Source: a virus
Direction: 5' to 3' (one strand)
Virus record (IMG/VR): IMGVR_UViG_3300002145_000080
Coordinates: 1 to 35,358 of that record
Length of the DNA stretch: 35,358 bases
The notes below the pieces were generated by a model, which did not search any database, had not been told where the DNA came from, and saw only the letters and a list, made by a program, of their open reading frames with translations. The position numbers and the translations under genes are program-made. This document shows positions 1 through 35,358 of the stretch, in pieces. The stretch's first letter is position 1. Every line of letters starts with the position of its first letter.

Positions 1-245
1 TGTATGTTAATGGTCTTAAATAGCTTGTTTTCGAGAGGTGCGGTGTTAAACACACTTTGTATAGACGATGCTGTAAATGTGCCGTAGAATGTGTTCCTAT
101 TAGCATTTACGTTATGTCTATAAAGATTACCACCTTTAAACGTGTAAAAATAGTTGTTCATCCCTATCATAAAATCAGGATTGTAAGAGTAGAAGGATAC
201 CCATCCCCCTACTAAATCGCTATATGATAATGTATAATTTGGCAT
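1..245 (-). CDS. Phage structural protein, N-terminal part (cut by window edge)
   Basis: The reading frame starts at ATG 245 and stays open to base 1, giving about 81 residues. It begins MPNYTLSYSDLVGGWVSFYS and is rich in aromatic residues, with a stretch reading NNYFYTFKGGNLYRHN near residue 37. I associate this 'SYSD.V.GW.SF.SY.PD.M.G.NN.F.TF..G.LY.HN' pattern with virion proteins of Bacteroidota phages; the exact role is not known to me. It lies 9 bases downstream of the 101-aa gene and continues the tail module, so a tail or baseplate component is likely (inference). The C-terminus lies outside the window, so total length and further domains cannot be judged. Confidence 0.65.
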   Translation of the reverse strand, partial: MPNYTLSYSDLVGGWVSFYSYNPDFMIGMNNYFYTFKGGNLYRHNVNANRNTFYGTFTASSIQSVFNTAPLENKLFKTINI

Positions 246-254
246 ATTTGTTTA

Positions 255-560
255 TTAGCAAGTTACATAATTTGTAAGTTCTCCTGTGGCATCAACCTCT
301 CCTGCATAGTTTGTAACACCGTTTGTAAATTTACGCCATCCCGCTCCGCCAACGTAAGGAGTTGTTAAAGCTAAATCGGTATAAAAAATCATTGTAACAA
401 TTGGAACCGTATATCCGGGTAAAGCATAAATAGTAACCGATGGGCTTCCTGTACTGCAAGCGGTAGCTGACGAACCTGTTGCAAATGAGTCAATTATATC
501 ATTACTAATTTTTGAACTAAATTTAGTCAGTCTGATTAATATTTTAGTTGCATTTGCCAT
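255..560 (-). CDS. Small tail/fibre-associated beta protein (101 aa)
   Basis: The product is a 101-aa Ser/Thr-rich protein with no signal peptide or membrane segment. Its second half (about residues 34-101) reads as a beta module with the signature FYTDLALTTPYVGG, then GW, then EVDATGELTN and a terminal Cys. A related signature (VFTNSTLATC...DGFYSDG) occurs in the 83-aa protein at 2327-2578, so the two small proteins probably share a module seen in Bacteroidota phage tail proteins. It sits between a fibre-like gene and a structural gene on the same strand, with an A/T-rich leader before the ATG and no Shine-Dalgarno site. A minor tail role is inferred; no function is established. Confidence 0.6.
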   Translation of the reverse strand: MANATKILIRLTKFSSKISNDIIDSFATGSSATACSTGSPSVTIYALPGYTVPIVTMIFYTDLALTTPYVGGAGWRKFTNGVTNYAGEVDATGELTNYVTC

Positions 561-575
561 TTTTCAGTTTTTATT

Positions 576-2315
576 TTATAAAGTTGTAATTGTAAATGAT
601 ACAGATATGCTATTACCACCACTAATATAAAATTCTATTGTAGGATTAGAATTAGTTCCACCAAAAATAAAAGAAGGAAATAATGGCGAACCTGAATCGT
701 ATTGAGTATATGCACTACCATAACTAAAAAAACTTGAAAATGCATCTCTTACTACATTATAATAAACACTTGATACACTACTTGAACCTAATATTAAAAA
801 TTGCATATCTAAATGTACCGCTACATTACTAAAATTTATTGACGGAAAAAGCACTGTCAAATCATAAGTTGTAGGGTTTGAAGATGCATTAATTATTTGA
901 GCTGTTGCAAAATTTGGTAATGCAATATTACCACCACCACCACCTCCAGCTAATGCTATTGTACCATTTGCATCGGGTAAGGTATAAGTTCTTAAAGTAG
1001 CACCTAATGAAGCTAAACTAAATACCGCTTGTTTGCTTGTACCAACACCTGTTGCAGCAATTATAGCAAAATCACTTCCGCTTGATGTTAAAGATGTATA
1101 TCCATTAGTTGCACCTAAAAAAGCATCTTGTTTTAAATTTAAAGTACCGCCTCCTGATGTTGGAGCTAATGTTAAAAATGAATCACTAAATGTTTTAGCA
1201 CCTGTAATGGTTTCCGTTCCTGCTAAAGTAACATATCCTGTTAAATCGCTTGTTAAAGCTATTGTACCTGTTGCATTAGGAAAATTATAATCATTACTTG
1301 CATTAGGAAATTGAAAATTATTATTATAAACAGTTAAACCTGATTTAAGTAAAATTGTAATTCCTGCACCATTGCTTGCTAATCCAACATATCCTGTTGC
1401 AGGTACGGGGTAATATCCATCTTGTAATGTTAATCCTAGATTAAAGTCTTTAACTCCTGTAATAGTTTCATTACCTGCTAAAGTAACATAAGCACTTAAA
1501 TCGCTTGTTAAAGCTATTGTTCCTGTTGCAGCAGGGAATGTGTAGGTTTGAGTTGAATTGTTAAACTCTAATTTAGCAATGCTTAAATTATCTCTAATTA
1601 CAATATTGTTAGTTGTGGCATCTGAATAAATATTTGTAGTTGAACCTGAAAATGCTATTGGAACTGACCCTTTAATTAAATATGGACCATAATCCATTCT
1701 AGTTCCACTACTGAAAGTAAATGAAGTTAAACCACTAAATGTTTTAGCACCTGTAATGGTTTGTGTTGTAGCTAGAGTAACATAGCCTGTTAAGGCTGAA
1801 CCATAATCAGGGATATTCAAAGTCGCACCTACAAGCGTACTAACCCCCGAACTTCCTGTGGTTGTAAGGGTAATAGCGTTTTGCTTATTATTAAAAGTTG
1901 TAAAATCCGCTGATGCCAAATATCCGTTTACTGAAGTTGTCGCAGCAGGTATTGATATTGTATTTGTAGTTCTTACTAAAGGGCTAGAAAAAGTTAAAAC
2001 ACTTTCTTTGCCATTAAAGGTTGCCCAATCTGCACTTGATAATGCACCTCTATTTACTGCACTCGCAGTTGGTACATTTAAAGTAATTACAGGAGTTGTT
2101 GTTGAATTTGCAACAGTTGAACTTAAATCCGTTCCGCTTGTTCCTATTGTTAAAGCAGCAACCGATGTAACTGTACCTACACCACCACCTCCAGCAAGAT
2201 TAGCTATATCTTGTACTGTAGTTTGAAGAGTTGAACCACTTTGAACTATTGGAAGAGCTTCAGTTCCTGTCAAGGTAGCTGCTGAACCTAATTGACTAAT
2301 TTTTACGTTTGCCAT
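576..2315 (-). CDS. Tail fibre-like repeat protein (579 aa)
   Basis: The product is a Ser/Thr/Gly-rich beta repeat protein. The N-terminus (MANVKISQLGSAATLTGTEA, residues 1-45) looks like a short virion-attachment domain and is followed by a glycine linker. Repeats include two 'ADW/F.TFN.K' units, three 'YVTLA.(T/N).TITG.K.F' units and three 'Y.(F/L)P.A.GTIAL' units, then a GGGGGG linker near residue 480 and a C-terminal beta domain (about 490-579) that could be the distal tip. A segment of about 60 residues (VTSVAALTIGTSGTDLSS onward) is nearly identical to part of the 1927-aa fibre at 20113-25896. No S74 chaperone domain is visible. Receptor binding or fibre structure is inferred from repeat architecture and neighbours. 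Confidence 0.75.
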   Translation of the reverse strand: MANVKISQLGSAATLTGTEALPIVQSGSTLQTTVQDIANLAGGGGVGTVTSVAALTIGTSGTDLSSTVANSTTTPVITLNVPTASAVNRGALSSADWATFNGKESVLTFSSPLVRTTNTISIPAATTSVNGYLASADFTTFNNKQNAITLTTTGSSGVSTLVGATLNIPDYGSALTGYVTLATTQTITGAKTFSGLTSFTFSSGTRMDYGPYLIKGSVPIAFSGSTTNIYSDATTNNIVIRDNLSIAKLEFNNSTQTYTFPAATGTIALTSDLSAYVTLAGNETITGVKDFNLGLTLQDGYYPVPATGYVGLASNGAGITILLKSGLTVYNNNFQFPNASNDYNFPNATGTIALTSDLTGYVTLAGTETITGAKTFSDSFLTLAPTSGGGTLNLKQDAFLGATNGYTSLTSSGSDFAIIAATGVGTSKQAVFSLASLGATLRTYTLPDANGTIALAGGGGGGNIALPNFATAQIINASSNPTTYDLTVLFPSINFSNVAVHLDMQFLILGSSSVSSVYYNVVRDAFSSFFSYGSAYTQYDSGSPLFPSFIFGGTNSNPTIEFYISGGNSISVSFTITTL

Positions 2316-2326
2316 TTTTTATATTT

Positions 2327-2578
2327 TTATTCTGTTATTAAATTGTTATCATCTTCTGTTATGATAGGGTCACTACCTTCTGTTGTTATAAAATTAGTAG
2401 GAGGACAGGTAGGGCAAGTTTGCTGTGGTAATAAAACACATCCCACTTGCTCTCTTACTATTACTCCATCTGAATAGAATCCATCCGCAGCACAAGTTGC
2501 TAGTGTGCTATTTGTAAACACAGCAGTTGCTGAACCAAGTGATGGTGCATTTAAATAATATACTGAACTTGTTGCCAT
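2327..2578 (-). CDS. Small Cys-containing tail-associated protein (83 aa)
   Basis: This 83-aa protein starts MATSSVYYLNAPSLGSATAV and carries the module 'ATAVFTNSTLATCAADGFYS', then VREQVGC and CPTCPP, with five cysteines in all and an acidic C-terminal tail (about 66-83). The pattern [Y/F]T(D/N)..L.T....DG.YSDG is the kind of short beta module I associate with Bacteroidota phage tail proteins, and a variant is in the 101-aa protein at 255-560. It is separated from the 1620-aa tail gene by 19 bases and from the fibre gene by 11. A fibre adaptor or tail decoration role is possible, but nothing in the sequence proves it. Confidence 0.6.
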   Translation of the reverse strand: MATSSVYYLNAPSLGSATAVFTNSTLATCAADGFYSDGVIVREQVGCVLLPQQTCPTCPPTNFITTEGSDPIITEDDNNLITE

Positions 2579-2597
2579 TTTTTATATTTTGTTTTAA

Positions 2598-5500
2598 TTA
2601 TACAGGACAAATAGGTGGTGTTACATTCTGTGCAGTTAAGTTTACTAATCCGTGAACAGGGGTTGGGGTAACTAAATAGTCCTCATAACCCTCTACGTTA
2701 GTAATCTCTCCACTTGTAAATATTGTTCCGCCACCTATTATATCACATAAGTTAAATTGTATAATGTTTCCTGAACCTGACACCCACTCACCACGGATGG
2801 TGTAAGGTAACTCGCTTATCAATGGATATATTGTTCCACTTTGAGCACTTCCTGCTGTAGATGTTACGCTTAATATTTGAGACATTACGTTATTATATAT
2901 CGTTAATGCTCCTCCTGATTGCTGACCAACAGTCCAATCTAATGTAACCGTTGTTGGTGCAGCACAAGCTGCTTGACACTCAACTAATGTTGCATAAACT
3001 CCACTGCCATCTAATGGGTCTACACAATCTCCATCTTCACAATTGTACGAGACAGGAGATAACACGCATCCACAACAAGCATCTTCTGCACTTGCTACTG
3101 AATAACACAACTCTACAGGAGAAGAAGACCTAAAGTCCCATATTAAATACAAATAATCTTCAAGTGCAGGTACTGTGAAATTTGCATAGTTATAAGAGCC
3201 ACTGCCTAAATTAGGCGTTGCTATAGTAGTTAAGGCTAATAATGAATTAATACCTGCTGTAGTATTAGCGTATAATGTGTCTGATGCAAGGTATCTAAAC
3301 TTATCGGTAGCAGGATTAAATACAAAAGTATCGCTAGCAAGTTTGTTTGAAATCAAACTCATTGTACTTCCTGCAGGAGGGAACCCACCCGTACCAACAT
3401 AGTTAGTAGTAATGTTATATAAAGATACAAGAGGGTTTGTTGTTCCACTAGCAAATATTACAAATGTTGATTGCAATGGAGATGTAAATGAACCAATTAC
3501 ATATCTATACTGACTATTAATGGTTTGACCTGAGTCATAATCATTGGTGAGTACTATTTGAACAATACTTAATGATGCAGATTGAACACACTCTACCTCT
3601 ACACTTAATGTGATATTGCCTATATAAGTTATTACAAGGGTTACAGTTTCTGCTGACACATTATTCTTATTAAAAGTTAATGTACCACTTGTTGTAACTA
3701 CCCCTGTAGAATAAGCTATTGCATTGTAAGTCGCCACTATTTGGAAATTACCACCTGCACTTATTGAAGAAACAGTATAGTTAATGTCTGTGTTTCCTAC
3801 GGTTGGACCTAAGTCAACACAATAAGTTGTTGTTGCACTTGTAGCAGATGACAATGTAAATGTCTGAGTAATACCACAAATTATACACTGAGGATTTGAT
3901 GGTATAGCAATAGTATTACTTGTTAAAACATACTCATTCATATAAGGGTCAAAACCACCAAGTTTTTGAGTATTAAAAGATTCATTAAATGTATCTCTAA
4001 ACCAAGTCCTCATATTCATTTCAGATACAACTTTTAGTTCCTCACTAGAATACGAATTACCACGTAGTTGAATAACAGCACCACGCTTTACGTCAGTAAA
4101 GTATCTATCATATCCCCATTGAATATAACTCTCAGGGTTAAAACTAATACCATACTTTTCGCTACGGGCAATCTGTGTGCCCAATACCTCAGGAACTGAA
4201 GCTACGACACCACCACCTGTAGAATCTGATAATAAATTTTTATCAGCTAATACGTATGAAACCTTATCTTCTTGTAATACAAGTACGTCCGTTTGCCTTC
4301 CGTCTAATATAAATATCTCTCCAAAAGAAGTCTCTAAATTTTTATAGTTTAATAGACCTAAGTTAAATTCATTTAGCTTATTTACGTTTGACTCAGCGTT
4401 ATAAACACCACTATATGTGATGTCAGCAAACCTATCAGACTCTTTATAGTTCTGAGCAGATACGCTTGTAACCCTGTTACCAAAGTTAAATGAGTTGCCA
4501 ACAATTGAATCACGAATCTTATAACTCTCTGCTCCGTTTCCAAATGCAAAGCAGTTAAAAAACTTAGTGTCAATTATAGCAGATGTCCCTGCTCCTATAT
4601 TTTGGTTTTGGAGGTTACCCATATGGTTACCACCCGTAATAGCAAAAGACATCTCGTTTTCAAAAAACACATCAGGTAAAGCGTCAGTAGGTTCTGTCTC
4701 AAATATTAAATTCTTTTCAGAGCGGAACACGGTAATGTTTACTTCAACATTAGATGCACGAGCATTAGGGAAACCTAAACCCGGACAGCTTATTGTTCCT
4801 GAAACCATTAGATATAATTCATTATTTGTTGGGTCTCTATAAAATTGATAACGGTTAATTCCGCTATTAGGTGTCAATGTAGGGTTTCCTGTACCCGGAA
4901 CAAATTCATTTTCAGGTATAGCATCTCCGCAAGAAGCGTATCTAGTGCCATCATCTAAAAACTGCTCTATATTATCTCCAACAAACCAATCATACATATT
5001 ATTATATGTATTTGAAGAAATAAATGTTTTTTCTAAAGTATTTGTTCTTTCTTCACACTGACATCCACTACCACTTCTCCATTGTTTTATGCTAAATACA
5101 ATTCTACTTCCTGCAGGTACAGTATAATCAACCCAAGCAGGTGTAGCTGCATCATAAGTATTCATTGGGTAATTTAAAATAGGGTATGTACCCGGATTGC
5201 TTTTTGGTGCTGTTGCTGTTATTTTACCCGGAGCAATAATAGCATTCTCATCTTGAACTGCATTAAAACTATTTGGGTTTATTTTCATATAAACTCCCGC
5301 AGGAATTGGTATAAATACTGCAGGGTCTAACTCAGTTGGTATTTCAAGAAAGTCTGACGCTTGAGAAGATTTCTCAAGAACAGTTGCATATACGCAAGAT
5401 GATGTTGGTCCACTTGAATCAGCTTTCACAATTAACCTATCTCCCGCTTCTATTTTTCTTGCATTCTCTCCTTCTAATAAAAAGTATGCATTATTAGTTA

Positions 5501-7460
5501 AAGGGTCTTGGAAGAATATGCTACAATAAATTGTCTCATAATTTTCTTGGTCAGGCTTTATTACAAACTTATACCTAGTAGCCCATCCCGGAGGTTTTTG
5601 AGTAGCAGGTATTGTTACTTTAATTGAATTTTTAAATGCAGACAATCCACAAGAAACGTGCTCTGTATTATTAGGGCTTACAAGAGCAGTTGATGCTCTA
5701 TTAAACTCATCCATATAAACTATACCTATCTCATAGTCTCTATTGCTATGTAAACTTTGTGGATTTGCTATTTCTTGAAAAGTAGCTTGTGCTAAAACCA
5801 CCTGATAGTACTCATAAAATGTTTGCGTAGGTGTAGTTGTATTGTCAACATATTTTTGAGCAATAAATTGTAATCCAATCCAACTACTACTAGGGCTTGT
5901 TATAATTGCAACAGGTTGTGCTACTGCACTTATACCACTTCCTATAGCTGTATAAGCATCTAAACTATCAGGTAATAAGCAATTTACTGAGTCAGTAAAT
6001 GTTGTTCCCGAACAAGCAGTTGCAAATGGTTGAATGTTTGCCGATGTCCCTACAACCTCTTGAAATTCAACACTTGTTGCCAACTCATATACAGATGTAT
6101 ATGTTGTAGACAAAATAAATGCAAAATTTAAGCCTACGTCAGTAGTTTCTTGTGTAGGGAATGGAGTTTGACCTGAAAATTGAGCGTGCTCAATTGTTAC
6201 TTCTAAATTAATAAAAGAACCTGCAACCAAACTCTTACCCGTTAAATTAAAAGAAACAATAGCATCTTGAACAGCTACGCTTCCGTCAATGTTATAATTT
6301 CCTGTTGCAGTGGCGTCATTTATACTTGAGTTTCCAATAGGTAATGAGACTAAATCAGTAGTATATTCAAATTTAACCGGTACGCCATATTGGTCAACTA
6401 AGTCATATTCTTCTATGTAATTACCATACATTAATCTATTTCCCATAATAGTCTGAGCCTTGGCATATCTAGGTACGTTGTCGTACAATCTCAATAATTC
6501 AGACTCAGATAATATTGTAAATATCTTACTATTGGTAAATGTGTATTGGTACTCGGTATTATTTGCAAGACCTAAATCAGCTTTATCAAGTTTCTCAATA
6601 ACTTTTATAACAGTGCCATCTGCTCTTTTAAATAGCAAGTCAACACCAACTACAAGAGAACTTCCTGAGTTGTATGTGATTATAGCAGAGTTACAAAAGT
6701 TGGTCATCCCCTCGTTTAAAAAACTATCAGTACTAAAGCTAAACGCATTAGGTACAAAAGCAGGTTGAGACCACTGAGATGTAGCACTATACTCTCCGTC
6801 AATATATCTGTATCTATAACCAAAACAAATAAATCTTGTAGTTAAAAAGTTCTCCTGCCCATTGGTTACAATAGGTTGTACTGCAGGTGATTGGGTAGGT
6901 GGTTTTTTAATTACAAGCAAAGACTCTGCTGTAAATTGGTCTATATTAGATACGGGGTTAGCGTAATTTCTATTGGTATTTATAAACCTAGGTGCATTGT
7001 AGTCATCCGTAAAAAATAATAAATCGTTTAATATGTTAATACCCGTAATTAAATAACTTGGGTTAAAGTTTAACATAGTATTAACGTTCGCACCATCGTT
7101 AATGCTTATTACGTGATAGGTTAATATGTTGGTAAAAACGTTAAAAGAAACAATTAAATCAAGTTTACCCGTAGCACCTACCGGAAAAGCTGAGTCGTGA
7201 ACAAACCAATATATGGTTTCGTTTGCACTATCCTCAATTGCACCGATACATCTTGCTGACGAACTAAGAGATGTTCCATTATATGTTAGTGTAGTAAGAG
7301 AAAGATTCCCTTTGGTATTCTCTACTACTCCCATCTCAGCGTTCTCGGTTGAACCCATTCTAATATTCATAGCATCAACATACTCTCCCTCAGGAAGTAA
7401 ACGTTGGTCTACTACCTTGTTCATTCTACCTGCTATAAAGTTTCTTGTAAAATTTGCCAT
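2598..7460 (-). CDS. Large tail stabilization-type structural protein (1620 aa)
   Basis: The N-terminus, with GRMNKVVDQRLLPEGEYVDA at about residues 11-30 followed by a 'VVENTKGN' box, matches the pattern I recognise from crAss-like and related phage 'stabilization' proteins (P22 gp10-type tail accessory). Further landmarks are YAKAQTIMGNRLMYGNYIEE near residue 330 and a long mixed beta region. The C-terminal third is Ig-like and Ser/Thr-rich. A cysteine-rich module lies at about residues 1450-1498 (CCGCVLSPVSYNCEDGDC, then DGSG.Y.TL.EC..AC), followed by a last beta domain. It follows the two connector genes directly (1 base after the 307-aa gene), which supports a tail-hub or nozzle role. 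The C-terminal modules may be surface-exposed (inference). Confidence 0.75.
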   Translation of the reverse strand: MANFTRNFIAGRMNKVVDQRLLPEGEYVDAMNIRMGSTENAEMGVVENTKGNLSLTTLTYNGTSLSSSARCIGAIEDSANETIYWFVHDSAFPVGATGKLDLIVSFNVFTNILTYHVISINDGANVNTMLNFNPSYLITGINILNDLLFFTDDYNAPRFINTNRNYANPVSNIDQFTAESLLVIKKPPTQSPAVQPIVTNGQENFLTTRFICFGYRYRYIDGEYSATSQWSQPAFVPNAFSFSTDSFLNEGMTNFCNSAIITYNSGSSLVVGVDLLFKRADGTVIKVIEKLDKADLGLANNTEYQYTFTNSKIFTILSESELLRLYDNVPRYAKAQTIMGNRLMYGNYIEEYDLVDQYGVPVKFEYTTDLVSLPIGNSSINDATATGNYNIDGSVAVQDAIVSFNLTGKSLVAGSFINLEVTIEHAQFSGQTPFPTQETTDVGLNFAFILSTTYTSVYELATSVEFQEVVGTSANIQPFATACSGTTFTDSVNCLLPDSLDAYTAIGSGISAVAQPVAIITSPSSSWIGLQFIAQKYVDNTTTPTQTFYEYYQVVLAQATFQEIANPQSLHSNRDYEIGIVYMDEFNRASTALVSPNNTEHVSCGLSAFKNSIKVTIPATQKPPGWATRYKFVIKPDQENYETIYCSIFFQDPLTNNAYFLLEGENARKIEAGDRLIVKADSSGPTSSCVYATVLEKSSQASDFLEIPTELDPAVFIPIPAGVYMKINPNSFNAVQDENAIIAPGKITATAPKSNPGTYPILNYPMNTYDAATPAWVDYTVPAGSRIVFSIKQWRSGSGCQCEERTNTLEKTFISSNTYNNMYDWFVGDNIEQFLDDGTRYASCGDAIPENEFVPGTGNPTLTPNSGINRYQFYRDPTNNELYLMVSGTISCPGLGFPNARASNVEVNITVFRSEKNLIFETEPTDALPDVFFENEMSFAITGGNHMGNLQNQNIGAGTSAIIDTKFFNCFAFGNGAESYKIRDSIVGNSFNFGNRVTSVSAQNYKESDRFADITYSGVYNAESNVNKLNEFNLGLLNYKNLETSFGEIFILDGRQTDVLVLQEDKVSYVLADKNLLSDSTGGGVVASVPEVLGTQIARSEKYGISFNPESYIQWGYDRYFTDVKRGAVIQLRGNSYSSEELKVVSEMNMRTWFRDTFNESFNTQKLGGFDPYMNEYVLTSNTIAIPSNPQCIICGITQTFTLSSATSATTTYCVDLGPTVGNTDINYTVSSISAGGNFQIVATYNAIAYSTGVVTTSGTLTFNKNNVSAETVTLVITYIGNITLSVEVECVQSASLSIVQIVLTNDYDSGQTINSQYRYVIGSFTSPLQSTFVIFASGTTNPLVSLYNITTNYVGTGGFPPAGSTMSLISNKLASDTFVFNPATDKFRYLASDTLYANTTAGINSLLALTTIATPNLGSGSYNYANFTVPALEDYLYLIWDFRSSSPVELCYSVASAEDACCGCVLSPVSYNCEDGDCVDPLDGSGVYATLVECQAACAAPTTVTLDWTVGQQSGGALTIYNNVMSQILSVTSTAGSAQSGTIYPLISELPYTIRGEWVSGSGNIIQFNLCDIIGGGTIFTSGEITNVEGYEDYLVTPTPVHGLVNLTAQNVTPPICPV

Positions 7461-7461
7461 T

Positions 7462-8385
7462 TTATTTTATTTGCTTGTCCATACCTCTCATATTCATTAA
7501 GAGTCTACCGGGATGAATGTTACTGATTCTTATTTTAGCATTACTTAATAAAGCCTTTCTTTTTTTACGAGAACGAAGAACAATATATTCTTGAACACCA
7601 AGTTTTGAACTAAGTATCTCATATTCAATGGCTGCATAAACATATGCTTCAAACATCTTGTTCACTGTAATCAAAGAGTTATCTCCTTGTTCCATACCAT
7701 CAGACACATACTCAAGAATACAAGATAAACTTGACATTGATGAATCAAAGTTAATAACTCCTGATTTTCTATCAATATTAAAAGTTGGATTGAAATTTGC
7801 TGTCTCTGTATTTAAACCATACGCAGCCCCTACATTTGCTTCAAAGTACCACATCCCATCATAGTTCCATCCTAGTTGACCATTAAACTGATTGCCTTGG
7901 TTAAGATAAATACTCTTCTTTGTTCTAGCTAATCTTTCCAAATCAATAGTTGAATACTGAGGAGATAAAGCATTACCATATTGGTCAAACAAAATTCTTC
8001 CTGTATTGTCTTGAAGATAAGCCTTGGATGAAAGCGTTTGAATATTCTCAGTTAAAGGTCTAAGCCAACCATCTTTGTATAAAGATACACGCACCCAATT
8101 GACATAGTCAGAAGGTAAGATGTACCTTAATGTGTCAGGAACAGTTAACTCTAATACTTTAATTTCTTTAAAAGCATCGTAGTTTAATTCTTGAATAGCA
8201 CGCTTTGCGTGAAATAATATTTTATAACGTTCTTCGTTATTAACTAAAGAATGGTTTCCTGCATACATCAATAAAAAGTTATTGACTATGTCAGTTAGGC
8301 TAATGAATTGATAAGACCCCCAATTGGCGTCTTCAGGTAGTACGCCCCCATTCTCGTAATATTGATATTGTGATATATATGCCAT
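7462..8385 (-). CDS. Neck/tail connector structural protein (307 aa)
   Basis: The 307-aa product lacks membrane segments and signal peptide. The region from about residue 50, with ERYKILFHAKRAIQELNYDA followed by 'LPSDYVNWVRVSLY.DGWLRPL', is a pattern I associate with conserved neck or tail-tube proteins of podovirus-like Bacteroidota phages. The C-terminus is strongly basic (about 270-307: RSRKKRKALLSNAKIRI). It starts 4 bases after the stop of the 322-aa connector gene and ends 1 base before the 1620-aa tail gene, so the three are probably co-translated. A ring, adaptor or tubular role is inferred from order and pattern; the exact assignment is uncertain. Confidence 0.65.
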   Translation of the reverse strand: MAYISQYQYYENGGVLPEDANWGSYQFISLTDIVNNFLLMYAGNHSLVNNEERYKILFHAKRAIQELNYDAFKEIKVLELTVPDTLRYILPSDYVNWVRVSLYKDGWLRPLTENIQTLSSKAYLQDNTGRILFDQYGNALSPQYSTIDLERLARTKKSIYLNQGNQFNGQLGWNYDGMWYFEANVGAAYGLNTETANFNPTFNIDRKSGVINFDSSMSSLSCILEYVSDGMEQGDNSLITVNKMFEAYVYAAIEYEILSSKLGVQEYIVLRSRKKRKALLSNAKIRISNIHPGRLLMNMRGMDKQIK

Positions 8386-8388
8386 CTT

Positions 8389-9357
8389 TTAAGGTTTAAT
8401 TCTTTGCGTTGGTGATATTATGGGTTGTTGTTGCTGTTGCTCTTGAGCCATACTAAACTGAGTAACTTCTGTTTCACGAATAGATACACCACAATACTCT
8501 AATATTTTAGTTACTAATTTATATTCATCTGAATCGGCTAACTCAAAGTCTTGATAATCATTTTGTGATTGGTCAAACACAGGCTCACCATTGGTAAGTG
8601 TTACATAGGTCCATTTTGGAACTGCAGGATACCTAAAATAGGTTGCTTGTACTTGTCCCTTATTACTTATAGTTGTAGGATAGAAAGTTAATTCTGAACC
8701 TTGTAATGCGTAAATAGGGAACTCAATTGTTGGCGGTGTTAAATTTGAATTAACCAACAACGTAAGTTTACTATTAATTACTTTTTCCGCTTGCACATTA
8801 CTAGATGAAGAAAAAACTCCATAAGAGTTTCCTGAAGCTAAAAATATATTTGAGTCTAATGCTAATACTGTATTACTAACTACAGACGATACCGCAGAAA
8901 CTAAGCCTGTTGTAATGTTGGTAACAACATCACCTGCTGAGATATCATCTGATAAAAACGTAGCAGTACTATCAACTAACTGACTACTAACTACGGATGT
9001 ATTTGTCCCCGTTTTTAAAGTAACCGGTCTACACTTAATGTCTAATAACATATAAGTGTCATACCCTGTAGTTGCAGGCGTAGGCATTGAAAACTTATTA
9101 ACAGCTATTTTTGTTAAATAGTCTGTTCGTAAAAAATACTCTAAAACTTCTGCTATTGGTTGTTCCATATCTGCATAATCTACACCCGCTAATCGAGCGT
9201 TTTCTGCATTTATAACACTATTATAATTATTAAAATACTCCTCATAAATTTCCATCTGTGCATTTTGAGCATACAGATTGAAATCAGAAGGAGAGATATA
9301 TCCATAGTTGTTTTTATTCAACACAGACAGTACCGCATTTCTTACTGAGTTTATCAT
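8389..9357 (-). CDS. Head-tail connector-type structural protein with inserted beta domain (322 aa)
   Basis: I choose ATG 9357 (MINSVRNAVLSVLNKNNYGY). An in-frame ATG at 9399 would add 14 residues but would translate through a TATATTTG promoter box and the T-tract of a terminator. The N-terminal helical part (NLYAQNAQMEIYEEYFNNYN) looks like a connector protein of this phage group. Residues about 116-183 form a separate beta domain (GTNTSVVSSQLVDSTATFLS, then DISAGDVVTNITTG and LALDSNIF) that is clearly related to the 161-aa protein at 28089-28574 and resembles an insert in the capsid protein. The C-terminus carries a polyglutamine stretch (EQQQQQQP). It begins the connector, tail and 1620-aa gene series. 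Confidence 0.7.
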   Translation of the reverse strand: MINSVRNAVLSVLNKNNYGYISPSDFNLYAQNAQMEIYEEYFNNYNSVINAENARLAGVDYADMEQPIAEVLEYFLRTDYLTKIAVNKFSMPTPATTGYDTYMLLDIKCRPVTLKTGTNTSVVSSQLVDSTATFLSDDISAGDVVTNITTGLVSAVSSVVSNTVLALDSNIFLASGNSYGVFSSSSNVQAEKVINSKLTLLVNSNLTPPTIEFPIYALQGSELTFYPTTISNKGQVQATYFRYPAVPKWTYVTLTNGEPVFDQSQNDYQDFELADSDEYKLVTKILEYCGVSIRETEVTQFSMAQEQQQQQPIISPTQRIKP

Positions 9358-9370
9358 TAGTTCTTTTTTA

Positions 9371-9378
9371 CAAATATA
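9371..9378 (-). promoter_or_regulatory. Bacteroidota-type -7 promoter box for the connector/tail operon
   Basis: The minus strand reads TATATTTG, a full match to TAnnTTTG, 13 bases before ATG 9357 and directly after the T-tract of the terminator at 9382-9411. The arrangement implies a new transcription start for the connector and tail genes with a very short leader. No convincing -33 element is seen. Confidence 0.55.
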
Positions 9379-9381
9379 CAT

Positions 9382-9411
9382 AAAAAAAAGAGGGCACAAT
9401 CAGTACCCTCT
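9382..9411 (-). terminator. Rho-independent terminator after the 247-aa gene
   Basis: On the minus strand AGAGGGTAC pairs with GTGCCCTCT (nine pairs including one G-T wobble) around the loop TGATT, followed by eight T. It lies 30 bases after the stop of the 247-aa gene and immediately before a promoter box, so it separates two transcription units. Confidence 0.75.
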
Positions 9412-9440
9412 CTAACCAATCAATCAATAACCAAGTATAT

Positions 9441-10184
9441 CTACGCTAAAGTTGCTTCTAACATCTTTAGAGAATCTATGCCTTCATCACTTTGTAAGAA
9501 ATGGGCTACCATACTAAAAGGGTCTTCTCCAAATGGAACTGACAACATCTTCTTTTTATTAGTAGCTGTATTAAACCATACTTCTTTCTCGCCATTTCTT
9601 AATACCAATAGCTTGTTTTCAAAAAATGTACGGACTTTGGCTTGAAATTTTAATTCAGGGTCATTCAATATATTCAAAAACTCTCTTGGGTCTTTTTTAG
9701 CAAATACCAATATATCACGCTTTAACTCAGCAGTAGATACGGTAGATGGGTCTTTACCAAACATCACTCTTGTTAGAGTTTCAATTTGGTCAAGTGTAAG
9801 CTGACGTGCCTCCACTAAGGCGTCAACTTCAATGTTTAAATCTTCAACCTCAGCACTTGCGTCTTTTTCTTTGTCTATTTCAACAAAAATATTACCATTT
9901 AATGGATGGTAGAATAAAAACTGTTGTAGTACGGGGTTTGTTCTTGGCACTCTTAAGAACCCATCTTCAAAGATGATTGGTTCAATAATAGCATTCCCAT
10001 CTTGCTCGTCCTCAAAAGGAGACTTCTGATTTATGGAATACCTAAGAGCACGGTTTTGGTTGTTTTTCTCGTCAAACCACATTAGTGGGAATCGAGGATG
10101 GTTTCTTGACGCTAACGTATATGATAGCGGATTACCTGTTTTTAATCTGTAAACTTTATCTACAGAAGATATAACTTTTGACAT
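9441..10184 (-). CDS. Conserved phage protein downstream of the capsid gene (247 aa)
   Basis: The 247-aa product is soluble, with no signal or membrane segment. Motifs that look conserved are NHPRFPLMWFDEKNNQNRAL (about residues 28-47), 'QKSPFEDEQDGNAIIEPI.FEDG' (53-75) and 'NPVLQQFLFYHPLNGNIFVE' (82-101); the middle (105-160) is charged and helical. I recall proteins of this pattern after the capsid gene in other Bacteroidota phages, but know no function. The gene stands alone between two terminators (10213-10245 upstream, 9382-9411 downstream), so its expression probably depends on read-through from the capsid gene or on an unseen promoter. A head-completion or internal virion role is possible from position only. 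Confidence 0.65.
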   Translation of the reverse strand: MSKVISSVDKVYRLKTGNPLSYTLASRNHPRFPLMWFDEKNNQNRALRYSINQKSPFEDEQDGNAIIEPIIFEDGFLRVPRTNPVLQQFLFYHPLNGNIFVEIDKEKDASAEVEDLNIEVDALVEARQLTLDQIETLTRVMFGKDPSTVSTAELKRDILVFAKKDPREFLNILNDPELKFQAKVRTFFENKLLVLRNGEKEVWFNTATNKKKMLSVPFGEDPFSMVAHFLQSDEGIDSLKMLEATLA

Positions 10185-10212
10185 TTTTATAAGATTTAAT
10201 TTGATTTAATTT

Positions 10213-10245
10213 AAAAAAAGGAGAGTGTCTTTGAAGACACCCTCC
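10213..10245 (-). terminator. Rho-independent terminator after the major capsid gene
   Basis: The minus strand forms a long stem, GGAGGGTGTCTT with AAGACACTCTCC (one G-T wobble), a minimal loop, and then seven T. It starts 18 bases after the capsid stop codon. The core of the stem is a 16-bp inverted repeat that occurs at three other places in the window (17292, 32110, 33961). Partial termination here could set the ratio of capsid to downstream transcripts. Confidence 0.85.
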
Positions 10246-10263
10246 AATTATATTTACTACCTA

Positions 10264-11682
10264 TTATCCATAACGGAATAACACGAAGTTGTTAGCACCC
10301 AAAGTACATACGCAACGCTCAGAAAGGAAGTTAACCTCCATTGCATCTAAGTCGCTTGTAGCAGCACCACCGGCAGAACCTGTAATCCAAGTTTTGTATC
10401 TGCGGTCTTCAGCTTCAGAAGCACGGTAACGAACGTGTAAGAAAGGACGCTTAGCATTCTTTCCCATTATTTGGTCGTACACTGAAGTAGAACCTGCAGG
10501 AACCATTAAACCTGTAATAGTACCGGTTGCAGTTGCAGCAGTTTGGTTTAAACCACCACGCATTGTTGGGTCATTTAAGTATTTCCAATCAGACTTGTAG
10601 AAGTCATAACCTCTACGGAATCCTGTGAAACCTAAATTTAACGCCATATCAACATCGTTATCAAAAAGACCATATGAAGCTGATTGAGAAGCAACACCTG
10701 CGGCATAACCGTTCAATTGAGCCAACATATTGTCAATATCGAAACTTAATCCACGATTTACGAATACTACGTTCTCTTCGATAGCACCTTGCTTATCTAA
10801 ACGAGAAACGATAGAATCCCAATCAGATAAAGTTGTTGGAGTACCACCACCCCAAACGTTACCACGACTGTTTACAACGTAGAAAATACCTTGAGAACCA
10901 ATAAAACCTGCAGCCACGGCACCTGAAGATGATGCAGCAGGAACTGCTTCAATCATTGAAGTCTCTAAGTAATCTTCAAAACGTAAACGAGTCTCGTGCT
11001 CTGATTTCAAATACCACAAGTAACCTGTAGCACCGTTCTCAGTAGTAACTTCAACCCAACCGATTTGAGCCATATCTGAACCATTAACCGCATACTTATC
11101 TTTAATGATAATAGGGTTGTTGCTGTAGATATCATCTTCTGATTCTAATGAACCAACCATTCCGTTAGTTCCTTTCTTAAACTCAGAACCATAAATGAAT
11201 ACGGTACAAGCTGTAGAAACAGCAAATGCTTGACCTGCAGTCTCGTAGTAAGCTACTGTGAAAGTAGTTGCTGAAGGAACTGCAGTTACGATAGCCTTGT
11301 TGAAAACACCTGATGAGTTGTTTTGAATCATCAAAGTCTGTCCAACACGAATAGCGATGTAAGTCACACCGGTATCAGCTACAGTAAAAGTCGCTGTTGA
11401 AGCGGCTGCTGCTGCTGCTGAAGTACAACTTGTGTACTTGATGTGTAAACGTCCTTGTTCTGCCCATTTAATTTGGTCAGAATTAGAAGGCATCTCTGCT
11501 CCTACCATACGTAAGAAAGATGCGATTGTTCTATTACCATAACGCTCAAATTCTTTTTCATAAGTATCAGGAAGATACTGATTCAAGAAGTCGAAGTTGG
11601 TAATGTAGTTTGTTTGTAAAGCTACCTGTTCTGCAGAAGGCTGCAGGGCGAAGGTAGGGTTACTTAAAAGTGCACTTGCCAT
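10264..11682 (-). CDS. Major capsid protein, HK97-fold type (472 aa)
   Basis: Length, composition and position (terminase, portal, scaffold candidate, capsid) fit a major capsid protein of the crAss-like or related podovirus type. The N-terminal region contains NQYLPDTYEKEFERYGNRTI (about 34-53) and 'IKWAEQGRLH' (71-80). An Ala/Thr-rich beta domain is inserted at about residues 84-166 and resembles the domain in the 322-aa connector and the 161-aa protein. The C-terminal half contains 'RPFLHVRYRASEAEDRRYKT' and ends in 'SERCVCTLGANNFVLFRYG'. The leader is A/T-rich with ATTTTAAAAAAATG and no Shine-Dalgarno site, and a strong terminator follows. Fold assignment is by pattern and context. Confidence 0.85.
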   Translation of the reverse strand: MASALLSNPTFALQPSAEQVALQTNYITNFDFLNQYLPDTYEKEFERYGNRTIASFLRMVGAEMPSNSDQIKWAEQGRLHIKYTSCTSAAAAAASTATFTVADTGVTYIAIRVGQTLMIQNNSSGVFNKAIVTAVPSATTFTVAYYETAGQAFAVSTACTVFIYGSEFKKGTNGMVGSLESEDDIYSNNPIIIKDKYAVNGSDMAQIGWVEVTTENGATGYLWYLKSEHETRLRFEDYLETSMIEAVPAASSSGAVAAGFIGSQGIFYVVNSRGNVWGGGTPTTLSDWDSIVSRLDKQGAIEENVVFVNRGLSFDIDNMLAQLNGYAAGVASQSASYGLFDNDVDMALNLGFTGFRRGYDFYKSDWKYLNDPTMRGGLNQTAATATGTITGLMVPAGSTSVYDQIMGKNAKRPFLHVRYRASEAEDRRYKTWITGSAGGAATSDLDAMEVNFLSERCVCTLGANNFVLFRYG

Positions 11683-11702
11683 TTTTTTAAAATTTTAATT
11701 GT

Positions 11703-12788
11703 TTATATTTTTTTCATACTGCGTATTTTCAGGTTTCGTCCTGAATCAGGGTTTAACGCTTTCACCTGCATTCCATTCGTTGATTTGCTAACCTCGGGTG
11801 CTTTATGCTCTGACATATTGATGTTTTTGGTTTTACGCATTACATCTTCAGTAGCATCAGACAGCCCTTGTTCATAAAAGAATTTAGCAAATTTGTCAGG
11901 ATGCATTGCTATCGACAATGACCTATGATAGCCTGCTGCGTCTTTCATCAAACCTTGCCCATCTAAGAACTTGTTAATAAAGTTCTGTGGTGTAGCTTGG
12001 TTCTTCTTTAACTCACTAGCGTCTCCGGGAGCAAACGTGAACTTCTTGTCATTAACATTGAACTCAAAACCTTTGAACTCTCCGCTAAAAACATCGTTCG
12101 TCTTTTGGTCAAACCATTGACGTTTACGATTGTTCTCCTCTTCTATGGTCTTTGCCTGTTGGGTATATTGCTTATAGCTATCGTATATTTCTTTCTCCTC
12201 ATTTGGAATAAATGCCGTTCTTGACTCAAGGGGCATTTTATATTGTTCCTTTTGGGAAGTGAAATATTTCTTGGCTTCAGCAAGAACTTTCTTTTTTGCG
12301 ATTTTTGCTTTTTTAACGGTTGAGTCATCATCTAAATCAATATCAAACTTGTACTCATCCATTAACGTCTCAATGTCATCACTATCAAGACCTTCCTGTG
12401 TGGAAGAAAGGTATTCTTTAAGGAGTTGGTCAGGACTCATTGCCTCAAAGTCTTTATTTAACTTTAAAAAATCGTCAAACCCACGTCCCGTATCCTTTTT
12501 GTATTTCATATAAGCAGCTACATCTTCAGGCAATGGCTCAGCTTCTTTACGCTCAGCTACCAATTCATCCAATGAATTTATCTGCTTATTATATCTCTTA
12601 CCAATATATGAAAGAACATCTTCATCCTTTAAATCAACACCTGCAGGTACGGGGTCTATTACGACCTCTTTATCTGCTTCATTATTTTCTTGACTCAACG
12701 AATCTTCGTGTTTATCAAGTAACTGCTTCTCTACTTCTTGAACACCTTTTGGTTCAAGCATTTCTACGGCTCTAACTTTATATTCCAT
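11703..12788 (-). CDS. Putative scaffolding / head assembly protein (361 aa)
   Basis: The product is highly charged (many Glu, Asp and Lys) and largely helical, with coiled-coil-like stretches at about 150-240 (for example KKAKIAKKKVLAEAKKYF). There is no membrane segment or enzymatic motif. It is encoded between portal and major capsid, the usual place of a scaffold or prohead core protein, and is separated from the capsid gene by 20 bases. The C-terminus is basic (NLKIRSMKKI), as is common for capsid-binding scaffold tails. The start at 12788 is preceded by AAATCAAATCAA and a TATTTTTG box, a cassette shared with other operon heads. The scaffold function is inferred from position and composition. 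Confidence 0.7.
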   Translation of the reverse strand: MEYKVRAVEMLEPKGVQEVEKQLLDKHEDSLSQENNEADKEVVIDPVPAGVDLKDEDVLSYIGKRYNKQINSLDELVAERKEAEPLPEDVAAYMKYKKDTGRGFDDFLKLNKDFEAMSPDQLLKEYLSSTQEGLDSDDIETLMDEYKFDIDLDDDSTVKKAKIAKKKVLAEAKKYFTSQKEQYKMPLESRTAFIPNEEKEIYDSYKQYTQQAKTIEEENNRKRQWFDQKTNDVFSGEFKGFEFNVNDKKFTFAPGDASELKKNQATPQNFINKFLDGQGLMKDAAGYHRSLSIAMHPDKFAKFFYEQGLSDATEDVMRKTKNINMSEHKAPEVSKSTNGMQVKALNPDSGRNLKIRSMKKI

Positions 12789-12808
12789 TTGATTTGATTT
12801 TATTTATA

Positions 12809-12816
12809 CAAAAATA
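12809..12816 (-). promoter_or_regulatory. Bacteroidota-type -7 promoter box for the scaffold/capsid unit
   Basis: The minus strand reads TATTTTTG (TAnnTTTG), 20 bases before ATG 12788, and is followed by a leader ending AAATCAAATCAAATG. The same box and leader arrangement is at 26414 and 32789. The upstream portal gene ends at 12835, so the promoter occupies the short gap. Confidence 0.55.
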
Positions 12817-12834
12817 GATAAAAATTTTGACATT

Positions 12835-15270
12835 TTAACGAGGCTCAAATTCAGCTAAATCAAAACCATCCAAGCTATCCTCATTTGATTCAAAACTTAT
12901 TGGTGGTAAATTATTCTTTCTTTGGTTAATTAATTTAGATTGTTCTGTATTTTGTTGACTAATTCTTTTGGCTTTAGCATCCTCTTTTGTCTGCTCTCTA
13001 CTATTTATATTACTTGTCTCCATACCACGAAGCTGCAAATTATAATCAAACTCTTCACGCATTAGATAAGATTTCATCTCCGCTTCTTTCTCCATTTTTT
13101 GAATATCAAAAGCCACCTCTGCTTGTTTAATCTGCATCTTAGACCTTGTCTCCAAGTCAATCTTTTGCATAGCAACCTGTCCTGCCATCTCTTGAGACTT
13201 CAATTGTTGTTGAGCCATCATTGCTTGCTTCTGCATCTCATTCTTCTCTAAACGCTCTTGAGTCTTAATACGCTTCATCTTAAGTAACTGATTAGCAAGT
13301 TTAATATTGCGAATCTCACGTATGTCAATTGCATCCTCAAGGTTAATATCACCTTTAGATAACGCCATTTGAATATTGCCTTCTAATTGTGCTTTTTGTT
13401 CTTCATCAGGTGAAACCTCAATGAATATACCAAAGTCATAAATATATAGGTCTTTTATCTCCTCTAATATAGATACGTTGTACTTACCAATTTGATTAGC
13501 AAACTCATCTTTAAAGTCAGCATATTGTAAAATGTCAGCAACTCTGTAAGTCAAAGCCTCCGCTAATGAACGATAAACATACAAAGAACCATCAAGGATA
13601 TGTCTTGTAGCTGTATTTGAGTTTAATGCAGCCATCTTTTGTAGCCCAACTAATGAGTTAGGGTCAGGATTAGAGCCATCTCTTGCTTCGTTAAGACCGG
13701 TCACAGACCTAATCATATCCACATAGTGGTTCATATTGGTAATCAACATCTGCGTTTTAGCAGCACCTGAGTTAGAGTTTAACTGAGTAATAGGCACTCT
13801 TGCATTGTTAAAGTCACCATCTTGAGTAAAGCTACGTCCAATTACACTACCCGTTTGAAAGTATAATCTTAAAGCATCCTCAGGATTGTATGCGTTACCC
13901 GTACCTAAGTCAATCTCGTTTAGACCATCAGCATCAATAAAGACACCATCCGGAACTGTACGAGCAATAACTTGTTGTAATTTTAAATGAGTGATTTGAA
14001 TCAAATCAGCAAATGGTATCATCCTTCTACATAATGACTCAATAACTCCCTTGTACATACGTGGAGCACAAGCTACATAGTTTGGTAGTGCGTGCTGAGA
14101 TGCTGACTTAGGGCGAACCATATTCTCAGACATTCTCCATTGCAATAAGATATTGGTACCCATTACCATAATACCCTCGTACCAAACGTCAATAGTCTTC
14201 TCTATTTTCTCAAAATTTCCCTCCTCCATCATCTCAGTAGGAGGATTAAAAGTTTCATCTTTCTCAATAATACGAGAACCACCCCCTTCTAAAGTTTTCT
14301 TTTTGTAAACTACTTTCTTAGTGGTCTTATAATTAAAATATAATAAAGTACAAGTATCACGATTAAACATACTGTTCTCAGAGAACTGTGATACGTTATA
14401 ATAATCATACCACGCTTGGCTGTATTGTGTAATCTCTTGTAAATCTTCTCTAGTTAAAGATTGGTCAATCTTCATTAACTCTCCTATTGGAAGCGTTTTA
14501 ATCTCACCCCAATAAAAACAATCTTTAAAGAATGGGTCTTCAGTATAACTATAAACAATATTAGCAGGGTCAACATATGAAATCTGAACGCCTGTGCCTT
14601 GTAAAAATTCGTGCTTTGCAACCTCAATACCAATTACTGTTGCATCATAGTCAAGTCTTTTTCTTAAGTCATCGTAATGATTCTCATCAAAAATAGTATT
14701 GATTGCTTCTTCTTCTGCAATCTCAATAGCAGGCTTAAACTTAAGCTGCATATACAACGACAGCTCTTCATCTGTTTCAGGAAGTTGCTCAGGGTCCATC
14801 ATAAATGTATCAACACCTGTCTTCTCTTTTATGGTTGTTAAAATATCTTTTGATACCATCTGAGACTCAATCATATCTTGATACTTACTTCTTTTAGCTT
14901 GAGACATTGCATCTTGTGCATATGCCTTAACTTTAAAAAGCCTATCAGACATTCCGTTAACAACGATGTCAACAAACTTTGGTATAATAGGAACGGGAGT
15001 CCAATCTAAATTTAAATAAGACAAATCGCCATCAACAGCTAACTCGTTTTTATATTTACCAATAGGCTGTTCACCTCTTGCATATAGTCTTAGCCTGCGG
15101 AAATCTCTCCATTGGCTATAGTACCTACAAGAGTTACCATCCTTTTTAAACCACTCATATTGTATGCCTTGCCCCACCTGCAAACCAAATTCATCAGACG
15201 CCTTTTCAGCATCAGTTGCTAATTGACTTGGGAAAGATGTGGCATTTATTTGTATTGTTACATTTTTCAT
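12835..15270 (-). CDS. Portal protein (811 aa)
   Basis: This large protein is encoded immediately after the terminase large subunit, with the start codon overlapping the terminase stop by 4 bases (ATGA). The N-terminal and central regions contain portal-like elements, including WTPVPIIPKFVDIVVNGMSD (about 91-110), 'MIRSVTGLNEARDGSNPDPN' near 535 and a following region rich in helices. The C-terminal third (about 640-790) is a long Gln/Lys/Glu-rich helix (EMQKQAMMAQQQLKSQEM) typical of the portal barrel or internal tail in crAss-like and related phages. The length is in the range of these large portals. The protein would form the dodecameric ring through which DNA enters and leaves the head. 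Confidence 0.88.
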   Translation of the reverse strand: MKNVTIQINATSFPSQLATDAEKASDEFGLQVGQGIQYEWFKKDGNSCRYYSQWRDFRRLRLYARGEQPIGKYKNELAVDGDLSYLNLDWTPVPIIPKFVDIVVNGMSDRLFKVKAYAQDAMSQAKRSKYQDMIESQMVSKDILTTIKEKTGVDTFMMDPEQLPETDEELSLYMQLKFKPAIEIAEEEAINTIFDENHYDDLRKRLDYDATVIGIEVAKHEFLQGTGVQISYVDPANIVYSYTEDPFFKDCFYWGEIKTLPIGELMKIDQSLTREDLQEITQYSQAWYDYYNVSQFSENSMFNRDTCTLLYFNYKTTKKVVYKKKTLEGGGSRIIEKDETFNPPTEMMEEGNFEKIEKTIDVWYEGIMVMGTNILLQWRMSENMVRPKSASQHALPNYVACAPRMYKGVIESLCRRMIPFADLIQITHLKLQQVIARTVPDGVFIDADGLNEIDLGTGNAYNPEDALRLYFQTGSVIGRSFTQDGDFNNARVPITQLNSNSGAAKTQMLITNMNHYVDMIRSVTGLNEARDGSNPDPNSLVGLQKMAALNSNTATRHILDGSLYVYRSLAEALTYRVADILQYADFKDEFANQIGKYNVSILEEIKDLYIYDFGIFIEVSPDEEQKAQLEGNIQMALSKGDINLEDAIDIREIRNIKLANQLLKMKRIKTQERLEKNEMQKQAMMAQQQLKSQEMAGQVAMQKIDLETRSKMQIKQAEVAFDIQKMEKEAEMKSYLMREEFDYNLQLRGMETSNINSREQTKEDAKAKRISQQNTEQSKLINQRKNNLPPISFESNEDSLDGFDLAEFEPR

Positions 15271-17516
15271 CTAACTAATTGACTTGTTGTTCCATCGTTT
15301 TTGTACTTAGCAAAGTTAATAATTAAATTTGATTCTTTTTTCTCCGGCATATATAAGTGCTTTTGATTTGCCATTATACATAATCCCGAACTAATAGACG
15401 CATCAAATTTTGTTCTGTCGTTTATATCAAACCTCGCCCAATCCTCAAGTGTTCTTGTAAATGGCATTGTGCCCATCTCTTCAGGGTCTCTATATTTTGC
15501 TTCTAAATCTAATCCTACAAATTTCTCAATGTAAGACTCAATTGCAGAAGCGTGTGCTTGTTTTACATCTTCTGATGAGTTTGGAATACCTCCTAACTCA
15601 CGCTCAGTCTTTGTTAACTTAGCCATTTGCTTATCCGGTCTATTAACAGAGAAACCTCGGTATCCTCTATTTTTTATGTGGTATAAAAGTCTTGGCTTGT
15701 TATTCTCCACTAAGATAGGCATTCCGTAGAATACGCACGCCATTAATACTTCTTCAAAAAATATTTCTGCTGTTTGTGGACGAGCAATATATTCTAAAAA
15801 GAATTGATTGACAGGAGCGTCATCCATATGAAACTTAGTCATACCGTGTAGTGCACCATTAGAACCACGTCCACCAACTACGGCTGATATGTCATAAGAG
15901 TCACAACCGAATGAGCCAAGATGCTCATTGCCGGGATATTTAATTCCATTACGTATGTGAATATTGTTCTGCATATGCTTAGGCGGTGCCCAAGCAATAT
16001 TAAATCTGCCACGAGTATCAGGCGTCCATATTACCTGAGTATCTTTTATACCATCCTTCCACGAGAATAACCCACGAGTAAGGTATTGTCCCTTAATCAT
16101 TGAGTCGTTATAGTCAATCTGCTGATATAGTTTAGTTAAATTAAACAAAGCCTGCTTGCTCTCATCTCTGAAAGCGTGAGACTCTGTACGTGGGAACTGA
16201 CGATAAAATTCGTTCAGTGCGTCAGCATCATTCTTTAATGAGTCTACCTCAGCCTCCCAATAGTCAATGGCTCCATTTATAATCCAATTGTTATCCACAC
16301 CCATTATAGCCTCAACAGGCTTACGGAATACAGGATGACCATATTTATCAATGAATCCTTCCATATTCCACTCCATAGGTACAAACAGGGCATATAAGCC
16401 ACTTTTAGTCTGTCCATTGGCGTTACGAATCTTTACATTTGAATCCTCATAAATATCTTTGTAGTTCTGTCCCCCTTTACTTAAAGCATTTGAGGTTGAA
16501 CCCATCATACACTTGCCAATAATTTTACTACCTAATCTTAAACAGGTTTTAGTTACACGCCAATTCTCTTTAATGTTTACGGGCTTAGTCCACTTGGCAG
16601 ACTCATCGTGAGCCAAGAAGAGTAATTTCTCTCCATCATAGGAGTTGTCTTCCGTATTCTTCCAATCTATTGATGTATCTAATCCGTCAATCTCATTGTC
16701 GTTGGCTTCATACATATTCTTCTTAGTAATCTTAGATGCAGGAACCCTGAACGCCAACTCAGTCTTTGGCTTATCCATTCCATCCATTATCGGCTTAAAA
16801 AAGAAAGGAAGTCGACTATTAATGGGGACAACTTTATCTGTGAACATCTTTTTAGCATCGGCACCCGTTTTAGACAAGATACCTATGCGTGCGTCACGTG
16901 CGAGCGTACCTATGTTAATACACTCAGAGGATGACATAAACGAGAACCCCGAACGTCTAATCTTTAGATATATCATACCAAATGACCTTGTGTCAGCACG
17001 ACAAGCCTCCCAAAATATCCAATAGATTCTATTTGCTTCCCGAAAGTCAGGATAGCCTATGTCAATACTTGACCACTGCAAGTACATATAATGAGAACCG
17101 GTTATGTAGGTCTTGGTACCATTGTTCATAAACCAATATCCCTGCTCCCTGTAGTCAAATTCTTTTTCAATATAATCGACCCAACGGTCTTTAAATTCTT
17201 TTGGCTTTTCGTTCCACTGAAATATTGATTGTATCTTGGATAACTCACGTGGGATATCTTGACGCTCCCAATACTGTTCTGCTTTAGATGTGTGTCTTTG
17301 AAGACACTTATCGGGAGTAGGTGGAAGAGCAATAAATACTCCCTCTATCTCTACTATCTGCCCTATCTGTCCGGTCTTTGAAATAACAACAACATCATAC
17401 TGAGGATTGTAACCATACAGCCACGACCTCACTCTATTTTTATTAGAGATGACGGAAGCCGGTATATGACTTTCAACTATACGGCATAAACTATTGCTTT
17501 GACCTTCTTTCTGCAA
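15267..17516 (-). CDS. terL: Terminase large subunit (749 aa)
   Basis: This is the DNA-packaging motor ATPase and nuclease. An atypical Walker A (IYLKIRRSGFSFMSSS, about 182-197) resembles the 'K.RR.G.S/T' loops of large terminases. Walker B is LLFLAHDE, with Asp304 and Glu305. A coupling-type motif follows (MGSTSNALSKGG, 338-349), then the conserved FPRTESHAF (441-449). The C-terminal nuclease part starts with GSFGCDSYD (Asp539), and a second conserved box is KQAHASAIESYI near 657. Length is at the long end for TerL but usual for crAss-like relatives. The gene overlaps the small-subunit candidate upstream by 26 bases and the portal downstream by 4. A copy of the 16-bp inverted repeat lies inside codons 70-75. 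Confidence 0.92.
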   Translation of the reverse strand: MQKEGQSNSLCRIVESHIPASVISNKNRVRSWLYGYNPQYDVVVISKTGQIGQIVEIEGVFIALPPTPDKCLQRHTSKAEQYWERQDIPRELSKIQSIFQWNEKPKEFKDRWVDYIEKEFDYREQGYWFMNNGTKTYITGSHYMYLQWSSIDIGYPDFREANRIYWIFWEACRADTRSFGMIYLKIRRSGFSFMSSSECINIGTLARDARIGILSKTGADAKKMFTDKVVPINSRLPFFFKPIMDGMDKPKTELAFRVPASKITKKNMYEANDNEIDGLDTSIDWKNTEDNSYDGEKLLFLAHDESAKWTKPVNIKENWRVTKTCLRLGSKIIGKCMMGSTSNALSKGGQNYKDIYEDSNVKIRNANGQTKSGLYALFVPMEWNMEGFIDKYGHPVFRKPVEAIMGVDNNWIINGAIDYWEAEVDSLKNDADALNEFYRQFPRTESHAFRDESKQALFNLTKLYQQIDYNDSMIKGQYLTRGLFSWKDGIKDTQVIWTPDTRGRFNIAWAPPKHMQNNIHIRNGIKYPGNEHLGSFGCDSYDISAVVGGRGSNGALHGMTKFHMDDAPVNQFFLEYIARPQTAEIFFEEVLMACVFYGMPILVENNKPRLLYHIKNRGYRGFSVNRPDKQMAKLTKTERELGGIPNSSEDVKQAHASAIESYIEKFVGLDLEAKYRDPEEMGTMPFTRTLEDWARFDINDRTKFDASISSGLCIMANQKHLYMPEKKESNLIINFAKYKNDGTTSQLVR
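17292..17307. repeat. 16-bp inverted repeat copy inside terL
   Basis: The plus strand reads GTGTCTTTGAAGACAC, seven-base arms around TG. It is identical to 10225-10240 and 33961-33976 and the reverse complement of 32110-32125. Here it lies within coding sequence (terL codons for KCLQRH), so RNA folding or protein binding would act inside the gene. Confidence 0.85.
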
Positions 17517-17778
17517 ATCCTTGTTTTGTATCTGTTTTACTTATTCCCCTGTCTGCGGAATCCAAATTTTCTTTCTCCGCTTCTATTCTACTTAGTATCT
17601 CAAACGCATCAAAAATAGCTAACTTCTTAGCTGCTGCTGCATTTTTCATCTTATCTGCTGACACGTCTGTATCTGACTCAGTATTAATGATATCTTCCTC
17701 AGCCACCTTTATAAGATGACTAACAGCTTTGTATCCTGCTTCAATAATGCGTAGCTTTATTTCTTTAGTATCTCTCAT
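17491..17778 (-). CDS. Terminase small subunit candidate (95 aa)
   Basis: This small, helical, charged protein (MRDTKEIKLRIIEAGYKAVS; then AAAAKKLAIFDAFEILSRIE at about 47-66) is encoded directly upstream of and overlapping terL by 26 bases. The size, position and a possible N-terminal DNA-binding helix pair are what is expected of TerS, which recognises phage DNA and loads the motor. No family-specific signature is recognised, so the assignment rests on context. It overlaps the stop of the oxygenase gene by 1 base (TAATG), which suggests translational coupling. Confidence 0.55.
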   Translation of the reverse strand: MRDTKEIKLRIIEAGYKAVSHLIKVAEEDIINTESDTDVSADKMKNAAAAKKLAIFDAFEILSRIEAEKENLDSADRGISKTDTKQGFAERRSKQ

Positions 17779-18251
17779 TACTTAGCTTTTAAAAATATTA
17801 TCTGTACCAACCTTGCAGACTCTGCCTCTCCAAAGTTATCAAAAATATTGCGTGAGTGCGGAGCATCTGCGTTAAAAGCTATCATACGATTGAACTTAGA
17901 GTACATTGTAAGTAGTGGTTTCTTGTCCTCGTCATAGATAGTAGTCCCGTCATCCTCAGGTGCCTGCTCATTTAAATACAAAAGACAGGTGATATCGCCC
18001 ATCATCTCATCTGTGTGTACAAAATTTGGCTCCTCTTGATGGAGTGGTGACTTACGAATAAAGTTTAAGTCTACCTTGTAACCAAGAAATAAGTTAGTGA
18101 CGTATAAGGCAAACTCATCGTTACTATCCCTTGGCTGAATATTTCTGAAAGTGTACTCCCCGTCTGCCACGTCTTGAAATTCGTGCAAGTGTATATCTGA
18201 TACATAGGATAAAGGGTCTTTAATAATGTTGTCGAATGTGATTAGATTCAT
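17778..18251 (-). CDS. 2-oxoglutarate/Fe(II)-dependent oxygenase-like protein (157 aa)
   Basis: The C-terminal two thirds show the double-stranded beta-helix signature: a His-x-Asp pair at His79 and Asp81 (NFVHTDEMMGDITCLLYLNE), the distal His132 (NADAPHSRNIF) and a 2-oxoglutarate-binding Arg147 candidate (SARLVQIIFL). All expected iron ligands are present, so the enzyme may be active. Family members hydroxylate proteins, nucleic acids or small molecules; the substrate here is unknown. It lies between the tandem GroES-like gene (overlap 4 bases) and the terminase small-subunit candidate (overlap 1 base), an unusual place in a packaging operon. DNA modification or virion protein hydroxylation are both open possibilities. 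Confidence 0.75.
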   Translation of the reverse strand: MNLITFDNIIKDPLSYVSDIHLHEFQDVADGEYTFRNIQPRDSNDEFALYVTNLFLGYKVDLNFIRKSPLHQEEPNFVHTDEMMGDITCLLYLNEQAPEDDGTTIYDEDKKPLLTMYSKFNRMIAFNADAPHSRNIFDNFGEAESARLVQIIFLKAK

Positions 18252-18811
18252 AATTTGATTGTTATTTGGTGGTCATACATCCTATATAATTTCTCTTCAT
18301 CTACTGTAAACTCGTATTCGCTATCAGGGGAAAAGCAAACCATATCGCCTGCTTTTATACCACGCTCAAGTAAATACTCGTTAGGGTACTTCATTATCCC
18401 CATTAAAGGTTCTTCTGAAAATGGCTTCTTGATATAGCTTTCAGTTGCAGGCACAGGTTTAATAAAGCAGTATCTATCGTAAGCGTTCCACGTGGAGTCG
18501 TGCTTATACATATAGAACTGCTCGGTCTCAATAAAGAATAGGTCATCTTTAAAGAATGACTTACCACTCTTTTGCCTACCTCTCATATCGTTATAAAACT
18601 TGAATACGTTATGGTGCACAAGTAAAGTGTCACCTGCCCTGATAGGACCGTTGTAACCTAATGGAAGTTCAACGACCTCTGCAAATCGATTGGAAAACTT
18701 GTGGTCTTCCTCGGAAGTGCTGACAATAAAGTCAACACCTCCTATCTCTTTTGTATTGTCGTACCTTCTTCCATTCACAGGCTTAGCTATGAAGTAGAAT
18801 GGAGACTGCAT
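18248..18811 (-). CDS. Tandem GroES-like (two-domain co-chaperonin) protein (187 aa)
   Basis: Two successive halves resemble the GroES beta-barrel. In the first (about 5-112), 'FIAKPV', a loop with 'GGVDFIV', then 'NRFAEVVELPLG...IRAGDTLLVHHNVFKF' and 'LFFIETEQFYMYK' align in order with GroES 'VIVKR', 'GGIVL', 'RGEVLAVG..VKVGDIVIF' and 'EVLIMSESDILAIV'. In the second (about 113-187), 'CFIKPV', 'LMGIMKYPN', 'GIKAGDMVCFSPDSEYEF' and 'KLYRMYDHQITI' do the same. This is the organisation of chloroplast Cpn20. Its N-terminal loop could contact a chaperonin. A separate single-domain GroES and a GroEL are at 30178-32789. The assignment is by my own pattern alignment; a non-chaperonin barrel protein is the alternative. 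Confidence 0.6.
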   Translation of the reverse strand: MQSPFYFIAKPVNGRRYDNTKEIGGVDFIVSTSEEDHKFSNRFAEVVELPLGYNGPIRAGDTLLVHHNVFKFYNDMRGRQKSGKSFFKDDLFFIETEQFYMYKHDSTWNAYDRYCFIKPVPATESYIKKPFSEEPLMGIMKYPNEYLLERGIKAGDMVCFSPDSEYEFTVDEEKLYRMYDHQITIKL

Positions 18812-19038
18812 TAGATGTTGATGTTATATTCAATGGATATAGGAATGGTGGAGGTGAACTCTTTCCAAAGCACCACCTCCGCCTTCTCATTTATGATAAA
18901 GATTTGGATAGACTCTTTCTCAGGATTAAGCCTGATTAAATGAATCTCGTTAGTATCGCCAAGGATTTTCTGACCTACAATATAGTGCATAGCACCGCCT
19001 TTGTAGTCGGGTCCTATTGATATCTTACGAATATCCAC
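18811..19038 (-). CDS. Conserved small phage protein of unknown function (75 aa)
   Basis: The 75-aa product starts MDIRKISIGPDYKGGAMHYI and continues with 'VGQKILG...IHLIRL', an alternating beta pattern without membrane segments. I recall this N-terminal pattern in other Bacteroidota and freshwater phages but know no function. It is tightly packed: it overlaps the 128-aa gene before it by 1 base and the tandem GroES-like gene after it by 1 base, so it belongs to the pre-packaging operon. Confidence 0.6.
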   Translation of the reverse strand: MDIRKISIGPDYKGGAMHYIVGQKILGDTNEIHLIRLNPEKESIQIFIINEKAEVVLWKEFTSTIPISIEYNINI

Positions 19039-19424
19039 TACAACTCCTCCTCTTCTTCATCAACAAACTCAATACCTGTAGTCCAATCTTTTAAGAATGT
19101 AAACTTTTCTAATCCATTAGTGTTAATAACCTCAATAGGCTTAAACTCAAATTCCTTCTCGTTTAAAGCCTCAAAATCTTTGGTTAATTTCTTAACACCA
19201 TCTTTGTTAAATTTGTACTCTCCTTTTTCATCTGTTAAAAGGATGTTTTTGTCATCAGTTGCGGCATTGTCCAAGCGTAGTTCATCACGTTGCTTGTTAT
19301 ACTCTTCGTGAAAAGGCTTTACCTTCTCGTACAACTTAAATAACTTTTTCTGAATTTTGGTCTCTTGACCACCAATAACGGCATTAATTGACGCCACTAG
19401 AATGTTTAGGTCTTTGTACTTCAT
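19038..19424 (-). CDS. Charged helical protein of unknown function (128 aa), head of packaging operon
   Basis: The N-terminal half is helical and Lys-rich (KKLFKLYEKVKPFHEEYNKQ, about 26-45), the middle contains 'LLTDEKGEYKFNKDGVKKL' (about 62-80), and the C-terminus is acidic (DEEEEEL). There is no recognised domain. It is the first gene of the overlapping series running to terL and portal. The start at 19424 carries the AAATCAAATCAAATG leader found at other operon heads, and a perfect 10-4-10 inverted repeat lies 16 bases upstream, so control probably occurs here. Confidence 0.6.
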   Translation of the reverse strand: MKYKDLNILVASINAVIGGQETKIQKKLFKLYEKVKPFHEEYNKQRDELRLDNAATDDKNILLTDEKGEYKFNKDGVKKLTKDFEALNEKEFEFKPIEVINTNGLEKFTFLKDWTTGIEFVDEEEEEL

Positions 19425-19440
19425 TTGATTTGATTTTAAT

Positions 19441-19464
19441 ATAACTATGCTTATGCATAGTTAT
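19441..19464. promoter_or_regulatory. Perfect inverted repeat upstream of the packaging operon
   Basis: ATAACTATGC and GCATAGTTAT are perfect ten-base arms around TTAT. It lies 16 bases before ATG 19424 on the minus strand and 25 bases after the stop of the 105-aa gene. No T-run follows in the minus direction, so it is more likely an operator or leader hairpin than a terminator. A weak -7-like box (TACTTTTA on the minus strand) lies at 19466-19473. Confidence 0.6.
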
Positions 19465-19489
19465 GTAAAAGTAATAAATATTTATTAAA

Positions 19490-19807
19490 CTACGCAACTA
19501 CTTCGTCAGCAATTATTGTAAGATTTAATTGAGTTGCAGCCCAAGTGTAAGCCCACTCATTTGCGTCTGAAGCAGCATCCCAATCCAAGTAATCTTGTCC
19601 TGATATGGTTAATGAACCATTCACCAATGTATTATACATAGGCATTGGAGTAGGAGGAGTAGGAGTAGGAGTTATAAGCTCATTTAACTGATATTGAAAA
19701 TTTGCACTTGTAGATAAATTATCGTATGAGGACGATAATACAAATTGTGTTGCTTCTTTCTCTTCGCCATTTTGCCAAGAGGAAACGGGTTGAATTGTTT
19801 TTGCCAT
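19490..19807 (-). CDS. Fibre-associated small protein, paralogue 1 (105 aa)
   Basis: The 105-aa protein starts MAKTIQPVSSWQNGEEKEAT. A Pro/Thr-rich linker (about 46-55, TPTPTPPTPMP) separates two parts. The C-terminal part, 'LVNGSLTISGQDYLDWD...W..TWAATQLNLTIIADEV', matches the neighbouring 94-aa protein ('LVDGSLTMTGEAYVQW...WDWVAEQLNLTIIGDYV'), and the N-termini share 'IQPV..W.NG'. The two are therefore tandem paralogues. They follow the 1927-aa fibre gene and may be fibre accessory proteins (inference). No membrane or signal sequence is seen. Confidence 0.6.
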   Translation of the reverse strand: MAKTIQPVSSWQNGEEKEATQFVLSSSYDNLSTSANFQYQLNELITPTPTPPTPMPMYNTLVNGSLTISGQDYLDWDAASDANEWAYTWAATQLNLTIIADEVVA

Positions 19808-19826
19808 TTTTATTTTATTTTATTGT

Positions 19827-20111
19827 TTAAATACTACTTGATTTTACATCTTCAACAGGAGGTACATAATCCCCTATAATTGTAAGGTTTAATTGTTCGG
19901 CTACCCAATCCCAAGCGTATTGGTCAATAGTCCATTGCACATACGCTTCTCCTGTCATTGTTAAACTACCATCAACTAATCTTTCCTGACTAGCATTTAG
20001 GATGTTATAACTAAATACTGCACTTGTGTTTAAGGTTACATTGGTACCCCAAGCATTTAAATAGACTCCTTCTACTCCATTCCACATTGTTACGGGTTGA
20101 ATTTCTTTCAT
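19827..20111 (-). CDS. Fibre-associated small protein, paralogue 2 (94 aa)
   Basis: The 94-aa protein MKEIQPVTMWNGVEGVYLNA... shares its N-terminal 'IQPV..WNG' and its C-terminal 'LV.GSLT..G..Y..W...A....A.QLNLTII.D' with the 105-aa gene that follows 19 bases later. It lacks the Pro/Thr linker of that paralogue and has a short acidic, Ser-rich tail (VEDVKSSSI). It starts 1 base after the stop of the 1927-aa fibre gene, so it is probably translated with it. The function is unknown; a fibre tip or assembly partner is possible. Confidence 0.6.
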   Translation of the reverse strand: MKEIQPVTMWNGVEGVYLNAWGTNVTLNTSAVFSYNILNASQERLVDGSLTMTGEAYVQWTIDQYAWDWVAEQLNLTIIGDYVPPVEDVKSSSI

Positions 20112-20112
20112 T

Positions 20113-23100
20113 TTATTTATTTTTTAAAGTTTCTATTTCTAATTTAAGTTCTTGAATTGCTTTAACTAATACAGGAATAAGCTCACCATTAGCTATAGCA
20201 TAAACTTCTCTTGTTTTATCATACATAACTGCTTCAGGTACAATTTCTAGCATCTCTTGAGCTGAAAATCCTATGTGAAAGTTAGGGTCATCACCACTTC
20301 TTTTTTCTAATGGTAAATCATATTTATACCTAATTGTGTTCATTTTAAGAACATCTGATAAACCATAGGTGGATGCTGTAACTTCTTTTTTATATCTAAT
20401 ATCAGAAACGGAACCATAGGTAGCATATAATGTATCAGCATATACTAAACTACCGCCACCATTTCCACCTTGAATATCATACCATTGCGCCCAATATCCA
20501 TACCATAAATATCTATATCTACCTACTTGTCTTTCAGAGCCACCCCATTGAACATCACCATTACCTGAATTTAAATTAGATGCTGTAAATGTACCAGCTA
20601 TCTGCATGTTACCAGATGTAGAGTTTAAAGCAGCAATTGGTGCATAAGATTCTCTACCCCATGTAAATCCTCTACCGGCACTACTATTATCCATTTGCAT
20701 TTTAATAGAGTAATCAGTAACAGGACCATAATAGTATAGTGCAGATGCACCCATACTAATTTTATACGCATCACTACCATTCCAAAATCTAAAACCATAT
20801 CCATTACCTGCAGTAGAATTGTAATAGTTATTTATATTACTACCATTAGGAGCAGAACCTGCACTACCTGTAATTGATATTCCCCAAGTACCACTTGCAC
20901 CTGTTCCTGTTAAAGTTGGTGCATAGCTATTATAGTTTGCACTATGTAATATTTGTCTCCAAGCATACCAAGTGCCTGAATATCCTGCTCTCCATTGTAA
21001 TGTTGTACTACTATAATAATCTCCTTGTATTTGCCACATTGTATCTGATGCAGCAAGATGTAATACAGGAGCATAATTTAAATTACCACCTGCACCATTT
21101 TCATTTCTATATACAGCAGAACTTCCATTACTTACATTTACACTACCTGTACCTAAAAAATTACAACTAATATTACTTGTATATGAAGATGTATTTGCTG
21201 AACCTGCACTACCTGTAATACTAATTCCCCAAGTACCACTTGCTCCTGTTCCTGTTAAACTTGGATAATATGCATCTGTAACTTGACTTCTAAAGTGAGC
21301 AGGTGTTGATTTTCTTAAATAATCATCCCCTGTACTTTGAGTCCATATTTGACCTATAGTAGGATTCTCAGAATTACCTGCAGAAGCATTGAAATAAGTT
21401 CCTAAAATGTAAGCACCTGTAATATTTCCTGTTGCAGTTATTGTACTTCCTGATGAAATAGCTCCGTTAGCTCTAATAAGTCCACTTGTCCAAATACCTA
21501 CTCCAATAAGAGTATAAACAGTACCATTATTTGCAACTGCCATACAATGTGCAATATTATAACCTGTATTAGTTGGGTATCCCGCACTATCGTATGTCCA
21601 AGACAATCCATAAAGATTACCTATTCCACCACCTGCAGTAAGCGTGTAAGCAGCTCCCATTGCAAATAAACCTTGATGTACACTTGGATTATAAACACCT
21701 ACTAATCCATATCCTGCGCCCCCCGTATTAAGTGTAAAGTTAGTAGCTGATTGCTGCCCTGTTGCAGTTGCAGCATTACCTCCAATACTTAATCCACTAG
21801 CTGTACCTGTTAATCCTGTTCCAGCACCACTAAACGAAGATGCTGTTATTGTTGAACTAAATGTAGCTGCACCTGTTGATACATCAAGTTTTAAAACATC
21901 CGTTGCTATTTGTTCACTATATATGATATAATTATTAGATGATAAGTTTTCACGCATTCCCAAGAACCATTTAGCAGTTCCTGCCGTTTGTAAACTCATT
22001 CCATTATATGTAGTAACCGCAGTTCTATTTAAAACAAAACCATAATTATTTGTAACATTTGAAATAAACCTTGTTGCATCTATTGTGCTACTAAATGTAG
22101 CTGCACCTCTTGTATAAGTACCACCATTATCATAAACAATAAAATTATTATAGGCATTGGTAGAATTATTAAATCTAAATCCTGCAGTTCCACTTATAAA
22201 ATAAGAACTATTAGGTACATAATATATACCATTAACAGTTATATTTCCACTAAATGTAGCTGCACCTGTTGAATTATTAATGAATAATCTTGTGTCCCAA
22301 GTAGCACCATTATATAATGAAATATAAAAATCGTCAGTCATTGCAGTACCCGGAGTTGCCATCCCAATAGCAACTGCCCTAGTTACGTTTAGACTATTCC
22401 ATAATTCTAAATTTCCTGAACCCGCTATTAAACACAATGGAGAATTTCCACCTGTAGCTACTATATCTACTATATGCGTAGAACCTGCAGGTTGTGGATT
22501 TGTTGTAGAACCAAATAAAGCACTACCATTAACGGTAAATTTTCTAGGTGCAGTAATTGTTCCTATTCCTACATTGGTTCCATTATCATAAATCAAACTA
22601 TTCCCTATTGTACTTGCACCTGTGAATTTAGGTAGGTAGTTGGTAGTTCCTGTTCCTGTTACGGGATTAGTTAAAGTAGATACTGAACCATCTGCCATTA
22701 AATATTGGCTTGATGTACCACTTGTTTTTACAAATGATGTTGCAGTAACCGATGAACCAAAACTTGCACTTGAACCACTTAATGCTCTACTGATTAAAGA
22801 TACAGTTGTACCATCATCATAAAGTCCACTATTGCCTATTGTACTACCTGAACCTGTATATCTTGTTATGTATCCAGCAAAACCCGAACCTGATATTTTA
22901 CCACTAAATACATTGTAATCACTAAATGAAAGATAACCATCAACTGTTGAACTTACTTGAGTTATTGTTATATTAGGGTTTGTACTTCCACTTGAACTTA
23001 AAGGAGCAGAAGCGGTTACCGAAGTAACATAAGTACCTGCTGTTTGATATTGTGGAATGTTTAAAGTTGCACCTACTAAAGTAGCAGCACCACTTGTTCC

Positions 23101-25896
23101 TGTTGTTGTTAATGTTATTGTGGATTGTAACTGTGTAAATGTTACACCATCACCAACCATTATTTTAGGAACAACTGAAGCACCTGCTGTATTTTTAGCA
23201 TAAAACCTTAACTCATCAGTAGTTGTATAATATGCTCTGACAGTATTTGTGGTTAATGAAGTATTATTACTAATGATAAAATGATAAGTTCCCGTATTCT
23301 TTAACCATAAATTTGAAGTTAATGTTGCTGCAACAAACGAACTTGTATCACCTGCAGTTATATTAAATCCACCTAAATCAACATTTGCCGTAGCCCCTGT
23401 GTATGGAACATAACCCGTTAAAGCACCACCATAATTAGGAACATTTAAAGTAGCACCTACTAATGTAGCTGCACCCGATGTGCCTGTTGTTGTAAGACTA
23501 AGGGTAGCCTGTTTATTATTAAACGTATTCCAATCAGTACTTGAAAGGTATCCATTGCTTGCAGTACCTGACTGAGTAATACTTATTGCACCCGTTCCAC
23601 TATTATAACTAATTGGAGCCGTTCCACTCAATGAACCTAAAGTAATAAAGTTAGCACCATTGGTTAACTGACTTGTATTAGTTGGTATAGTTATAGCACC
23701 CGTAGAACTATTGTAAGCACCACTACCTGCAACAAATGATAATGCTGCACGTGCACGTGTATCTGTATAATATAAGTTTGTGACTCCTTCAGGAATATTG
23801 TCAGTTGTAAGACTTACAGCACCTGTCTGTCCGTTTACACTTACTACAGCGTCAGTATTATCTACTTGCTGCCATACACCACCATTAAATATAGCCCAAT
23901 CCCCCACAAACCAATCTGTTATACCATCAAGATTTGTAGTACCCGCCACTGAAACAATGTAGTAATATCCTTGCGTACCAACTGAACTTGTTAATGTAGG
24001 TGTGTTAGTAGCTGCGTTCCACGTTCCTTGATATATTGACCCACCAATAAGTCCGTTTACTTGGTTTTGTAATTTTCCAAAAGCAGTAAGCATCGTATCA
24101 GTTGCAAGCACTGTTCCTCCTGTGATATTAACACCGGTAAGAATTTTTCCTGTTACCGCAGCATTATCTAAAGTAACAGCAGCAGCACCGGGACCTGTTG
24201 CCGTAGCCTCACCCGTTAAACTTGTAATATAGTTGCCTGCTGCTTGCTTATTATTGAAAGTGGTCCAATCAGTTGAACTTAAATATCCATCCTGACTTCC
24301 GCTTGATTGCTGAATTGTTATGTTTGGAGTAGAGCCACCACTTGAAAATAAAGGAGAAGTAGCTGTAACGCCACCTACCTTGGTATTAAATGTTGACCAA
24401 TCAGCAGCACTCAATGCACCACGATTAGCAGCACTTGCTGTAGGCACGTTCAATGTAATCACAGGAGTTGTTGTTCCTGTAGCTACAGATGAACTTAAAT
24501 CAGTTCCTGTTGTCCCTAATGTTAATGCAGCTACCGATGTAACTGTACCAACACTCCAAGTTCTATCTGCACTTAAATCATATGCAGTGCCATTAATGGT
24601 TAACTGCCTTGATGTAGGTACATATCCACTTAAAGCAGACCCATAATCAGGAATATTAAATACACCTGTTGTATTATTGTATGTAGCTGCTCCACTTGAA
24701 CCTGTAGTTGTTAAGCTAATAGCCGTTCTTGCTCTACTATCTAAATAATAAAGATTTGTTCCTTCAGGAACAACTGTAGTATTTAATGTTTGAAAAGTTT
24801 TATCTCCTCTATAATATTGCAAAGTTGTACCTGCAGTAATAGCAGGTTCTTTACTATTAAATGTTAACCAATCAGTACTTGATAAGTATCCATCTAAGCT
24901 ACTACTTGATTGTTGTATTGAGATGTCAGGATTGACACCTCCTGTTGAAAACAAAGGAGTTGTCGCTGTAACAGACGAAACGCCTGTAGCAAGCGTCCAA
25001 GACCTATCAGCCGTTAAATTATAAGTAACTCCATTAATTGTAAGCGTTCTTGTTTGCGGTACACCACCAAGCCCCGACAATGTATAGTTAGGAACATTAA
25101 TTGTAGCCCCGACAAGAGTTGACGCTCCACTATTTCCCGTTGTTGTTAAACTTATAGAAGTTTGCTTGCCATCAAATGTAATCCAATCCGCACTTGATAA
25201 ATATCCATTCTGAGAAGCATTTGCTTGCTGAATGCTAAATACGCCTGTGCCTGAGTTGTATAACAAAGGTGACGTAGCACTATAAACAGGTAAATTTACC
25301 CATCTAACTCCTGTTACATTTGAAGATAATACTTGATTATTTGTTCCAACAGAACTTAGTCCATCTTTTAATGTCCCAAGCACAGTAAGGCTTGTAGAAA
25401 TAGTAGATGTTAATAACGCTGCGTTGTTAGCACTTAAGTTACCTGTTAATATTATATTATTTACAGCCGTATTACCTGCTGCCAACACTTGTTGTAAGTC
25501 GGGTATAACCGTTGGAATAGTGTACCACTCTACTTGAGTTCCTGTGCTTGTTAACACCTGACCTGCAGTTCCAATAGAGTTTAACCTATCATATAAACCA
25601 CCTGTAATATGAGTTTGCCCTGTTAAATTGCTGTTTAATATATTAGCGGTACTACCTACGTTTAAAGTGGTGGTAGTAATAATTCCTGTAAGATTAATAT
25701 CCTGAGTTGCAGTATTACCAAAGTCCAATACCCCTTGTAGGGTATTTCCCGGAATATTAGGGATGAACAAATTCAATAACTCACTTAACGTAAAGTTATA
25801 CGTTATATCCTCGGGGTCTCCGCCAACACTTGTACCTACTAATTTATCAGCTAGCTTGGGTACAGGGACAACTTCGTATATACTAATCTTTGACAT
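20113..25896 (-). CDS. Giant tail fibre with C-terminal S74 intramolecular chaperone (1927 aa)
   Basis: The N-terminal attachment domain (MSKISIYEVVPVPKLADKLV, about 1-50) is duplicated in the 89-aa protein just upstream. The shaft contains at least six 'YLSS.DW.TFN.K' type units, four 'LTTTG.SGA.T...G..N(V/I)P.Y' units and, near the end, two 'LTGTGASGTWGISITGSAGS' units with 'QILHSANYNSYAP', as in other fibre proteins. The C-terminus is a peptidase S74 domain: SDIRYKK with Ser1831 and Lys1836 as the catalytic dyad, then 'HIGFSAQEMLEIVPEAV' and a terminal coiled coil (AIQELKLEIETLKNK). In the S74 family the domain aids trimerisation and is cut off just before the Ser. The protein probably binds the host surface. 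Confidence 0.9.
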   Translation of the reverse strand: MSKISIYEVVPVPKLADKLVGTSVGGDPEDITYNFTLSELLNLFIPNIPGNTLQGVLDFGNTATQDINLTGIITTTTLNVGSTANILNSNLTGQTHITGGLYDRLNSIGTAGQVLTSTGTQVEWYTIPTVIPDLQQVLAAGNTAVNNIILTGNLSANNAALLTSTISTSLTVLGTLKDGLSSVGTNNQVLSSNVTGVRWVNLPVYSATSPLLYNSGTGVFSIQQANASQNGYLSSADWITFDGKQTSISLTTTGNSGASTLVGATINVPNYTLSGLGGVPQTRTLTINGVTYNLTADRSWTLATGVSSVTATTPLFSTGGVNPDISIQQSSSSLDGYLSSTDWLTFNSKEPAITAGTTLQYYRGDKTFQTLNTTVVPEGTNLYYLDSRARTAISLTTTGSSGAATYNNTTGVFNIPDYGSALSGYVPTSRQLTINGTAYDLSADRTWSVGTVTSVAALTLGTTGTDLSSSVATGTTTPVITLNVPTASAANRGALSAADWSTFNTKVGGVTATSPLFSSGGSTPNITIQQSSGSQDGYLSSTDWTTFNNKQAAGNYITSLTGEATATGPGAAAVTLDNAAVTGKILTGVNITGGTVLATDTMLTAFGKLQNQVNGLIGGSIYQGTWNAATNTPTLTSSVGTQGYYYIVSVAGTTNLDGITDWFVGDWAIFNGGVWQQVDNTDAVVSVNGQTGAVSLTTDNIPEGVTNLYYTDTRARAALSFVAGSGAYNSSTGAITIPTNTSQLTNGANFITLGSLSGTAPISYNSGTGAISITQSGTASNGYLSSTDWNTFNNKQATLSLTTTGTSGAATLVGATLNVPNYGGALTGYVPYTGATANVDLGGFNITAGDTSSFVAATLTSNLWLKNTGTYHFIISNNTSLTTNTVRAYYTTTDELRFYAKNTAGASVVPKIMVGDGVTFTQLQSTITLTTTGTSGAATLVGATLNIPQYQTAGTYVTSVTASAPLSSSGSTNPNITITQVSSTVDGYLSFSDYNVFSGKISGSGFAGYITRYTGSGSTIGNSGLYDDGTTVSLISRALSGSSASFGSSVTATSFVKTSGTSSQYLMADGSVSTLTNPVTGTGTTNYLPKFTGASTIGNSLIYDNGTNVGIGTITAPRKFTVNGSALFGSTTNPQPAGSTHIVDIVATGGNSPLCLIAGSGNLELWNSLNVTRAVAIGMATPGTAMTDDFYISLYNGATWDTRLFINNSTGAATFSGNITVNGIYYVPNSSYFISGTAGFRFNNSTNAYNNFIVYDNGGTYTRGAATFSSTIDATRFISNVTNNYGFVLNRTAVTTYNGMSLQTAGTAKWFLGMRENLSSNNYIIYSEQIATDVLKLDVSTGAATFSSTITASSFSGAGTGLTGTASGLSIGGNAATATGQQSATNFTLNTGGAGYGLVGVYNPSVHQGLFAMGAAYTLTAGGGIGNLYGLSWTYDSAGYPTNTGYNIAHCMAVANNGTVYTLIGVGIWTSGLIRANGAISSGSTITATGNITGAYILGTYFNASAGNSENPTIGQIWTQSTGDDYLRKSTPAHFRSQVTDAYYPSLTGTGASGTWGISITGSAGSANTSSYTSNISCNFLGTGSVNVSNGSSAVYRNENGAGGNLNYAPVLHLAASDTMWQIQGDYYSSTTLQWRAGYSGTWYAWRQILHSANYNSYAPTLTGTGASGTWGISITGSAGSAPNGSNINNYYNSTAGNGYGFRFWNGSDAYKISMGASALYYYGPVTDYSIKMQMDNSSAGRGFTWGRESYAPIAALNSTSGNMQIAGTFTASNLNSGNGDVQWGGSERQVGRYRYLWYGYWAQWYDIQGGNGGGSLVYADTLYATYGSVSDIRYKKEVTASTYGLSDVLKMNTIRYKYDLPLEKRSGDDPNFHIGFSAQEMLEIVPEAVMYDKTREVYAIANGELIPVLVKAIQELKLEIETLKNK

Positions 25897-25909
25897 CCGC
25901 TATAAAATT

Positions 25910-26179
25910 TTAAACGTGAACTATCTTCAAAGTATCTCCTGTTCTGTAAATTTGTCCTACTGCCAAACCTCCGGCAACAGCAGTAGCATTATCTGCATAA
26001 ATTGGGACACTTCCTATTATAATAGTTGAAGCACTAAAATTTGCGGAAAATAAATTTAATAGCTGCTGTAACGTAAAATTATAAGTGACATCCGCAGGAA
26101 CACCATCAATGCTTGTTCCTACAAGTTTGTCTGTTAGTTTTGGTACCGCAACAACGCTATATGAATTAATTTTACTCAT
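25910..26179 (-). CDS. Stand-alone fibre attachment-domain paralogue (89 aa)
   Basis: Residues 1-45 (MSKINSYSVVAVPKLTDKLV, then 'GTS.DG.P.D.TYNFTL..LLNLF') match the first 45 residues of the 1927-aa fibre at about two thirds of positions. The remaining 40 residues form a short beta end (IIIGSVPIYADNATAVAGGL...YRTGDTLKIVHV). The last part resembles the short C-terminal piece seen in other small phage virion proteins. It overlaps the 80-aa gene by 8 bases and is followed 13 bases later by the fibre. It may be a short fibre, a cap, or a competitor for the same virion site (inference). Confidence 0.7.
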   Translation of the reverse strand: MSKINSYSVVAVPKLTDKLVGTSIDGVPADVTYNFTLQQLLNLFSANFSASTIIIGSVPIYADNATAVAGGLAVGQIYRTGDTLKIVHV

Positions 26180-26414
26180 TTTTTTCTTGTTCTTTTTGGG
26201 TTACCTCGCCCGTTTGCATATTAATTACTGAATCAGCACCATACTTCTCAATAAGAATCTTCTCATTGTTAGTAAAGGCTTCAACAATACTATGTGCCTG
26301 TTTGATTAACCCTTGTTTTTGTAATTCAAGTTCACCAAGACCTATTTTAATCTTAGTGTACTCGGCTGAACCTGTCTTAATAAAGTCTAATTCTTCTGCT
26401 GTTAAATTTGCCAT
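26172..26414 (-). CDS. Small coiled-coil phage protein (80 aa), head of fibre operon
   Basis: The 80-aa product is a helical protein MANLTAEELDFIKTGSAEYT, with 'LGELELQKQGL' and then 'EKYGADSVINMQTGEV' near the end. I recall similar small 'LGELEL....L..KYG...I....GE' proteins from Bacteroidota phages; function unknown. It starts the transcription unit that includes the fibre genes: a TATATTTG box at 26438-26445 and an AAATCAAATCAAATG leader precede it. It overlaps the 89-aa gene by 8 bases. Confidence 0.6.
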   Translation of the reverse strand: MANLTAEELDFIKTGSAEYTKIKIGLGELELQKQGLIKQAHSIVEAFTNNEKILIEKYGADSVINMQTGEVTQKEQEKNE

Positions 26415-26437
26415 TTGATTTGATTTATTTGTTTACA

Positions 26438-26445
26438 CAAATATA
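26438..26445 (-). promoter_or_regulatory. Bacteroidota-type -7 promoter box for the fibre operon
   Basis: The minus strand reads TATATTTG, 23 bases before ATG 26414. The box overlaps a 7-4-7 inverted repeat (TATTTGT and ACAAATA at 26426-26443). The stretch from AAAATG through the box to ATCAAATCAAATG resembles that before 12788. The gap lies between the spanin stop and this operon. Confidence 0.6.
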
Positions 26446-26456
26446 GTAAATAAAAA

Positions 26457-26915
26457 TTACCATTTTCTTCCAAATCTCCATATAAGCCAAAGACAAATAG
26501 GTATAAGGCATAACCATATGTAAAATAGGTAATTAGCCTTCTTTTCTACTTTCTTCTCAAAGACCTTCTCTTTAACATCCTTTTTTAAAGAAATTTGCTT
26601 CTGCAATGATTGCGTAGTCACTACTTTGGACGTATCTACAAGCTGTTTTCGTATCTTTTTTAGTTTAACAACAGCATTAAAGTATTTGGTTTCCCCTATA
26701 ATGATAGGTTTAGCCGTATCAATAGGTGTTAGCTCAATCTCTTCACTACTATCAGTAATGATAATAGCGTTCTGCTGAACTACTACGCTATCTTTCTTTT
26801 CGACAACTACGCTGTCAGTATAAGTTTGTGTTTGGATTTTAGTTACAGCCACCTTCCTTGCTGCACAAGAGAAAAGAAGGGGAATAACTAACGCCAATGT
26901 AAGGTATTTCCCCAT
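26457..26915 (-). CDS. Unimolecular spanin (u-spanin) candidate (152 aa)
   Basis: The N-terminus is a lipoprotein signal (MGKYLTLALVIPLLFSCAAR) with lipobox LLFS-C at Cys17. The middle is a charged, Val/Lys/Thr-rich periplasmic region with beta and coiled-coil character. A single C-terminal membrane segment (about 129-146, YLFYIWLCLIPICLWLIW) and a basic end RFGRKW follow. An outer-membrane lipid anchor plus an inner-membrane segment in one chain is the layout of T1 gp11-type u-spanins, which fuse the membranes in the last step of lysis. It lies 5 bases after the endolysin in the lysis cassette. No separate Rz/Rz1 pair is present. Confidence 0.75.
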   Translation of the reverse strand: MGKYLTLALVIPLLFSCAARKVAVTKIQTQTYTDSVVVEKKDSVVVQQNAIIITDSSEEIELTPIDTAKPIIIGETKYFNAVVKLKKIRKQLVDTSKVVTTQSLQKQISLKKDVKEKVFEKKVEKKANYLFYIWLCLIPICLWLIWRFGRKW

Positions 26916-26920
26916 AGGTA

Positions 26921-27427
26921 TTAAATTAGGACAAAGCCATTTTTATCAACTTTATCAGTTTTATGTAATTGCTGAAGGTCAACTATTGACCTTCCAAATG
27001 TTTTTTGAAAATGCGGAGCGTCTACAAAACGCCAATCACCACCCCATTCCCATCCATATCTTTTAAAAATAGCCACCACCTCTTGCCAATCTGATTTCTT
27101 GTCACCATCAAAGTCGGACTTTGTATCCCAACTTGCAGTCTCAAAGGTACCATTACCATCTTTATCAACAAGAAGCACAATATCCACAGCCAATCCATAG
27201 TTATGGTATGACTGACCGCCTTTAGCTTTGGTAACAATAGCACCCGGTTTAGTTCTTCCTTGAGCGTATAATGCGTCCTGCTCAGCAAATGTCCTTAAAG
27301 TATAAGAAAATCTACAAGCAGCTTTACCGGTTAATTCTTTTATAATCTCGTCATATAACAAGATTGCTTCATCTCGTAGTTTGGGATGAAGCAATTGTAT
27401 TCTTTCTAAAGTTTTTTCATCTTTCAT
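26921..27427 (-). CDS. M15 peptidase endolysin, L-Ala-D-Glu peptidase type (168 aa)
   Basis: This is a peptidoglycan peptidase of the VanY/M15 type. Zinc ligands are visible as His75 and Asp82 (GGQSYHNYGLAVD) and His139 (FVDAPHFQKTFG), with Asp136 as a catalytic candidate. The N-terminal part contains the family's 'RTFAEQDALYAQGRTKPG' (45-62). Between the zinc boxes are two Asp-rich loops, DKDGNG (88-93) and DFDGDKKSDW (105-114), which look like EF-hand-type calcium loops as known in the T5 endolysin. There is no signal peptide, so export needs the holin. The start overlaps the holin stop by 1 base (TAATG). Confidence 0.9.
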   Translation of the reverse strand: MKDEKTLERIQLLHPKLRDEAILLYDEIIKELTGKAACRFSYTLRTFAEQDALYAQGRTKPGAIVTKAKGGQSYHNYGLAVDIVLLVDKDGNGTFETASWDTKSDFDGDKKSDWQEVVAIFKRYGWEWGGDWRFVDAPHFQKTFGRSIVDLQQLHKTDKVDKNGFVLI

Positions 27428-27657
27428 TACTCTTCTTTTTTAAATCCTTTTATAAGACTTGTTACTGACTCAATAGTAGTAAGACCCAATGCGGTACAGA
27501 TAATTGAAACAGTTCCCCATATAAGAACATCAGAAGTAGGGTTTTTATATAAAGTATAAAATAATATAAACGCACCCGTAATCCCAACTAATCTCTTACT
27601 TGATGTTCCGCTTTCTGAGGAAAAAAATCCACTAATCCAATTAAATACTTTTTTCAT
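27427..27657 (-). CDS. Holin (76 aa)
   Basis: The small membrane protein has two hydrophobic segments (about 22-38, RLVGITGAFILFYTLYK; about 44-65, VLIWGTVSIICTALGLTTIE), a charged N-terminus and a basic C-terminus (IKGFKKEE). The size and topology suit a class II holin that permeabilises the inner membrane. It directly precedes the endolysin with a 1-base overlap and overlaps the 43-aa gene upstream by 4 bases (ATGA), a compact lysis cassette. The assignment is by topology and context. Confidence 0.75.
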   Translation of the reverse strand: MKKVFNWISGFFSSESGTSSKRLVGITGAFILFYTLYKNPTSDVLIWGTVSIICTALGLTTIESVTSLIKGFKKEE

Positions 27658-27785
27658 CGTCCTTGACCTCTATATTGTTTTTTATAAAGTTTGCTTGTCT
27701 TGGTCTTGCTCGTTTGTGTCTTTGCCGCAAGCCCTCTTTTCTTTGGCTTGCTAATATAAGCATTGCCACTTGTTGCCTTTGCCAT
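27654..27785 (-). CDS. Very basic 43-aa protein in the lysis cassette
   Basis: A short open frame, MAKATSGNAYISKPKKRGLA followed by 'AKTQTSKTKTSKLYKKQYRGQGR', starts on the stop of the 97-aa gene (TAATG) and its own stop overlaps the holin start (ATGA). Both overlaps argue that it is a real translated gene. It is Lys/Arg/Thr-rich without any hydrophobic stretch. Similar short basic proteins starting with MA occur at 29068-29667, so it may belong with small virion or nucleic-acid-binding proteins. Function is unknown. Confidence 0.6.
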   Translation of the reverse strand: MAKATSGNAYISKPKKRGLAAKTQTSKTKTSKLYKKQYRGQGR

Positions 27786-28078
27786 TATTTTTTAATTATA
27801 AACTCAGTAATAACCTTTAATGCTCCAATTCCAACTAATGTAACTAATGCGTAGAAGTAAGATTTATATCTTTTCAGTTCTGTCTTTACGTCAGATAGCT
27901 GCTTCTTTACTTCTTTAAACTCACTTATTAAACCATTTGAATCTTTGTCAATTGGGTTGCCGGCTAAAAGAGTATATACATCTTTAAGCATAGCTTTCAT
28001 CTCAGCCATATTGCCTTTAATGGACTCTAGTTCATCTGCCATAATATCAAGTCTGCTATTTTCTTGGTTGCTCATCAT
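27785..28078 (-). CDS. Coiled-coil protein with C-terminal membrane anchor (97 aa)
   Basis: Residues 1-72 form a heptad-like helix (LESIKGNMAEMKAMLKDVYT, later 'EFKEVKKQLSDVKTELKRYKS'), followed by one membrane segment (about 73-92, YFYALVTLVGIGALKVITEF) and a basic end IIKK. This is the layout of XhlA-type holin accessory proteins, and the location at the head of the holin-endolysin-spanin series supports a holin partner or second holin. The start could be either of two adjacent ATG codons (28078 or 28075). The assignment is structural only. Confidence 0.6.
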   Translation of the reverse strand: MMSNQENSRLDIMADELESIKGNMAEMKAMLKDVYTLLAGNPIDKDSNGLISEFKEVKKQLSDVKTELKRYKSYFYALVTLVGIGALKVITEFIIKK

Positions 28079-28088
28079 AGTAGTTGAA

Positions 28089-28574
28089 TTACCAAAGTGC
28101 GTTAATAAGTGTTGCCGTTGTTCCTGTTGATTTTACTTTTAAAACTTGTACAGCTAAAATTGTTCCAACCGGAACTGCATTAAATATAACCTCATCATTA
28201 CCAAGGGTTGTAACTGCTACATTACCTGCACCACCAATAAATAAGAAAGCACCCGTATTACCGCTACCTGTTTGAGCAGATTGCTGATAAATAACATAAG
28301 TTTTAGATGTAGCTGCAAATATATCTGCATTAAGTACAATAACACTTGCACTTGATACTGATACCACAGTTGCTGCAGTACTATCAGTTATATTATAAAC
28401 AACGTCACCAACGGCTACGTTTAAGTTTATAAAGTTACCTGCTGAGTTAACCAATTGATTGGTTACAGCAGAAGTGTTTGTTCCTGTACTAATCTGTTGA
28501 ACAGAAGGAACAACTGCATTATCAGAAGGTATAACCCTTAATGCTCTTGAGAATGTTGTTTTAAAAACTGACAT
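28089..28574 (-). CDS. Small virion-type beta protein (161 aa), possible decoration protein
   Basis: The product is Ser/Thr/Val-rich without helices or membrane segments. Residues about 31-98 (GTNTSAVTNQLVNSAGNFIN, then 'VAVGDVVYNITDSTAATVVS' and 'ADIFAA...YVIY') match the inserted domain of the 322-aa connector (8809-9012) and resemble the capsid insert. The C-terminal 60 residues (GAFLFIGGAGNVAVTTLGND, then 'VPVGTILAVQVLKVKSTGTTAT') form a second beta domain of the sort found in small phage virion proteins. A capsid decoration or fibre role is likely from this domain content. It sits 10 bases before the lysis genes. Confidence 0.65.
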   Translation of the reverse strand: MSVFKTTFSRALRVIPSDNAVVPSVQQISTGTNTSAVTNQLVNSAGNFINLNVAVGDVVYNITDSTAATVVSVSSASVIVLNADIFAATSKTYVIYQQSAQTGSGNTGAFLFIGGAGNVAVTTLGNDEVIFNAVPVGTILAVQVLKVKSTGTTATLINALW

Positions 28575-28579
28575 ATTTT

Positions 28580-28753
28580 TTATTTTTTATCTTGATAAGG
28601 AAATGCTCTATTTAGTGCATCTTTTCTCGCCTTGCATCCACAATCTTTTCCTGTAACCTTGCTTATAGCTTCTGTAACTTTTTTTATTCCTGTTACAGTT
28701 GTTATTTTCTCAATTGTATCTCCAAGACCTTTGCTTTTGTTTGGTTGTTCCAT
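28580..28753 (-). CDS. Small CGC-motif phage protein (57 aa)
   Basis: I choose ATG 28753 (MEQPNKSKGLGDTIEKITTV) because it follows the stop of the 96-aa gene and carries the AATCAAATG leader. An upstream in-frame start at 28810 would overlap that gene by 47 bases. The C-terminal 'GKDCGCKARKDALNRAFPY' is a pattern I know from many Bacteroidota phages, where a 'CGC..R...LN..FPY' end follows a 'GLGDTI.K.T..TGI' helix. The paired cysteines could bind metal. Function is unknown. Confidence 0.65.
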   Translation of the reverse strand: MEQPNKSKGLGDTIEKITTVTGIKKVTEAISKVTGKDCGCKARKDALNRAFPYQDKK

Positions 28754-28763
28754 TTGATTAGAT

Positions 28764-29054
28764 TTAATATTTTCCTTTACGACCTTTAGGATTACTTGTT
28801 GTTGAACCACCCGGACCTGCCCATAAGTTTTTGCAAGCCCAATATCTTGGTGTTAATTTATCTGTAGCCGTATCGCAACTATGTCTTGCTTTAAAACTTT
28901 TACGAGCAGCATCAGAATAATTATTACCATAACCTTTTGCTCCAAAGTGGAGGAGTTTCTCCTCCCCATTGGAACAGGCTTTAACCATCTTCTTCTTCCC
29001 CGGTCTATCCGAGGCAGTAGGACGGTTACATTGCATTTTTGACTTATCAGCCAT
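28764..29054 (-). CDS. Cys/His-containing conserved small phage protein (96 aa)
   Basis: The 96-aa basic protein has seven residues of Cys and His in recurring spots: 'QCNRPTASDRPGKKKMV', 'KLLHFGAKGYGNNYSDAARK' (about 34-53), 'FKARHSC', 'YWACKNLWAGPGG' and a Lys/Gly-rich end. The central 'HFGA.GY...SD..RK.F.ARH.C....T..YW...LW' pattern is found in small proteins of many large phages and resembles the DUF5754-type pattern of viral proteins (tentative). A zinc- or nucleic-acid-binding role is plausible. It lies in a series of small basic genes. Confidence 0.6.
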   Translation of the reverse strand: MADKSKMQCNRPTASDRPGKKKMVKACSNGEEKLLHFGAKGYGNNYSDAARKSFKARHSCDTATDKLTPRYWACKNLWAGPGGSTTSNPKGRKGKY

Positions 29055-29067
29055 ATTTTAAAAGTTT

Positions 29068-29250
29068 CTAATTTCTAAAGTCTCTTCTTGAATGTCCCGG
29101 GTCTTGACGCTTGTCTTTTTCTTTTATCTCAGGAATAACATATTCATCCTTTGGGGCTTTCGCCTTAGGGATTTCTGCTAATACCTCTTCAGAAATTTCA
29201 AGGTTATCTTGAATAATTTCATCTTTTGATTTTTTTAATCCGTTTGCCAT
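29068..29250 (-). CDS. Small charged protein of unknown function (60 aa)
   Basis: The 60-aa product starts MANGLKKSKDEIIQDNLEIS, is rich in Glu and Lys, and ends 'DPGHSRRDFRN'. No domain is recognised. It sits in the run of small basic or charged genes 28580-29667, each separated by about 10-25 bases and preceded by A-rich leaders. The run is likely transcribed from the box at 29694. Confidence 0.5.
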   Translation of the reverse strand: MANGLKKSKDEIIQDNLEISEEVLAEIPKAKAPKDEYVIPEIKEKDKRQDPGHSRRDFRN

Positions 29251-29270
29251 AACTTTTTTTTAAAAATTAA

Positions 29271-29444
29271 TTACATTGCTTTCTTAGTAGCACCTTTGCC
29301 TGCACCTTTGATAGGTCCTTTAGAAGGAACACCACCTGTCATAGCTAATGGTTTTGCTTTTAATGCATTTTTAATTGAAGGAGCCACCGGTCCTGAAGGC
29401 ATTTTCATTCTTGAAGATGCCGGTAAATTTGGAGTTGATTTCAT
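29271..29444 (-). CDS. Small basic protein of unknown function (57 aa)
   Basis: An ATG at 29444 preceded by an A-rich leader (AAAAAGATG) opens a 57-codon frame: MKSTPNLPASSRMKMPSGPV, then 'KNALKAKPLAMTGG' and a Gly/Lys-rich end 'KGPIKGAGKGATKKAM'. It fills the gap between the 60-aa and 67-aa genes. The strong basic charge without hydrophobic core suggests a disordered nucleic-acid-binding or virion-internal peptide, but this is inference. Confidence 0.5.
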   Translation of the reverse strand: MKSTPNLPASSRMKMPSGPVAPSIKNALKAKPLAMTGGVPSKGPIKGAGKGATKKAM

Positions 29445-29463
29445 CTTTTTCTTTTTTATTTTT

Positions 29464-29667
29464 TTATAATGATTGTAAACCTTGTAAACCTTGTAAGCCT
29501 TTAATCCGAGTAAAGCTACTTTGTTTTGTATTTTTTTTTCTACCTAGTCTATCTTTTAACTTTTCTTTACCTTCTTGAATAGCTTTAATTTTTCTTGCTT
29601 GCTCATTCTTAAATGTAATAGCATCTAGTGTTTCTTGCAGGGTCTCTGTTTTTTTACCTTGTACCAT
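29464..29667 (-). CDS. Small charged protein with GLQ repeats (67 aa)
   Basis: The 67-aa product is helical and Lys/Glu-rich (MVQGKKTETLQETLDAITFK onward) and ends in a short tandem repeat GLQGLQGLQSL, encoded by repeated nine-base units at 29472-29500. It is the first gene of a minus-strand series of small genes. A TACATTTG box lies 27 bases upstream. The repeat may vary in copy number between strains. Function is unknown. Confidence 0.5.
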   Translation of the reverse strand: MVQGKKTETLQETLDAITFKNEQARKIKAIQEGKEKLKDRLGRKKNTKQSSFTRIKGLQGLQGLQSL

Positions 29668-29693
29668 AAATTAAAATTATTAACTTTACAGTA

Positions 29694-29701
29694 CAAATGT
29701 A
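29694..29701 (-). promoter_or_regulatory. Bacteroidota-type -7 promoter box for the small-gene series
   Basis: The minus strand reads TACATTTG (TAnnTTTG), 27 bases before ATG 29667. The 49-base gap between 29667 and 29717 must also hold the promoter of the divergent plus-strand gene, for which only a weak box (TAACTTTA near 29681) is seen. Confidence 0.5.
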
Positions 29702-29716
29702 ATAAAATTTAATGAA

Positions 29717-30181
29717 ATGAAATCACCTCCTAGCGACTACCTAAAATTTTGGCGGGTCATCCGTTATTATATGAAAGCAAAACACGGATTAGGTCAAGCT
29801 GACTTAGATATTATCCTGTTCCTTTACTCAGAAAGCTACTTTGGGAAAAAAGACTTTGATAGATTTGCCGAACTTGTAAGTTGGGAAGTAAATAGATTTG
29901 TTAGACTACACCAAGAAGGGTGGATTGAAACGTTCAGAAAAGGGCGTGGACCTAGAAGCAGAGCCTTATACCAACTATCATTCAAGGCTACCCGTGTCGT
30001 ACTCGACATCTATAGAAAACTAAATGGGGATGAAATCCCCACTAGCTTATCATCTAACCCTATGTTTTTAAAAAATGTCTCCTACAACGATAAAGTCTAT
30101 CGCAATATGATTTTGGAAATGAATAAGTACCAAAAAGCAAAAAGGATAATAGCACGAACAGCTACAAAAGATGATGATTAA
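29717..30181 (+). CDS. Winged-helix-like putative regulator (154 aa)
   Basis: This gene has plus-strand orientation within a minus-strand region. The product has 'YLKFWRVIRYYMKAKHGLGQ' (8-27), 'ADLDIILFLYSESYFGKKDF' (28-47), 'LVSWEVNRFVRLHQEGWIET' and then 'FRKGRG.....LYQLSFKATRVV', the order of helices and a beta wing of MarR-like winged-helix DNA-binding proteins. The C-terminal 50 residues are helical and basic. I associate this pattern with small regulators in Bacteroidota phages. It diverges from the 67-aa gene and converges on groES with a 4-base overlap of stop regions, so it could antagonise or regulate either unit (inference). Confidence 0.6.
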   Translation: MKSPPSDYLKFWRVIRYYMKAKHGLGQADLDIILFLYSESYFGKKDFDRFAELVSWEVNRFVRLHQEGWIETFRKGRGPRSRALYQLSFKATRVVLDIYRKLNGDEIPTSLSSNPMFLKNVSYNDKVYRNMILEMNKYQKAKRIIARTATKDDD

Positions 30182-30435
30182 ATAACAACTACCACATCCC
30201 TCTCGGATATAATGGTATATTGAGCGTCATCAATCAGCATCGTAAAGCTGTGTGCCTTATCATAGTACAACTCATCCCCTTCGTGAATAACACTTACGTC
30301 AGTGCCGGGGGCTATCACTACACCACGCTTGTAGCGTAGTTGATTGGTATCCTCACCTGACAAAATCAATCCCGACTCAGTCTTAATATTTTCTTGAACG
30401 TCTTTGACAATCAAGTATTTACCTATTGGTTTCAT
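30178..30435 (-). CDS. groES: GroES-like co-chaperonin, single domain (85 aa)
   Basis: The product MKPIGKYLIVKDVQENIKTE continues with a mobile loop 'SGLILSGEDTNQ', then 'RYKRGVVIAPGTDVSVIHEG', 'DELYYDK' and 'YTIISERDVVVVI'. This matches the order of GroES elements: VIVK strand, hydrophobic tripeptide in the loop (LIL for the usual IVL), RG.V...G, G D.. and a terminal 'S..D...' strand. At 85 aa it is slightly shorter than bacterial GroES (about 95). It would cap the phage GroEL or the host's. It is last in the operon and overlaps the 79-aa gene by 1 base (TAATG). Its stop overlaps the convergent winged-helix gene by 4 bases. Confidence 0.85.
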   Translation of the reverse strand: MKPIGKYLIVKDVQENIKTESGLILSGEDTNQLRYKRGVVIAPGTDVSVIHEGDELYYDKAHSFTMLIDDAQYTIISERDVVVVI

Positions 30436-30674
30436 TATAAATTTTTAATTAATTCAATAAATTCTTTATATTCTAAGAGTGTTATTACGGTTACTCCACC
30501 CAAATATATTTCAGTGTACTCATTGTCATTGTTATAAGTTGGATGTGCTCCATCAAAATTTACCAAATAAAATGGTCTAACCTCTAACTCACTCCAATCA
30601 AACTCTACCCCCATATCTCTATTTTGGCGAGTATCTGAGTTATGATAAAGTATATTTATTTCTATTCCTTTCAT
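30435..30674 (-). CDS. Small protein of unknown function in the chaperonin operon (79 aa)
   Basis: I choose ATG 30674 (MKGIEINILYHNSDTRQNRD). A TTG at 30680 overlapping the preceding stop is possible and would add 2 residues. The product has alternating beta and acidic stretches, including 'FDWSELEVRPFYLVNFDGAH' and 'YTEIYLGGVTVITLLEYKEF', and no hydrophobic segment long enough for a membrane. It stands 2 bases after the phosphoribosyltransferase-like gene and overlaps groES by 1 base. No family is recognised. A helper of the chaperonin or of the neighbouring enzyme is possible by context only. Confidence 0.5.
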   Translation of the reverse strand: MKGIEINILYHNSDTRQNRDMGVEFDWSELEVRPFYLVNFDGAHPTYNNDNEYTEIYLGGVTVITLLEYKEFIELIKNL

Positions 30675-30676
30675 TT

Positions 30677-31189
30677 TCAATGATTATTTTCCATCTCCCA
30701 CCAAAAAGTTAAGTCCTCTGTGCTGTCGTTATAATACTCACCTACATAGTTTGAGTTATACACAGACCCTACATTCTCAAACATTGCCACAGTGTATATG
30801 TCAGTGATGCCCATATCTTTTAAATACTTATCTAAAAAAGTATAGTTGCCTCCTCTGATAATCCCGGCTTCAACTAATAATACCCTTTTGTTTTGTAGCT
30901 TATGCCCATAAATATCCATAATACTATGAAGTTCACCTAAGTATTTATCGTCCCAATGCTCGTCAGGATAGGGTACATCGACCCCGAATCCATCACAAAT
31001 CTCCCCATTTGAACTAAGTAAATGCCTTAAAGTCTGACCAATAATGGATGAGTAGTCTGTAGATACCGTTATGATAACTGTATTGTCAGCATTAAATCCA
31101 TCCCTGATTAACTCAGTAGCTATGTTGTCTATTAAAAACTGTTCGTCATTGAACGATACGTTTAATATTTTTTTATTGCTGTTGCTCAT
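30677..31189 (-). CDS. Phosphoribosyltransferase-like protein (170 aa)
   Basis: I choose ATG 31189 (MSNSNKKILNVSFNDEQFLI), which overlaps the groEL end by 17 bases; an earlier in-frame ATG at 31216 is less likely. A Rossmann-like beta-alpha order is suggested. Residues 102-116 (RVLLVEAGIIRGGNY) align with the PRPP-binding loop of type I phosphoribosyltransferases (VLLVDD.I.TG.T), and the C-terminus 'TEDLTFWWE' resembles the 'FPWE' end of phage members. The second acidic residue of the loop is Ala (Glu107-Ala108), so activity may be lost or changed. It lies between groEL and groES. It may act on nucleobases or be a non-catalytic binder. Confidence 0.5.
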   Translation of the reverse strand: MSNSNKKILNVSFNDEQFLIDNIATELIRDGFNADNTVIITVSTDYSSIIGQTLRHLLSSNGEICDGFGVDVPYPDEHWDDKYLGELHSIMDIYGHKLQNKRVLLVEAGIIRGGNYTFLDKYLKDMGITDIYTVAMFENVGSVYNSNYVGEYYNDSTEDLTFWWEMENNH

Positions 31190-32789
31190 ATGTACGTGCC
31201 ATTGTAATGATTGCATTAGTGCTAAGAATTGTTACCGCTACGCTGACAGCATTTTGTAACGCTGACCTTGTAACTTTCAATGGGTCAATAACACCCATCT
31301 CAATCAAGTCACCCATCTGACCGGTCTTAAGGTTGTATCCGTGCCCAACAGGAGTACCTTCTTTATAGACGTCACTTGGTTTAAGTCCTGCATTAGCCAA
31401 TATCTGTTGGAATGGTGACATCAATGCATTGCGGACAATACTTAATGCAGCATTGTACTCTAAACTTTTGGTCTCCTCACCTAACTCAGCACTCTCGTCA
31501 AGTAGTGCCTTACCCGCACCCGGCAGTATCCCTTCCTCAAGAGCAGACCTTACTGCACACACAGCGTCATCAACCCTGTCGTACAACTCTTTCTGCTCAA
31601 GGTCAGTCTGACCACCAACAAATATCACACCTATGCCACCCGTAAGTGATGCAATACGCTCCAACAAAAAGTCTTTGTCACCTTTCTTAGTCGCTTCCTT
31701 ATGTGCATCCCATAATTGCTTCACTCTCTCCTCAACCAACTTCTCGTCAGCTTTAGCTGTACTTCTGATAATAACAGTTTTGTCTTTACCAACAATAACT
31801 TTGCTTGCGTGCCCTAAGTCACCATAGTTAATATGGCTTAAGTCATCACCTGTCTTCTCACTATAGTAAGTAGCACCCACACTAATTGCAATGTCTTGCA
31901 TCAACTCGTGCTGCTTGTATCCAAAGTTTGGTGGAGGCACAGCCACCACTTTTAAGTTTCCTTTTACTGAGTTTGCTGCAAGTGTATTTACCACGTTAAC
32001 GTTGCACGGAGAAATAATCAACAGCTTCTTCCCTTCGGAAATGATTGGTTTCAACACATTCTCAATCTGTAAAATATTTGCTATCTCAATGTCACATACC
32101 AAAACCATAGTGTCTTCAAAGACACACTCATCTTTCTTTTGGTCGTTGATAAACATTGAACTCAAATACCCTCTGTCAAACTTTAACCCTTTAGTTGTCT
32201 CTGCATATGTCTCATTAGTCTGACTTCTCTCCACAGTTACAATACCTGTCTTACCAACTTCCTTATAAACCTCCGCAATAATGCGTCCTATCTCTCTGTC
32301 ATTGTTAGCTGACAATGCCGCCACATCCAATAACATTGCACTACTAACTTTCTTTGCCTTACGTCTTAACTTCTCCACCACCTTGTTACTTATGTCCACC
32401 ATATGTCTCAACACCTCCGTTCTGTTCATATCCTCTTTGATATGCTCAAGACCACCAAGTACCAATCCCTCTGTCAAAACAATAGCTGTTGTCGTTCCAT
32501 CACCCGCAGCGGTAGCTGTCTTGTCTGCCGCCTCCTTCATCATCTTAACCGCAAGGTTCTCTGATGGGTCAATAAGGTCAATTGACTTTGCAACTGTTAC
32601 ACCATCCTTAGTAACCGTGATGCCGTGTGTGTGATGTGGACTCTCAATGAGTACCGTGTTACCACTTGGTCCAAGAGTTGACTTAACAGCCTTTGACATC
32701 TTGATGACACCACTGATAAGTTTCTTCCTTCCTTCACTTCCGAACTGCAAATCCTTGGGCGAGTACCCAATTCCTGATGTTTCTACCAT
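31173..32789 (-). CDS. groEL: GroEL-type chaperonin (538 aa)
   Basis: This is a full-length group I chaperonin. I choose ATG 32789 (MVETSGIGYSPKDLQFGSEG), which has the AATCAAATG leader and a promoter box 27 bases upstream; the longer frame from 32819 would run through that region. The ATP site is complete: TLGPSGNTV (38-46), TKDGVTVAKS (60-69), GDGTTT (96-101), and the Asp of 'RVDDAVCAVRSALEEGILPG' that matches E. coli Asp398. 'LTGGIGVIFVGG' and 'GDLIEMGVIDPLKV' are also typical. The C-terminus is QQQ rather than the GGM repeats of E. coli. It probably folds phage virion or replication proteins. A copy of the 16-bp inverted repeat lies inside the gene at 32110-32125. Confidence 0.95.
   Translation of the reverse strand: MVETSGIGYSPKDLQFGSEGRKKLISGVIKMSKAVKSTLGPSGNTVLIESPHHTHGITVTKDGVTVAKSIDLIDPSENLAVKMMKEAADKTATAAGDGTTTAIVLTEGLVLGGLEHIKEDMNRTEVLRHMVDISNKVVEKLRRKAKKVSSAMLLDVAALSANNDREIGRIIAEVYKEVGKTGIVTVERSQTNETYAETTKGLKFDRGYLSSMFINDQKKDECVFEDTMVLVCDIEIANILQIENVLKPIISEGKKLLIISPCNVNVVNTLAANSVKGNLKVVAVPPPNFGYKQHELMQDIAISVGATYYSEKTGDDLSHINYGDLGHASKVIVGKDKTVIIRSTAKADEKLVEERVKQLWDAHKEATKKGDKDFLLERIASLTGGIGVIFVGGQTDLEQKELYDRVDDAVCAVRSALEEGILPGAGKALLDESAELGEETKSLEYNAALSIVRNALMSPFQQILANAGLKPSDVYKEGTPVGHGYNLKTGQMGDLIEMGVIDPLKVTRSALQNAVSVAVTILSTNAIITMARTYEQQQ
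32110..32125. repeat. 16-bp inverted repeat copy inside groEL
   Basis: The plus strand reads GTGTCTTCAAAGACAC, the reverse complement of the copies at 10225, 17292 and 33961. It lies within coding sequence (codons for VFEDT in groEL). Confidence 0.85.
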
Positions 32790-32816
32790 TTGATTGTAAT
32801 TTAATTTAACGATGTA

Positions 32817-32824
32817 CAAATATA
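32817..32824 (-). promoter_or_regulatory. Bacteroidota-type -7 promoter box for the chaperonin operon
   Basis: The minus strand reads TATATTTG, 27 bases before groEL ATG 32789. The leader ends AATCAAATG as at other operon heads. No -33 element is clear. Confidence 0.6.
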
Positions 32825-32916
32825 GTCAACCTATGGTATATTATCCACTATTTTAGAGATTTTTTTATTAACCAAGGATATAATTACCCGTTAGGGTGTG
32901 ATGGATATTCTATGTT

Positions 32917-33237
32917 ATGTCGGTATCTATGTCGGTTTTTAACACAGAAATGTCGATTTATGACGATATTATGTCGGTTTAAAAAAAAACGACATTGACT
33001 TAAGTTAATTAGTACCAATGAGTTATGGTGTATTTATACACCTTATGTCAGAAATGCGGAAAATTTTCCTATACTTCTCTCTATATATTACTACTCTTTC
33101 TTATTATTTTTATTATTCTATAATCTCTTTAAAATCGACATTTTCGACATTAAAAGAATAAAGTATTAATAATCAATAAGTTAAAAAAATAAAATCGACA
33201 TAAAATCGACATAAAAACTATACCAAAATGTCGATAT
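32917..33237. repeat. Iteron array, consensus ATGTCGRTTT
   Basis: Plus-orientation copies start at 32917, 32929, 32950, 32960 (degenerate ATGACGATAT), 32971 and 33228. Minus-orientation copies are at 32986-32995, 33132-33141, 33141-33150 (weaker), 33192-33201 and 33203-33212. In the first cluster the spacings are 12, 21, 10 and 11 bases, close to whole DNA helix turns. The orientation switches across the A+T-rich tract. Confidence 0.8.
33027..33042. repeat. 7-2-7 inverted repeat in candidate origin
   Basis: GGTGTAT and ATACACC flank TT. It is a perfect pair of seven-base arms between the first iteron cluster and the A+T-rich tract, suitable as an operator for a dimer or a small hairpin. Confidence 0.6.
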
Positions 33238-33245
33238 TGACATTT

Positions 33246-33283
33246 ATACAACAGAAAGAGTCATAAGTAATATTCTGTTGTAT
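33246..33283. repeat. Inverted repeat with 11-base arms
   Basis: ATACAACAGAA (33246-33256) and TTCTGTTGTAT (33273-33283) are perfect reverse complements with 16 bases between them. It lies just after the last iteron and has no T-run that would make it a terminator. Confidence 0.65.
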
Positions 33284-33295
33284 GCATTTATAGGC

Positions 33296-33328
33296 AAAAA
33301 GAAACCCAACACGCTAATGTCGGGTCTC
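33296..33328 (-). terminator. Rho-independent terminator after the 85-aa gene
   Basis: On the minus strand GAGACCCGACA pairs with TGTTGGGTTTC (two wobble pairs) around a six-base loop, then five T follow. It lies about 70 bases after the stop of the 33398-33655 gene and would isolate that gene from the candidate origin and groEL. Confidence 0.7.
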
Positions 33329-33338
33329 AAAAAGTAGG

Positions 33339-33380
33339 ATATTACACAATCAAATTCTTTAGATGTTACTTGTGTAATAT
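33339..33380. repeat. Second inverted repeat with 11-base arms
   Basis: ATATTACACAA (33339-33349) and TTGTGTAATAT (33370-33380) are perfect reverse complements 20 bases apart. It lies between the stop of the 85-aa gene and its terminator. Confidence 0.6.
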
Positions 33381-33397
33381 TGAACTTTTAAAATAAT

Positions 33398-33655
33398 TTA
33401 GCCCATCTCAGGACCTTTCATCATCTCAGAACGGATGTTGCCTAAGAACACAGCCTCAGCCATCATCTGAACCTTCTCCATTTTCTTAACAACCTTCTTT
33501 GCAGTAGCAGCTTGTTGGATTCCGGTTTGACCATCAGGGCGATTGTTAATTAACATACCCTTGTTTACAGTCAACCCAAAATTTGCACCACTCTGCTGAT
33601 ACACACTGTTCGACAAGTCTTTCTTGTAAACAGAATTTCCAAGTTTTAGTTTCAT
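33398..33655 (-). CDS. Small basic protein of unknown function (85 aa)
   Basis: The 85-aa product starts MKLKLGNSVYKKDLSNSVYQ, has 'LTVNKGMLINNRPDGQTGIQ' in the middle and a Met/Lys-rich helical C-terminus ('KKVVKKMEKVQMMAEAVFLG'). There is no recognised domain, signal or membrane segment. It stands alone between the candidate origin and the divergent control region, with its own terminator (33296-33328) and an A/T-rich leader containing a 12-base palindrome (TGAAATATTTCA, 33674-33685). A role near replication is possible by position only. Confidence 0.55.
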   Translation of the reverse strand: MKLKLGNSVYKKDLSNSVYQQSGANFGLTVNKGMLINNRPDGQTGIQQAATAKKVVKKMEKVQMMAEAVFLGNIRSEMMKGPEMG

Positions 33656-33845
33656 AATAATTTTTTTTGAAGTTTGAAATATTTCATAGTAAAGATAGGA
33701 AATTTATTAGATGGTTTTAGTGTTTGGGCTATATAACGGTTTTACAAAACGAAACGCAAACCGAAAGCGACTTTTTTTTTAGGGGGTGGGGGTCTGCTTT
33801 CAAAATTCCCGTCCGATATTTTTGGCGTTTTGCTGTGGCAGTACA

Positions 33846-33882
33846 GCAGTACATTGCCTGAGGTATTCAGGCAATGTACTGC
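33846..33882. repeat. Long perfect hairpin (16-bp stem)
   Basis: GCAGTACATTGCCTGA and TCAGGCAATGTACTGC are perfect 16-base arms around GGTAT. A second GGCAGTAC just upstream (33838-33845) could pair with the same right arm, giving a register-shifted alternative. No T-run follows on either strand, so a terminator is unlikely. Confidence 0.8.
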
Positions 33883-33956
33883 CACATAGTACGCCACTAA
33901 TCAGCCACATTGTGACAGCCTGATGCAATCCGATACACTCGCACGACATCCACAAA

Positions 33957-34001
33957 GAGAGTGTCTTTGAAGACACAAAGCCCTAAGAAAGAAGGCTTTG
34001 T
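33957..34001 (+). promoter_or_regulatory. 16-bp repeat copy overlapping a second hairpin in the plus-strand leader
   Basis: The 16-bp inverted repeat is at 33961-33976 and shares 20 bases (GAGAGTGTCTTTGAAGACAC) with the copy at 10221-10240. A second stem, ACAAAGCC (33975-33982) with GGCTTTGT (33994-34001), overlaps its end by two bases, so the two hairpins compete for the shared bases. Such an arrangement about 180 bases before the gene at 34179 would suit a leader switch or attenuator (inference). Confidence 0.45.
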
Positions 34002-34123
34002 CCCCCTCCTATTCATATTAAACTCAAACATTGTATGGGATTATCTAAGCCTCAAGCCCTTTGTTCGTGTGGGTTTGAGAATAAATAATAAAAAAAAGCA
34101 ATTATTTATTTGGTGGATTAAAT

Positions 34124-34142
34124 TATTGTACCGATATTGTAC
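34124..34142 (+). repeat. Direct repeat TATTGTAC upstream of the plus-strand module
   Basis: Two copies, at 34124-34131 and 34135-34142, are 11 bases apart start to start and 37 bases before ATG 34179. One-turn spacing in a promoter-proximal position suggests a regulator-binding pair, though two eight-base copies in A/T-rich DNA are weak evidence. Confidence 0.35.
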
Positions 34143-34178
34143 TCGAATTAATCAATTAATAATCAAAATTTAAACAAA

Positions 34179-34814
34179 ATGAGTCAATTACTATCAATCG
34201 AAACGGCTTTCCTAAGCCTCCCACAAGTCAAGCAGGGCTTGAACTTGAGCGAAATTAGGAGCGTGCAAAGGACTATCACCAATGCAAAAAAGAAAAAGTT
34301 TGAGCAAACGCTTGCACTTAGTAAGTTAGTTACTCAAGCGGTTGATTGGTTTCAATCACCGGAGGGGCAAAGAGTTTGCAACGATGAGGGAATCAGTTGG
34401 AGCAATGAGGAGATTGGGCAAAAGGTTTTCGGATGGCAAAAAAGTTTTTTCTACAAAGTAGTGAAAGCAGGTCGACTTGAGTCGACTATCATTGAGAACT
34501 TTAATGCCAAATGTAACGAGGTTGAGGCTCAAGGTGAGGAGCCGAATAGAAGCCTTGAGGGTTTATTAAAATTTGCTAAGCAAGTTGAAGCCGGTGGAGG
34601 TAATGAAAGCGAAGGTGGAGAGGGCGAAGGCGAAAGTGAAAGTGAGCCACAAGTTGAGACACGTGTTGAAACTATTTTAACTTTCACGTACAAAAGCGAA
34701 GGCGGTAATGTTTCAGTAAGAATCGATGCGAACGGCTTAGTGAAAACCACAAATAGCGATGAGCAAATAAGAGAGGCTATCGCTGTATTGAATTTCAGTT
34801 TACAAAATAGATAA
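34179..34814 (+). CDS. Putative DNA-binding protein with acidic linker (211 aa)
   Basis: The N-terminal 130 residues are helical and basic in part (SVQRTITNAKKKKFEQTLAL, 28-47), with a helix-turn-helix-like segment 'WSNEEIGQKVFGWQKSFFYK' (74-93) that resembles the DUF3102-like helical region of some phage and plasmid proteins. A Gly/Glu/Ser linker (about 138-157) leads to a small beta domain (TILTFTYKSEGGNVSVRIDA...). The gene is first in the plus-strand module next to the candidate origin, so a replication, partition or regulatory role is possible. The leader is A/T-rich (AAATTTAAACAAAATG). The C-terminal domain and function are not recognised. Codon use is richer in G+C than the structural genes. 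Confidence 0.6.
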   Translation: MSQLLSIETAFLSLPQVKQGLNLSEIRSVQRTITNAKKKKFEQTLALSKLVTQAVDWFQSPEGQRVCNDEGISWSNEEIGQKVFGWQKSFFYKVVKAGRLESTIIENFNAKCNEVEAQGEEPNRSLEGLLKFAKQVEAGGGNESEGGEGEGESESEPQVETRVETILTFTYKSEGGNVSVRIDANGLVKTTNSDEQIREAIAVLNFSLQNR

Positions 34815-34833
34815 CCACTTAAAATTTACCACT

Positions 34834-35358
34834 ATGAACGGAATCATTTATTCAACAACAGGAGAAAGTCGCAGGGGTCAAGTGGCAAGTTACCACTCTA
34901 AGCCTTCGCCACTGTTTCTAAACAAAAGCAAACACGCTGTAGACATTGCAGGGCTTAAGCCGGCTCAACAGCGTAGTGCAATCAAGTTTGAGAGCGGTGA
35001 GTATGAATCGAAATTCACTATCGGGTTTGAGGTCGAGAAAAACCAATTATCACGAAATGCGGTGAGAGAGTATGAATTATTTTGTGGGTTTGAGCGTGAT
35101 GGGTCGTGCGGGTACGAAGCCGTTACCCACGTGCTCCCTTTGTTACCTGCAGGTGGATGGCGTACAAAGGTTTACGATATGATGCACAAGGCTGAAAAGA
35201 TTATCGATGATAGATTTAGCCCTTCTGATAGGAGATGCGGTGGTCATATCACCATAGCGTGTGAGGGGATGAGTGGTGACGCCTTGAGGGATGCCATCCG
35301 TAAAAATTGCGGTATTGTCCTTGCTTTATTTAAAAAGCGTGTAACTAACAGCTATTGT
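34834..35358 (+). CDS. Amidoligase-like enzyme (COOH-NH2 ligase), C-terminus cut by window edge
   Basis: The frame opens at ATG 34834, 19 bases after the preceding stop, and remains open to the last base (175 residues). Motifs in order are 'FTIGFEVEKN' (61-70), 'GFERDGSCGYEAVTHVLPLL' (85-104) followed by GGW (107-109), 'RRCGGHITIA' (133-142) and 'KKRVTNSYC' (157-165). They match the Amidoligase_2-type pattern 'G.E.E', 'DGS...E.V(S/T)', 'G.H(V/I).I' and 'R..N.YC', a glutamine-synthetase-related fold that joins carboxyl and amino groups. Phage members are thought to modify proteins, peptides or cell-wall components. The first 60 residues are not recognised. The C-terminal part is missing from the window. 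Confidence 0.65.
   Translation, partial: MNGIIYSTTGESRRGQVASYHSKPSPLFLNKSKHAVDIAGLKPAQQRSAIKFESGEYESKFTIGFEVEKNQLSRNAVREYELFCGFERDGSCGYEAVTHVLPLLPAGGWRTKVYDMMHKAEKIIDDRFSPSDRRCGGHITIACEGMSGDALRDAIRKNCGIVLALFKKRVTNSYC

Follow-up and report, generated by a model that had tools for sequence, protein, structure and literature searches.

Why should a virus that encodes a GroEL and a GroES also carry, beside its packaging genes, a protein built like two GroES in a row? The question is raised by the window, the 35,358 nucleotides of IMG/VR record IMGVR_UViG_3300002145_000080. Double-domain co-chaperonins are presented in part of PMC5780408 as known from chloroplasts and the apicoplast, where the fit of even-numbered domains to the seven-fold GroEL is a puzzle. 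All three chaperonin ORFs of the original prediction are present:

18248..18811, minus strand: tandem (two-domain) GroES-like protein, 187 aa (phrog_13932 match, AF2 model, fold matches, relatives)
30178..30435, minus strand: single GroES, 85 aa (Pfam Cpn10 2e-11; PDB 1wnr_A 1.7e-7)
31173..32819, minus strand: group I chaperonin GroEL (Pfam Cpn60_TCP1 2.2e-59; phrog_5725 1.3e-132)

The plus-strand frames at these positions are full of stops, and the genes lie on the minus strand. Only the GroEL boundary has shifted: the frame may run to an upstream TTG at 32819, so that the ATG at 32789 becomes internal, though it could serve as an alternative start. The single GroES and GroEL share a strand, the space between them being taken up by two short ORFs of 81 and 179 aa, and the 187-aa gene lies 11.4 kb from the single GroES.

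The single GroES is a member of the GroES/Cpn10 family PF00166, with 44.2 bits against the Pfam Cpn10 cut-off of 21.1. It stays below the cut-offs of the stricter NCBIfam GroES models (best 38.7 versus 109) and matches Cpn20 in the PDB at 2.8e-5. GroEL scores 201.9 bits with Pfam Cpn60_TCP1 (cut-off 34.3) and 495.2 with the NCBIfam subfamily NF009487, above its cut-off of 352; with the equivalog TIGR02348 it reaches 456, under the required 582.1. It retains D52, D87, D398 and D495, which we take to be the catalytic aspartates, and it is altered at positions presumed to bind GroES (L234 to E, V263 and V264 to A).

The tandem protein is matched by its family from residue 16 to 178: phrog_13932, 'co-chaperonin GroES' (200 positions), is found at 1.8e-21. 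The same family is matched by 69 of 69 members of an alignment (A3) consisting of the window and 68 loci, near-identical ones omitted; because 52 of the 68 locus rows belong to the window's own clade, counts from it lean on that clade. A Pfam search of the 187-aa protein at E<=0.01 returned no match, and only 5 of the 69 members match Pfam Cpn10. Since the Pfam cut-off is not reached, the protein is not filed under PF00166 by sequence alone. That cut-off is, however, passed by the second half on its own in seven records of the Cellulophaga type (G016-G022), at 24.1-34.2 bits. The 187-aa protein gave no meaningful match in a phmmer search of the PDB; hmmsearch with the tandem profile retrieved GroES at 1.2e-4 over positions 115-186, which is the second half, and its finds included bacterial GroES and Cpn11 but not Cpn20.

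Each half matches the phage single GroES in hhalign better than 40 of 40 column shuffles, at 28.8 for the first half (shuffle maximum 18.7, n=40) and 38.1 for the second (14.05, n=40). The single-GroES profile comprised the window and 18 relatives; the proteins of L134 and L141 were omitted, since BLAST had picked up neither of them with the window's or the E. coli protein as query, although both do turn up in another listing. The profile of neither half recognizes a single-sequence E. coli GroES (probabilities of 3.6% for the first and 16.9% for the second). The halves do not recognize one another either (2.2%), so that nothing points to a recent internal duplication. The two 'AGD' turns noticed earlier are confirmed, as IRAGDTLL and IKAGDMVC, and residues H66, H67 and N68 are near-invariant (67, 67 and 69 of 69, respectively). 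The tandem match forms a stop-free open frame in all 32 records, and dN/dS relative to related genes is 0.04-0.11 (10 of 13 pairs, dS 0.5-3.1; the three saturated pairs were left out). The ORF is therefore not a chance one, and the gene is under purifying selection.

The full-length AF2 model has a mean pLDDT of 80.9 and a pTM of 0.78, and the first half modeled alone (residues 1-111) reaches a pLDDT of 84.1. Values below 50 occur at residues 32-38 and 128-132, where the mobile loops of GroES would sit. The protein can be divided as follows:

18488..18811, minus strand: first GroES-like half, residues 1-108 (model, PDB rows, hhalign)
18692..18754, minus strand: putative mobile loop of the first half, residues 20-40 (low model confidence)
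18722-18730, minus strand: hydrophobic triplet in that putative loop, residues 28-30
18248..18487, minus strand: second GroES-like half, residues 109-187 plus stop (hmmsearch, Z, hhalign)
18407..18451, minus strand: putative mobile loop of the second half, residues 121-135 (confidence dip; lacks the GroES G-x-hydrophobic triplet)

The best PDB matches of the first half are GroES/Cpn10 proteins; its GroES-type VIA rows run from Z 7.5 to 5.8, with a reductase close behind at 5.6, and its best Foldseek E value is 0.026, none reaching 0.001. The second half matches Cpn10 1p3h_A at Z 8.0, the values for both halves being middling by the tool's own scale and obtained on predicted models. The top full-length match is chloroplast Cpn20, 7ekq_R (Z 10.6, rmsd 4.3, 156 residues), which is named as a Cpn20 co-chaperonin subunit and is present as two chains in its entry; among the 50 VIA rows listed, it is the only one that spans 1..187. 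These searches show only entries ranked by Foldseek, and the absence of other families carries no meaning. As anticipated, each half is predicted to adopt the GroES beta-barrel fold, which would place two GroES domains in one chain. For the second half, sequence profiles and the predicted fold point to this; for the first half, the predicted fold and a moderate profile match do so. Because neither an unrelated fold nor a missing GroES-family match was encountered, the tandem reading is supported, and with it the claim that the virus has two kinds of co-chaperonin.

The two halves differ in their putative loops. In 61 of the 69 members, mostly from one clade, each of residues 28-30 of the first half is hydrophobic, whereas the GroES-type triplet pattern is found in the second-half loop of only 2 of 69. 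In the single GroES, the loop reads TESGLILSG. The stretch before the GD turn, which we take to be the position of the GroES roof, was counted by eye: the turn is preceded by 16 and 18 residues in the first and second tandem half, by 16 in the single GroES, and by 24 in E. coli GroES. Relative to Thermus Cpn10, the single GroES is 9 positions shorter in this segment. All three phage GroES domains therefore appear, from their sequences, to have a shortened roof segment.

The tandem gene sits among genes for packaging and the head; the single GroES, together with GroEL when there is one, forms a cluster of its own. Downstream of the tandem gene lie:

17778..18251, minus strand: 2OG-Fe(II) oxygenase-like ORF, an optional neighbor (Pfam 2OG-FeII_Oxy_3 3.6e-5)
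17491..17778, minus strand: 95-aa ORF before terL, in the small-terminase position, from which alone its function is inferred
15267..17516, minus strand: terminase large subunit (phrog_6681 5e-178)
12835..15270, minus strand: portal protein (phrog_6547 4.7e-142)
10264..11682, minus strand: virion structural protein, 472 aa (phrog_13704 'virion structural protein' 3.6e-108)

The 95-aa ORF yielded no match in a PHROG search at 0.01. By its position, the 472-aa protein is likely the major capsid protein and hence a candidate client. The proposed link to the packaging and head module is upheld: terL lies 0-1.84 kb downstream of the tandem gene, on the same strand, in all 110 loci with enough DNA (4 of 114 had too little DNA on that side and were not counted). 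A locus search with a closer set of members added only five loci (L097-L101), and no relative emerged when the Maribacter protein was used for scanning.

The tandem protein is matched in 86 records and is present in two phage families that have names; the cultured relatives of these viruses have flavobacterial hosts. The whole records of relatives measure about 60-77 kb, so that the phage is not a large one. 'Co-chaperonin GroES' proteins of Cellulophaga phages (phi38:1, phi18:3), Flavobacterium elemo phages and Maribacter Panino phages belong to the same phrog_13932 family and are encoded at the same place before terL, the window protein being only 21-38% identical to them. The public records of these phages carry a GroES or cpn10 label without a two-domain architecture. 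The 'co-chaperonin GroES' label (phrog_13932) is thus already known for many of these proteins. The tandem architecture and the pairing of single and double forms in phages may be new: no description of a phage tandem GroES was found in the titles and abstract openings of the papers listed from openly licensed PMC literature, and chaperonin terms are absent from PMC7077304.

Of the 32 records with the tandem gene, 28 also contain a single GroES; the remaining four seem to stop short of the GroES locus (for L145, whose gene order is slightly different, this is likely rather than certain). The co-occurrence of three genes holds less well for GroEL, present in only 23 of 32; it is absent, with both lids kept, from records G018-G022. 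Phages of this kind, with two lids and no GroEL, include Cellulophaga phage phi18:3 together with three that are closely related to it. Since GroEL can be missing while both lids are kept, the constant pair is the single and the double GroES, as in chloroplasts. The 28 records represent about six lineages and are not independent cases.

What might two lids be for? The tandem protein probably helps to fold the head proteins of the virus. Quite possibly, although we would place this slightly below an even chance, it is a Cpn20-like late co-chaperonin that contributes to a mixed single/double, roofless lid for these proteins. On the model, the predicted tandem arrangement aligns over its full length with chloroplast Cpn20. 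The protein would dock on GroEL, either the phage's own or that of the host, via the putative first-half mobile loop, and would co-assemble with the single GroES; three copies of the double chain plus one of the single would supply seven domains and close a seven-fold ring, as in chloroplast Cpn10/Cpn20. Given the roof segment that appears shortened in all three domains, such a lid would have an open top, as T4 gp31 does, and would suit the folding of a bulky head protein, for which the 472-aa capsid protein is the likeliest candidate.

As with chloroplast Cpn20, two GroES folds follow head to tail and a one-domain Cpn10 coexists, but identity is 13%, the second-half loop is degenerate in the window's clade, and the roof segment is shortened. 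PMC4242682 reports that plant Cpn10(1) is active only when mixed with Cpn20. T4 gp31 is likewise a phage-encoded GroES fold (Z 6.5 with the second half, 6.3 with the first) with a shortened roof and a link to capsid genes; however, it has one domain and uses host GroEL, whereas here there are two lids and often a phage GroEL. In part of PMC6318259, gp31 is described as lacking roof loops and assisting the folding of gp23. Against the mixed lid weigh the scarcity of the second-half triplet, the modest fold matches of the first half, the changed positions of GroEL that are presumed to bind GroES, the missing Pfam Cpn10 match of the window protein, and the failure of the half profiles to recognize E. 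coli GroES or each other.

More tentatively, phages may have independently evolved a roofless Cpn10/Cpn20-type hetero-ring with unequal docking loops, giving, on a phage or a host GroEL, an asymmetric cage for head proteins. If true, the single-plus-double pairing in this widespread phage family would be a possible independent answer to the puzzle of seven-fold rings and even domain numbers, and it would account for the two lids kept in phages without GroEL. The proteins are small and culturable phage-host pairs exist (Cellulophaga, Flavobacterium), which makes the make-up of the ring, its asymmetry and its client testable.

It is also conceivable, if doubtful, that the tandem protein alone forms the lid, three or four chains contributing six or eight domains; it would then take over from the single GroES late on instead of working with it, much as homo-oligomeric Cpn20 works by itself. 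Chaperonins work with Cpn20 homo-oligomers and with six- to eight-domain concatemers, according to part of PMC5780408. The separation of the tandem gene, among packaging genes, from GroES and GroEL, which in an elemo phage are on the opposite strand, would fit different expression times. Left unexplained is why the single GroES is kept in 28 of 32 records, apparently in all those long enough to include its locus, even without GroEL.

Recruitment of the GroES fold to head assembly or packaging, for example as a scaffold associated with TerL or the portal, with loss of GroEL docking, is unlikely. The strict terL neighborhood (110/110), the near-invariant H66, H67 and N68 and the mostly missing docking triplet of the second-half loop would suit such a role. 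Against it stand the hydrophobic triplet kept in the first half (61/69) and the single GroES found alongside in 28 of 32 records, the other four being apparently truncated. In addition, the annotation of the tandem gene in phi18:3 draws on similarity alone, without the MS/MS note that the portal and other structural proteins bear, which disfavors a virion structural role. Because of the triplet and this annotation, the virion-assembly factor without GroEL docking that was originally considered is less likely than a co-chaperonin.

That the halves resemble cellular GroES only weakly in sequence could also be taken to mean that two unrelated beta domains merely resemble GroES, but such an annotation artefact is very improbable and already disfavored by independent profile, fold and neighborhood evidence. 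It is scarcely credible that the single and tandem proteins form a ring on host ClpP, which is seven-fold as well, and so stop proteolysis in the infected cell, in the manner reported for the chloroplast co-chaperonin ring on algal ClpP: the best structural match does come from a ClpP-co-chaperonin complex (a CPN11/20/23 heterotetramer sits on algal ClpP in the account given in part of PMC8889267), and phages that lack GroEL still keep the two lids, but 7ekq is the only Cpn20-containing entry among the matches listed, so that the match is uninformative about ClpP.

The oxygenase next to the tandem gene, once regarded as a pointer to head assembly, is not a constant partner. It was detected in 47 of 110 loci with the window's copy as query at 1e-4, and, judging from the scatter of gap sizes, some diverged copies may have been missed; the closest named relative lacks it at that place. 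The window's ORF itself scores 25.1 bits, below the Pfam 2OG-FeII_Oxy_3 cut-off of 27. Finally, Vibrio phages have a GroES match yet are not among the 86 tandem-matching records; thus, a single phage GroES needs no tandem partner.

The minus strand carries most genes of the 35,358-base virus record, and the three genes of the original chaperonin prediction are all real:

18248-18811, minus strand: tandem GroES-like protein of 187 amino acids (PHROG 13932 'co-chaperonin GroES', 1.8e-21, residues 16-178)
30178-30435, minus strand: single GroES (Pfam Cpn10, 2e-11)
31173-32819, minus strand: GroEL (Pfam, 2.2e-59)

At 0.01, Pfam gave no match for the 187-amino-acid protein. The two kinds of lid are linked by PHROG 13932, whose second half (positions 114-198) is also matched by the single GroES (5.8e-4).

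An AlphaFold2 model of the tandem protein, built from a 69-sequence alignment, reached a pLDDT of 80.9 and a pTM of 0.78; its lowest-confidence stretches (32-38 and 128-132) correspond to the sites of the mobile loops in GroES. The top VIA-align row was 7ekq_R, by entry name a Cpn20 co-chaperonin subunit (Z 10.6, rmsd 4.3, 156 residues aligned across 1..187), and rows 2-26 covered the second half only (Z 8.0 or lower). In Foldseek, 7ekq_R and 7ekq_Q (213-214 columns) were followed by GroES and Cpn10 chains. In a comparison with predicted viral structures, 'chaperonin cpn10' of Cellulophaga phage phi18:3 ranked first of the matches with a name (full length, E 1.3e-12). The first half, modelled alone (pLDDT 84.1), gave GroES, Cpn10, gp31 and Cpn20 chains in its first 14 VIA rows at modest Z values (7.5 to 5.8), then a reductase at 5.6 and others lower; its best Foldseek E was 0.026. 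The models show the two GroES-like folds of the original prediction, and the full-length model aligns with Cpn20. In profile comparison with the phage single GroES, the second half scored 38.1 (probability 92%; maximum of 40 shuffles 14.05) and the first 28.8 (59%; maximum of 40 shuffles 18.7), and the family profile found GroES in the PDB at 1.2e-4 through the second half only; neither half's profile recognised E. coli GroES alone (3.6% for the first, 16.9% for the second), and the two profiles did not match each other (2.2%). Together, these results establish the second half firmly as GroES, and the first as GroES by predicted fold and a moderate profile match.

The pairing of lids was counted in 32 records picked for holding the tandem gene. 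Single GroES was found in 28 of them and GroEL in 23. The four records lacking single GroES apparently end short of its locus in relatives. They account for four of the nine without GroEL; the other five, Pachyviridae-type G019-G022 (among them phi18:3, a circular complete record) and the possibly incomplete L090, carry both lids. The constant pair is therefore single plus tandem GroES, whether or not a phage GroEL is present. As the 28 records represent about six lineages, they are not 28 independent observations.

With E values up to 1, the tandem protein has matches in 86 phage records, of which 68 are from Flavobacterium phages, 15 from Cellulophaga phages and one from a Maribacter phage; of the other two, one is uncultured and one is a weak Mycobacterium phage hit (E 0.2). 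The closest is MW202828 (74%), and at least 600 IMG/VR stretches encode a relative. The gene was correctly placed just upstream of the packaging genes: of 114 loci checked, 110 had sufficient downstream DNA, and in every one of these TerL follows on the same strand at a distance of 0-1.84 kb. The same order occurs in Cellulophaga phages of Pervagoviridae and Pachyviridae, and dN/dS against 10 relatives is 0.04-0.11. Both the pairing and this place are conserved. Seven relatives lie in genomes assembled from metagenomes, bacterial ones and that of a single archaeon, and are best read as phage DNA inside bins. For L149, a 68% relative within a contig of 1.05 Mb named Candidatus Aenigmatarchaeota archaeon bin1364, a chimeric assembly or an integrated phage is the probable explanation.

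In the phage GroEL, positions presumed to form inter-ring contacts (K105, A109, E434, R452, E461, V464) are changed, the catalytic aspartates are kept and the GGM tail is absent; judged from sequence, it could be a single-ring chaperonin. Some positions that we take to bind GroES are altered as well, which may accompany altered loops or argue against ordinary docking. In 61 of 69 members, first-half residues 28-30 form an unbroken hydrophobic triplet, and textbook-type first-half loops occur in some relatives (NSGLVLN in L114, DSGLILN in L116). The G-x-hydrophobic pattern occurs in the second-half loop of two of the 69 members. L090, whose record contains no GroEL, carries it (GSIIV), and the second half of phi18:3 shows something close to it (PSLIYI). 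It is suggestive, across few lineages, that the canonical loop is retained in the first and second halves alike where a phage relies on the GroEL of its host. Second-half loops are also GroES-like or nearly so in L090 and L092, records without GroEL, hinting that loop shape depends on which GroEL is used. The tandem residues H66-H67-N68 (18608-18616) are near-invariant (67, 67 and 69 of 69) and, to our knowledge, not a GroES feature. The single GroES lacks nine roof positions relative to Thermus Cpn10, and the strand-to-GD segment is short in each half of the tandem protein. Roof loops are likewise absent from T4 gp31, and their absence is believed to aid gp23 folding by the GroEL-gp31 complex (PMC6318259).

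Chloroplasts possess a one-domain Cpn10 and a two-domain Cpn20, a pairing of single and double lids like that of the phages; Cpn20 also resembles the tandem protein in its two domains and aligns with its model over the full length. Arabidopsis Cpn10(1) is reported to be active only when mixed with Cpn20 (PMC4242682), and Chlamydomonas Cpn10 to help GroEL only together with Cpn20 (PMC5904260). A CPN11/20/23 heterotetramer has been observed on algal ClpP (PMC8889267), and 7ekq contains one Cpn11 and two Cpn20 chains; on this make-up, a tetramer of one single and three double chains amounts to seven domains. In the phages, by our proposal, one single and three double chains would likewise form a seven-domain lid, a 3+1 ring with an open roof that would dock on GroEL and might have the capsid protein as its client. 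Alternatively, the lid might consist of tandem chains only, a reading that leaves the conserved single GroES unexplained. The tandem protein might also be a head factor made from a repurposed GroES fold; its place beside the packaging genes speaks for this, the hydrophobic triplet kept in most first-half loops against it. A ClpP cap, by analogy with the algal complex, is a further and very unlikely alternative. The label is not new: many public records already call these proteins co-chaperonin GroES or chaperonin cpn10, and the Pervagoviridae core proteins are listed as including 'chaperonin cpn10', with no word on which lid is meant (PMC8776804). GroEL is known from related marine phages (PMC5332604), methylation marks have been found on phi38:1 GroEL in infected cells (PMC13288928), and for Maribacter phage Panino only homologs of GroEL and GroES are reported (PMC11590407). 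Among the literature matches listed, none was seen to describe a tandem architecture or a single-double pairing for phages; as far as that search extends, both appear to be new, and the tandem protein would be a new form of a known lid.

An ORF resembling 2OG-Fe(II) oxygenases (17778-18251) lies between the tandem gene and the 95-amino-acid and terL genes. The original prediction treated it as part of the setting, but it is not a constant neighbour: a search with this copy detected it in 47 of 110 loci, although some diverged copies may have been missed. A distant relative (28% over 114 amino acids) lies near GroEL in Panino (L086). The repetitive fibre-like protein of 1927 amino acids (20113-25896) has no PHROG match at 0.01, and its C-terminus presumably resembles an endosialidase-type intramolecular chaperone. 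On the plus strand, a 154-amino-acid ORF (29717-30181) is convergent with GroES and overlaps its end; the ORF at this place in MW202828 is annotated as a repressor protein, and L147 carries a 76% copy at the corresponding place.

Follow-up and report, generated by a model that had tools for sequence, protein, structure and literature searches.

The window, meaning the whole stretch of 35,358 b analysed here, is a fragment of a tailed phage that carries genes for terminase, portal protein and GroEL/GroES. The groEL gene lies on the minus strand (31173-32819, with a probable ATG start at 32789) and was used as the anchor for locating the neighbouring repeat-rich element, designated element A, in relatives. 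The sequence TATATTTG (32817-32824, minus strand) is the Bacteroidota-type -7 element (TAnnTTTG) of groEL; it is more than 90 b away from the nearest repeat of element A. On the far side of the element there is a gene for an 85-aa protein (33398-33655, minus strand), for which a search for a family match gave none, with its intrinsic terminator (33301-33328, minus strand), a 12-pair stem followed by a T run. Farther on, a 211-aa protein is encoded on the plus strand (34179-34814); it was weighed as a possible binder of the element. The divergent intergenic region ahead of this gene contains a near-perfect long hairpin (TGGCAGTACAGCAGTACATTGCCTGA-GGTA-TTCAGGCAATGTACTGCCA, approximately 33830-33885), for which Rfam returned only spurious miRNA matches. 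An RNA element was considered and rejected, as Rfam matches were all below threshold.

The repeats of element A share the core ATGTCG. This hexamer is present 13 times in the window, and 11 of these copies fall within 32917-33322, compared with a density of about 0.06 per kb elsewhere; the only copies outside the array are at 30004 and 33944. Within the array, the cores are located on the plus strand at 32917, 32929, 32950, 32971, 33228 and 33317 and on the minus strand at 32990, 33136, 33145, 33196 and 33207, the copy at 33317 being part of the terminator stem. The extended motif ATGTCGRTTT has six exact matches in the window, all inside 32929-33212, and 12 matches if one mismatch is allowed, a number not reached in any of 100 dinucleotide shuffles (expectation 4.5 ± 2.1). 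The array of about ten copies reported in the first-pass annotation is therefore real, and its description stands. The spacings of 12, 21, 10 and 11 b given there are reproduced when the degenerate copy ATGACGATAT near 32960 is counted, but the exact cores are 12, 21 and 21 b apart on the left and 9, 51 and 11 b apart on the right. The orientation of the repeats does reverse overall across an A+T-rich tract, except for one minus-strand copy (32990) and one plus-strand copy (33228). The inverted repeats mentioned in the same annotation were found at 33019-33050, 33246-33283 and 33330-33389.

The core of element A extends from approximately 33041 to 33213, and additional boxes reach back to 32917. 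Its left edge is a weak pair of plus-strand boxes (ATGTCAGAAATGCGG, 33041-33059) that was recognized in alignments and is clearer in a second copy of the element found in relatives (TGACGAAAATGTC; see below). It is followed by a pyrimidine-rich A+T tract without G on the plus strand (33060-33136), a candidate DNA unwinding element (DUE), which is the longest G-free tract of the window and measures 77 b rather than the 76 b noted earlier. Then come a minus-strand box pair with a distance of 9 b (AATCGACATTTTCGACAT, 33133-33150), a perfect match to the IHF consensus WATCARNNNNTTR (AATCAATAAGTTA, 33171-33183, plus strand), and a second minus-strand pair with a distance of 11 b (ATCGACATAAAATCGACATA, 33193-33213). 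Beyond the core, a plus-strand box is followed by an inverted degenerate copy (ATGTCGATATTGACATTT, 33228-33245). The boxes on the groEL side (32917-32995) are less conserved than the core element. The tract together with the spacer forms the least stable duplex of the window, for 80-b as well as for 160-b stretches. In five relatives, the corresponding stability ranks were 1-9 for element A and mostly 1-11 for the second copy, the exception being that of G017 (rank 50 in the 80-b window). Element A thus combines multiple direct repeats limited to one or two loci with an adjacent A+T-rich region of low stability, as iteron-type theta origins do.

We compared the DNA upstream of groEL in 80 relatives. 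Nearly all of those with enough upstream DNA carried the ATGTCG core in this region, with densities reaching about 19 per kb, compared with mostly 0-0.6 per kb in the rest of their DNA, and a spacing skeleton of 11, 51 and 9 b recurred in many of them. Near-complete relatives of about 63 kb (the completeness of these records is not certified) contain a second cluster, designated B, about 10 kb from A across the plus-strand module. When a weight matrix trained on the boxes of the window alone was scored in 250-b windows of five near-complete relatives, A and B were the top two windows in all five, and the other windows scored about as shuffled sequence did. The motif, for which the first-pass annotation had proposed a search in the genome and in relatives, is consequently limited to two places per genome instead of being evenly spread, and its position is shared by relatives in which the replication genes are retained.

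Element B is located just after a terminator, and only about 9 bp separate its end from the start codon of the gene for an 807-aa primase-helicase (BT4734-like_N, DUF5906), so that copy B lies directly before a replication gene while copy A adjoins groEL. According to the alignments, A and B are homologous, as judged from the same order of weak plus-strand boxes, A+T tract, minus-strand pair with 9 b, conserved spacer and minus-strand pair with 11 b; the spacer is usually 10 b longer in A than in B, which corresponds to about one helical turn. In one genome, the boxes of both A and B had drifted to one common variant (CTGTTA), and such parallel drift suggests co-evolution of the two elements with one binding protein. 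In the records 3300020045_000790 (L034/L332) and 3300017788_000072 (L045/L322), the boxes of the two elements had diverged from ATGTCG and shifted towards CTGTTA/ATGTTG. Element A decays in the most distant relatives whereas B persists, and A may for this reason be the secondary of the two. The early module of the window phage runs off the fragment, and this phage probably has a copy B as well, to judge from its relatives.

The IHF consensus WATCARNNNNTTR has been published (PMC10380432, PMC5742627), and in the E. coli oriC IHF binds between DnaA boxes adjoining the DUE (PMC10380432, PMC5742627). In the phages, 39 of 48 non-redundant B elements had the exact consensus at a constant position, where shuffled spacers would give 0.26; 40 of 51 A elements had it as well, at +10 or +20, and the offsets in A and B differ by 10 b. 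The match in the window, AATCAATAAGTTA, is the sole one of its intergenic region. A conserved IHF site between protein-binding sites is what an IHF-assisted nucleoprotein complex would have, with binding here being predicted only. Since no phage-encoded IHF or HU was found in the relatives, a host protein would be needed. This absence counts against the proposed origin, as does the uncertain specificity of IHF in the presumed Bacteroidota hosts.

The box itself, AAATCGACA, is similar to the DnaA box TTWTNCACA without conforming to it. The statement of the first-pass annotation that the repeat is not obviously a known DnaA box is accurate as far as the canonical sequence is concerned, but the repeat is a near relative of that sequence. 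Canonical host DnaA boxes were rare and scattered in the five relatives, with no cluster at A or B. A candidate for the binding protein is encoded in all 20 near-complete relatives of the groEL family that were checked: a stand-alone protein of about 100 aa corresponding to domain IV of DnaA (DnaA-IV protein). Two genomes that were retrieved by motif only and have neither the small DnaA-IV protein nor the 211-aa protein (G019 and G020) were excluded from the family counts. In G001, the DnaA-IV gene is located about 2.2 kb upstream of the primase gene. The protein matches DnaA in sequence (E 4e-6), and its predicted structure (pLDDT 89) has DnaA domain IV as the sole credible match, with a TM of about 0.8 and an rmsd of 1.8 to the DnaA-DNA complexes 3pvp and 1j1v; sequence profile (Bac_DnaA_C) and fold are therefore in agreement. 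Full-length DnaA with an AAA+ domain was absent from the relatives, where PF08299 matches were confined to open frames of about 100-230 aa. As the DnaA-IV protein has no AAA+ domain, it cannot melt DNA in the way DnaA does, a point against the proposed origin. Many relatives have a second, longer DnaA domain IV protein (about 160-230 aa) that keeps a DH(S/T)T-like motif (loci L209:175-744, L236, L242, L243, L246, L247, L249-L252, L258 and L259).

In E. coli DnaA, helix 434-451 reads TnCACA, and Arg399 reads the A/T-containing 5' part of the box (PMC5742627). Compared with the DnaA box, the phage box keeps T and ACA, has one C replaced by G and is still A/T at its 5' end. Among the residues compared (R399, P423, D433, H434, T435 and H439), His434 and His439 have counterparts in nearly all of the phage proteins, T435 is mostly replaced by S, and D433 is variable. 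Covariation of residue 433 with the box was considered and rejected: the residue varies (K, Q, T, S, A) and the box does not follow. By its fold and co-occurrence with the elements, the DnaA-IV protein is the best candidate for the binder, and the window phage probably encodes it, as suggested by relatives that are up to 97% identical in GroEL; its presence is deduced from these since the window ends before the DnaA-IV gene. Our literature search found no paper on stand-alone DnaA domain IV proteins as phage initiators. Human-faecal 'phage' records matching the DnaA-IV protein were rejected as independent support, since full-length DnaA is encoded in them and they are evidently contigs from bacterial dnaA/oriC regions. 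Two of them have TTATCCACA clusters nearby, and the only use made of these records was to show that the cluster scan works. MT836067, MT837747, MT835860, MT836079, MT838222 and MT839331 (L380-L385), labelled 'Bacteriophage sp.', encode full-length DnaA of about 450 aa, some with canonical DnaA-box clusters, and are evidently fragments of bacterial chromosomes inside a phage collection.

Taken together, two sites per genome, a conserved anatomy, location in the least stable DNA and the DnaA-IV protein in 20 of 20 relatives favour an origin. Specifically, element A may belong to a pair of oriC-like origin elements to which the phage DnaA-IV protein binds together with IHF or HU of the host, a proposal that we judge to have about an even chance of being correct. 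The DnaA-IV protein would bind the altered DnaA boxes (AAATCGACA) pairwise, and host IHF or HU would introduce a bend where the IHF consensus separates one box pair from the other. This bend, together with cooperativity in binding, might then open the neighbouring 77-b A+T tract, where the phage primase-helicase encoded just downstream of copy B would be loaded to start theta replication, with A, rather than B alone, possibly active as an origin. Somewhat more tentatively, this phage family may have turned the motorless DNA-binding domain of DnaA into a stand-alone iteron initiator with an altered box that starts replication from twin oriC-like elements about 10 kb apart. The iteron-origin reading of the first-pass annotation survives in that the motif occurs in two conserved places, in the least stable DNA and around an IHF consensus, but the binder, the class of the box and the value of the GC-skew test had to be revised. 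In four of the five relatives, the skew minimum did fall close to A, at a distance of about 1 kb; however, the skew merely tracks gene orientation, and as its slopes are equal for minus-strand genes on either side, it marks only the change in gene direction and does not discriminate between the readings.

The main rival to an origin is a two-site operator, at which the DnaA-IV protein or another phage factor, together with IHF, would switch groEL and the late genes as well as the primase operon, the tract being a regulatory or promoter sequence. The positions of the elements are compatible with this: A lies upstream of groEL, the last box of B is just 9 b away from the start codon of the primase gene, and there is overlap between the boxes and sigma-70-like hexamers; moreover, DnaA also acts as a transcription factor. 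Nevertheless, a separate -7 element of the Bacteroidota type belongs to groEL, mostly at 10-50 b from its start and far from the boxes, TAnnTTTG was present in just two of 48 B elements (absent in 46), and there are only two sites per genome. The two copies have identical orientation. As the plus direction leads in A to a convergent gene (its 3' end) and the minus direction leads in B to a terminator, no single promoter role fits both. We regard the operator as less likely than an origin, although one complex may still regulate both operons.

The element could also be an origin with a different conserved phage protein as the binder of its boxes. The primase-helicase, which directly adjoins every B element examined, and the 211-aa protein at 34179, encoded by the first large plus-strand gene beside A, would be possible binders. 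The 211-aa protein, proposed for a binding test in the first-pass annotation, is nevertheless missing from four relatives that retain the elements (G009, G011, G013 and G014), and no credible fold match was obtained with its model, so it was rejected as an obligatory binder; the likeness of the box to the DnaA box in turn favours the DnaA-IV protein, which makes a different binder improbable. Paired repeats with an IHF site are also a feature of the lambda attP arms, and iteron arrays occur in centromeres, too. An attP intasome, built from arm-type sites plus IHF, or a parS partition centromere of a plasmid-like prophage, is nonetheless very improbable and largely refuted, as neither a tyrosine integrase (PF00589) nor ParB (ParB_N, PF02195) was encoded in any of the 20 relatives.

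If element A is an origin bound by the DnaA-IV protein, the system is a variant of the iteron/IHF/DUE type of origin. It resembles the E. coli oriC in having a DUE adjoining a box, an IHF consensus between boxes and more boxes beyond, in a box that reads as a variant DnaA box and in a candidate binder with the DnaA domain IV fold. The differences are a core GACA instead of CACA, a 5' end AA instead of TT, a protein without AAA+ domain and two copies per genome of about 63 kb. In addition, R1 of the E. coli oriC has the opposite orientation to the tract compared with the phage boxes, which counts against an origin. Iteron theta plasmids of the pSC101 and P1 oriR type have direct repeats at helical spacing, an A+T-rich region and an IHF-type site, and share with the phages a small non-ATPase DNA-binding protein as (candidate) initiator, but known Rep initiators are winged-helix proteins whereas the phage candidate is a DnaA domain IV. 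Phage SPP1 likewise has two homologous binding-site arrays in one genome, oriL and oriR, served by one initiator (G38P), which belongs to a different family; the SPP1 origins are not made of DnaA-like boxes. The Flavobacterium elemo phages (NC_055853) have a podovirus-size genome, groEL/groES and a related primase-helicase, but in them a 'replication initiation protein' is annotated before the primase; tblastn gave no close DnaA-IV relative, and no ATGTCG cluster was found within the 28 kb examined. The nearest annotated relative is Caudoviricetes sp. ctfjg026 (MW202828), in which ATGTCG clusters occupy both positions and groEL, a primase gene and genes for stand-alone DnaA domain IV proteins are present; it is a metagenomic record with automatic annotation only, and its GroEL is 59% identical.

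If our interpretation is true, these phages would be a natural, minimal case of box recognition, DNA bending and strand opening uncoupled from the DnaA AAA+ motor, and the need for this motor would become directly testable. They would also offer a DnaA domain IV whose box specificity has changed naturally, as well as a well-delimited candidate origin and a short pattern of sites with which origins could be located in a large environmental phage family, which comprises hundreds of contigs with a related groEL or primase.

Two further observations were made in these genomes. The 16-b palindrome GTGTCTT(YR)AAGACAC is present four times in the window (10225, 17292, 32110 and 33961) and 8-11 times per near-complete relative (G001, G002, G004, G007 and G017), spread genome-wide with groEL included. 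This is far above chance for a 16-mer, and the palindrome is possibly a regulator, packaging or modification site. The first plus-strand genes (window 34834-35358; L211:5624-6742) appear to encode an enzyme of the amidoligase type, for which there was no family match, and a protein with a gamma-glutamylcyclotransferase domain and a weak amidotransferase match. The early region may thus hold a peptide-modification module.
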